Assembly (NCBI GenBank): GCA_947442625.1 | Contig: CANEWJ010000002.1 | Location: forward strand, 1 to 49,984 | DNA: 49,984 nt | Source: Chitinophagaceae bacterium | Lineage (GTDB): Bacteria > Bacteroidota > Bacteroidia > Chitinophagales > Chitinophagaceae | Direction of reading: 5' to 3' | Part shown: in pieces, positions 1 through 49,984 of the stretch | Position numbering within the stretch: position 1 is the first letter of the stretch | Layout of the letters: each line of letters opens with the position of its first letter | The notes under the pieces: model-generated | What the model saw: the letters and a program-made list of their open reading frames with translations, nothing else | Database searches by the model: none | Told to the model about the DNA's origin: nothing | Position numbers and translations under genes: made by a program

Positions 1-1101
1 ACCGGTCAAATCGGATTGGAAATCAGGACAGCCCTTTTCGGTAAGGAAATTTCAAAGTTGAAGATCGGTGAAGAGGAATACAATATCATCATCCGCAACA
101 ATGCATCACAAAGGAAATCATTGTCTGAGCTCCTGAACATGCGCATTACTTACCGCGATTTCACCAACGGTCAGATCAAACAGGTACCCATCAGTTCTGT
201 CGTTAAAGCAGACCTCAGCAATACCTATGGCAGCATCAAAAGAAAGGACCAGAAACGTGTGATCACCATCTTCTCAAATGTATTGACTTCTCAGGGCTAT
301 ACACCCCAGGCCGTCAATACAGAAATCACGAAACATATCGAAGCATTCAAATCAAAAGCCGAAGGCGTATCCATTGCACAAACAGGCGAAGGTGAGCAAT
401 TGGCCGAGACCGCCAACTTCCTCAGAACAGCGATGTTTACTGCTATCGGGCTGATTCTGCTGATCCTCATTTTGCAGTTCAACTCTTACAGCAGAACCAT
501 GATCGTATTGTCTGAAATATTTTTCAGCTTGATTGGTGTGTTGTTGGGCTATGCCATTACAGAGTCTACCTTTGCCGTGGTAACCACAGGTATTGGTATT
601 GTAGGCCTATCCGGCATTGTGGTGAAGAATGGTATCCTCGTGATAGAATTTGCCGACGAATTGAGGGGCAGGGGCATGAAGACAAGAGAAGCCGTCATCG
701 AAGCCGGGAAAACAAGGATTGTACCGGTATTGCTTACCGCGCTTGCGGCCATCCTTGCACTTATCCCACTGGCGGTAGGCTTCAACATCAACTTCGTTAC
801 CCTGTTTACCGATTTGAATCCACATATTTTCTTTGGAGGTGACAACGCCGTATTCTGGAAGCCTTTGTCACTCACCATCATTTGGGGATTGTTGTTTGCC
901 TTCTTCATGACGCTGCTGATTGTACCAGCCATGTATCTCATTGCTGAGCGGTTGAAAAGGCCGATGACCAAATTCTTCAAAGGAAAGTGGATCTCTATCC
1001 TCGGATTGTTAGGCCCCCTATTCTTCCTCTTTACCGGTATTGTTTACCTTGTAAGGAGAATCCAGGGCAAACCTGTTTGGAATGGCAAGTTGAAAAAATA
1101 A
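1..1101 (+). CDS. RND-family efflux transporter permease, C-terminal part (truncated by window start)
   Basis: Frame is open from base 1 (TGQIGLEIRTALFGKE...). Multiple TM helices and the RND motif region GIVGLSGIVVKNGILVIEFADELRGRGM...RIVPVLLTALAAILALIPLA. Confidence 0.9.
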   Translation, partial: TGQIGLEIRTALFGKEISKLKIGEEEYNIIIRNNASQRKSLSELLNMRITYRDFTNGQIKQVPISSVVKADLSNTYGSIKRKDQKRVITIFSNVLTSQGYTPQAVNTEITKHIEAFKSKAEGVSIAQTGEGEQLAETANFLRTAMFTAIGLILLILILQFNSYSRTMIVLSEIFFSLIGVLLGYAITESTFAVVTTGIGIVGLSGIVVKNGILVIEFADELRGRGMKTREAVIEAGKTRIVPVLLTALAAILALIPLAVGFNINFVTLFTDLNPHIFFGGDNAVFWKPLSLTIIWGLLFAFFMTLLIVPAMYLIAERLKRPMTKFFKGKWISILGLLGPLFFLFTGIVYLVRRIQGKPVWNGKLKK

Positions 1102-1208
1102 CCTCCGCCAACGGGCGCTGGATGATGGATGAAATATTATGCTGCACCATGCAACCTATTGCTTTCATCAATCGTCTAGCGCCTATTGTAAATGTTTAAA
1201 ACAATAAA

Positions 1209-2015
1209 ATGGAACAGTACAGCACAAGATCCAACCATGAAATCGATTATAGGATTGTTGGAGAAGAAATGCAATACGTAGAAGTTGAACTCGACCCCAA
1301 CGAAACAGCCATCGCAGAAGCAGGAAGCTTCATGATGATGGATGATGGTGTTCAAATGCAAACCATATTTGGTGACGGATCCGGACAAGACAAGGGCGTT
1401 TTGGGGAAATTATTTTCTGCAGGAAAGCGGTTGCTTACCGGTGAAAGCCTTTTCATGACAGCCTTCACCAACATGGCACAGGGTAAAAAAAGGGTTTCCT
1501 TTGCCTCACCCTATCCAGGAAAAATCATTCCACTGGACCTCCAACAACTGGATGGCAGGATAATTTGCCAGAAGGACTCATTTCTCTGCGCAGCAAAAGG
1601 CGTAAACGTTGGCATAGCCTTCCAAAGAAAACTGGGCACCGGTTTGTTTGGCGGGGAAGGATTCATCATGCAGAAACTGGAAGGTGATGGCATGGCCTTT
1701 GTTCACGCAGGCGGACATGTATTTGAACGTTACCTCACCCCCGGCGAAGTATTGAAAATTGATACCGGTTGCGTAGTTGCTTTTACCCAAACCGTTGATT
1801 ACGATATCCAGTTTGTTGGTGGCATCAAGAACAGCATATTTGGTGGAGAAGGCCTCTTCTTTGCAACCCTCCGCGGACCAGGTAAAGTATGGATCCAAAC
1901 ACTTCCCATCAGCCGCCTTGCCAGCAGGGTCCTGTCCTATGGCACAACCAACAGAAGAGAGGAAGGAAGCATCCTTGGAGGACTGGGGAACATACTGGAT
2001 GGAGACGGGTACTAA
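1209..2015 (+). CDS. TIGR00266/AIM24 family protein
   Basis: 268 aa ORF; MQYVEVELDPNETAIAEAGSFMMMDDGVQMQT and GGEGLFFATLRGPGKVWIQTLP are typical of the AIM24 family. Confidence 0.88.
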   Translation: MEQYSTRSNHEIDYRIVGEEMQYVEVELDPNETAIAEAGSFMMMDDGVQMQTIFGDGSGQDKGVLGKLFSAGKRLLTGESLFMTAFTNMAQGKKRVSFASPYPGKIIPLDLQQLDGRIICQKDSFLCAAKGVNVGIAFQRKLGTGLFGGEGFIMQKLEGDGMAFVHAGGHVFERYLTPGEVLKIDTGCVVAFTQTVDYDIQFVGGIKNSIFGGEGLFFATLRGPGKVWIQTLPISRLASRVLSYGTTNRREEGSILGGLGNILDGDGY

Positions 2016-2059
2016 ATCGAATTCCAGTCATTCAAAAAAAGAAAAAAGACCATAATAGA

Positions 2060-2091
2060 AAAGCCGGCTCACATGAGACCGGCTTTCTTTT
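2060..2091. terminator. Rho-independent terminator-like hairpin
   Basis: AAAGCCGG (2060-2067) pairs with CCGGCTTT (2079-2086), followed by CTTTTT; lies between convergent genes. Confidence 0.75.
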
Positions 2092-2107
2092 TGAATATCA
2101 TTTAAGC

Positions 2108-2866
2108 TTAGTCGCGGCGACCATAAAGATTGCCCAACAAGCGAAGAATTTCTACATACAACCATACCATGGTAACCAGCAAACCAAAGGCACAGAACCA
2201 TTCCATATGCTTGGGTGCACCCATCGCAGCGCCTTGCTCAATCCTGTCAAAGTCCAGCAAAAGGCTTAGTGCAGCAATAGCAGTGATGGCGATGGAAATA
2301 CCGATGCTCAACAAGCTTCCGTTGTGCAAACCATCAATGTTTACATTGAACATGGAAAGAATCCAAGTGATCAGATAAAAGAGTGCAATACCGCCAATAG
2401 CAGCAAACATCACAGACCTGAATTTCTCGGTTACCCTGATAATCCTGAAGGTATAGAGCAAGTACATGGCAATCGCAGTTCCGAAGGTGAGCACCACGGC
2501 CTGTGTTACGATACCCGGAGCCACTTTGCTGAATGCATTGCTGTAGATGGCGGAGATGCCACCCACAACCAAACCTTCCAGCAGTGCGTAGGCAGGAGCA
2601 AGGTATTGGGCCCATTGTTGCTTAAACATCAGGATCAATGCGATAACCAGGCCACCAATGGCACCACCCATCAGGTATCCTTGAATGCTGTTGCCTACGC
2701 TGGCTTCATTCCATACATAGAAGGCAGTTGCCATCACCATGAGGAAAAGAAAACCAAACTTATTGAGGGTGCCGCGGAAAGACATGATGCCAGATCCAGG
2801 GGCAGCCATTGACCTGTTGAAAGATTTTTCTGAAAGTGTAGGATTACTTGAATTGAAAAGCGCCAT
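2108..2866 (-). CDS. Bax inhibitor-1/YccA family membrane protein
   Basis: 252 aa, about 7 TM helices, GGAIGGLVIALI...YALLEGLVVGGISAIY, typical of Bacteroidota BI-1 proteins. Confidence 0.9.
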   Translation of the reverse strand: MALFNSSNPTLSEKSFNRSMAAPGSGIMSFRGTLNKFGFLFLMVMATAFYVWNEASVGNSIQGYLMGGAIGGLVIALILMFKQQWAQYLAPAYALLEGLVVGGISAIYSNAFSKVAPGIVTQAVVLTFGTAIAMYLLYTFRIIRVTEKFRSVMFAAIGGIALFYLITWILSMFNVNIDGLHNGSLLSIGISIAITAIAALSLLLDFDRIEQGAAMGAPKHMEWFCAFGLLVTMVWLYVEILRLLGNLYGRRD

Positions 2867-2956
2867 AATGGGTAAATTTGTAGTGTAAATTAATTAATTT
2901 CAGTTGAATCAGCCAAAGCATGACCCAAAAAAAGGTACTGGCGACAAACATTTAAC

Positions 2957-4804
2957 ATGACCCAAAGAAAAGAAGAACTGCTCAGCGATATCGTGATCAA
3001 ATTTGCAGGGGATAGCGGAGATGGCATGCAGCTGACGGGAAGTCAATTCACAAACAATACTGCCTTGATGGGAATCGACCTCGCCACATTCCCAGATTTT
3101 CCCGCTGAAATCCGTGCGCCACAAGGTACCATTCCTGGCGTGAGTGGCTACCAGCTTCGTTTCTCAAGCGATGCCATCTATACCCCCGGAGACCTTTGTG
3201 ATGTGCTGGTGGCGATGAATGCGGCTGCCCTGAAAACCAATCTGAAAGCCATCAAAAAAGGAGGAAAAATCATTGCCAATGTGGATGGTTTCGATTCAAA
3301 AAACCTTCGTCTCGCCAACTACCCCGATGGCGTGAACCCGATTGAAGACGGATCCCTGGAAGGCTTTGAACTGATCAAAATGGATGTCACCAAAATGACC
3401 CGGGAGGCATTGAAAGACATCACCCTGGGCACCAAGGAAAAAGACAGGGCCAAGAACATGTTCGTACTAGGATTCCTTTACTGGATGTACAGCAGAGACA
3501 TGGACAGTACCCTGAAATTCCTGAACGAAAAATTTGGCAAGAAAGATGATATCCTGAATGCAAACCTCAAAGCATTGCAGGCAGGATACAATTATGGAGA
3601 TACTACTGAAACCTTCACCACAAGATACAAGGTTGAGAAAGCCAAGATGAAGCCTGGAAACTACAGGTCAATCATGGGAAATCAGGCAGTTTCATTGGGT
3701 TTGGTGGCAGCATCACAAAAAAGTGGACTGCCGATTTTTCTGGGCACCTACCCCATCACACCAGCCTCGGACATCCTGCACGACCTGAGCAAGATGAAGA
3801 ATTTTGGCGTAAAAACATTTCAGGCAGAAGATGAGATTGCGGGCATTACTGCAGCCATTGGGGCCAGCTATGGCGGTGCATTGGCCGTTACCACCACTTC
3901 AGGCCCTGGTATTGCCTTAAAGGGAGAAGCCATGGGTCTGGCCGTGATGCTTGAAATTCCTCTGCTGATCATCGATGTACAAAGGGGCGGGCCTTCAACC
4001 GGGCTTCCCACCAAAACAGAACAAAGCGATCTGCTGCAAGCATATTATGGAAGAAATGGCGAATGCCCAATGCCGGTGATTGCTGCTTCTACTCCCAGCG
4101 ATTGTTTCAGTGCCGTATATGAAGCCGTCAGGATTTCCCTGGAGCACATGACGCCAGTGATGTTCCTCAGCGATGGCTACATCGCCAACGGTGCAGAACC
4201 GTGGATGTACCCTCAAGCTGAAGACCTTCCCGCCATTACCGTCAAATTCAAAACTGCGTTGGATGAAGGAGAGGAAAGGTTTCAGCCCTACAAGCGCGAT
4301 GAGAAACTGGTGAGGCCCTGGGCACTTCCTGGTACAAAAGGACTTGAACACAGGATTGGAGGATTGGAAAAACAAGACATTACCGGCAACGTAAGCTATG
4401 AACCTGATAACCATGAACACATGGTGAAAACCAGGCAGGCAAAGGTGGATATGATTGCTCAATACATCCCCGAACAAAAAATTGACAGCGGTGCCGCCTC
4501 CGGAAAAGTATTGGTGCTCGGATGGGGAAGTACCTATGGCTCCATCAAAAGTGCTGTACAGGAATTGTTGCTGGAAGGCCAGGCGGTTTCACATGCGCAT
4601 ATCCGGTACATGCGTCCTTTCCCAAAAAATCTCGGAGACATCATCAAGCAGTTTGATACTGTCATTGTTCCAGAGATCAACAATGGACAACTGATCAAGA
4701 TCCTTCGTGATGTATACCTGGTGGATGCCAAGCCATACAACAAGATCAAGGGCACTCCGATTACCAAGGGTGAGTTGGTGGCGGAGATCAGGAAATATCT
4801 TTAG
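2957..4804 (+). CDS. korA: 2-oxoacid:acceptor oxidoreductase subunit alpha
   Basis: 615 aa; gamma-domain start IKFAGDSGDGMQLTGSQFT and alpha domain GTYPITPASDILHDLSKMK...QAEDEIAGITAAIGASYGGALAVTTTSGPG. Confidence 0.92.
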   Translation: MTQRKEELLSDIVIKFAGDSGDGMQLTGSQFTNNTALMGIDLATFPDFPAEIRAPQGTIPGVSGYQLRFSSDAIYTPGDLCDVLVAMNAAALKTNLKAIKKGGKIIANVDGFDSKNLRLANYPDGVNPIEDGSLEGFELIKMDVTKMTREALKDITLGTKEKDRAKNMFVLGFLYWMYSRDMDSTLKFLNEKFGKKDDILNANLKALQAGYNYGDTTETFTTRYKVEKAKMKPGNYRSIMGNQAVSLGLVAASQKSGLPIFLGTYPITPASDILHDLSKMKNFGVKTFQAEDEIAGITAAIGASYGGALAVTTTSGPGIALKGEAMGLAVMLEIPLLIIDVQRGGPSTGLPTKTEQSDLLQAYYGRNGECPMPVIAASTPSDCFSAVYEAVRISLEHMTPVMFLSDGYIANGAEPWMYPQAEDLPAITVKFKTALDEGEERFQPYKRDEKLVRPWALPGTKGLEHRIGGLEKQDITGNVSYEPDNHEHMVKTRQAKVDMIAQYIPEQKIDSGAASGKVLVLGWGSTYGSIKSAVQELLLEGQAVSHAHIRYMRPFPKNLGDIIKQFDTVIVPEINNGQLIKILRDVYLVDAKPYNKIKGTPITKGELVAEIRKYL

Positions 4805-4834
4805 GGTTTAGGAGTGTAAAGGTGTAGAGGTTTA
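4804..4834 (+). repeat. Degenerate octamer array, G-rich on +
   Basis: GGGTTTA-GGAGTGTA-AAGGTGTA-GAGGTTTA; overlaps the korA stop (TAG) and the stop (TAA) of the convergent oxidoreductase gene. Confidence 0.8.
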
Positions 4835-6022
4835 TAAGATTCTCTCCACAATCTTCCCTGTAGCCTTTTCTTTCAGGATCAGTTTTTTTGTGCCATAATG
4901 GGTCATCTCTTCCTTAACGAGATAATGGTCTGCATCAAATTCAACAAGGGTTCCTTGCTTGGTCTGCCCTTCAAGTCCACGCCAGTCCTGCAATTGAACG
5001 GGTTCCCAAATTTTTGATTTGGCACTTCTATAGGCGGCATCCAAGACTGCATTGACGATGTATCCATCGTAAAAAGTTTCTTTGGGTGCTTTGCCTTTTT
5101 CATAGGCATCAAACATATCAAAGAACATGTGGTTGTATCCCAGTTCGTTCAACTCATCCCCAACCGGAAACAACCAGCCAGTATTGGTTTCCGCTTTTTC
5201 TGCAACATAATCGGCGCCTTTTCCAGTAGTGAACATGTCAAAGCCTGTTCTCAAAAATCCGTTGATCCAGATGGTTCCTTCGGTTCCCATCACTTCATCA
5301 CGCAAATCCAATCCACCCCTGAACGTCCAGCTCACTTCAAACTGACCAATGGCCCCGTTTTCATATTTGACCAAGCCGATGGCATGATCCTCAGCATCAA
5401 TGGGCTTCACTTGTGTATCGGCCCAACACATCACTTCAACGGGCCTGATGTCCTTGCCGATATAACTTCTGGCAATTTCTACACAATGACATCCCAGGTC
5501 AAGCATACAACCGCCTCCTGCCTGCTCCAGGTCCCAGAACCAATCGCTGTGGGGGCCAGGATGGGCCTCTCGTGATTTTGCCCACAGTATTCTTCCGAGT
5601 GCACCGCTTTGAACACTGGCGTGCGCTTTGAGAAATTTTGGTGTATATACAAGGTCTTCAAGATAACCATTGAAGATGCCGGCATTTTCAACTGCTTCCA
5701 GCATGCGCTTGGCTTCTGCAGCATTCCGGCCAAGGGGCTTGGTGGAAATCACTGCTTTTTTATGCTTGATGCAGAGCATCACCGCTTCTTCATGCAGGTT
5801 GTTCGGGAGAGAGATGCAAACCATGTCTACATTGGGATGGGCAATCGCCTCCTCCATCACTGTGGTATAATGTTCGCACTGGTAATCTTCGGCAAACTTC
5901 TTTGCCTGTTCTTCTCTTCTTGAATAGATAGAAACAATTTTGTCGCGGCTTCTTAATCCTTGAATGGAGTCAGCATAAAATCTTCCGATGAATCCGGAGC
6001 CGAGCATGGCAAGTTTTACCAT
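4832..6022 (-). CDS. Gfo/Idh/MocA family oxidoreductase
   Basis: 396 aa; N-terminal Rossmann motif MLGSGFIGRFYADS and CISLPNNLHEEAVMLCIKHKKAVISTKPLGRNAAEAKRML. Confidence 0.9.
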   Translation of the reverse strand: MVKLAMLGSGFIGRFYADSIQGLRSRDKIVSIYSRREEQAKKFAEDYQCEHYTTVMEEAIAHPNVDMVCISLPNNLHEEAVMLCIKHKKAVISTKPLGRNAAEAKRMLEAVENAGIFNGYLEDLVYTPKFLKAHASVQSGALGRILWAKSREAHPGPHSDWFWDLEQAGGGCMLDLGCHCVEIARSYIGKDIRPVEVMCWADTQVKPIDAEDHAIGLVKYENGAIGQFEVSWTFRGGLDLRDEVMGTEGTIWINGFLRTGFDMFTTGKGADYVAEKAETNTGWLFPVGDELNELGYNHMFFDMFDAYEKGKAPKETFYDGYIVNAVLDAAYRSAKSKIWEPVQLQDWRGLEGQTKQGTLVEFDADHYLVKEEMTHYGTKKLILKEKATGKIVERIL

Positions 6023-6028
6023 TGTTTA

Positions 6029-6065
6029 TGGTTTAGAGGTTGAGGGGTTTAGGAGGTTGAGGTGG
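6029..6065 (+). repeat. Degenerate octamer array, G-rich on +
   Basis: TGGTTTA-GAGGTTGA-GGGGTTTA-GGAGGTTGA-GGTGG; overlaps the last codons and stop of the MFS gene (encodes ...TSTS*). Confidence 0.75.
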
Positions 6066-7272
6066 TTTTCTTGTCCTTAAAAAACAATACCAGAAAAACA
6101 AGGCTGATAGCTGCAATGCCTGCAGGAACAAGCCATACATGCAACCAATCGGTTACACCATCGGTAGTGTACTGATCCTTGACTTTCCCTGAAACGATGG
6201 AACCGATATACATGCCAATACCATAGGTGGCAAGGCTGATCAGTGCCTGCGCCTGAGACTTGATTTTTTCTCCGGCTTTCTGGTCGGTATAAATCATTCC
6301 ACTCACAAAAAAGAAGTCATAACAAACGCCATGCAGGAGTATCGCAGCATACAGCATCCATTGACTGGAAGCAGGATCGCCGTATCCAAAAAATACAAAG
6401 CGGAGAATCCATGCCAGCAATCCTACGATCAATATTTTTTTAACCCCAAATTTTCCGAAGGCAAAGGGCAACAAGAGCATGAACAACACTTCAGAAACCT
6501 GACCCAAAGACATGATGTTTTCTATCCTGAATGTTTTGGGATCGGCTGATGGGAATGCCATTTTATAGCCATCCGTAAGCGATGGGTTTGCCCAGGCATA
6601 ATAAAAAGAAAGGGGAATGCAAATCAATACCGAGGAGATGAAAAAGATGAGAAAAGAACGGTCTTTGAACAATACAAATGCGTCCTTGCCAATGATTTGT
6701 CCGAAGGTACTGGGGCCAGTTGCGGTGGGTGATGTTTTGGGAAGGAAAAAAGACATCAGTCCCAGCAAAAGAGCCGAGACCATGGCAATTTGAAAGATCA
6801 TGACATTGTCTCCCACACCCAGGTAACCAACCAGGTTGGTCACTGCAATCCATGCCAATGTTCCAAATACCCTGATGGCAGGAAACTCCTTTTCAGGATT
6901 GTTCATGGCACGCATGGCAATGGAACTGGTGAGTGCGATGGTTGGTGCAAAGGTCAAGCAGTAGGCGAGCATCACCCAATAGAATGTATTGGCATCTGTG
7001 ATGGTGGTCAACACATAGAGCAGGGCTGCTCCGGCAAGGTTCAAAACACCCAACACTTTTTGGGCTTCGAAGAACCTGTCGGCAAGCATTCCTACAAAAA
7101 AAGGTGCTGCAATCATGGCAATGGAAAATGCTGCGTAGGCACTGCCCACCTGCTCGCCCGTGGCATGCAACTGGTCGGTCATGTACTTGCTCATTTGACC
7201 GTACCATGAACCCCATACAAAGAATTGCATGAACATCATGAGCGATAACTGAATCCTGGTGATTGATTTCAT
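6049..7272 (-). CDS. MFS transporter, nucleoside permease/sugar:H+ symporter-like
   Basis: 407 aa, about 12 TM helices; MMFMQFFVWGSWYGQMSKYM start is typical of the nucleoside:H+ symporter (NupG-like) MFS group. Confidence 0.85.
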   Translation of the reverse strand: MKSITRIQLSLMMFMQFFVWGSWYGQMSKYMTDQLHATGEQVGSAYAAFSIAMIAAPFFVGMLADRFFEAQKVLGVLNLAGAALLYVLTTITDANTFYWVMLAYCLTFAPTIALTSSIAMRAMNNPEKEFPAIRVFGTLAWIAVTNLVGYLGVGDNVMIFQIAMVSALLLGLMSFFLPKTSPTATGPSTFGQIIGKDAFVLFKDRSFLIFFISSVLICIPLSFYYAWANPSLTDGYKMAFPSADPKTFRIENIMSLGQVSEVLFMLLLPFAFGKFGVKKILIVGLLAWILRFVFFGYGDPASSQWMLYAAILLHGVCYDFFFVSGMIYTDQKAGEKIKSQAQALISLATYGIGMYIGSIVSGKVKDQYTTDGVTDWLHVWLVPAGIAAISLVFLVLFFKDKKTTSTS

Positions 7273-7374
7273 GTGAAAAATTATGATTCCAAGATAAAGA
7301 TAATTTGGATGTGGGGCATCAATTGCTGGAAGACTGTCTCAGGGATTGTTGTAATTTGCATCCACAAATTTCAG

Positions 7375-8019
7375 ATGAAAAGAAAGGAACGCTACGATAA
7401 AGTGATTGAGCATTTTCAGGTGAACATCCCGGAAGCGGAAACAGAGCTCTTGTATGACAACCCATTTCAGTTGCTGGTGGCTGTCATCCTTTCTGCGCAA
7501 TGCACAGACAAGCGGGTGAACCTGACCACACCAGCCATTTTTGAAAAATTTCCAGACCCTGAAAGCATGGCTGCAACTGATTTTGACACCCTCTTTCCCA
7601 TCATAAGGAGCATCTCCTATCCCAACAACAAAACCAAGCACCTTATTGGAATGGCCAACATGTTGATGAACGATTTCAATGGTGAAGTGCCCATGACGGT
7701 GGAAGAACTGATCAAGCTGCCTGGTGTTGGCAGAAAAACAGCCAATGTAATCACTTCCGTGATTGACCAACAGCCGAACATGGCGGTAGATACCCATGTG
7801 TTCCGGGTATCTGCCAGGCTGGGGCTTACCCGTGGAGCCAAAACCCCATTGGCAGCAGAGAAACAATTGATCAAAAATATTCCGAAAGAGTTGGTGCACA
7901 AGGCCCACCATTGGCTGATCCTGCATGGCAGGTATACTTGCATTGCCAGAAGCCCCAAATGTGGTGAATGTGGATTGACAGCCATCTGTCTTTACCACAA
8001 GGCCAATAACAAAATGTAA
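7375..8019 (+). CDS. nth: Endonuclease III
   Basis: LLVAVILSAQCTDKRVNLTTPAIF, LPGVGRKTANVI, VDTHVFRVSARLGLT and the C-terminal 4Fe-4S motif CIARSPKCGECGLTAIC. Start set at MKRKERYD inside the longer ORF. Confidence 0.95.
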   Translation: MKRKERYDKVIEHFQVNIPEAETELLYDNPFQLLVAVILSAQCTDKRVNLTTPAIFEKFPDPESMAATDFDTLFPIIRSISYPNNKTKHLIGMANMLMNDFNGEVPMTVEELIKLPGVGRKTANVITSVIDQQPNMAVDTHVFRVSARLGLTRGAKTPLAAEKQLIKNIPKELVHKAHHWLILHGRYTCIARSPKCGECGLTAICLYHKANNKM

Positions 8020-8112
8020 ACGCCTCTTGGCGAACCAGATTTGAAACCATCATTTCTCTTATTTGTTCTGCACTTTGGGTGAGAGGGAGAATTGAAAATC
8101 CCAAGCCCTTTC

Positions 8113-8343
8113 TTATTGCATGGAGAATCCCTTTAATGCAACATAAGACATGATGTGGTCAATTGAACTCCCAGCAGGACTGAGCTTGATATTGTTGAGT
8201 ACATCAAAACCCTCCTTCATCCGGGCGTATTGCTCCATCATGGCCGGGTTGTTTTCGACGAATAATAAAAAGTGGGCACTCTCCTCAGAAGACATTTCAC
8301 TGTAAAGGTAACGTAACATGGATTCGAATATTAATAAATTCAT
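8113..8343 (-). CDS. Small protein, possible anti-sigma-factor-like stub (hypothetical)
   Basis: 76 aa ORF in a gap with no competing gene; LRYLYSEMSSEESAHFLLFVENNPAMMEQYARMKEGFDVL resembles Bacteroidota helical zf-HC2-like N-termini. Confidence 0.55.
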   Translation of the reverse strand: MNLLIFESMLRYLYSEMSSEESAHFLLFVENNPAMMEQYARMKEGFDVLNNIKLSPAGSSIDHIMSYVALKGFSMQ

Positions 8344-8526
8344 AATCAGTCTTTTATCAATTAGACATGATTGAAAAAGGATAGTCGGATTTGATGGTCA
8401 TTGACAGGATAGAAGTATGGAATGGTTATCAGATCTTGATTGCACGTTCACCTGACCTCCCTAAAACGGAAATAATTGGTTGATATTGCATTGCCCGTCA
8501 ATAGTTTTGACTACTAATACTGGGTC

Positions 8527-8820
8527 TCATTTTTCCCTGACCAGAAATATATCTTCGTTGTCCCGCTTCATGAGGTACTGCTCTCGGGCAATTTTTTCCA
8601 TCCAGAGCGGGTTGGTCTTGATCAGGTCGATATCATTTTTCGTCTTTTCGATCTGATCCTTGTAATATTGTTTACGCTCCTTGAGATCATTCAATTCAGC
8701 CCGGTATTGGAGGTGCAGGAACAGGTTGTTGTGGTCGAAAAATAGCATCCACCCCACAAATAAAATGGAGGCCAGCACAAACTTGTTTTTGACAATACGG
8801 AGGAGCTTCATTGATTGCAT
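8527..8820 (-). CDS. Septum formation initiator (FtsB/DivIC) family protein
   Basis: One TM helix, then coiled coil (YRAELNDLKERKQYYKDQIEKTKNDIDLIKTNPLWMEKIAREQYLMKRDNEDIFLV). Start at MQSMKLLRIV. Confidence 0.85.
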   Translation of the reverse strand: MQSMKLLRIVKNKFVLASILFVGWMLFFDHNNLFLHLQYRAELNDLKERKQYYKDQIEKTKNDIDLIKTNPLWMEKIAREQYLMKRDNEDIFLVREK

Positions 8821-8890
8821 AAAATTAGGATATTTTTCCGGTCCTTGAACCTCAGCACCTTGTCCATTGCATTTCGTACCTTTACCCCCA

Positions 8891-9880
8891 ATGGAAAAAT
8901 CAAATTTTGTAGACCAGATAAGGGTGTTTTGCAAAAGCGGACACGGTGGGGCGGGCAGCAAGCACTTCATGCGGACCAAATTCAATGCCCAGGCGGGGCC
9001 AGATGGAGGCGATGGAGGCCGTGGCGGTCATATCATCCTGAGGGGAAACAATCACCTGTGGACACTGCTTCACCTGCGTTATTATAAAAACGTCATTGCT
9101 GAAGATGGACAGGGGGGCAACAAAAACAACATGACCGGCAGGGATGGCCATGACATCATCATCGAAGTTCCACTCGGTACCTTAGCTGTGGACGAAGGGA
9201 CCGGAGACAAGGATGGTGAAATCCTGGAAGATGGCCAGGAGTTCATTTGGGTAAAAGGTGGAAGGGGTGGATTGGGCAACAAGAACTTTGCCACAGCCAC
9301 CAACCAGGCACCGGAATACGCACAACCCGGAGAGGAAGGATTTGAGGGATGGAAAGTCCTTGAACTAAAAGTATTGGCGGATGTAGGACTGGTAGGCTTT
9401 CCCAACGCGGGAAAATCAACCCTGCTCTCTTCGCTGACTGCCGCAAGGCCCAAAATCGCAGATTATGCATTTACCACCCTTACCCCACAACTGGGCATGG
9501 TGGAATACCGCGATGGGAAATCCTTTTGTATTGCAGATTTACCGGGTATCATTGAAGGTGCTGCTGAAGGGAAGGGTCTCGGCCATCGCTTCCTGCGCCA
9601 TATCGAAAGAAACCCTGTATTGGTTTTCCTGATCCCTGCGGACAGCAAGGACCATAAAAAAGAACTGGAAATCCTGTTCAATGAACTCGAGGAATACAAT
9701 CCGGAACTGCTCGATAAAAAATTCATCATCGCCGTCAGCAAAAATGATATGCTGGACGATGAGCTGAGAACAGCGATAGCAAAAGAACTTCCAACCGATA
9801 TTCCGCATGTGTTCATTTCTTCAGTATCCGGTTCAGGACTGCTGGAACTGAAAGACATGCTTTGGAAAGAACTTCAGTAG
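8891..9880 (+). CDS. obg: GTPase Obg/CgtA
   Basis: Gly-rich OBG fold ([14 protein letters not shown]), P-loop [43 protein letters not shown]. Start taken at [12 protein letters not shown]. Confidence 0.96.
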
Positions 9881-9903
9881 AGGAGGAATGCAGCAGCGGA
9901 GGG

Positions 9904-9926
9904 CAAACCTAAACACCTAAACCACC
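9904..9926 (+). repeat. Short octamer repeat, C-rich on + (weak copy)
   Basis: CAAACC-TAAACACC-TAAACCAC-C just upstream of the patatin gene; only about two units. Confidence 0.45.
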
Positions 9927-9929
9927 GAT

Positions 9930-12134
9930 ATGCCAGCGCTGAAAAAAGGCCTGCAACAACTTGCCATCCTCCTGCAACTGCTCTGGGCCTTTCTGCCGGG
10001 GATCTTGTTCATCCTGTTTGCCTATGTTTTTTTTACAGGATTTGTTCAGGGAAAAGACATCATCCTCACAGGCCTAAAATCAAGACAGACCGGACTTTTC
10101 TTTGTTGTTGGCCTGTTGTTTTGGGTATTGATTACTTGGTATACCTCAAGGCTCATTGCCTACAACCACGACAGGCTGTTTCAGGTGGCCAGAAAAGGCC
10201 TTTACCATACCCCAAGAATCCTTGGTTATGCCTGCTTCACCATAACAATCATTGCTTTGGTTGTACTCGTGCCGTCAGAAAGCAACAACCTTAAACAATG
10301 GATGATTGTCAGCATCGCTGCAATTGGCTATGCCACGCTTCACCCCTTGTTTGAAAAAATAAAAAACAAAAGCAACAAAAAAGCGCTAATCCTTTACCGG
10401 AATTGGCTTTGGCTGGTGTTCACCATCATCATTAGCACAATGGTTTTGCTGAACTCAATCGAGGGATACACCTGCCTGTTGCCACTGCTTCAAGCAGGAT
10501 ATCTTTTTCTTGTGATTACCAGAAAGAAAATCAGTGAAACCAGTCTGAAGCAGTCTCCCAAAGCTGCCCACAAATACTTGATCAACACCCGTTTGGCGTA
10601 TCATGATCTTGTTGTCTGGATTTTCACAGACAAGGAAGGCAAAAGAGATCCGTTGAAAAAAGAACTGATGACCCAGACAGAGCAAAACATTTTCGGTTGG
10701 TTCAACATCTTTTCTTTTGCGGCAATGCTCATCTACTTTGCTGCAGTCTTTTCCATTTCATTTTCCCGTTACATCACAGCACTGCCCATCATCCTGCTTT
10801 CCTTTGGCATCCTGCTGGGCGCTGGAAACATCATCACCTTGTTTTCACTCAAACAAAAAATGAATTTGCATTTTCTGGTGTTGGTTGGCATTTTCATGGC
10901 AGGACTGTTCAATGAGACGCATGATGTCAACCTGATGCCATTGAAAGAGACCAATCAATACCATGCAAGACCCAGCCTGAGAGGGCATTTCAACAGATGG
11001 ATGGAGGAAAGAAAAAATCAACTGGATGACAGCTCTACAACCAATTTTCCAATCTATTTTGTAATGGCGGATGGGGGTGCTTCAAGGTCTGCTTACTGGA
11101 CGGCATCTGTATTGGGCAAGATCCAGGAGAAATCCTCCGGCAATTTTTCCAAACAATTGTTTTGCTTGTCTGGCGCATCTGGTGGAAACCTTGGCAATCT
11201 TTCATTTTATGCAACATTGCTGGCCCCCTCTGAGACGAACACAATAAAAACAATACAAGACTACTTGTCCAACGATTTCCTTAGTTTTCCTTTGGTACGA
11301 TTGTTAGGCCCAGACATCATCCTCCCATTGGTTCCTTTTCATCTCCTGAACGACAGGGCAGCAGCCTTGGAAAAATCATTTCAATCAACAAAGAAAGAAA
11401 ATGAAATTACACGGTTGATGAACTTGCCTTTTTCAGCACTTCAACTGCACCATGACAGCAGTTGTGTAAAGCCCTTGGTTTTCATCAATTGTACCAGGAT
11501 GCAAGATGGCACACCGGCAGTGGTCAGCAATATCAACATTGAAAAAAATGTATTTGGAAAAAGGATTGACGTATTGAAAAGCCTGGACTCCAGTCAGGAC
11601 CTGTCAGTAGCCACTGCAGTGGCCCTTGGCGCAAGGTTTCCTTATTTCAGCCCTGCGGGGAGAATAGGCAATCAGTATTTTGTGGATGGTGGTTATTTTG
11701 ACAACTCTGGTGCCGGGGTTGTGCATGAGATGCTCCTCGATCTTCACAGCATGATCATGGACAGCATCAGGAGCAATCCTCAGCATCCTTATAAAAAAAT
11801 CAGGTTCAATGTATTGCACATCACCAATGAAACAGAAACCGAAAAGAGTATTGAAAAAACACATCCGCTCGTCAATGATCTGGCGGCTCCGGTAAAAACA
11901 ATGCTGGGATCTTATGCCAGACAAACGGATATCAACAACCTGCGCCTGTACAAATACCTGCTCGAGATTTACAAGGGCGATACCACCTACCAGTCCATCA
12001 ACCTGTATAAAAAAGGTGAGGAGGAGGATTATCCAATGAACTGGTCCATTTCTGATCAGTCACTGGGCAGGATGAACAAAAGGTTGGCAGCACATGAAGG
12101 GATTACACGCATCGTACAGTCCATCAACTATTAA
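9930..12134 (+). CDS. Membrane-anchored patatin-like phospholipase
   Basis: 734 aa; N-terminal multi-TM region, then oxyanion-type ADGGASRSAYWTASVLG, nucleophile elbow LSGASGGNLG (GxSxG) and catalytic DGGYFDNSGAG (DGG). Confidence 0.8.
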   Translation: MPALKKGLQQLAILLQLLWAFLPGILFILFAYVFFTGFVQGKDIILTGLKSRQTGLFFVVGLLFWVLITWYTSRLIAYNHDRLFQVARKGLYHTPRILGYACFTITIIALVVLVPSESNNLKQWMIVSIAAIGYATLHPLFEKIKNKSNKKALILYRNWLWLVFTIIISTMVLLNSIEGYTCLLPLLQAGYLFLVITRKKISETSLKQSPKAAHKYLINTRLAYHDLVVWIFTDKEGKRDPLKKELMTQTEQNIFGWFNIFSFAAMLIYFAAVFSISFSRYITALPIILLSFGILLGAGNIITLFSLKQKMNLHFLVLVGIFMAGLFNETHDVNLMPLKETNQYHARPSLRGHFNRWMEERKNQLDDSSTTNFPIYFVMADGGASRSAYWTASVLGKIQEKSSGNFSKQLFCLSGASGGNLGNLSFYATLLAPSETNTIKTIQDYLSNDFLSFPLVRLLGPDIILPLVPFHLLNDRAAALEKSFQSTKKENEITRLMNLPFSALQLHHDSSCVKPLVFINCTRMQDGTPAVVSNINIEKNVFGKRIDVLKSLDSSQDLSVATAVALGARFPYFSPAGRIGNQYFVDGGYFDNSGAGVVHEMLLDLHSMIMDSIRSNPQHPYKKIRFNVLHITNETETEKSIEKTHPLVNDLAAPVKTMLGSYARQTDINNLRLYKYLLEIYKGDTTYQSINLYKKGEEEDYPMNWSISDQSLGRMNKRLAAHEGITRIVQSINY

Positions 12135-12151
12135 TGCCCTCAATCCACAGG

Positions 12152-13663
12152 CTAGACCAGCACCCAACTGAGCCCACCATCTTTTTCGTCCTTGAGCTGT
12201 ATGCCTGCTTCAAGCAACTGGTTGCGGATCTTGTCTGAAGTGGCGTAGTCTTTTTTCTCCCTGGCGTCTTTTCTGATGTCTGCAATCAACTGAAGCACAG
12301 CACCAAGCTTCTGGTCATCATGCTTTTTTTCATCCTTCAATCCAAAAATATCAACCAGAAAAGTATTGAACTTCTCTTTCATCAACAGCATGGTGGCTGT
12401 GGTGAGGGCATTGTTTTTGATCAAACCATCCTTGATAGAATTGATGACCGGCACCAACTCAAACAGACCTGCCAATACTTTTGCTGTATTGAGGTCATCG
12501 TTCATATCATCATCCAATGCGCTGAGCACCTCAAAACAATGCTGCTCCAAATCAGGATCTCCGGCACTGATGTTGTTGTCTAAAACAACAAACTTATTTA
12601 ATTGCGTGAAGGCTTCCCAGATCCTTCTCAGGCCTTTCTCGGCTGCCTGAAGGGCTTCGTTGCTGAAGTCCAGTGTGCTCCTGTAATGCGTTTGCAGAAT
12701 GAAGAAACGAACGGTCATGGGAGAATACGCTTGCGTCAAGATCTCATGTGATCCGCTAAACAGTTCACTGAGCTTGATCACATTGTTATAGCTTTTCCCC
12801 ATCTTTCTGCCGTTGATGGTGATCATGTTGTTGTGCAGCCAGAACTTCGCAGGGATCTGGTGGTTGCAGACGGCACTTTGCGCAATCTCACACTCATGGT
12901 GAGGAAACTGAAGGTCCATTCCACCACCGTGTATATCGAATTCAGCCCCCAAATATTTATTGCTCATGGCAGAACACTCGATATGCCATCCGGGGAAACC
13001 CTCTCCCCATGGGCTTTGCCAGCGCATGATGTGTTCTGGCGCGGCATGTTTCCACAAGGCAAAATCAGCCTTGTTGCGTTTCTCCTCCTGCGATTCCAGC
13101 TCACGGGTTGTTTCGAGCTGATCATCCAATACCCTGCCACTCAAGATGCCATACTGCATGCCTTTTGCACTGAAATCCCTGTGGTATTTTTCAACATCAA
13201 AATAGACTGAACCATTGGCTTCATAGGCATAGCCATCGGCCATGATCCGCTGGATCATGACAATCTGTTCCACAATATGTCCTGTCGCAGTGGGCTCGAT
13301 GCTGGGCTCCACATTGTTGAACTCCCTCATCGCCCAATGGAAGAGATTGGTGTATTTCTGCACCAGCTCCATGGGCTCCATTTTTTCCAGGATGGCTTTT
13401 TTAGAGATCTTGTCTTCACTCTCCCTTCCCTCTTCTTCAAAATGACCAGCGTCAGTGATGTTGCGCACATACCGTACCTGATAACCAAGATGACGGAGGT
13501 ATCGGTAGACAATATCAAAGGTGATGAATGGCCTTGCATGCCCAAGATGGCTTTCTCCACTGACGGTTGGACCGCATACATACATGCCAACCCTGCCTGG
13601 AATCAATGAACTGAATACTTCCTTTTGTCTGGTAAGTGAATTATAAAACTGCAATGAAGACAT
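12152..13663 (-). CDS. cysS: Cysteine--tRNA ligase
   Basis: [72 protein letters not shown] (KMSKS variant). Confidence 0.97.
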
Positions 13664-13680
13664 AAACAATATTGTAAGGG

Positions 13681-13688
13681 CAAAGATA
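13681..13688 (-). promoter_or_regulatory. Putative Bacteroidota -7 element (TATCTTTG) upstream of cysS
   Basis: Plus strand CAAAGATA matches the reverse complement of TAnnTTTG and lies 18 bp upstream of the cysS start. No clear -33 TTTG seen. Confidence 0.4.
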
Positions 13689-13728
13689 AAGATTGAAAAG
13701 CAGAACAGGGGTCGAACCCGGGAGATGC

Positions 13729-14880
13729 CTATTTTTTTCTGATGTCTGAGACCAGAAACGCGTGATCAGAGAGTCTTTTTCCTCCCTGGGTAAACTGCAA
13801 GGCTTCATACTGCTGAGGATGAAAAATATAATCAATCCTCAAGGTGGGCAAAAGCTGTAATTTGAAAGAGGAGGAACTCGTATACGTTGCGCCCAAACCA
13901 GTCCCTTTTTCCAGAAATGCATCTTTCTTCTCCCCCCGCACCGATGAATAGGTGTAGGATCCTGGCACATCATTCAGGTCACCCATCACAAAATTGGGGA
14001 ATGGAGAAGATGCCATTTCGTTCACAATAAAATCAGATTGCACCCCATGCCAATAAAAAGTATTGCGCATTTTTTTGAGCAACTGTTTGGACTGGATGAC
14101 GCTGCTGTCATTTTTTGCCTTTACGTCGTCGATGACCCCGTATTCCCTTGCCCCAAATCCAAAAGATTGAAGATGCACAGCGTAAATACGCAACGTGTCA
14201 GCGCCATGGATGACATCAGCAAAAACCGTATTTTCTGTATTGGCATCAGCTGTTGCAGGGAAGGGAACTTCATTTCCATTGATGATAGGAAGCCGCGAAA
14301 AAATAGCAATGCCACTGTATTGACTTGTACCAAAAATATCCTCCCCTGCAAATTGATGATACTTGTAACCAAGCACATGTTCGAGATTATGCATTGGGTC
14401 CTTGTTACCCTGTCCAGGCATGGACACAAACTCCTGAAAGCAAATGACATCAGGCTGGTATTTTTTTACCTGGTCAAGGATCAATTGCAGGTGTTTTTCC
14501 TGATCAGGCTTGAACATGCTTTCATCAAAAGGAATGAAATGACGGAGGTTCCAGCTCATGAATCGGATGGAAGCAGGCGATTTCTTCAACGAAAAATCAT
14601 CGCCTCCTTTGAAAGAAACGTGTTTGCCTGCCGCTGAAGAACCAGCCAACATCACCAGCAAAGGGAATAAAGCCCACTTGATGCGAACAAAAATCCAAAA
14701 CAAGAGGAAGAGCAGCAGGATCACCAATAGATAGGGAAAGAACAGGCCCAAAAAACCAGTGAACCACCAGGTCTTTGGATGCATGTACGGAGCAAAGCTG
14801 CATACCAGGTACAATGCAGCAACACAGATATTGAGCAGCATCATGACCCCAACAGAAACGGATTTGAAAAAATTACCCAT
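13729..14880 (-). CDS. Endonuclease/exonuclease/phosphatase family protein with N-terminal TM helices
   Basis: [54 protein letters not shown]. Confidence 0.88.
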
Positions 14881-14887
14881 GGGCTAT

Positions 14888-15799
14888 TTATAGGTCTTTC
14901 TTGCTGGCTTCCTTTAAAATCTTTTTCTCCGCTTCGGTCAATTGATCATAGCCCTTCTGGTTGATCTTGTCAAGAATGGTATCAATCCTTTCTTGTGTGA
15001 TATTGGGCTTTTTGACAAACGGGACCTTGGTGCCCTGGTTGTAGAAGGAGGATTGCTTTGTAGAATATCCTTTATTTTTTGATGGGGTAAACCATGCTCC
15101 AATCCAGGAAAAAAATGCATTCATCCATTCACCTGGATCATTGCCTTTTTGCAACATGCGGATGTATGCAAAGCCTGTTAAGCCTGCTGCAGCAACAGGC
15201 AACAGCAAAACAGGATTGGAAAATGCGGAGGAAAGGTTCAAGAGCAAATAAATCAATGCAATAATCCACAAGGGGATCCCACCGCCAATCATGGGAAAGA
15301 AACGGTATTTTGGAGAAACGGTTGTTGCCGCTACAGCCAATCCAAGGATTCCGGACACAGCCCCACTGAAAAATATGGATTGTGTTGCACCTGGATAAAA
15401 AATATTGGCCGCTCCCAAAAATGCAATACCAGAGATGGTGGCACTATAGATATAAATGGGAATGATCTTGTCGTTACCGATCAGGTCTTGGATAAGGTAT
15501 CCAAATGTCCACAACCAAATCAGGTTGCTGATGACAAGGATAACCTTGACTTCAGTGAACTGCATGGTAATCAGTGTCCATGGCCTTGTGATGAATCGCA
15601 TGGGGTCTCCAGGCATCACAAACCAATGGTAAATATTGCGGTAGAATTGTTCTTCCGGAATCCTTGAAAACACATAAATGCTTTTCAGGAAGTTCATCAT
15701 AATGAAAAAAGTAATTTGCAGTACAACCAGGATCACCAAAGGGTTTGCTGTATTGAACAGATTTGAACGGCCTGATTCCGTATTGTCCCTGTATCCCAT
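14888..15799 (-). CDS. Rhomboid-like membrane protein, probably catalytically inactive, with C-terminal helical (DUF6576-like) tail
   Basis: Start at MGYRDNTESGRSNLF; rhomboid topology, SGAVSGILGL aligns with SGAVMGIF of the neighbour, no His in the last-TM position (PVAAAGLTGFAYI); tail QERIDTILDKINQKGYDQLTEAEKKILKEASK. Confidence 0.75.
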   Translation of the reverse strand: MGYRDNTESGRSNLFNTANPLVILVVLQITFFIMMNFLKSIYVFSRIPEEQFYRNIYHWFVMPGDPMRFITRPWTLITMQFTEVKVILVISNLIWLWTFGYLIQDLIGNDKIIPIYIYSATISGIAFLGAANIFYPGATQSIFFSGAVSGILGLAVAATTVSPKYRFFPMIGGGIPLWIIALIYLLLNLSSAFSNPVLLLPVAAAGLTGFAYIRMLQKGNDPGEWMNAFFSWIGAWFTPSKNKGYSTKQSSFYNQGTKVPFVKKPNITQERIDTILDKINQKGYDQLTEAEKKILKEASKKDL

Positions 15800-15816
15800 G
15801 CCGCTAGTTTTTTTGG

Positions 15817-16512
15817 TCAATAAAAATCTCTCCTGTTCCGCTTGTTCCAGATCATCACAATGATAATTCCCACTGCCGCTCCTCCAAGGTGTGCAAAATG
15901 CGCTATTCCTGTAGATTCGCTTGATATGCCACCCAATACATCCAGCACACCCAGACCGAGCAATGCCCATTTGGCTTTGATGGGAAAAGGAATCGGGAGA
16001 ATGATCATTTGGCTGTTGGGAAAGGTATAGGCAAAGGCAGCAAAAATTCCCATCACGGCTCCAGAAGCTCCCAGGGTAGGAACATTTGTCAATACAAAAA
16101 GTTCAGCAGCACCGATCTGACCTGCTGCAAACATTTCGTTGTACTGAGATATATCATAGGTCAAAGCAATCGCTTGGGTGAGGCCTGCACCAAAACCACA
16201 AACCAGGTAAAACGCCAGAAATTTGGCTGGTCCCCAGAGGTTTTCCAAGGTAGACCCAAACATCCACAAGGCAAACATGTTGAAGAGGATGTGAAAGAAA
16301 GAATCGGAGGAGTGCAGAAACATGTAGGAAATGAACTGCCAGAAATGATAATGCACAGAACTGAAATGGTGTAGTGCAAAAAGATCTTCAATGGACAAAA
16401 GGTCTTTGCCAACAGTGATTTGCGCGAGCCAAACCAAGGCATTGATAATGATGAGGTTTTTGATGACTACGGGAAGCACCTGAAACCTGCCCGGTCTGAT
16501 TTCTGATTCCAT
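15817..16512 (-). CDS. Rhomboid family intramembrane serine protease
   Basis: TLGASGAVMGIFAAFAY (catalytic Ser) and AHFAHLGGAAVGIII (catalytic His), N-terminal HFSSVHYHFWQFISYMFLHSSDSFFHILFNMFALWMFG. Confidence 0.93.
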   Translation of the reverse strand: MESEIRPGRFQVLPVVIKNLIIINALVWLAQITVGKDLLSIEDLFALHHFSSVHYHFWQFISYMFLHSSDSFFHILFNMFALWMFGSTLENLWGPAKFLAFYLVCGFGAGLTQAIALTYDISQYNEMFAAGQIGAAELFVLTNVPTLGASGAVMGIFAAFAYTFPNSQMIILPIPFPIKAKWALLGLGVLDVLGGISSESTGIAHFAHLGGAAVGIIIVMIWNKRNRRDFY

Positions 16513-16525
16513 ACGTTGCTTTATA

Positions 16526-17974
16526 TTACAAATTTAATGAACCTGGGGCATCTTGCCTCAGCTTCAACTGCACAACATTCTCAATATGATGGGTATGGGG
16601 AAACATGTCCACAGGCCTGATGGCTGTCACCGCATACTTTTCTGCCAACAATTGCAGGTCTCTTGCCTGTGTGGCTGGATTACAGCTCACATATACCACC
16701 AATGGCGCTTCCATGGCCAGGATCTGCTGTACAAGCTTTTCATGCATGCCCGCCCTGGGAGGATCAGTGATGATCACATCAGGCCTGCCATGTGTTTCAA
16801 AGAAGGCATTGTTGCAGATGTCTGCCACATCACCAGCATAAAAAAGAGTATTGTCAATGCCATTCATGGTAGCATTTTCATGTGCATCATCGATTGCTTC
16901 ACTGATAACTTCCACCCCTATCACTTTGGCAGCCTTGTCGCTGACAAAGATGCCAATGCTTCCTGTGCCACAATAAAGGTCATATACAATTTCAGTTCCC
17001 TTCAGCTCAGCAAAATCCTTGGTAATCTGGTAAAGCTGTTCAGCCTGTGTTGAATTGGTTTGGAAAAACGATTTGGGACCCACTTTGAACTTCAATTCAC
17101 CCAATTGCTCGATGGCAAATGCGTTGCCATGGTAAAGGATGGGATGCTGGTCTCCCAGGCTATCATTGAATTTGCGGTTCACCGTATAATACAGCGAAGT
17201 AATGGAAGGGAAATCCTTTTTGATGTATTCCATCATGTCTTCCCTTGCCTTTTCATCATCCTCTCCAAACACGAGGTTGACCATCAGGTCTCCAGTAGTA
17301 CAAAGCCTGACCAGCAGGTTCCTGAGCAATCCTGTATGGTTTCGTATATCATAAAAACTGTATCCTTGTTCCAGGGCATGGGCCCTGATGCCATTGCGGA
17401 TGGCATTGCTTGGTGCTGCCTGTAAAAAACATTCATCAATATCGATCACCTTGTCAAAGGAGCCGGGTACATGAAAACCCAGGGCTGGAATGGAAGGAAG
17501 ACCCCGCGGCCCCTCTTCAGGCATTTCCAGGGAGGCAATCTCCTCTTCAGTAAAATATTTCTTGGAGCTAAAAGTAAATTCAAGCTTGTTCCTGTAGTAC
17601 TGCGTTTCACTGGCCCCTGCAATCGGCTGCATTTCGGGGATATTGATCTTGCCAATCCGCTTCATCTGCTGCTCCACTTCCTGAAACTTGTACTCCAGTT
17701 GTTTTTCATAGGGCAACATTTGCCACTTGCACCCCCCGCAGACCCCAAAATGTTTGCAAAAAGGAGTTGTTCGCTCTGATGAATAGGATCTAAACCTGAT
17801 GGCCTTCCCCTCTGCCCAATCTTTCTTGTTCTTGCTGAGCCGAACATCCACAACATCTCCAGGCACAGCCCCTTCAATGAAAACTACTTTTCCCTCCAAT
17901 TTTGCGATAGACTTTCCGCCGGCGGCATAACCACTGACCTGCAAATGCTCCAATACCAATTTCTTCTTTCTCAT
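16526..17974 (-). CDS. rlmD: 23S rRNA (uracil(1939)-C(5))-methyltransferase RlmD family
   Basis: TRAM-like N-terminus, Fe-S motif CKHFGVCGGCKWQMLPYEKQL, SAM motif VYDLYCGTGSIGIF, DPPRAGMHEK, VYVSCNPATQARDL. Confidence 0.93.
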   Translation of the reverse strand: MRKKKLVLEHLQVSGYAAGGKSIAKLEGKVVFIEGAVPGDVVDVRLSKNKKDWAEGKAIRFRSYSSERTTPFCKHFGVCGGCKWQMLPYEKQLEYKFQEVEQQMKRIGKINIPEMQPIAGASETQYYRNKLEFTFSSKKYFTEEEIASLEMPEEGPRGLPSIPALGFHVPGSFDKVIDIDECFLQAAPSNAIRNGIRAHALEQGYSFYDIRNHTGLLRNLLVRLCTTGDLMVNLVFGEDDEKAREDMMEYIKKDFPSITSLYYTVNRKFNDSLGDQHPILYHGNAFAIEQLGELKFKVGPKSFFQTNSTQAEQLYQITKDFAELKGTEIVYDLYCGTGSIGIFVSDKAAKVIGVEVISEAIDDAHENATMNGIDNTLFYAGDVADICNNAFFETHGRPDVIITDPPRAGMHEKLVQQILAMEAPLVVYVSCNPATQARDLQLLAEKYAVTAIRPVDMFPHTHHIENVVQLKLRQDAPGSLNL

Positions 17975-18092
17975 TTTCCGGCTTGAACTGCAAATCTACA
18001 ATTTAATATGCCTCCCCAAGCCGGCTCACCTTAGTTCTCCTTTTAACATTGTATTTCCCGGTTATTGAATATTTTTACCCAAACTTTCACAG

Positions 18093-19535
18093 ATGCGCAT
18101 TCTTCCGATCCTGCTGTTTTCCTTGCTGTTCAACCCATTTGCCCAAGCACAAAATGCCTATGAAATCAAGGCCAACATCAAGCCTTTCAACAAGGGATAC
18201 CTCTTCCTTGCCTACCATTTTGGCAGCAAGCAATACCTGATTGATTCGGCAAAGATCGACGCCAACGGTCAGGCCATCTTCACTGGGGCAAAGAAATTGC
18301 AGGGCGGCGTTTACATGATTGTATTCCCTGAAAAAAACGGGTGGATTGAGTGCATCCTCGACCAGCAACAAAAATTCAGTGTGTTCGGCGACACCGCCAA
18401 TATTGTAAAAGGATTACGCTTTGAAGGCTCTCCAGACAATACCATATTTGCCGATTATCAGAAAAAATCATTTGACATCGGCACAGCGGTGGCTGCGTTG
18501 AGGAGCAGGGCCGGTGGGGCGACAGAGGACCCTGCCACAAAAGCAGCACAGGCCCAAGTCAAGCAATTGAGCCTTGACATGCAGCAGTACCGCAATGAAC
18601 TGCAGCAAAAAAATCCAAAGCACCTCTTGAGTTCGATTTTCAACCTGCTGAAAGATCCTGAGGTTCCGGCTGCAGCGCAACATCCCGGAGGAAAATACGA
18701 TAGCCTGTTTGCCTACAATTATTACAAAGACCATTATTGGGACGGTATCAGCCTGGCAGATGATCGCCTGGTGAGGACTCCCGTTTTACAGGGCAGGTTC
18801 GACAAATATTATGATGAGATCCTTCCCCAGGCATCCGATTCATTGGCCAGGTACGCAGACAACATGCTTGCTGCCGCGAAGCCCAGCGAAGAGATGTTCA
18901 AATTTGTATTGTCCAGCCTGACAGACAAATACGTGAACCCCAAATTCATGGGCCAGGATGCTGTTTTTGTGCACTTGTTTGAAAAATATTACCTGAGTGG
19001 CCAGGCAGACAGCTGGATGAATGAAAAATACAAAAAGTTCATCTTCGACAGGGGATATTCGCTGATGTCAAATGTGATTGGCAAGAAAGCGGCTGAGCTT
19101 CCCATGGTAGATACCCTCGGAAAAAATTTCTCCTTGTATGCCCTTCAGGGTCCCTTTACTGTTGTCTGTTTCTGGGACCCCACCTGTGGACATTGCAAGG
19201 AAGAAGTACCGAAGGTGGATTCCATCTTTCAGGCCAAATGGGAAAAAGAGGGTGTGAAGCTTGTTGGGGTCATGACAGATGGCGGAAAACAGAACTGGCT
19301 CAACTATATCAGGGAACACAAACTGGGTGGATGGATTCATGTGTACCAGACAGAAGAAACCAAAGATAAAATTTACAAGGCAGGTCAGCCCGGTTACAGG
19401 CAACTCTATGATGTTTACCAGACCCCAATGGTTTACCTGCTGGACAAGGACAAAAATATTGTTGCCAAAAAACTCACCTACCTCCAGGTAGACGACTTCA
19501 TGGACTTCAAAAAAAAATCAGCAAAGACACCCTAG
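18093..19535 (+). CDS. Thioredoxin/TlpA-like family protein with DUF4369/DUF5106-type N-terminal region, exported
   Basis: Signal peptide MRILPILLFSLLFNPFAQAQ; C-terminal redox motif VVCFWDPTCGHCKEEVPKVD. Confidence 0.85.
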   Translation: MRILPILLFSLLFNPFAQAQNAYEIKANIKPFNKGYLFLAYHFGSKQYLIDSAKIDANGQAIFTGAKKLQGGVYMIVFPEKNGWIECILDQQQKFSVFGDTANIVKGLRFEGSPDNTIFADYQKKSFDIGTAVAALRSRAGGATEDPATKAAQAQVKQLSLDMQQYRNELQQKNPKHLLSSIFNLLKDPEVPAAAQHPGGKYDSLFAYNYYKDHYWDGISLADDRLVRTPVLQGRFDKYYDEILPQASDSLARYADNMLAAAKPSEEMFKFVLSSLTDKYVNPKFMGQDAVFVHLFEKYYLSGQADSWMNEKYKKFIFDRGYSLMSNVIGKKAAELPMVDTLGKNFSLYALQGPFTVVCFWDPTCGHCKEEVPKVDSIFQAKWEKEGVKLVGVMTDGGKQNWLNYIREHKLGGWIHVYQTEETKDKIYKAGQPGYRQLYDVYQTPMVYLLDKDKNIVAKKLTYLQVDDFMDFKKKSAKTP

Positions 19536-19541
19536 CTGTAC

Positions 19542-21293
19542 ATGAAAAAAATACTCTTGTCGCTTGTCGTCATCACAGCAGCTTGCTTTCAGTTGAAAGC
19601 ACAGGTGCTGTTTACCTTTGGTGGCAAGCCTGTCAGTCAGCAGGAGTTCATGGCATCTTTCAACAAGAACAACACAGATACCAGCAACAGGCTGAAGGCC
19701 CTGGAAAACTACCGCGATCTCTACATCCGGTTCCGCCTGAAGGTACAGGCCGCCCATGACCTGAAGATGGATACCTTGCCCAACCAGAAAGCAGACCTCA
19801 AAGGATTTGAAGAGCAGATCCGGCCGTTGTATATGCTCGACCAGCAAACCCTAGATACACTCGTGGCATCCGCCCATGCACATTCGCTGAAAGAGGTGTC
19901 GGTCAAACACCTTTTCATTGCATTCAACAACCTCAAGTTGAGCAATACTGATAATAAAAACTACACCAGTGAAGAAAAAGTGCTTGCCCGAAAAAAAGCA
20001 GCTTCCATCAAAGCAGCATTGTTAAGCGGTGAAGATTTCGAAAAATTGATCATTGCCAATTCAGATGATCCGGAAGTGCCCAGAACAAGGGGATATCTCG
20101 GATACATCACGGCTTTCAGCCTGCCGCATGCATTTGAAAATGCCATTTATGCACTGAAAGACTGGGCTGTTTCAGATCCCATCGAAACTGCCAACGGCAT
20201 TCATTTTTTCCAAAGGATGAACACAAGGGCCGCCCATGGCAAGACAACCATTGCCCAGGTCTTGATCGCCAAACCAGAAGACGCAACAAATGAGGAAATG
20301 AGGGAGAGAAAGTTGCTGGCAGATTCGATCCATGCGCTTGCAACAGCAGGTGCATCCTTCGATTCGCTTGTCCTTGCCTTTTCAAACGACATGAGCAGTG
20401 CCCAGAAAGGCGGCATCATTGAGGATATCCAGGTTGGTCAATATGATCCTTTGTTTGAAGAACTGGTCATGCGGTTAAAGAAAGATGGAGAAATTGCACC
20501 CGTCTTGTTGACCGATCTTGGTTTTCACATCATCAAAAGAATTACCAACCAACCCATAGAACAGTCCCTTTCCAATGCAGCGCCTGCATTGAAAGAACTG
20601 ATCCTGCAGGATAACAGGAAATCAATTGCAGCCGAAGCCTTCATCAAAAAAAGCATTGGAAAACATGGACTGACAGCTACCATGGCCAACAAGGAGGAAT
20701 ATATTGCCAAAAGGCTGGAACAGTTCAATCCTGCCTACGCAACACAGATCAAAGATTTCAAAGATGGAAACCTGCTCTTCGAGATCATGGATAAAAAAGT
20801 ATGGGGCAAGGCCTCCACAGACCTGCAGGGATTGAAAAAATTTCATGCAGGGAGGGCCACCCAATACACATGGAAGCAATCCGTTTTTGCCGTGATCATC
20901 ACAGCACAAAACAAACAGACTGCCCTCGCCATCCGTGAGACGTTTGAGAAGGACAGGTCGATTGAGCAGATCAGGAAAATGTACAGTGAGGTATCTTTTG
21001 TAGACAGCGGCCGGTATGAAGCTGGAGAACTGTTGGGTGTTGGTGCTGAAAATGCAAAAGCCGGATTCGTTACACCCATTTATACCAACCCTTCCGATGA
21101 ATCTGCCAGCTTCATCATCATATTGAATGTTTTCAAAGACCCCAGCACCAAAAGTTTCGAAGAAGCGAGGGGAACCGCCATCAATGACTACCAGCAATAC
21201 CTGGAAGACGGTTGGATCGCTTCACTCAAGAAAAAATACCCGGTTGTGATGAACGCCCAAACCTGGAAAACATTGGTACCCGCCAAGCACTAA
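19542..21293 (+). CDS. Peptidylprolyl isomerase (parvulin/SurA-like), exported
   Basis: Signal peptide MKKILLSLVVITAACFQLKAQ; two parvulin-type segments (VSVKHLFIAF...GYLGYITAFSLPHAFENAIYALKDWAVSDPIET and TIAQVLIAKP...GGIIEDIQVGQYDPLFEELV). Confidence 0.88.
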   Translation: MKKILLSLVVITAACFQLKAQVLFTFGGKPVSQQEFMASFNKNNTDTSNRLKALENYRDLYIRFRLKVQAAHDLKMDTLPNQKADLKGFEEQIRPLYMLDQQTLDTLVASAHAHSLKEVSVKHLFIAFNNLKLSNTDNKNYTSEEKVLARKKAASIKAALLSGEDFEKLIIANSDDPEVPRTRGYLGYITAFSLPHAFENAIYALKDWAVSDPIETANGIHFFQRMNTRAAHGKTTIAQVLIAKPEDATNEEMRERKLLADSIHALATAGASFDSLVLAFSNDMSSAQKGGIIEDIQVGQYDPLFEELVMRLKKDGEIAPVLLTDLGFHIIKRITNQPIEQSLSNAAPALKELILQDNRKSIAAEAFIKKSIGKHGLTATMANKEEYIAKRLEQFNPAYATQIKDFKDGNLLFEIMDKKVWGKASTDLQGLKKFHAGRATQYTWKQSVFAVIITAQNKQTALAIRETFEKDRSIEQIRKMYSEVSFVDSGRYEAGELLGVGAENAKAGFVTPIYTNPSDESASFIIILNVFKDPSTKSFEEARGTAINDYQQYLEDGWIASLKKKYPVVMNAQTWKTLVPAKH

Positions 21294-22243
21294 AAAACCT
21301 GGCTCACTGCGTTGTACACGATTTTGGGTTTGCCCAAAGTATAATAATGCAAAACAGGAACACCTGCTTTTTTCAATTCCTTGGATTGGTATGTAAGCCA
21401 CTCTTCGCCCACCTTTTCACAGCCTTCATCTGTTGTGCTGTTGTTCATGGCATTGACCAGGTCTTGGGGAAGCTCTACATTGAAAATTCTTGGTATTGCA
21501 GAGAGCTGTTTTTTGTTGGTCAATGGCTTTAAGCCCGGTACAATTGGCACCATGATTCCAGCAGCCCTGCACCTGTCTACAAAATCAAAATATTTTGCAT
21601 TGTCAAAAAACATCTGGGTAACGATGTATTCTGCACCCGCATCCACCTTTGCTTTCAGGTGCCCGAGATCTTCCTCCAGGCTTGTGGCCTCAAAATGCTT
21701 TTCAGGATAACCTGCAACACCCAAACAGAAATTGGTTTTGAATCCATCCAGGATATCTTCTTCAAGATAAAGGCCTTTGTTGAGGCGATCTGCCTGGCGC
21801 AAGAGGTCAATGGCATAGTTGTTTCCATTGGGCATAGGAACAAATTCACTGTCGCCTTTGGCTGCATCCCCGCGCAAGACCAATACATTGTCAATGCCCA
21901 GAAAATTAAGGTCGATCAAGGCATCTTCTGTTTCTCTTTTTGTAAATCCCCCGCAAATCAAGTGCGGAACCGCATCTACCTGGTAATGGTTCATGATGGC
22001 CGCACAAATCCCCACTGTACCTGGGCGTTTCCTCACTTCCACCCGCTCAACCGAACCATCCTGCTGCTGCTTGGACACATGTTCGCTCCTGTGATAGGTA
22101 ACATTGATGAAAGATGGCTTGAATTCCATCAAGGGATCAAGGTGCTGAAACAAGGAGTTGATGTTTTTACCCTTCAAAGGAGGCAAAACTTCATAAGATA
22201 AGATAGTATCCTTGGCCTGGTTGATGTAATCGATCACTTTCAT
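21290..22243 (-). CDS. metF: Methylenetetrahydrofolate reductase [NAD(P)H]
   Basis: [78 protein letters not shown]. Confidence 0.95.
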
Positions 22244-22318
22244 GTTGAAGAGTGCTTTTATTTTCAGGGCAAAAGTACAGAATATATCCTCATGAAATTT
22301 GATACATTTGTATTAGAC

Positions 22319-23101
22319 ATGAGCCTAACCATCCATACAAAGAACCTGATCAAACGCTACAGCAACAGGACTGTCGTGAACGATGTTTCTATTGAAGTAA
22401 AGCAGGGAGAAATTGTAGGGCTGTTGGGGCCCAATGGCGCAGGAAAAACAACATCGTTTTACATGGTGGTAGGCCTCATCAAACCTGATGAAGGAGAGGT
22501 ATTCCTCAACGAGCTCAACATCAGCAGGATGCCCATGTACAAAAGGGCCCAGATGGGTATTGGGTACCTTCCCCAAGAGGCTTCCATCTTCCGCAAGCTT
22601 TCTGTTGAGGATAATGTTGCGGCAGTGCTCGAAATGACCAGGCTGACCAAAAAAGAGCAAAAAATCAAACTCGAGGAATTGCTTTCAGAGTTCCGTTTGA
22701 CGCATGTGAGAAAGAACAATGGCGATTCACTCAGCGGTGGCGAGAGAAGAAGAACGGAAATTGCAAGGGCACTGGCGGTGGACCCCAAATTCATCCTCCT
22801 GGATGAACCCTTTGCCGGCGTAGACCCCATCGCAGTTGAAGACATCCAGACCATTGTTGCCCGTCTCAAACAGAAGAACATTGGCATCCTCATCACAGAC
22901 CACAATGTAAATGAAACCCTTTCCATCTGCGACAGGGCTTATTTGTTGATTGAGGGAAAAATCTTCAAGCACGGAACCGCAGAAGAACTTGCGGAAGATC
23001 AACAAGTGCGAAGACTCTATCTCGGCAGAAACTTTGAACTCAAAAGAAAGGATTATCTTCATGAGGAAGCCCGTCAAGAATCTCTTTTCGGCGATCGCTG
23101 A
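22319..23101 (+). CDS. lptB: LPS export ABC transporter ATP-binding protein
   Basis: Walker [22 protein letters not shown]-loop [18 protein letters not shown], signature [15 protein letters not shown], Walker [17 protein letters not shown]. Confidence 0.95.
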
Positions 23102-23118
23102 CCCATTTAACACCAACC

Positions 23119-24627
23119 ATGAAATTGCTAAGTCCTGCCATATCATCCCTGGCCAGATTGCGCTCTTGGCGCATAGAAGCCTGGATCCAGCATCCCATCT
23201 CAGCGCAAAGAGAGGTATTGCAAGACCTGGTAACCGCAGCACAGTTCACTGAAATTGGCAGGCAATACGAATTTTCTAAACTCTTCACCACAAAAGCATT
23301 CAAACAGGCTGTTCCCATACACGAATATGAGGACATCAAACCCTATGTGGAAAGGATCATGGCCGGAGAACAAAACCTGCTTTGGAACACCCCCATCAAT
23401 TGGTTTGCCAAAAGCAGCGGAACAACCTCAGACAAGAGCAAATTCATCCCTGTAAGCCAGGAAAGCCTGGAGGACGGACATTTCAAAGCGGCAAAAGATG
23501 TGCTTTCCCTTTACTACATGCAGAACCCGGAATCTGATCTGCTTACCGGAAAAGGGCTGATGATTGGAGGAAGCCATACCATCAATAATTTGCATGAAGA
23601 CACCCATTTTGGGGACCTGAGTGCCGTACTGATGCAAAACACGCCATTCTATGGCAACTGGATAAGAATACCAGAATTGAGGATCGCCCTGATGGACGAA
23701 TGGGAAGGGAAGATTGAAAAGCTGGCAGAAACCACCATGAACGAAAATGTTACTTCAGTTTCGGGTGTGCCCACCTGGACCATTGTCTTGTTCCAAAGGA
23801 TCCTGGAATTGACGGGCAAAAAAAATATGAAAGAAGTGTGGCCGTCCCTGGAGCTTTATTTTCATGGAGGTGTTTCCTTTCATCCCTATAGGGAACAATT
23901 CAAAAAATTGATTGGCGGAGATATCCATTACCTGGAAATGTACAATGCCAGCGAAGGTTTCTTTGCCGCCCAGGACATACCCGGGTCTGAGGGCATGATG
24001 CTTTTCCTCGACCATGGTATTTTCTATGAGTTCATGCCAATAGAAGAATATGGCAAGGATGAGCCAAGAACCATTGGGCTCAAAGATGTTGAGATAGGAC
24101 AACACTATGCTCCGGTCATCAGCACCAACGGAGGGCTCTGGCGTTACCTGATTGGAGATACGGTTGAGTTCACCAGTATAGCCCCCTTCCGGATAAAAGT
24201 CGTTGGCCGCCTGAAGCTTTACATCAATGCCTTTGGCGAAGAACTCATCATCGACAATGCAGAGAGGGCGATTGCCGAATCCTGCAAAATCACCGAGGCC
24301 GTCATTGCTGACTATACAGCAGGTCCGGTATATTTCAGTGAAGAGGGAAACGGCGCCCACGAATGGCTGATAGAGTTTGAAAAAGAACCCAAGGACCTCA
24401 CCCTTTTTTCTATCATCCTGGATGAGGAATTGAAAAAGCTGAACAGCGACTACGAAGCCAAGCGATACAAGAACATTGCACTCAGGCCTCCCCTTGTCAA
24501 ATCCCTTTCCCATGGGCACTTCAACAAGTGGCTGAAGCAAAAAAACAAACTTGGCGGACAGCATAAAGTACCCCGGTTGAGCAATGACAGGAGAATTATT
24601 GAGGAGGTGTTGGGGTTGGGGTTATAG
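23119..24627 (+). CDS. GH3 auxin-responsive promoter family protein (acyl-adenylating family)
   Basis: 502 aa; LLWNTPINWFAKSSGTTSDKSKFIPVS, EMYNASEGFFAAQD, YINAFGEELIIDNAERAI are hallmark GH3-like segments. Confidence 0.9.
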   Translation: MKLLSPAISSLARLRSWRIEAWIQHPISAQREVLQDLVTAAQFTEIGRQYEFSKLFTTKAFKQAVPIHEYEDIKPYVERIMAGEQNLLWNTPINWFAKSSGTTSDKSKFIPVSQESLEDGHFKAAKDVLSLYYMQNPESDLLTGKGLMIGGSHTINNLHEDTHFGDLSAVLMQNTPFYGNWIRIPELRIALMDEWEGKIEKLAETTMNENVTSVSGVPTWTIVLFQRILELTGKKNMKEVWPSLELYFHGGVSFHPYREQFKKLIGGDIHYLEMYNASEGFFAAQDIPGSEGMMLFLDHGIFYEFMPIEEYGKDEPRTIGLKDVEIGQHYAPVISTNGGLWRYLIGDTVEFTSIAPFRIKVVGRLKLYINAFGEELIIDNAERAIAESCKITEAVIADYTAGPVYFSEEGNGAHEWLIEFEKEPKDLTLFSIILDEELKKLNSDYEAKRYKNIALRPPLVKSLSHGHFNKWLKQKNKLGGQHKVPRLSNDRRIIEEVLGLGL

Positions 24628-24667
24628 AGGTTTAGGGGTGTAGGGGTCTAGAGGGTGTAGGGGTGTA
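24627..24667 (+). repeat. Degenerate octamer array, G-rich on + (left arm of an inverted pair)
   Basis: GAGGTTTA-GGGGTGTA-GGGGTCTA-GAGGGTGTA-GGGGTGTA immediately after the GH3 stop. Confidence 0.85.
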
Positions 24668-24830
24668 GGTTATTTATTAGCGAAGATTATTGCAGTTTTT
24701 CAATAATTTTGATCAACGATTTTGATAAATCCAGCCAACAAAATTGGGTATACCCACTTTCCCTAAATGCTATACATTTTATTCATATCGACCATTTTGT
24801 AGACAAGCCCATACCAAAAGCGTTAACTCC

Positions 24831-24870
24831 TTCAACCCCCTAAACCTCTAAACCCTTTAACCCCTCAACC
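24831..24870 (+). repeat. Degenerate octamer array, C-rich on + (right arm of an inverted pair)
   Basis: TTCAACCCCC-TAAACCTC-TAAACCCT-TTAACCCC-TCAACC, ending 5 bp before the fabG start. Confidence 0.85.
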
Positions 24871-24875
24871 AACAA

Positions 24876-25631
24876 ATGAAACTCCTCGACAACAAAATAG
24901 CTATCGTTACAGGCGCAGCGCGCGGAATTGGTGAAGCCATTGCAGTTAAACTGGCTGAACATGGTGCGCATATTGCATTTACCTACGTAAGCGAGGGCAG
25001 TGCCGACAAGGCCGCCGCCTTGGTCACCAAGCTCGAAGGAATGGGCGTGAAAGCCAAAGCATGGAGAAGCAATGCAGGTAATTTTGCAGAATCTGAGGCT
25101 TTTGTGAATGATGTGGTGAAAGAATTCGGAACGGTAGATGTTTGCATCAACAATGCAGGCATTTCCAAGGATAACCTGCTGCTCAGGATGACCCCTGAGC
25201 AATGGGATGAAGTGATGGAAGTCAACCTGAAAAGTGTATTCAACATGACCAAGCAGGTCATCAGGCCGATGATGAAAGCAAGAAAGGGATCTATCGTCAA
25301 CATGAGCTCTATTATAGGGATCCGTGGCAATGCAGGCCAGTCAAGCTATGCAGCCAGCAAGGCCGGTATCATTGGTTTTACCAAGTCCATGGCACATGAA
25401 TTGGGCAGCAGAAACGTTCGTGTGAATGCCATTGCCCCAGGATTTGTGGAGACAGACATGACCCACTACCTGCAAGAAGGAGAGGCCGCGAAGGCATTCC
25501 TGGCCAAAATTCCCCTGGGCAGGTTCGGCTCTGCAGAAGAAATTGGCAATACCACCCTTTTCCTGGCATCAGACATGAGCAGTTATATCACAGGACAGGT
25601 GCTCAGCACCTGTGGAGGCCTTAATATATAA
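24876..25631 (+). CDS. fabG: 3-oxoacyl-[acyl-carrier-protein] reductase
   Basis: SDR motifs IVTGAARGIGEAIA, INNAGISKDNLLLRM, catalytic S...YAASKAGIIGFTKSMA, NAIAPGFVETDM, GQVLSTCGGLNI. Confidence 0.93.
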   Translation: MKLLDNKIAIVTGAARGIGEAIAVKLAEHGAHIAFTYVSEGSADKAAALVTKLEGMGVKAKAWRSNAGNFAESEAFVNDVVKEFGTVDVCINNAGISKDNLLLRMTPEQWDEVMEVNLKSVFNMTKQVIRPMMKARKGSIVNMSSIIGIRGNAGQSSYAASKAGIIGFTKSMAHELGSRNVRVNAIAPGFVETDMTHYLQEGEAAKAFLAKIPLGRFGSAEEIGNTTLFLASDMSSYITGQVLSTCGGLNI

Positions 25632-25718
25632 AAATATTTATTCTAGATTATAATTTTTTTTATAAAATAGGGGTGTAATTCTGCTTTATCTGCCTTCCAT
25701 CATGTAGTTTTACATGCT

Positions 25719-26036
25719 GTGATTAAGCAAATTTTTGCATACCTGTTGTTGTCCATTATATCCTTCCAGATCCTTCCTGTGAAGGAGGTAGGTGCTATTT
25801 TATATGGTAACCAAATGATAGAGGAAATATGCAGTGCCTCAGCAGATGCAGATGGTAAAAGCGCAGAAGGAAGCGAAGACCTGAAAAAATCCGAACTCTT
25901 CTTCCATCGTATTCATTGTACAATCACTTTTGAACCGGCTATCAAGGATAAAAAAAATCCGTTTACAACAGAGTATGTCTCAAGGCTCGAAGACGACATT
26001 CCGACTCCACCACCACTGCAGCGTTATTGCATCTGA
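25719..26036 (+). CDS. Hypothetical exported/membrane-anchored small protein
   Basis: 105 aa, GTG start, N-terminal hydrophobic helix (IFAYLLLSIISFQILPV) and PTPPPLQRYCI C-terminus; directly upstream of the carbonic anhydrase gene. Confidence 0.6.
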   Translation: MIKQIFAYLLLSIISFQILPVKEVGAILYGNQMIEEICSASADADGKSAEGSEDLKKSELFFHRIHCTITFEPAIKDKKNPFTTEYVSRLEDDIPTPPPLQRYCI

Positions 26037-26208
26037 TTTTCTAAAATCAGTATTTCCTATTTTAGTCATGGCGTTGATCCCAAATTGTTTTCCGGGGTTC
26101 ATCATTCCATAAAGCAGACAGATTTCCTGTTTCAGTACTTATTTTACACAACGTAAAGCAATTATTATCAACATAACCACAAGCCAAAAGGCTCAATCAA
26201 ATCATGAT

Positions 26209-26841
26209 ATGAAAAAGCATTCTAAAGAATACCTTGCCAACCTGACCCCATCCAAATGCTATGAAATCCTTGTTGAAGGAAACCAGCGTTTTATAGAAAA
26301 TCTAAGCACCAACCACGACCACCTTGAAATGGTCAATGAAACCCGTGAAGGTCAATTCCCATTTGCTGTTATACTGAGCTGTATGGATTCCCGCACATCC
26401 GTGGAACTGATTTTTGATCAGGGACTCGGCGATCTCTTCAGCATCAGGATTGCAGGCAATATTGTCAACAACGATATCCTGGCCAGCCTGGAATATGCCG
26501 TCAAATATGTGGGCTCTAAACTCTTGGTGGTATTGGGCCATACCGAATGCGGCGCCATCAACGGTGCGAAGAAAGGTGTAAAAGATGGTCATATTTCCGA
26601 GCTCCTGAACAAAATCAAACCTGCAATCACCAAAGCCATGCTCGAGAAAGAGGATGCCCGGCTCTTCAATGATACTGTTGCCTACACCAACGTAGAAAAT
26701 AGCCTCGAAGAAATCATATCAGGCAGCGACATCATTATAGATCTATTTTCCAAAGGAGAGATTGGTGTCGTAGGGGCGGTTTATAATGTAGGTAATGGGA
26801 AAGTCGATTTCTTCAAAAACCTGACACCAAAAGTCAAATAA
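26209..26841 (+). CDS. Beta-class carbonic anhydrase
   Basis: AVILSCMDSRTSVELIFDQGLGDLFSIRIAGN (C-x-D-x-R) and LLVVLGHTECGAINGAKKG (H-x2-C). Confidence 0.94.
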   Translation: MKKHSKEYLANLTPSKCYEILVEGNQRFIENLSTNHDHLEMVNETREGQFPFAVILSCMDSRTSVELIFDQGLGDLFSIRIAGNIVNNDILASLEYAVKYVGSKLLVVLGHTECGAINGAKKGVKDGHISELLNKIKPAITKAMLEKEDARLFNDTVAYTNVENSLEEIISGSDIIIDLFSKGEIGVVGAVYNVGNGKVDFFKNLTPKVK

Positions 26842-26869
26842 TCAACATTCATTCCATAGCTTACCCGTC

Positions 26870-28447
26870 ATGAATTCAATAAAAAAATCTCTTGGTGCCG
26901 ACCTTCTCGCCGGCATGGTAGTATTCTTGGTTGCATTACCCCTTTGCCTTGGGATTGCTGTAGCCAGTGGCGCGCCACCCTTTGCTGGTATCATCAGCGG
27001 TATCATCGGAGGCATCATCGTGGGCTCGCTCAGTAAGTCGCATGTAAGCGTAACCGGTCCCGCAGCTGGGCTGATTGCCATCATCCTGGTGGCCGTCACC
27101 GATCTGGGTTACGAAACTTTCCTGGTGGCCGTAATGGTTGCCGGACTGATTCAACTCACACTGGGACTGGCCAAGGCAGGTGGCATCTCGAGCTATTTTC
27201 CTACCAGCGTGATTGAAGGAATGCTTGTGGCGATTGGCATCATCATCATCAAAAAAGAATTGCCCCATGCCATCGGCTATGATTTGGAACATGAAGGAGA
27301 TTTTTTCTCCTATCAATTGCTGAAAGCAGATGAGGGCTTCTTCGGAGAACTGCTGCACTCCTTCAACTATGCACATACCGGTGCCATCATCGTATCAGTT
27401 GTTTCCATTGCCATCATCATTGCATTCAACAAAGTGCCTGCTTTGAAAAAAATCAAAGCCATCCCGGGCGCTTTGGTGGCAGTAGTTGCCGGTATCCTCA
27501 TGAATGAGTTGTTCAAGGCCGCCATGCCACAATGGATTATCGCCAATGAACACCTGGTGGTATTGCCAACAGCAGACTCCGTCCAGGCATTTTTAGGACA
27601 GTTCCAAACCCCAGACCTGAATGGATTCACCAATCCAAAAGTATGGGTAACTGGCCTGACCATAGCGATTGTAGCCAGTATAGAAACATTGCTTTGTCTG
27701 GAAGCAGGTGATAAGATGGATTCGCTGAAACGCTACTCAAGCGCCAACGCAGAGTTGAGGGCCCAGGGAATTGGCAACCTGCTGTCCGGTCTGATTGGCG
27801 GCATCCCCATGACCTCTGTGATTGTTCGCACCACCGCCAATATCAATGCAGGTGCCAAAACAAAAATGTCTGCTATTTTTCATGGTATCTTCTTGTTGCT
27901 GGCCGTCATTGCCATTCCAGGATTGCTGAACAAAATCCCCATGGCCTGCCTCGCTGCCATCCTGATCATGATTGGTCTGAGACTGGCCAGCCCCAAGGTA
28001 TTCAAACACATCTGGCAATCCGGCAAACACCAGTTCGTTCCGTTTATTATTACGGTCGTAGCCGTAGTCTTCACTGATCTGTTAAAGGGTGTGGGAATCG
28101 GTTTGGTAGTCAGTATTTTCTATATTCTCAAAGGCAATATGAAACTGGCTTACTTCTTCCGCAAGGAACAGCACCATGAAGGTGAAACCATCCATATCGA
28201 CCTGGCTCAGGAAGTTTCATTCCTGAACAAAGCTGCTATCAAGGCAACGCTTTCAGCTCTTCCTCAAAACAGCAAGGTTGTGGTGAGCGCAGACAACACA
28301 GTTTACATCGACCATGATGTACTTGAACTGCTGCGAGACTTTGTCAATTTTGGCGCAAAAGACAAGAACATCAACATCACCCTGAAGAATTTTAAACAGG
28401 AATACAACATGGATGAATTTACCCATGTACACTCAGAAAAAGAGTGA
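26870..28447 (+). CDS. SulP family inorganic anion (putative bicarbonate) transporter with STAS domain
   Basis: SLGADLLAGMVVFLVALPLCLGIAVASGAPPFAGIISGIIGGIIVG..., VTGPAAGLIAI, C-terminal STAS-like segment VVVSADNTVYIDHDVLELLRDF. Confidence 0.92.
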   Translation: MNSIKKSLGADLLAGMVVFLVALPLCLGIAVASGAPPFAGIISGIIGGIIVGSLSKSHVSVTGPAAGLIAIILVAVTDLGYETFLVAVMVAGLIQLTLGLAKAGGISSYFPTSVIEGMLVAIGIIIIKKELPHAIGYDLEHEGDFFSYQLLKADEGFFGELLHSFNYAHTGAIIVSVVSIAIIIAFNKVPALKKIKAIPGALVAVVAGILMNELFKAAMPQWIIANEHLVVLPTADSVQAFLGQFQTPDLNGFTNPKVWVTGLTIAIVASIETLLCLEAGDKMDSLKRYSSANAELRAQGIGNLLSGLIGGIPMTSVIVRTTANINAGAKTKMSAIFHGIFLLLAVIAIPGLLNKIPMACLAAILIMIGLRLASPKVFKHIWQSGKHQFVPFIITVVAVVFTDLLKGVGIGLVVSIFYILKGNMKLAYFFRKEQHHEGETIHIDLAQEVSFLNKAAIKATLSALPQNSKVVVSADNTVYIDHDVLELLRDFVNFGAKDKNINITLKNFKQEYNMDEFTHVHSEKE

Positions 28448-28506
28448 TAACAATACAAACATGTATTTTCAAGCCCATGGATGTCAAAAACAATTAGGAG
28501 GCACTA

Positions 28507-29082
28507 TCAGGCCCTAGCATCAATTTCAGCACAGAGCGCATTGAAGATATCATCAATGGAACCCAGGCCGTTCAGGCTAACCACTTTGTCAAACTGACTG
28601 TAGTGGTCTGCAACTGCCAGGGTTTCATTTTTATAGACACTCAGTCTTTTTTTCTGCACTTCAGGATCTGCATCGTCAGTTCTGCCAGAGGTTTTGGAAC
28701 GACCGATCATCCTGGCAATCAATTCCTCTTCAGGAACTTCCATGGCCAATACAACATTGATAGATGTGCCATGTTCACTGAGCAGTGTGTCCAATGCTTC
28801 TGCCTGTGGCTTGGTGCGGGGGAAACCGTCAAATAAAAATCCATACACGCCGGGGTTTGCCGTAATGGCAGCACCAACCATACCAATGACTACTGCATCC
28901 GGCACCAACTTTCCTGCATCCATGAAGGATTTGGCTTCCAGCCCCAGCTGGGTTTGGTTGGCAATTTCAGACCGGAGAATGTCTCCGGTTGACAAATGCT
29001 TGAAACCATACTTTGTGATAAGTTTCTCAGATTGTGTGCCTTTTCCGCTACCGGGAGGTCCAAACAGGATCAAATTGAACAT
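28507..29082 (-). CDS. adk: Adenylate kinase
   Basis: Start at MFNLILFGPPGSGKGTQSEKLITKYGFKHLSTGDILRSEIA; FLFDGFPRTKPQAEAL. The longer listed ORF includes the upstream noncoding region. Confidence 0.95.
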   Translation of the reverse strand: MFNLILFGPPGSGKGTQSEKLITKYGFKHLSTGDILRSEIANQTQLGLEAKSFMDAGKLVPDAVVIGMVGAAITANPGVYGFLFDGFPRTKPQAEALDTLLSEHGTSINVVLAMEVPEEELIARMIGRSKTSGRTDDADPEVQKKRLSVYKNETLAVADHYSQFDKVVSLNGLGSIDDIFNALCAEIDARA

Positions 29083-29143
29083 CTGTGACAGTTTTATTGT
29101 TTTATTTGAGATCCGGTAAGGTTTCATTAACAAAACCGGAAGC

Positions 29144-29151
29144 CAAAGATA
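29144..29151 (-). promoter_or_regulatory. Putative Bacteroidota -7 element (TATCTTTG) upstream of adk
   Basis: Plus strand CAAAGATA; a CTTG-like -33 candidate (plus strand CAAG, 29170-29173) is 18 bp further upstream. Confidence 0.4.
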
Positions 29152-29245
29152 ATTAGATTTGTGGTGAAACAAGACCGGAAACCACATCATTGCGGGCAAA
29201 ATCCTTAATGATGCATGAATGGACAAAAGCAATAAATAGAGAACA

Positions 29246-29776
29246 ATGAATAGAATCACTTTCCTCCTGATGGCAACAGCGCTGATACAGTTCAGCTGCA
29301 GCAATGCGCAGGAAAAAAACAAAAAAACAGCTACAAAAATGAGTGACACAACAAGCAATCCTGCCTTCTCCAGGAACAACGAAGAAAAGGTTGAGCTTAC
29401 CGATGAGCAATGGAAAAAGGCACTGACACCTGAGCAGTATTATATTGCCAGGCAGAAGGGAACAGAAAGACCCTGGACCAGCAAATTTGAAAAGTTTGAT
29501 GAGAAAGGAACCTATTACTGTGCCGCCTGTGGCAACACATTGTTCCAGAGCAATACCAAATTTGACAGCGGCTGTGGATGGCCCAGCTTTTTTGAACCGG
29601 TCAACAAAAAAAGCATCATCTACACCCCAGACAATACCCTCGGCATGAAAAGAACCGAAGTCCAATGCGGAAAATGCAAGGCCCATCTTGGACATGTATT
29701 CGATGACGGACCACCGCCAACAGGCTTGAGGTATTGCATCAATGGGGTGATTTTGGGGTTTGAGAAGAAAGGGTGA
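29246..29776 (+). CDS. msrB: Peptide-methionine (R)-S-oxide reductase, lipoprotein-like export signal
   Basis: TKFDSGCGWPSFFEP, YYCAACGN, VQCGKCKAHLGHVFDDGPPPTGLRYCINGV; N-terminal signal MNRITFLLMATALIQFSCSN. Confidence 0.95.
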   Translation: MNRITFLLMATALIQFSCSNAQEKNKKTATKMSDTTSNPAFSRNNEEKVELTDEQWKKALTPEQYYIARQKGTERPWTSKFEKFDEKGTYYCAACGNTLFQSNTKFDSGCGWPSFFEPVNKKSIIYTPDNTLGMKRTEVQCGKCKAHLGHVFDDGPPPTGLRYCINGVILGFEKKG

Positions 29777-29824
29777 GGGTGTAGAGGTGTAAAGGTTTAG
29801 AGGTTTAGAGGTTTAGGGGTTTAG
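29777..29824 (+). repeat. Degenerate octamer array, G-rich on + (left arm)
   Basis: GGGTGTA-GAGGTGTA-AAGGTTTA-GAGGTTTA-GAGGTTTA-GGGGTTTA-G; six consecutive units, starting directly at the msrB stop. Confidence 0.92.
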
Positions 29825-29833
29825 AAAAATAGA

Positions 29834-29860
29834 ATGGGGTCAAGAAAAACTTGACCCCAT
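29834..29860. terminator. Bidirectional terminator-like hairpin between convergent msrB and YceI genes
   Basis: ATGGGGTCAAG (29834-29844), loop AAAAA, CTTGACCCCAT (29850-29860); perfect 11-bp stem. Flanking T/A tracts are weak. Confidence 0.65.
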
Positions 29861-29901
29861 TTCATTTTGTGTATCGCTAACATTGGTGGCTGATAAAAGA
29901 T

Positions 29902-29941
29902 TCAACCCTGTAAACTGCTACACCCTAAACCTTTTACCCTA
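29902..29941 (+). repeat. Degenerate octamer array, C-rich on + (right arm)
   Basis: TCAACCCT-GTAAACTGC-TACACCC-TAAACCTT-TTACCCTA; overlaps the YceI stop codon. Confidence 0.75.
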
Positions 29942-30526
29942 TTTCGCCTGATCCATCTCAAGCAATACAGTAATGTCAACATCCTTTCCTACAGCCAGAC
30001 CGCCGGTTTCCAGGGCTGGTGCATATTTCAGGCCATACGTAAGACGATCGATGGTAGTTTTGGCTTTGAAACCTGCTTTCACACCACGTCCGGTATTGAT
30101 TTGACCACCATAGGTAACATCAAATGTTACGGTTTTGGTTACATCCCTAAGGGTAAGATCGCCAGTAAGGGCATATTTGTTGCCACCCAATGGCTTCATT
30201 GACTTGCTTACAAAGCTCATCTTGGGGAATTTCTCAGCATTAAAGAAATCATCGCTTTTCAGGTGACCATCCCTCTTCTCGTTGTCTGTATTCACAGATG
30301 CAACATCAACAGAGAAATTCACTTTGGCATCAGAAAGATCTGCTTTGGAAGCCACCAGGCTACCATCAAACATCCTGAACGAACCTTCCACTTCAGAAAC
30401 CACCATGTGAGACACGGCAAACTTCACGTTGGAATGTGCCTTGTCAACTTTCCATGTGGTCTGTGCCACCGCACCTGATACTCCTAAAAGCAAAAACGCT
30501 GCAAGATTGAATAACTGTTTTTTCAT
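29939..30526 (-). CDS. YceI family protein
   Basis: Signal peptide, then TTWKVDKAHSNVKFAVSHMVVSEVEGSFRMFDG and NEKRDGHLKSDDFFNAEKFPKMSFVS. Confidence 0.93.
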   Translation of the reverse strand: MKKQLFNLAAFLLLGVSGAVAQTTWKVDKAHSNVKFAVSHMVVSEVEGSFRMFDGSLVASKADLSDAKVNFSVDVASVNTDNEKRDGHLKSDDFFNAEKFPKMSFVSKSMKPLGGNKYALTGDLTLRDVTKTVTFDVTYGGQINTGRGVKAGFKAKTTIDRLTYGLKYAPALETGGLAVGKDVDITVLLEMDQAK

Positions 30527-30682
30527 TGTATTTGTTTTTGATGTTTAAACACTAAATTAATTCGTTTCACCAACATAGCAATATGGTTCAGTTAAGTTAA
30601 ACAGATTTTTGGCGATTTTGTTCAACAAAAAGAAATTTTCCGACAACCTGATTAATCCATAATTTTCCAAAAATTGAACCCA

Positions 30683-33600
30683 ATGGCCATGATAAAAAGG
30701 TTTTCATTGTTTTTGCTGCTTGTTATGATCATCAGCAATGCCTCATTTGCACAAAAGATTGGTTTGGACCAATTCAAGTCCTGGAAACCCAGGAATATTG
30801 GTCCTGCAGGAATGAGTGGCCGCATCACTGCGATCGATGCAGTAGTGGCAGACCCCAATACCATTTACCTGGGTGCTGCTTCTGGCGGCGTTTGGAAAAC
30901 CGTCAATCAGGGCGCCAGCTGGGAGGCTGTATTTGAAGAACAACCTATTCTCAACATTGGTTCCATTGCCATCCAGCAATCCAACCCCTCAACCGTATGG
31001 GTAGGAACAGGCGAAGGAAACCCCAGAAACTCTATCAGCCTTGGAGAAGGGATGTACAAGACCATCGACGGCGGTAAAAGCTGGAAAAAAATGGGGCTTG
31101 AGAAAACCCGCAACATCCACCGCATCATCGTAGATCCTTCCAATCCCAATACTGTTTATGCAGGTGCCATAGGCAACCCTTATGCAGAACATCCTGAAAG
31201 GGGCGTCTTCAAAACCACCAATGGTGGTGAAACCTGGGACAAGATCCTTTTTACCAACGATACTTCCGGCGTAGCCGACATGATCATGGACCCCTCCAAC
31301 CCTAACAAATTGTTTGTAGCCATGTGGCAACACCGCAGAACGCCCTGGAGCCTCAGCAGTGGTGGACCTGGCAGTGGTCTGTACATGACCTTTGATGGTG
31401 GAAAGAACTGGAAAAAATTAGGCGAAAAAGAAGGTTTGCCTGCTGGCAACCTTGGCAGGATCGGACTGGCCATTTCCCGCAGCAACCCCAACCGTGTGTA
31501 TGCATTGGTGGAAGCAACAAAAAATGGATTGTATAAATCCGATGATGGCGGACAGACCTGGTCGCTCATGAACAGCAACCCTGAGTTTGTTTCAACCAGG
31601 CCTTTCTATTTTCAAGAGATCGCCTGCGATCCTCAAAATGAAAACAGGCTCTGGCTGATCTATCAAATGATCTCCAAAAGCGATGATGCCGGAAAGAATT
31701 TTGACGTTGTCATCCCTTACAATGGCATTCATCCAGACCACCATGCTTTCTGGATCCATCCCACCAATCCCAATTTTATCATTGATGGAAACGATGGCGG
31801 GATCGGCATTACAAGAGACAAGGGCAAGACCTGGCTCTTTGATGAGAAGCTGCCCGTAGGCCAATTCTACCACATCAATGTAGACAATGAAATGCCTTAC
31901 AATGTGATGGGTGGCATGCAAGACAATGGCAGCTGGCGCGGACCAGCCTATACCTGGATGAGTGGTGGTATCAAGAATTATTATTGGGACAACCTTTGGG
32001 GTGGTGATGGATTTGATGTGATGCCCGACAAGGATGATGCATCATGGGTATATGCCATGAGCCAGGGCGGATCTGTTGGCCGGTACAACGTTAAAACAGG
32101 CGAAAGCTGGTACGTAAAACCGCCAGCACCAGACCTCAAAACAACACTGCGCTTCAACTGGAATGCTGCCATTGCCCAAGATCCTTTCAGCAATTCCACC
32201 ATCTACTTTGGGAGCCAACACCTGCACCGCTCCACCAACAAGGGTGCTTCATGGGAAATCATCTCACCAGATCTTTCAACCAATGACAGTGCCAAAATTG
32301 ACCAAAGGAACAATGGTGGTATATCCATAGACATCACCGGTGCAGAAAACTTCTGTACCATCATGACCATAGCACCTTCATCCAAAGACAACAATGTGAT
32401 CTGGGCAGGAACAGATGATGGCAATGTGCAGCTGACCAAAGACGGGGGCAAGACATGGACAAACTTCAGGGGTAAAATACCAGGTCTGCCTGTTGGCGCC
32501 TGGATTCCACAGATTCAGGCATCAAGGTACAATGCGGCCGAAGCCTTCGTGGTAGCCAATGATTACAGGAGGGGTGATTTCAAACCTTATATTTTCAGGA
32601 CCACAGATTTTGGAAAAACGTGGACAAGGTTGGTTGATGAGAAAAAAGTCATCGGTTATGCCCTTTGTGTTTTGCAGGATCCGACAGAGCCTAACCTGAT
32701 CTTTGCCGGAACGGAGCAGGGACTTTGGGTAAGCCTTGACAACGGCAATAGCTTTCAGCAATGGAAGAATGGATACCCCAGCGTGTCTACTTATGACCTT
32801 GCTATACAAGAACGCGAAGCGGATCTTGTGATTGCAACATTTGGACGCGCACTTTGGATCCTTGACGACATCTGGCCATTGAGAAAACTTGCTGCCAGCA
32901 AAGGCTTGCTGAACAAGGATTTTGTAGCCTTTGACAGCCGCAATGTGGTACAGGCCCAATTCAAGAATGCTCCGGGATATGAGTGGAGCACCTGGGGAAT
33001 CTGGGATGCCGATAACAGACCTGCCAGTGCACCCATCTCCTATTTTATCAAGGCTTCTTCAGACACATCAGCAAAAGCCAAAAAAGATTCAGTAGTTGTA
33101 AAAATTTACAACGATAAAAATGAAGTGATCAGGAACCTGAGATGGGCTGCTGATTCAGGATTCAACAGGGCTTACTGGGGAATGGAAGAAAAAGGATACC
33201 GCACACCTGGCGCTGGTGGCGGAAGAAGAATGGGCGGCGGCGGCGGAGGCCGTGGAGGCGCAGAACCAGGAGGACAACAGGCTCTACCTGGTACCTACAA
33301 AGTGGTTTTGGCTTACAAAGGCATCAGCGACTCTACCATGATTACCCTCCTCGATGATCCACGTTTGGGCAACAGAAACAACATCAAGTTGGCACAGGCT
33401 GCATTGCGTGCAGAACTGAAGAAAAGCGGGGACCAGCTCATTGAGGCAATGGACCTGCTGACAGAGGCTGATGAGGCAAGCAAAAAAGTAGAAACTTATA
33501 TCAAGGAGATGAAAGGTGCGACGGTTGATTCCCTTAAAAAATCAACCAAGAAACTTCAGGACGAGATTAAGGTATTGAGAGAATTCATCAACGGTACAAC

Positions 33601-33841
33601 CCAAACCAAACAGGGTTACGGACAGGTTCCTCAAATCACGGTCATGAACCAATACCAGCAGGCAAGCAGTGCCATCAGTTCCAAAGCCATTGAACCTGGA
33701 GCACAGGAAAAAATGCTGGTGGAAAGGGCAGCTGGTCTGATCAGTGAAGCTGTAAAAAAAGTAACTGCTTTCAAAGAAGGAAGCTGGAAAAAATACATGG
33801 AGCAGGTCAGTGCAACGAAGATGGATCCTTTTGGAAAGTAA
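30683..33841 (+). CDS. VPS10/sortilin-like BNR-repeat (beta-propeller) exported protein
   Basis: Repeated SxDxGxTW motifs (VNQGASWEAV, IDGGKSWKKM, TNGGETWDKI, FDGGKNWKKL, DDGGQTWSLM, KDGGKTWTNF, TDFGKTWTRL); signal peptide; Gly-rich linker GGGRRMGGGGGGRGG. Confidence 0.88.
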   Translation: MAMIKRFSLFLLLVMIISNASFAQKIGLDQFKSWKPRNIGPAGMSGRITAIDAVVADPNTIYLGAASGGVWKTVNQGASWEAVFEEQPILNIGSIAIQQSNPSTVWVGTGEGNPRNSISLGEGMYKTIDGGKSWKKMGLEKTRNIHRIIVDPSNPNTVYAGAIGNPYAEHPERGVFKTTNGGETWDKILFTNDTSGVADMIMDPSNPNKLFVAMWQHRRTPWSLSSGGPGSGLYMTFDGGKNWKKLGEKEGLPAGNLGRIGLAISRSNPNRVYALVEATKNGLYKSDDGGQTWSLMNSNPEFVSTRPFYFQEIACDPQNENRLWLIYQMISKSDDAGKNFDVVIPYNGIHPDHHAFWIHPTNPNFIIDGNDGGIGITRDKGKTWLFDEKLPVGQFYHINVDNEMPYNVMGGMQDNGSWRGPAYTWMSGGIKNYYWDNLWGGDGFDVMPDKDDASWVYAMSQGGSVGRYNVKTGESWYVKPPAPDLKTTLRFNWNAAIAQDPFSNSTIYFGSQHLHRSTNKGASWEIISPDLSTNDSAKIDQRNNGGISIDITGAENFCTIMTIAPSSKDNNVIWAGTDDGNVQLTKDGGKTWTNFRGKIPGLPVGAWIPQIQASRYNAAEAFVVANDYRRGDFKPYIFRTTDFGKTWTRLVDEKKVIGYALCVLQDPTEPNLIFAGTEQGLWVSLDNGNSFQQWKNGYPSVSTYDLAIQEREADLVIATFGRALWILDDIWPLRKLAASKGLLNKDFVAFDSRNVVQAQFKNAPGYEWSTWGIWDADNRPASAPISYFIKASSDTSAKAKKDSVVVKIYNDKNEVIRNLRWAADSGFNRAYWGMEEKGYRTPGAGGGRRMGGGGGGRGGAEPGGQQALPGTYKVVLAYKGISDSTMITLLDDPRLGNRNNIKLAQAALRAELKKSGDQLIEAMDLLTEADEASKKVETYIKEMKGATVDSLKKSTKKLQDEIKVLREFINGTTQTKQGYGQVPQITVMNQYQQASSAISSKAIEPGAQEKMLVERAAGLISEAVKKVTAFKEGSWKKYMEQVSATKMDPFGK

Positions 33842-33853
33842 TTTTTTGATTGT

Positions 33854-33894
33854 AAGCCATGGGTTGAGGAGCATTCCTTGACCCATGGCTTTTG
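33854..33894. terminator. Bidirectional terminator-like hairpin
   Basis: AAGCCATGGGTTGAGGA (33854-33870) / TCCTTGACCCATGGCTT (33875-33891), 17-bp stem with two G-U-type positions, followed by TTT. Confidence 0.75.
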
Positions 33895-33895
33895 A

Positions 33896-34147
33896 TTAGT
33901 TCCTGTTCACCAAAAACTGAAAAGGCTTGATAGCATTGGGTTTCAGCGCCTTTGAAACCGAGAGGTGATCATGGAAAATCTTAAACCGGTTGAGGTCAAT
34001 GAGTTCATAGGCAACACAGAGTGCAGTGGTTGTTTCAACGTTTTGCAACAAATTGTTCAGGACAGCAATTTCCATTTCAATGGAAATTTTATCCCGAACT
34101 TCATCCTTGCGGAGCAACAACAAATCCCTGGTTTGACGTTTCATCAC
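33896..34147 (-). CDS. Small hypothetical protein
   Basis: 83 aa ORF with ATG start and its own gap after a terminator hairpin; no recognised domain. Confidence 0.5.
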   Translation of the reverse strand: MMKRQTRDLLLLRKDEVRDKISIEMEIAVLNNLLQNVETTTALCVAYELIDLNRFKIFHDHLSVSKALKPNAIKPFQFLVNRN

Positions 34148-34359
34148 TTATTTAATATCCCACGAAACCTTTTTTTGGAGGACAGCCACAACTGCTTTTG
34201 TTGCTGACACCACAAGACATCATGGTTGTTATGCTTATTAATATAAAAACAACTAAAATTGTTCTCTTGAATACATGCTTCATCTACTGCTAATGTACAT
34301 TTTATGTAAATTAAAAATGCAAATGTTGGCCAATTATAACAAATTTTAAATCTTTACCC

Positions 34360-35448
34360 ATTTCTGCGAATAAGCAAATAACAAGACCTACCGCACTGAT
34401 TGCCCCACTGGACTGGGGACTAGGGCATGCCACCCGTTGCATCCCCCTGATCAGTTACCTGCTTGACCTCGGATGGGAGCTCAGCCTTGCAGCTGAAGGA
34501 AATATAGCGGCTTTGCTGACCAGGGAATTCCCTCAACTCAAGGTTATCCCCCTGAAAGGCTACCGCATCAGCTACCCCAAGAAAGGCACATTGTTCATCC
34601 CAAAGATATTGATGCAAGTGCCTAAAATTGTTCGTTCCATCAAAAATGAACACCGTTGGCTGGACCATCAACTGGATACCCACCAATGGGATTTGATCAT
34701 CAGCGACAACCGCTATGGGCTCTATACTACCAGAACCAAGACTGTTTTCATCACACACCAGCTGGGCATCATTTCAGGATTTGGAAGGATGGGTGATGGG
34801 CTGCTAAGGACCTTGCTATACAGATGGATCAACAGGTTCAACATTTGCTGGGTACCCGATGCGACAGAAAAACCCAATATAGCCGGAAAATTATCACATC
34901 CCCAGTGCATGCCCAACCATTACGCCTTCATCGGGCCCCTTTCCCGGTTGAACAAAGCCAAGCCATGGGCAGATGAACGCCTGCTGGTGCTCTTGTCAGG
35001 GCCTGAACCGCAGCGCACCATCCTGGAGAAAAAGCTGATTGATCAGCTTTCCAACACAGAAGAGGCGGTGGTATTTGTCAGAGGACTGCCATCTTCGGCA
35101 CCCTTGATCGAGAACAGGGGCAGGATCCGGTTTGAAAACCACCTGGATGCAAAAGCATTGTCTGAGATGCTTTCCACTGCCAAAGCAGTGATTTGCCGCT
35201 CGGGCTATTCTTCAGTGATGGACCTTATGAAGTTGAAAAAGAGGGCCTTGCTGATTCCTACCCCAGGGCAAACGGAACAGGTGTATCTGGCAAGGCACCT
35301 TGGCGCACTGCGTTGGTTCGCGGTGCAGGAACAAGAGGACCTTGATCTGAAAAAAGGGATTGCTGCAGCTTTGAGCCAAACCATTGAATTTCCAGCCCTT
35401 GATTTTGAAGCCTTCAAAAAAGCTTTTGCCAATTTGGGCATCCAATAA
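34360..35448 (+). CDS. Glycosyltransferase (MGT/GT28-like)
   Basis: Frame reads SANKQITRPTALIAPLDWGLGHATRCIPLISYLLDLGWELSLAAEGN upstream of the ORF-track start at 34513; C-terminal AKAVICRSGYSSVMDLMKLKKRALLIPTPGQTEQVYLARHL. Start placed at ATT 34360 because no ATG/GTG/TTG exists upstream in frame. Confidence 0.8.
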   Translation: MSANKQITRPTALIAPLDWGLGHATRCIPLISYLLDLGWELSLAAEGNIAALLTREFPQLKVIPLKGYRISYPKKGTLFIPKILMQVPKIVRSIKNEHRWLDHQLDTHQWDLIISDNRYGLYTTRTKTVFITHQLGIISGFGRMGDGLLRTLLYRWINRFNICWVPDATEKPNIAGKLSHPQCMPNHYAFIGPLSRLNKAKPWADERLLVLLSGPEPQRTILEKKLIDQLSNTEEAVVFVRGLPSSAPLIENRGRIRFENHLDAKALSEMLSTAKAVICRSGYSSVMDLMKLKKRALLIPTPGQTEQVYLARHLGALRWFAVQEQEDLDLKKGIAAALSQTIEFPALDFEAFKKAFANLGIQ

Positions 35449-35513
35449 ACAGATGTGCCACCATAGCACAATTTTTGTTAACTTGACATTTACTAAAACC
35501 GAAACCAAAGCAC

Positions 35514-36761
35514 ATAAGAAAACTTTGTTTGACCATCCTTTTAGGATGCTTCAGTATCTCCCTTTTCTCCCAGTCCACCTTCCCCGTGAATGGTGTGGCA
35601 GACGAAAGGGAAACAACCTTTGCCTTTAAAAATGCAACAATTGTCAAGGATGCACAAAATACCCTGACCAATGCCACCATGATTGTCCGCAACGGAAAGA
35701 TCACCGCCATTGGAACCGCGGTAACCATTCCTGCTGATGCCATTGTTGTTGACTGCACCGTAAGGGCTACTGATGATGAAACCGAGATTGGTGAATACAA
35801 TCCATCCGTCCGTTCCATTGTAGCCTACAATACCGATTCAAAAGTGATCAATACCTTGAAGACGAATGGCATCACCCATGCCAACATCGTGCCGCAAGGG
35901 GGCACCATCAGTGGTTCATCTTCCGTTGTCCAGCTCGATGCCTGGAACTGGGAAGATGCAGCCTATGCAGCAGACAATAACATTCACATGAACATGCCTG
36001 CTCTCTACAACAGACCCAGCCGCTATGGTGGATTTGGCGGTGGACAAGGACCACAAGTGGATCCATTGAAAAGGGGAATTGAGCAGCTCGAGGAGATCAA
36101 GGATTTCTTCCGTGCAGCAAAGGCCTACAATGATCAGGCCGTCAAAACAGCTGCCAATATCAAATTTCAAGCAGTAGAAGGGCTTTTCAGCAAAAAGCAA
36201 AAACTCTTCATCCGCTGCAATGTGGTGCGGGAAATCCTTGCGGCCATTGACTTCAAGACTGAGTTTGGATTTGATATCGTACTGGTTGGTGCAACAGAAA
36301 GCCATCAGGTGGGAGACATCCTCAAGCGCAACAACATCCCTGTCATCCTCAGCCAGATGCATGCCCTTCCTACATTGGCCGATGATGGCGTTGATCTTCC
36401 TTACCAACATCCTGCCCTGCTTCAAAAAGCTGGTGTGCAGTTTGCGATTTGTGATGAAGACGGCCAACAAAGGGGTAAGAACCTTCCGTTTCAGGCAGGA
36501 ACCGCTGCCGCTTACGGATTGACCAAAGAAGAAGCGCTTACCTCCATCACCCTGAATGCAGCCAAAATTTTGGGCATTGCAGACCGCACAGGTTCTATTG
36601 AAACCGGCAAGGATGCAAATATTGTCATCAGCGAAGGGGACATCCTCGACATGCGCAGCAGCAATATTTCACTGGTGATGATTGGTGGCCGCATGGTCAG
36701 CCTTACCGACAAACACAAACAGTTGTATGAGCGGTATATGGTGAAGTATGGGTTGAAGTAG
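35514..36761 (+). CDS. Exported amidohydrolase family protein
   Basis: ATVRATDDETEIGEYNPSVRSIVAYNTDSKVINTLKTNGI-type segment, GGTISGSSSVVQLDAWNWEDAAY, C-terminal ITLNAAKILGIADRTGSIETGKDANIVISEGD. Signal peptide RKLCLTILLGCFSISLFSQ implies a start at ATA 35514 rather than TTG 35529. Confidence 0.8.
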   Translation: MRKLCLTILLGCFSISLFSQSTFPVNGVADERETTFAFKNATIVKDAQNTLTNATMIVRNGKITAIGTAVTIPADAIVVDCTVRATDDETEIGEYNPSVRSIVAYNTDSKVINTLKTNGITHANIVPQGGTISGSSSVVQLDAWNWEDAAYAADNNIHMNMPALYNRPSRYGGFGGGQGPQVDPLKRGIEQLEEIKDFFRAAKAYNDQAVKTAANIKFQAVEGLFSKKQKLFIRCNVVREILAAIDFKTEFGFDIVLVGATESHQVGDILKRNNIPVILSQMHALPTLADDGVDLPYQHPALLQKAGVQFAICDEDGQQRGKNLPFQAGTAAAYGLTKEEALTSITLNAAKILGIADRTGSIETGKDANIVISEGDILDMRSSNISLVMIGGRMVSLTDKHKQLYERYMVKYGLK

Positions 36762-36816
36762 GGTTTAGAGGTGTAGGGGTTTAGAGGTTTAGGGTGTAAA
36801 GGTGTAGGGGTTTAAG
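36761..36816 (+). repeat. Degenerate octamer array, G-rich on + (left arm)
   Basis: GGGTTTA-GAGGTGTA-GGGGTTTA-GAGGTTTA-GGGTGTA-AAGGTGTA-GGGGTTTA-AG; seven units, directly following the amidohydrolase stop. Confidence 0.92.
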
Positions 36817-36852
36817 AAACTTTTTTATTCAACATGCACTGGGATCAAATAG

Positions 36853-36888
36853 TAAAAGGGCTCATGCAATACTGCTTGAGCCCTTTTA
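36853..36888. terminator. Bidirectional terminator-like hairpin inside the octamer inverted pair
   Basis: TAAAAGGGCTCA-T-GCA / TGC-T-TGAGCCCTTTTA, 12-bp stem plus 3 bp after one mismatch, loop ATAC. Confidence 0.75.
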
Positions 36889-36910
36889 TCGTAAAAATTT
36901 ATCTTTTTTT

Positions 36911-36990
36911 CTTAAACCCCGAAACCTTTGACCCATTAAACCCTTCAACCTCTAAACCCCTACACCCCGATACCTATTTCCTAAACCCCT
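36911..36990 (+). repeat. Degenerate octamer array, C-rich on + (right arm)
   Basis: TTAAACCCC-GAAACCTTTGACCCATTAAACCCTTCAACCTC-TAAACCCC-TACACCCC-GATACC...CTAAACCCCT; overlaps the stop and last codons of the haloperoxidase-like gene. Confidence 0.85.
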
Positions 36991-38281
36991 GCTTCATGGA
37001 TTGAACAACTTTCAATCCGATCGCTTCCCCTTGTTTGAGACCATTTTCAATCGAACCCTTGTAGTGTATGCCACCGTAAAAGCGGCTCATGGCAGCTTCA
37101 TTTGCAGCACTCCAAAAAGAAGTAAACGACCTGATTGGAAGACCATAAGGAACTTCTGTATCATCGCGGAACTTGAAATCAGGACCAAAAATTTGGGTCA
37201 GTACTACAGCAGATGCAGCGCTGATGACACTGTGCCCGCTGGTGTACTCGGGAAATGGAGGTGTTTGCAGCAGTGGGCGCCACCCTTGATCCAAATAAGC
37301 ATTGATATAGGTTTCAGGCCGAATGATATTGCTCCTGTATTTTTCATCCCAGCAACTGATGAATGCATCGTATAAAGCAATTGCAGTAAAGAAATATGCT
37401 TGCAACGATTTTTCAAGGGATGCATTGCTTTGCTGTGCGGCAATACCTGCAATGCTCATCCAATGACCACCAGGAGATAGTTTTTTTGTAGCAAAACTCA
37501 AATGCCCTTGAACGGTAAGATGAAAAGGATTACAATCCCAAAACAATGCAATGGCTGAATCTTCTTTGGGCATTGCTTTTGTATGACGAAACACTTGATC
37601 TGCTTGACGGTAAAATGGAGAACCGGCAGAATCACTGAATGGAATGGGCCGTTTGGGTTGGAATTTGGACAAGGTATCCAACACAACGGTCCTCATTTTC
37701 CCCCAATGCGGCTCAACGGGAGCAAAATATCCAGGAGGCGTGGGCGACCATGCAGACTTGTCTTTGATCAAGGAATAGCGCCTCATTTTTCTGGTGTCTG
37801 CATAGCGGTCTGTTTTGGACCACAATACAACTGCATTGGCTACCATTGTTGCCCATTCCATGGATGCAGCAAGCCGTGCAGGCTCAACGTCTTTGAATGC
37901 AGCAGAAATAGCAGATAGAGAGTCCAGCAACCTGGCCTCAGAAAATACCAACTTCGATGCAGTCAACATCATGGCATAGACGGCACTTGCTTCGGCATGA
38001 ACCCGTCCTTCAAATGCTACAGGACTGGGTTGAATAAAATCATTTCTCAGGGCATGAAAAGAATGCGATGTGCCAGAAACCACCAATGATTCATGCGCAG
38101 CCATACTTGCATACAAATAAATCCTGCTGGCAACTGGTGGCGAAAATATATCGTGAACAATAACATTGGTTATGGCTTGTTGGGCACGATGAACAAGCAA
38201 TGCACGCTTCTGTGCAACCAAGGTTATGTGTACAAAAAATAAAGAGAGAGAGAAAACAAATGTCTTTACTGTTATTTTCAT
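36974..38281 (-). CDS. Vanadium-dependent haloperoxidase-like / PAP2 superfamily protein
   Basis: FPEYTSGHSVISAASAVVLTQIFG and SRFYGGIHYKGSIENGLKQGEAIG (SR-x5-H core), signal peptide. Confidence 0.88.
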   Translation of the reverse strand: MKITVKTFVFSLSLFFVHITLVAQKRALLVHRAQQAITNVIVHDIFSPPVASRIYLYASMAAHESLVVSGTSHSFHALRNDFIQPSPVAFEGRVHAEASAVYAMMLTASKLVFSEARLLDSLSAISAAFKDVEPARLAASMEWATMVANAVVLWSKTDRYADTRKMRRYSLIKDKSAWSPTPPGYFAPVEPHWGKMRTVVLDTLSKFQPKRPIPFSDSAGSPFYRQADQVFRHTKAMPKEDSAIALFWDCNPFHLTVQGHLSFATKKLSPGGHWMSIAGIAAQQSNASLEKSLQAYFFTAIALYDAFISCWDEKYRSNIIRPETYINAYLDQGWRPLLQTPPFPEYTSGHSVISAASAVVLTQIFGPDFKFRDDTEVPYGLPIRSFTSFWSAANEAAMSRFYGGIHYKGSIENGLKQGEAIGLKVVQSMKQGFRK

Positions 38282-41200
38282 TCGCGTATTTTCAAAACCT
38301 GAACTTTACCATCATTTTTTGCAGAGATGATCAATCGCCCGTTGCCGGATGAACTGATTACTGCAGTTTGTCTGACATCTCCATCAATATATAAACCAGT
38401 TTCGATGTTCGATAAGGAAATCAATGTATTTGATTTGAATTGAATCAAACTCCCATACCCTGCATCATTCTGCCCCCATTGTGTTCTCCAGGGATAAAAA
38501 TTTCCGGTGAGAAGATAGGCAGTATCCATACCCCGCAAAGCCAGTCGATTGACTGAAAAAATACGGGACACCTGAACATCATTGGGCAAACGTTTCTTTG
38601 CATATTTTCCCGCACCATCACTGAGATAAACTACATGATGCAGCTCAGTCAGGTCAAGGGTTTTTGCTGTCTTCAGTTTCTGGGCCGGAACGATATCATT
38701 GACTCCTGCTGTGGCATACTGGTGATACTTGATAAACTTTTTCCTGAGCGGAACCACCTGGTCCAGCAACTCATCCCTCGAAGCGGCAGGATACATTTTC
38801 CCGTTGATATAATAACAAAACAATACTTCGGGAGACCCATTGTCATCAACATCTGTAACAACCAGGTTTATCGGAGTTTCCTTAGAAGCCTTGAACTGTA
38901 AGTTATTGCCCACATTGCCCGCAATGATGTCTGGATAGCCATCCTTATTGACATCATCAATAAACAAAGAAGACCAGAGACCCTTGTCATTGAATCCCAA
39001 GCTGTCCGTCATGTCGGTGAATCCAGATCCGGTATTGGCAAAGATTTTGATGGGCATCCACTCTCCCGCCAGTACAATATCCATTTTGCCATCAGCATTG
39101 AAATCCTGGAATACTGCAGCATGAATCATCCCAGGAAACAGGAGATCCTTAGACCATTCTGCGGTGATATCCGTGAACCTAAAAACACCTTTTTCGGAAT
39201 CATTGCGCAACAGAAAACTTCTTGCTTCCTCAGGGAATGCCCCTGGTTTATAGCCCCCACCAACAAAAAGATCCATGTCTCCATCTGCATCAATATCACC
39301 AAACGCCAAGGTGTTTTTAGTGCTCATCATGGTTTTGGGCAAAATGTCTGGGACCAGAGCAAAATTGCCGTTGCCATCACTGGTATATATCCTGTCGCGG
39401 TATTCCGGTGAACTGTCGTCGTACTCATTGCCCCCGGAAACGACATAAAGATCAGGATAACCGTCTTTATTGAGGTCTGTAAAAACCGCCTTTACATCTT
39501 CATGGTCCTTTTCTTTTTCCCAAGGCTGAACTGTTGCACGGATGAAACGTTCTCCTTCTATCTGAATGAACAAGACCGCAGATTGGCCAATTGCCCCTCC
39601 AAGAAAAACATCATCAAGCCCATCGCCATTGACATCTTGCGTTGCCAGTGCTGGCCCCATTTTAGAAAGCTGGTATGGTAAGAGTACTTCAGCCTTGAAG
39701 TCAACAAACTCATTCTCCCGGTGAACAAAATCCATGTTGCTGCTGGCAGTGATATCTTTAAAAAAAATGGGGGCAACTGTGGACGTTTTATGACTACCGG
39801 AAACTTTTTCCTGTGCAATGAAAATGCGGGTATTCACTGCAGGGCGGTGCACAACAGATGAAGTTCCGTCTGTCCATACCACTTTAACGGAGTCCACCAT
39901 GGCCGCAGGATCGAGGCCAAAATGCAAGAGACCTGATACAGCACTTTGGTAGCCCCTGGTGGTTGTCAGTTCGTGAAATTGAGTAGGATTTTTCTTGTCA
40001 TTGATGTATAAAAAAACTTTGGATCCGAGGGCATCTGTATTCCAATCCTTTCCTTCGAGTTTCACTTGCAGATAATGATGGGGCAAGGTTTGTCTTGCCT
40101 GGTTCTCAAAAAGCTGCACAGGTTCGTTGTTGTTTCCGATGACAAGGTCCATGTCTCCATCATTGTCAAAGTCAGCATATACCGCTGCATTTGAAACTGT
40201 TTTCATGTTAAACCCCCATTCTTCACTCACGTTTTTGAAGGTCAGGTCACCATTGTTTTTGAAAATATAGTTCTTCAGCTTATTGGATGGCATCTTGGTT
40301 ACCAAGTCATAGGTCTTGAAATTGAGGTTCCCTTTTGCAGCCTGCGCCAATTGCTCATCAGCAACAGTATACTTGAGAAAATCATTGTCTGTATAATCCC
40401 TCAGGTATCCATTGGTAACCATCAGGTCTTTCCATCCGTCTGCATCAAGATCCACAAACAAGGCAGACCAACTCCAGTCGGTATTGGAGATGCCTGAAAG
40501 CTGACCGATTTCACTGAATCTCATGTTTCCCTTTTCATCTATCCCCTGGTGAAGATGAAGCATGTTTCTCATCTGCTGGTGAAAATATCCGCTATCAAGC
40601 AATAAATGATAGGTGTCGTACTCATCGGGGCCTTTGAGGAGTTTTTGGCGATAATTATCTTCAGGCAGCATATCCAAAGTGAATACATCGGGCCATGTAT
40701 CGTTGTTGATATCTGCAATGTCTGAACCCATGGAAAACTTGCTTACATGGGAAAAAGAGGTTTGCAGGACTTGCTTGAAACGACCGTTCTTGGTATTGAT
40801 ATAGCAATAATCTTGTTCGGTATAGTCACTTGAAGTATAAATATCCGGCCAGCCATCTTTGTTCAGGTCTGCAATGGCAACTGAAAGACCAAAATTCAGG
40901 GCGTTGTTGATGATGCCTGCCTCCAGGGTTACATCAACAAATGTAAATTGGTTGTTGTTGCTCCTGTCGTTGCGAAAAAGCCTGTTTCCAAAACTCATGT
41001 TCGGAACAGCACGAATCTTTGAAGTATTGAGGTATGGATTGACCGTATGGTTCGAATGGTTCACCAAAAACATATCAAGATCCCCATCAAGATCATAATC
41101 AAAAAAAGCAGCATGGGTAGACAGTGTGCCTGGAGCATCGACGCCCAGTTCAACAGCCATCTCCTTGAAAACAGGCAAGCCATTGACAAGGCCCTGGTGT

Positions 41201-41643
41201 ATATAGAGCTCGTTGCTGCGTGCAAGACCCGCCACAGGGCCAGAATGGCAGATATAGATATCAGGCCAGGCATCCCCATTCACATCGGCAATCGTAACTC
41301 CTGTGCGCCATGCACCATTGCCTGCCAAATTCGAGTTGGCCGTTGCATCTTCAAACCGGAGCTTACCCCTGTTGATGAATAATTTGCTCGGCACCATGTT
41401 CCCGGAAACAAATACATCTTCCAGACCATCCCTGTTAAAATCAGCCACGCCAATTCCATGGCCATTGTACAAGTACTCATACTTGAATATGTGGATGGAA
41501 TCATTTTCAGTGATGGTGTTCACAAAGTCCAAACCGGATTGTTTGACAGGAACCTCTCGCAACAAAGGCGTTTGGGATTGCGCAAATGCAGATGAAGTGC
41601 ATAGCAACAAAACAATCAACACATGGAATGATAAACGCTTCAT
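38278..41643 (-). CDS. FG-GAP/VCBS repeat protein with central ASPIC/UnbV domain (CRTAC1-like), exported
   Basis: About 13 DxDxDGxxD-type repeats (e.g. VADFNRDGLEDVFVSGN, FFDYDLDGDLDMFLVNH, FGDIDADGDMDLFVGGG) split around LGSKVFLYIN...GYQSAVSGLLHFGLDPAAMVDSVKVVWTDG. Confidence 0.92.
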   Translation of the reverse strand: MKRLSFHVLIVLLLCTSSAFAQSQTPLLREVPVKQSGLDFVNTITENDSIHIFKYEYLYNGHGIGVADFNRDGLEDVFVSGNMVPSKLFINRGKLRFEDATANSNLAGNGAWRTGVTIADVNGDAWPDIYICHSGPVAGLARSNELYIHQGLVNGLPVFKEMAVELGVDAPGTLSTHAAFFDYDLDGDLDMFLVNHSNHTVNPYLNTSKIRAVPNMSFGNRLFRNDRSNNNQFTFVDVTLEAGIINNALNFGLSVAIADLNKDGWPDIYTSSDYTEQDYCYINTKNGRFKQVLQTSFSHVSKFSMGSDIADINNDTWPDVFTLDMLPEDNYRQKLLKGPDEYDTYHLLLDSGYFHQQMRNMLHLHQGIDEKGNMRFSEIGQLSGISNTDWSWSALFVDLDADGWKDLMVTNGYLRDYTDNDFLKYTVADEQLAQAAKGNLNFKTYDLVTKMPSNKLKNYIFKNNGDLTFKNVSEEWGFNMKTVSNAAVYADFDNDGDMDLVIGNNNEPVQLFENQARQTLPHHYLQVKLEGKDWNTDALGSKVFLYINDKKNPTQFHELTTTRGYQSAVSGLLHFGLDPAAMVDSVKVVWTDGTSSVVHRPAVNTRIFIAQEKVSGSHKTSTVAPIFFKDITASSNMDFVHRENEFVDFKAEVLLPYQLSKMGPALATQDVNGDGLDDVFLGGAIGQSAVLFIQIEGERFIRATVQPWEKEKDHEDVKAVFTDLNKDGYPDLYVVSGGNEYDDSSPEYRDRIYTSDGNGNFALVPDILPKTMMSTKNTLAFGDIDADGDMDLFVGGGYKPGAFPEEARSFLLRNDSEKGVFRFTDITAEWSKDLLFPGMIHAAVFQDFNADGKMDIVLAGEWMPIKIFANTGSGFTDMTDSLGFNDKGLWSSLFIDDVNKDGYPDIIAGNVGNNLQFKASKETPINLVVTDVDDNGSPEVLFCYYINGKMYPAASRDELLDQVVPLRKKFIKYHQYATAGVNDIVPAQKLKTAKTLDLTELHHVVYLSDGAGKYAKKRLPNDVQVSRIFSVNRLALRGMDTAYLLTGNFYPWRTQWGQNDAGYGSLIQFKSNTLISLSNIETGLYIDGDVRQTAVISSSGNGRLIISAKNDGKVQVLKIRE

Positions 41644-41652
41644 CAAACTTGG

Positions 41653-42990
41653 TTAAGGTAATCTTCCGGGCACAGATAAATCAGCCTGCTCATCCCCTGG
41701 GCGATAGGGCAAGAAAACCATGATCATGGTAAGCATTTCGCTGGTGGTTTCCATGTTCCCAGAGGAAAATATCATTTCTGGAGGTTTGAAAGGATTAAAG
41801 GGATTATTGGTCGTATTGTCATAGGTACCCTGAATGAACAATTTGCTTCCCTTGGGAATCCTCACCAATCGTTTGAAACGATAAATTTCCTGCCACCTGA
41901 AATCCCAGTTGGGAATATGGGCGAGTTTAATGGTATCCCCTTGAGGACTGATGGCATATGCCTTAAACTCCTTGCCGAGCAAATGCATATGGGGCCATAC
42001 ATAGAGTACTGAAAAATCCTCGCCTGGATTTGATACCGTTAAAGAAAAAGTCTGCACCCTGTTCGGCAACAACATGAGTGATGGAAGAATTTGTTTTTCC
42101 CCTATCCCACCAGAACCAAAACTGATTACCTTGACCTTGCGATCAATTTTTTCTTTGGTGAAAAACAGATTAATCCCCGCAATGCAATCCTCTTTTTTTG
42201 CCAATGGTGCAAAATGCATGGTCAGGATGATCACACCCCGCTTGGGCAAAACCCATCCCATTCCTTTGGGATAACTTTCAAACGTTGCACCAGGAATCCA
42301 TCCTCCATAATACTCGATGGTAGGTTTAAGAGGCTTCCATTGATCTGTCAATCGAGGATCATCCACAGAAAGATCAATCATTTCGGGACCGGTTGTCAAC
42401 GGGACATTATCAGGAACCTCATGGATACTATAGTTGACATGATGCATCACTTTTTTGTTGTTGGTATAAAATTCAATGGCTTCAACATTAAAGGCTTGAT
42501 CAAGGTCGAATGGAATTTTATACATCACAAAACGCTCAACATTATCATCTTTCAGTGCCAATGACTTTGCCATTTTCAGCGTAGTATCAGGATTCCTGTG
42601 ATAGGAAGTGACACCACGCATCTTGATCAGGTTGTTGATGTTCTTGATCTCTCCATTTCCCTTTGGAACATTGTTGTCAACCCATTGAATAATGGTTGAC
42701 TTTTCTGCAGCAGTCAAAGACCTGTCATTCCCATATTCAACAAAATCCGGATGAGCTTTCCAAGGCGGCATGTATCCTGAGGAAATGACTTTTTTTATAA
42801 AACTTGCCCGTTTGGAAACATCCTCATAGGTGATCAGCGAAAAGGGAGCAGCCTCATTGGGTCGATGGCATGGCGTACATTTTACATGCACAATGGGGGC
42901 AACATCCTGAATAAAATTCGGGATTTGCGCAGAAAGACCGCTGCAGAGCAAAGCGAAGAAGATGGAGAAAAAAGAAAGTTTATACATCAT
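41653..42990 (-). CDS. Exported cytochrome c / copper type II ascorbate-dependent monooxygenase-like protein
   Basis: Single heme motif CTPCH near the N-terminus; downstream HHVNYSIHE, MHFAPLAKKEDC, WPHMHLLGKEFKAYA and ETTSEMLTMIMVFLPY, compatible with PHM-like Cu ligands. Confidence 0.82.
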   Translation of the reverse strand: MMYKLSFFSIFFALLCSGLSAQIPNFIQDVAPIVHVKCTPCHRPNEAAPFSLITYEDVSKRASFIKKVISSGYMPPWKAHPDFVEYGNDRSLTAAEKSTIIQWVDNNVPKGNGEIKNINNLIKMRGVTSYHRNPDTTLKMAKSLALKDDNVERFVMYKIPFDLDQAFNVEAIEFYTNNKKVMHHVNYSIHEVPDNVPLTTGPEMIDLSVDDPRLTDQWKPLKPTIEYYGGWIPGATFESYPKGMGWVLPKRGVIILTMHFAPLAKKEDCIAGINLFFTKEKIDRKVKVISFGSGGIGEKQILPSLMLLPNRVQTFSLTVSNPGEDFSVLYVWPHMHLLGKEFKAYAISPQGDTIKLAHIPNWDFRWQEIYRFKRLVRIPKGSKLFIQGTYDNTTNNPFNPFKPPEMIFSSGNMETTSEMLTMIMVFLPYRPGDEQADLSVPGRLP

Positions 42991-43589
42991 CAATAGTCAT
43001 TTAAAATACACCCTTGGGCCTTAACATAAGGAATGCTTACAGCCAGCCCCAACAGGGATTGGTTGATGGCATCAAGTAAATAATGTTCATTGGGTTTCTG
43101 CCTTTTTTGTCCGATGCCTGCCAACCAGTTGTCTATTGCCCCATGATAAAGCAACCGGCCCTTGGCATCCAACAAGAAAACCTCAGGCGTCACTTCACCT
43201 TTCAATTTCCTTGAAAGCTGCATTTTTTTATCAACATACAAAGGAAACTGCAATTGATATGATGCTGCAAAATCAAGTATGGTTGAATCCTTGTAAGTCT
43301 TACCAGGCAGTATTCCCATGACTTGTACGCTATTGCCAAATTGTTGCTGAATGTCGTTCAATGTTTTGGTATAATTGATAGACATAGGGCAATCAGGTGA
43401 AAGCAATACCAATGCACACAATTTAGGAGGAGAAGCGTTTAGAAACGTTCTACCTGTTTTTGGAGAAAGCAGTCCTACTTGATACAGCGGAGAAGAACGA
43501 TTTTTGGTTTTCGATTGTGCGAAAATGCTGGAATGAAAGAAAAGCAAAGAAGCCAAGATCACCATAATATGACTGAATCCATTCTTCAT
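42990..43589 (-). CDS. Redoxin/thioredoxin-like exported protein
   Basis: Start at MKNGFSHIMVILASLLFFHSSIFAQ; thioredoxin fold VLLSPDCPMSINYTKTLNDIQQQFG...KGEVTPEVFLLDAKGRLLYHGAID. Confidence 0.82.
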   Translation of the reverse strand: MKNGFSHIMVILASLLFFHSSIFAQSKTKNRSSPLYQVGLLSPKTGRTFLNASPPKLCALVLLSPDCPMSINYTKTLNDIQQQFGNSVQVMGILPGKTYKDSTILDFAASYQLQFPLYVDKKMQLSRKLKGEVTPEVFLLDAKGRLLYHGAIDNWLAGIGQKRQKPNEHYLLDAINQSLLGLAVSIPYVKAQGCILNDY

Positions 43590-43631
43590 ACCAGCAAAAT
43601 TAACGATTATGAGATGTATGCAGACCAAAAA

Positions 43632-43661
43632 AATGCCAGTCAGTATGTACTGACTGGCATT
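43632..43661 (-). terminator. Strong hairpin between SusD and redoxin genes (intrinsic terminator/attenuator on - strand)
   Basis: AATGCCAGTCAGTA-TG-TACTGACTGGCATT, a perfect 14-bp inverted repeat; on the - strand it is followed by a run of seven T (43625-43634 region). Confidence 0.8.
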
Positions 43662-43684
43662 GATATCTGTCGATGCGAATAAGA

Positions 43685-45352
43685 TTATTGCTTGTCCCAC
43701 CAAACCCTGCCGAATGGAAGGAGTTGGTCTCCAAATTCAGTATCTTTCTTCATGTCATCAATGGCAGCTTGCTTGTTGACAAAGTTAAGATCTGCAGGAG
43801 AAGGATTACCGACTACAGCCCTTCTTGCAATGGCGAATATTGTTCCATTGATCATGATATCACTGTTGGCAAGAGCAGTAGTCCTGTTCGGCATACCTGT
43901 TCTTTTCCAAAGTGCCCATGCTTCGTTGGGTTGCTTGTAGAAGTTGATGAAAGATTGAATAGCAATTTGCTCAAGCGCTTTGGTAGCATCAAACCTCACA
44001 ACAGGGTTGGCCAAATATGCAGTAATCTGTGCATCAGTCACAGGCATATATTCTTCAACTGCAGCGGCACCAGCCCTTGTGTTAAAGAACTGAATGGAAG
44101 CCCTAACACCTTCGTTGTAGAGGGTTGAGGTTGTTTCAGATGTAATTCCCCTTGCGGCAAGTTCAGCCCTCATGAAGAGCTGGTCTGCATAAGTGATCAC
44201 AGGGAAATATGCCTGACCGGTTCCACCACCAAAAGTTGGTTGGAACATACGCTGTTGGATGTATGAGATGGTATCCAGCACCAAGCTCGCATTTACCCTT
44301 CTGCCAGTGAACCATTGAGCAATTGCTGGAGTGCTTACCCTGTCTGGGCTTGTAGGAGCTCCAACAAACCTGCGTGCGGGTTCCATTGTACCAGCGTTCA
44401 ATATACGGGCTGTAATGGCAGTAGTAATATTAGCCTGGCTATAGTTGTTCCTGCGGTAAAACAGTCGAAGACGAGGATCTGTGGTAGTCCACATGAAGTT
44501 TACAGTAGGTTCTGGCGCCCTGAATCCATCTGGGTTCCAGTTTCCACCTGCAGTAAAACTTTGGTGTGCAAGGTAAACCCAGCTGTCGTCATTTGATGAC
44601 ATCAGGTTTGAGGCATCAGCCACACACTCTTTTAAAATAGCGGTTGCTTTTGCGTTATCCCTCTTCAACATACGCATTGCGATGCGCATACGCAGTGCGT
44701 TGGCAGCCTTGGCCCAACGGGTATTGTTACCAGCGTAGTACTGATCGTAATTTCCAAGGGTGATTTGGTTGTTGGCACCCGCTTTCAGCGTAGTGGAAAG
44801 GGTTTTCAACCTTGCTTCCCAAGCATTGAAAAGGGTTTGCTGGCTTTCCCACTTCGGAGTGAAAGTACCACCATACCTTGAATCAAATGCTTCTGTATAA
44901 GCAAGTGACCCATTGATATCCGACACGTAGAAAGCATAATAAATCTTCATTACTTCGGCCATGGCCAATAGCATTTGACGGGAAGCTTTATCTGCATCTG
45001 ACATTTTTTCGGTAAGCTTAGCAACATCAGTTGTAACACTACCTATACCAGGGAAAAAGATTGAATATCGGGCATTGAAATTACCAAACTCTGTGAAAGT
45101 GGTCGCATTGTTTCCACCTTGTGCAGTACTCATTTGCATCCAATGCATGATCCTGCGGTAGTTGTCATAGAACTGCTCGAAATCAGAACTATGGGCGAGT
45201 CTTCCTGCGTTGAAGAATTGTTCTTCTGGCTTGACTGAATAAAGCACATCTGGGTTGGTATTGAGTGCAACAAAATCTTGTTTCTGACAACCAACGAAAA
45301 TCAGTGCACTCAGTGCCAATGCTGTCGAAAATATTTTATTTTTTATCTGCAT
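43685..45352 (-). CDS. SusD/RagB family nutrient-binding outer-membrane lipoprotein (SusD-like_2 type)
   Basis: Lipoprotein signal MQIKNKIFSTALALSALIFVGCQKQ; RWAKAANALRMRIAMRMLKRDNAKATAILKECV and C-terminal QSFINFYKQPNEAWALWKRTGMPN. Confidence 0.93.
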   Translation of the reverse strand: MQIKNKIFSTALALSALIFVGCQKQDFVALNTNPDVLYSVKPEEQFFNAGRLAHSSDFEQFYDNYRRIMHWMQMSTAQGGNNATTFTEFGNFNARYSIFFPGIGSVTTDVAKLTEKMSDADKASRQMLLAMAEVMKIYYAFYVSDINGSLAYTEAFDSRYGGTFTPKWESQQTLFNAWEARLKTLSTTLKAGANNQITLGNYDQYYAGNNTRWAKAANALRMRIAMRMLKRDNAKATAILKECVADASNLMSSNDDSWVYLAHQSFTAGGNWNPDGFRAPEPTVNFMWTTTDPRLRLFYRRNNYSQANITTAITARILNAGTMEPARRFVGAPTSPDRVSTPAIAQWFTGRRVNASLVLDTISYIQQRMFQPTFGGGTGQAYFPVITYADQLFMRAELAARGITSETTSTLYNEGVRASIQFFNTRAGAAAVEEYMPVTDAQITAYLANPVVRFDATKALEQIAIQSFINFYKQPNEAWALWKRTGMPNRTTALANSDIMINGTIFAIARRAVVGNPSPADLNFVNKQAAIDDMKKDTEFGDQLLPFGRVWWDKQ

Positions 45353-45397
45353 TGTAATAAACTTTTCATGTAATTAATTAAGATGAATTTCAGTTGT

Positions 45398-48300
45398 TTA
45401 GAAACCGGCATTCAATGAGACCGCAAATTGTCTTACCCATGGCATACCACCATACTCAGCAAATGCACCTGCCCTGCTGGAGAATACACTCTCAGGATTG
45501 ATGTGATCTGGTGTAGTATTATAGAGGTAGAAAAGGTTACGACCTGTCACATTGAGGCGTAAACGCTGCATGGCAATTTTGTTGGCCATTGCTTTTGGCA
45601 GCTCGTATCCAACAGAAACTTCACGTACTGCAACCCATGAATTCTCGAAAATAGAGTACTCACGAATACCAGTTCCCCAGCTTGCGATACCATTGTAATA
45701 CGTCCATGCTGGAACAGGTTGCCTGAGGCCCAATTTCAATGCTTCAGCATAAGACATGCCTTCTACATTGCGACCATTGATCACAACACCTTTTCCGAAT
45801 ACGCCGTCTGGAACAATACCATCCTGGCGCTTTACACCCGTTGCATCTGTCCACTCAACACCACCAGTTTCTTTGGTACGACCGAACAAAGTACTTTCGA
45901 AACTACCATACTGTGAACCGTATTGGTGGGTAGCTGAAGCCATCTTGCCACCGATTTTAGAATCAAGCTGAGCAAAAAAGGTGAAGTTCTTGTAGCGGAT
46001 TTCATGCAAATTGCTTGCAAGGAAGCTTTCCATCATGCTTCCAACTTCTTTGAAACCTTGTCCATAAGAACCACTGCGGATGAACAAACCATCGCCATTC
46101 AATACACGCTGGCCTTTTTCATTGGTCGCATAGGCATAGTTGGTGATGATGGTACCGTAGTCTTTGCCTGCACGGGCAACCGATTGAACGTCTGCACCAA
46201 AAGCATAATCCAATTCAACTTGTGTAACACCAGGATACAGTTCAACCACTTTGTTGCGGTTGCGGGTGAAGTTAACAGTTGTGGTATACTCAAAGTTTTT
46301 CTTGCGAACGATGGTAGCAGAAACAACCGCCTCGATACCTTGGTTCTGGATGTTACCAGCATTGATCTGACGACTAGGTGTTCCGCTTTCTGCAGGAGCA
46401 CTCAGGTTCAGGATCTGGTTGAAGGTATTCTTCTTGTAGTAGGCTACATCAACACGAATCCTGCTATCTAACATCCTTGCTTCCAATCCAAATTCAAACT
46501 CACGGGCGCGCATTGGCTTAAGGTTGAGGTTACCCAAGCCATATCCACCCCAACCATACTGAGGCAAAGGTGTTCCATTGGGCAACAAAGGATTACCAAG
46601 CAAACCATAGTTACCACTTGTGGTGGAAAAAATACCTGTACCAGCACCTGTATAACCCAAGCTACCGCGAAGTTTACCAAAGTTCAGCCAGGCCAATTTG
46701 TTTGAGTTTTGAAGCAGTTCAGTGAACACCCATGATGCACCAACTGAAGGATACATATAAGAGAAATCTCCAGTTCCATCAGGGTAAGTCAAGGTACTGT
46801 TCCAGTCATTGCGAAGACTTGCATTCACAGTGATCATGTCTTTCCATGTTGCATCACCATAAGCATACATCGCATCAAGCCTGCTTTGAGGAAATATACC
46901 TGCACTTGTCGTAGCAGCATTCAATGAATTGGCGATAGAGAAAATCCTTGGAATGCGGAGTCCACCACTTGTAGAAGAAGATTGCTGACGACCACCAAGA
47001 CCACGCTGGGTTTCACCACCGATGGTTACATTGTAATCGATATTTTCTCCTGCTTTGCGGCTTGCAGTCAACAAGGCCTGGATACGTGCGTTCTTTGAAT
47101 TGCTTTGGAACAAAGAATATCCACCAGCAGAGTTAGGCCCGATGCCGAAACCGACACCATCGCCAGGGCTCTTGTTTTCACGCTCAACATTCAGTGTATT
47201 GATATTGCTGCGCACCAATGCAGTCAACCATGGCGTGATTTTTGCATTCAAATCAAGGTTGGCAAGGATCTGGTCTTCTTTCTGGTTGATCCTGACCTGA
47301 TACAATTGCCACAAAGGTCCGATGTTGGCACCCCTCAAATAAGGAGCTACCACATTGGATCCACCATTGGGGCTAAGATAATTGTTCAACACATAATCCA
47401 AAGGCAGGTTCCTTGAGTTAGAGAAGGCAAACCTGAACAAGGGATTAGAGTTTCCTCCTTGTAGCAAAGGATTGATACTATTAGAAGTGGCGTATGCCAT
47501 GGATGCATCCATGGATACATATTTCCCGATTTTTTGGGTAGCACGCAAATTGAAGTTGTTGCGCGCGAAGTCATTTGTTGGCTGGATAGACTTGTTGTTT
47601 GTATTGGTATATGAGAACCTGAATGTGGTCTTGTCGGTTCCACCTTCAACAGCAACGTTGGTATTGTTAATGCTACCATTGCGGAACAATGACATAAGAT
47701 CATTGGCTACATAGGGACGCTTAACTCCATCAGCATCAGTAATCATGCGTCCGTCCATGCGGGGACCAAAGCTATAATAAGGAGAGAAGCTATTGTTTAG
47801 AATCGCATCAGAGCCATCAGGAGCCTTGTCAAAATAGGGGTTGATACCACCACCAAACTCATTTTGCATGGCTGGGATTCTCCACACCTGCTCAATGGTA
47901 TTGGTTTGGGCAACACTTACACCAATACCTGGACGCTCACGTCCTTTCTTGGTGGTGATCAACAAAACGCCATTAAGCGCCTGTGAACCATAGAGTGCAC
48001 TGGCAGCAGAACCTTTCAGTACGGTTACGCTTTCGTAATCATCCGGATTCAAATTCTTCATTTGGTTTCCGAAGTCACGGGCATCACCCCAGCTGTCAGC
48101 TCCAGAAGTTCCAGGCTGAATCAATACCCCATCAATTACAATCAATGGCATGGTATTGCCACTCAATGAGGCATTACCGCGGATCCTGATCCTTGAGCTT
48201 GAAGAAGGTCCACCAGCACCTTGGTTAACCATTACACCAGCCACTTTACCTTGAAGGGAGTTGACGATGTTGACTTGGCCTGCACGGGCAACGTCCCCAC

Positions 48301-48685
48301 CCTTTACTTCTTGGATGGCATAAGACAGTTTGCGGGTAGATTTTTTATCACCAAATCCTGTGACAACTACTTCATTCAACAAATTGCTGTTCGCTTTCAT
48401 GGAAACAGTCATTGAAGCGGAAGCCAGAAGTTCAACTTTGTTCAATCCGACACCGGAAAAAACAAGGGTAGGGTTGGCAACAGTTGTACTGATAACAAAA
48501 GACCCAGTAGCATCTGTCAATGAAAATGTCTGGGATCCTTTGACTTGCACAGTTACACCTTGGACAGGCGCGCTGGCTTCATCAAGAACAGTTCCAGTGA
48601 ATGTTTTTTTCTGCTGAGCCATCGAAACGGCCGTAATTGCAGAAAAGAACAGGAACATCAAAAGTCTGATCGCTGTTTTCTTCAT
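45398..48685 (-). CDS. SusC/RagA family TonB-linked outer membrane protein
   Basis: N-terminal carboxypeptidase-like FTGTVLDEASAPVQGVTVQVKGS, plug LNEVVVTGFGDKKSTRKLSYAIQEV...IRIRGNASLSGNTMPLIVIDGVLI, LKGSAASALYGSQALNGVLLITTKKG. Confidence 0.96.
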   Translation of the reverse strand: MKKTAIRLLMFLFFSAITAVSMAQQKKTFTGTVLDEASAPVQGVTVQVKGSQTFSLTDATGSFVISTTVANPTLVFSGVGLNKVELLASASMTVSMKANSNLLNEVVVTGFGDKKSTRKLSYAIQEVKGGDVARAGQVNIVNSLQGKVAGVMVNQGAGGPSSSSRIRIRGNASLSGNTMPLIVIDGVLIQPGTSGADSWGDARDFGNQMKNLNPDDYESVTVLKGSAASALYGSQALNGVLLITTKKGRERPGIGVSVAQTNTIEQVWRIPAMQNEFGGGINPYFDKAPDGSDAILNNSFSPYYSFGPRMDGRMITDADGVKRPYVANDLMSLFRNGSINNTNVAVEGGTDKTTFRFSYTNTNNKSIQPTNDFARNNFNLRATQKIGKYVSMDASMAYATSNSINPLLQGGNSNPLFRFAFSNSRNLPLDYVLNNYLSPNGGSNVVAPYLRGANIGPLWQLYQVRINQKEDQILANLDLNAKITPWLTALVRSNINTLNVERENKSPGDGVGFGIGPNSAGGYSLFQSNSKNARIQALLTASRKAGENIDYNVTIGGETQRGLGGRQQSSSTSGGLRIPRIFSIANSLNAATTSAGIFPQSRLDAMYAYGDATWKDMITVNASLRNDWNSTLTYPDGTGDFSYMYPSVGASWVFTELLQNSNKLAWLNFGKLRGSLGYTGAGTGIFSTTSGNYGLLGNPLLPNGTPLPQYGWGGYGLGNLNLKPMRAREFEFGLEARMLDSRIRVDVAYYKKNTFNQILNLSAPAESGTPSRQINAGNIQNQGIEAVVSATIVRKKNFEYTTTVNFTRNRNKVVELYPGVTQVELDYAFGADVQSVARAGKDYGTIITNYAYATNEKGQRVLNGDGLFIRSGSYGQGFKEVGSMMESFLASNLHEIRYKNFTFFAQLDSKIGGKMASATHQYGSQYGSFESTLFGRTKETGGVEWTDATGVKRQDGIVPDGVFGKGVVINGRNVEGMSYAEALKLGLRQPVPAWTYYNGIASWGTGIREYSIFENSWVAVREVSVGYELPKAMANKIAMQRLRLNVTGRNLFYLYNTTPDHINPESVFSSRAGAFAEYGGMPWVRQFAVSLNAGF

Positions 48686-49060
48686 TTGATTTCAATTTTA
48701 ATTATAGGTGTTAAATATCTATATGCCTTGTGATCAACAAAGACCATATAAATGAGTTTGTTTCGTTTCTGTGGAGTTGTTTTGCAAATACATTGAACAA
48801 TAAATAACAATTTATTAACGGGATGCATATTAAGTCAGATTCATAGAATTTCCAAATCTTGGAAACAAATTTGAACTGGCTTTTTAAAATATTATTCTCC
48901 CGCAATAAACAGCATGCCATTGCTGTGATGAAGATTGTGACTATTTTTTGAGACGCTTTGTAGGCTTTGCTTTCCGATTGTTAGATATCACAATGGCCAA
49001 TGGGTCAATTCAATAAAATAAATTTATGAAACCATGGCAAATGTTTAATAAATTCCAATG

Positions 49061-49984
49061 CTAATACCCCCTCACATCCTTGCCTTCCATAAAGTTGATA
49101 AAGGCCATGTTCACCACGCGGTTTCCACCGGGGGTTGGGTAATTGCCGGTAAAGTACCAATCACCCAGGTTGCCAGGACAGGCATCGTGCAGGTCTTCAA
49201 TGGTTTGATAGATTACCTCAACAGGCACTGCTACTTCCGGTGCGGTGATGAGCTCAGCAATTTTGGCAGATATTTCTTGCGGTGTAAATGAACCATATAC
49301 CTGTTTGACAACATTTTCAGTATGCAACTGCCCTTTATCGCGAAGGTCTTTGCACTTGTTGTAGAGTTCATCCAGCAGGCCAAATTGGCCCCTGTCTTTC
49401 AACAAAGATAGTGCTGCCTTGAAGGCAATGAAATCTCCCAGTTTGCTCATATCGATGCCATAGCAATCCGGATAGCGGATCTGGGGAGCAGAAGAAAGCA
49501 CTATTATTTTTACGGGTTTCAGCCTGGACAGCATCCTTACAATGCTTTCCTTGAGTGTTGTACCGCGTACGATAGAATCATCAATGACAACCAGGGTATC
49601 AACATTGGCTTGCACCGTTCCATAGGTAACATCATACACGTGTTGCACCATTTCAGAACGGTTGGCATCCTCAGTGATGAAGGTGCGCATTTTCACATCC
49701 TTGATGGCCACTTTTTCAACACGGATTTTCCGGTTGATCATCTCAGACAATTTCTCCTCATCGAAATCCTTGTCCCAGGCCATGATGCGCTGGACCTTGA
49801 TCTGGTTGAGGAAATCTTCCATGCCCTTCAGCAACCCATAGAATGCCACTTCAGCCGTATTGGGAATAAAAGAAAAGATGGTATGCTTGAGGTCATTGTT
49901 GATGGCCTTCAGCACATTGCTGCTGAGCCTATAGCCCAACCCAATCCTTTCCCTGTATATCTTTTCGTCTCCGCCCCGTGAAAA
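49061..49984 (-). CDS. purF: Amidophosphoribosyltransferase (PurF-like), C-terminal part; N-terminus beyond window end
   Basis: PRPP-binding VDTLVVIDDSIVRGTTLKESIVRMLSRL, SSAPQIRYPDCYGIDMSKLGDFIAF; frame runs off the right edge. Divergent relative to classical PurF, so the symbol is tentative. Confidence 0.82.
   Translation of the reverse strand, partial: FSRGGDEKIYRERIGLGYRLSSNVLKAINNDLKHTIFSFIPNTAEVAFYGLLKGMEDFLNQIKVQRIMAWDKDFDEEKLSEMINRKIRVEKVAIKDVKMRTFITEDANRSEMVQHVYDVTYGTVQANVDTLVVIDDSIVRGTTLKESIVRMLSRLKPVKIIVLSSAPQIRYPDCYGIDMSKLGDFIAFKAALSLLKDRGQFGLLDELYNKCKDLRDKGQLHTENVVKQVYGSFTPQEISAKIAELITAPEVAVPVEVIYQTIEDLHDACPGNLGDWYFTGNYPTPGGNRVVNMAFINFMEGKDVRGY

Follow-up and report, generated by a model that had tools for sequence, protein, structure and literature searches.

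What kind of repeat is the telomere-like octamer that recurs at gene ends in this Chitinophagaceae genome, and what keeps it there? The window, a stretch of 49,984 bases, is the start of contig C2 of a metagenome-assembled genome (MAG; 2.60 Mb in 211 contigs, 92% complete, 3.4% contamination) from a species represented by one genome. Among named genomes, those closest to it are Chitinophagaceae MAGs; several of these carry lake- or reservoir-style sample names, from which we infer a freshwater (lake) habitat. An earlier note on this DNA had described a family of octamer arrays dispersed at gene ends. Scanning with a cyclic 8-state profile (threshold of at least 25 bits; control, the reversed, non-complemented sequence) bore out that family: arrays of the unit RRGGTKTA, dispersed at internal sites, numbered 58 against 4 in the control over the 1.68 Mb sampled of the 2.60-Mb MAG, with strong enrichment at gene ends, and in the first 1.18 Mb there were 53 such segments against 4. 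Enrichment was also evident across the whole MAG, where the 18-base pattern GGTKTARRGGTKTARRGG, allowing up to 2 mismatches, gave 394 matches against 7 in the reversed sequence. Successive GGTKTA cores were most often spaced 8 apart (126 cases, versus none at 8 in the control), followed by 16 and 24; the best period was 8 in 51 of 53 arrays, and lengths in this first set had a median of 52 bp and ranged from 27 to 208 bp. The octamer unit is non-palindromic.

The eight principal arrays listed for the window all had a genuine 8-bp period and scored 27 to 77 bits each. A ninth, weaker array proposed at 9904-9926 scored 18.9 bits, a level at which real and control counts are alike (79 versus 54 at 18 bits or more), and it is thus unsupported. 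The arrays, the genes against which they lie, and the elements found between them are as follows (scores in bits).
2957-4804, + strand: 2-oxoacid:ferredoxin oxidoreductase-like gene with POR domains
4800-4834, + strand: array at the stop of gene 2957-4804 (+); score 42
4832-6022, - strand: Gfo/Idh/MocA-like gene (Pfam)
6024-6068, + strand: array 1 bp upstream of the start codon of gene 4832-6022 (-), pointing away from it; score 43
24604-24669, + strand: array covering the final codons and the stop of GH3-domain gene 23119-24627 (+); score 68
24690-24711, + strand: promoter-like element TTGCAGTTTTTCAATAATTTTG, between arrays 24604-24669 and 24829-24870
24829-24870, - strand: array 5 bp upstream of the ATG of gene 24876-25631 (+); score 50
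29246-29776, + strand: SelR (methionine sulfoxide reductase-like) gene
29777-29825, + strand: array at the stop of gene 29246-29776 (+); score 75 for the segment 29751-29825
29832-29862, no strand assigned: terminator-like hairpin whose two strands both have T-rich tails, between arrays 29777-29825 and 29901-29940
29901-29940, - strand: array at the stop of the YceI-like gene 29939-30526 (-); score 27
36760-36816, + strand: array at the stop of the amidohydrolase-like gene 35529-36761 (+); score 77
36854-36889, no strand assigned: terminator-like hairpin, between arrays 36760-36816 and 36911-36990
36911-36990, - strand: array at the stop of the PAP2-domain gene 36974-38281 (-); score 67

Several of these arrays touch more than one gene or are composite. 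The sense strand of 4800-4834 is G-rich and directed off gene 2957-4804, and the array also reaches the stop end of the next gene; the far end of 6024-6068 covers the last codons of a transporter gene (6049-7272, - strand; Pfam); and in 36911-36990 the octamer signal runs up to 36974 and is followed by a short piece at 36980-36990. Array 24829-24870 forms the C-rich leader of a short-chain dehydrogenase-like gene (24876-25631, + strand). Functions of the genes beside the window arrays are unrelated to one another, and a search of the whole window against Rfam gave no match over the arrays to a known structured RNA family. The element TTGCAGTTTTTCAATAATTTTG resembles the Bacteroidota -33/-7 promoter; it was kept in the relatives G183, G172, and G171 and slightly altered in others. 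A hairpin related to 36854-36889 occupied the equivalent place in G162.

Across the sampled genome, the arrays set out from the border of a constrained element, in most cases the stop or start of an open reading frame (ORF), with the G-rich strand running 5' to 3' outward. The 5' end of that strand abuts the gene end: the distance to the gene behind had a median of 0 bp over the 58 arrays and was at most 10 bp for 48 of them, compared with 5 of 55 for the gene ahead (1.68 Mb). Among these 48 flush arrays, 32 lay at stop codons, often covering the last codons, and 16 at start codons, in some cases with zero bases between array and ATG. The true flush count is higher than 48, because genes were called with a simple ORF caller and 2 of the 10 remaining arrays are window arrays (29751-29825 and 36911-36974) whose true neighbors, against both of which they are stop-flush, it missed. 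The earlier description of the arrays as intergenic or overlapping last codons was therefore incomplete, since 6024-6068 (1 bp) and 24829-24870 (5 bp) abut start codons. Neighboring pairs within 350 bp were convergent in 18 of 18 cases, and the two arms of a pair were no likelier to be alike than random arms (permutation p 0.71; first 17 pairs). As arms are not partner-specific, a pair amounts to two independent arrays, one per gene end, and a hairpin or foldback origin of convergent pairs was rejected on the same grounds. A handful of arrays off ORFs, judged by eye, touch another constrained element: at one locus (L020) an array directly follows a terminator hairpin, while its partner and one array at a second locus (L011) end upstream of a promoter-like element, and in other genera two or three arrays directly follow terminator-like hairpins (including G125 L133 and G050 L128). 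By base composition, no decayed array sequence was seen ahead of the arrays.

Assembly error was considered as a source of this distribution. The apparent confinement of arrays to some contigs arose because array-bearing contigs had been chosen, and chimerism or a binning artifact in the MAG was rejected: over 101 loci, clustering of arrays gave p 0.33 when gap-weighted (intergenic) and p 0.03 by length. Alignment of G162 to both array-bearing (87%) and array-free (84%) contigs likewise argues against chimerism.

Six congeneric species align to the window at about 85 to 93% nucleotide identity, and at orthologous gene ends these relatives have G-rich tracts in the same orientation as in the window's genome, built from different units: the 9- to 10-mers GGTTGAAGR and GGTTGAGRGA (GGTTGARGR) and the 7-mer GGGAYRA. 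The stop of the GH3-domain gene bears GGTTGAAG or GGGACGA arrays in relatives, and that of the amidohydrolase-like gene bears other units in G162, G164, and G183. Array 24829-24870 was absent from G172, G176, and G183 and replaced by other units in G162 and G171; array 29901-29940 was absent from G172 and G176, and G164 had another unit. A few sites have the octamer in common, such as array 4800-4834 in G164. Comparing gene edges between the window's genome and G162, 15 were array-positive in both, 4 and 4 were discordant, and 100 were positive in neither (Fisher 2e-12). Summed over five other relatives, 10 of 16 edges positive in the window's genome were positive, compared with 4 of 78 negative ones (10, 6, 4, 74); this comparison is the cleaner, as the five were fetched by similarity alone, whereas contigs of G162 were picked partly for repeat matches, and both tables include a few threshold-level positives that are not true arrays. 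Among species of the genus, only the window's genome is rich in the octamer; in it, the 9-mer pattern has 15 matches (70 to 154 in several relatives) and the 7-mer pattern has none (234 in G168); farther afield, the octamer pattern was found in only 12 of 150 family genomes and 10 of 297 phylum genomes, mostly with few matches. Between array-bearing and array-free orthologues at the YceI stop, much of the native 3' region is kept, with only a dozen-odd stop-adjacent bases replaced. Many sites are thus retained from species to species even as one unit gives way to another, which means that the unit sequence itself is not what is conserved.

The same alignments contained other differences. Small palindromes (GCCAGCCGAAGGCTGG, CTGCCTTCGGCAG, and CCAACCAGAGGTTGG) lie inside gene-edge arrays of G162, G164, G171, and G183 (loci L062-L089 and L104-L123) and look like a second, separate repeat family. 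Compared with contig C19 of G164 (L185), about the first 3 kb of the window (1-3000) is 99 to 100% identical and the remainder about 80 to 97% identical, in 300-base steps; this block has the look of a recent exchange bounded close to where gene 2957-4804 begins, or else of a binning artifact. At 35758-35766, within the amidohydrolase-like gene, G183 and G162 hold about 3.15 kb extra; the gene matches the C-terminal part only of the Pfam profile and probably arose when a deletion in the window's genome fused neighboring genes. G164 also carries a 2-kb segment with small ORFs (C19:11424-13396; L092 993-2965) where the intergenic region of the window is only about 28 bp, and G176 aligns across that point without the segment.

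Quadruplex folding, which the earlier note raised on account of the regular GG runs, could act by regulating genes from folded arrays or by driving one-sided deletion of DNA on the 5' side; one-sided deletions at G-quadruplexes are documented, as in Caenorhabditis elegans dog-1 mutants, whose deletions have their 3' junction at the quadruplex and their 5' junction 50 to 300 bp away (PMC4654259), and the Xanthomonas repeats form quadruplexes in vitro (PMC4692102). A weak, two-G motif was present in 48 of 53 octamer arrays and 29 of 53 reached a G4Hunter score of at least 1.2, yet the three-G motif occurred in only 11 of 53. Among arrays pooled across genomes that combined a G4Hunter score below 0.8 with lack of the two-G motif, 47 of 60 were closer to the gene behind and 13 to the gene ahead, with 18 versus 2 within 15 bp. 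At loci picked for octamer-like matches in three other genera, arrays of units richer in AT, AGTTTAAA among them, showed this polarity too. (In G140, a second array type, AATGTGCTGATGTGCC, sits beside AGTTTAAA arrays in the same intergenic regions at L137, L139, and L140.) Since arrays devoid of quadruplex potential are polar as well, folding is unnecessary for polarity, and we regard a quadruplex-based explanation as improbable. Still further from likely is addition by a telomerase-like or other reverse transcriptase, or mobility of the REP/RAYT type, appealing as the telomere-like unit and the outward 3' polarity at gene ends may be: the 92%-complete genome gave no Pfam match to RVT_1 and none to Y1_Tnp, with control genomes positive for both, the unit is not palindromic, and its length varies from 7 to 10 across relatives. 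The dispersed, internal sites and the lack of an RVT_1 match speak against a telomerase-like reverse transcriptase origin, and the non-palindromic unit and the lack of a Y1_Tnp match against REP/BIME elements with RAYT. What remains of the telomere analogy drawn earlier is a resemblance of sequence, which does not extend to location or to a reverse transcriptase detectable by Pfam.

Polarity could also result without a special enzyme if slippage were random, arrays arose in any orientation, and selection purged G-rich leaders (with their start codons and Shine-Dalgarno-like motifs) and C-rich trailers. Consistent with such a filter, the C-rich octamer strand has no G and hence no ATG, GTG, or TTG, and the G strand is rich in stops, which fell in all three frames in 45 of 53 arrays, compared with 41% of shuffles. 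A filter alone, though, predicts spread-out distances behind genes, where a peak at 0 bp was observed, and leaves unexplained both the terminator-abutting arrays and the single genome-wide unit; we hold it to be rather unlikely. The main rival, which we judge unlikely on balance while giving it more weight than the filter, is that the arrays are functional untranslated-region elements, selected as leaders or trailers for an effect on RNA and perhaps recognized by an RNA-binding protein or pairing among themselves, the leader being G-free and unstructured beside the ATG and the trailer C-free and stop-rich. Most arrays do adjoin start or stop codons, their sites are kept between species, the three-frame stops fit a trailer role, and a similar role was suggested for TAACTGA repeats (PMC4679880). 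Against this, the unit differs between close relatives, making sequence-specific recognition unlikely; some arrays probably fall outside the transcript, either following a terminator or preceding a promoter-like element; genes neighboring the window arrays are functionally unrelated; and for the Xanthomonas repeats no expression effect was found (PMC4692102).

The reading we favor, tentatively and on circumstantial evidence, is that arrays are repeatedly remade at one site by trimming and re-extension, with selection as a backstop. The G-rich strand would repeatedly lose bases from its outward 3' end and regain them through slippage or by switching template to arrays elsewhere in the genome; such switching could spread one unit genome-wide. 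Each cycle might delete neutral DNA between array and gene, until purifying selection halted the erosion at an ORF, promoter, or terminator. Arrays would then be mostly self-maintaining by-products, with selection acting on leaders and stop regions as an additional filter on their orientation. Remaking with a selective backstop would explain why the near edge is flush and the far edge free, why arms are independent, and why the unit is uniform across the genome. Two observations weigh against it: the native 3' region largely left in place at the YceI stop, and the lack of visible array remnants ahead of the arrays. That gene-edge arrays in unrelated phyla come from one general replication- or repair-linked process, which extends G-rich strands outward from constrained DNA, independently of quadruplexes, and rewrites dispersed units together, is a more speculative and, in our estimation, doubtful extension; if true, it would amount to concerted evolution of a dispersed bacterial satellite, akin to turnover of eukaryotic telomeres and satellites.

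A 2015 study had already reported the placement rule in Xanthomonas and Nostoc, leaving it unexplained. Its occurrence in Bacteroidota with several units means that the rule is not bound to one sequence, and the polarity of non-quadruplex arrays tells against what is generally assumed to explain G-rich repeats. Close relatives that keep sites while swapping units make it testable which process remakes arrays at fixed gene ends and homogenizes them genome-wide. Gene-edge arrays can also break assemblies, as at contig C45, whose end interrupts an array.

Eukaryotic telomere repeats of the TTTTAGGG type are G-rich octamers, and the arrays described here are likewise G-rich, of similar sequence, with the G strand running outward from the gene; unlike telomeres, they are internal, short, degenerate, and off chromosome ends, and no reverse transcriptase was found. 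The STRR sequences of heterocystous cyanobacteria are degenerate short tandem heptamers dispersed between genes and specific to strains. Octamer arrays share that degeneracy, dispersal, and strain specificity, and differ in that STRR are cyanobacterial heptamers. We found no paper on octamer intergenic repeats in Bacteroidetes or Chitinophagaceae in the open-access literature; the earlier note's statement that no named bacterial family fits was nonetheless partly wrong, as heptamers of Xanthomonas and Nostoc (PMC4692102) and TAACTGA repeats (PMC4679880) precede the octamer. In Beggiatoaceae, Cyanobacteria, and five Bacteroidetes, MacGregor (2015) found heptamers of TAACTGA close to start codons (PMC4679880). 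These too are short intergenic tandem arrays, often near start codons and lineage specific, but they are not G-rich, have one fixed unit, and mostly precede starts, with a single orientation in the genome that was studied most, whereas the octamer differs in unit and length and two-thirds of its flush arrays are at stops.

Closest are the dispersed, intergenic, G-rich tandem arrays reported by Rehm et al. (2015), GGGAATC in two Xanthomonas genomes and GGGGA(C/T)T in Nostoc, whose 5' neighboring ORF averages 28 nt away and next ORF 160 nt, whatever the ORF strand, so that the sense strand follows stops and the antisense strand precedes starts (PMC4692102). Xanthomonas has 70 to 75 convergent pairs per genome and conserved GGGAATC sites, and Nostoc the same placement with few pairs; neighboring genes had no common function, and no function was found (PMC4692102). 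The RRGGTKTA arrays (58 in 1.68 Mb) are likewise G-rich, tandem, dispersed, and mainly noncoding, nearer to the 5' ORF (48 of 58 versus 5 of 55 within 10 bp), stop-sense and start-antisense, and convergent where paired (18 of 18). They differ in having an 8-bp unit that is neither GGGNATC nor GGGGAYT, in another phylum, making them a variant and a different repeat; in much tighter abutment (median 0 bp); in relatives that swap unit and length (7, 8, 9, or 10) at the same gene ends; and in a polarity that extends to units without quadruplex potential. Three-G-tract quadruplexes with a four-unit preference also characterize the kind described by Rehm et al.; among the octamer arrays, only 11 of 53 had a three-G motif. 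The octamer arrays are therefore gene-edge, G-rich short tandem arrays of the Xanthomonas/Nostoc kind, with a unit particular to one Chitinophagaceae lineage; what is new here is that unit, its tighter abutment, its independence from quadruplex potential, and the turnover of units at conserved gene ends.
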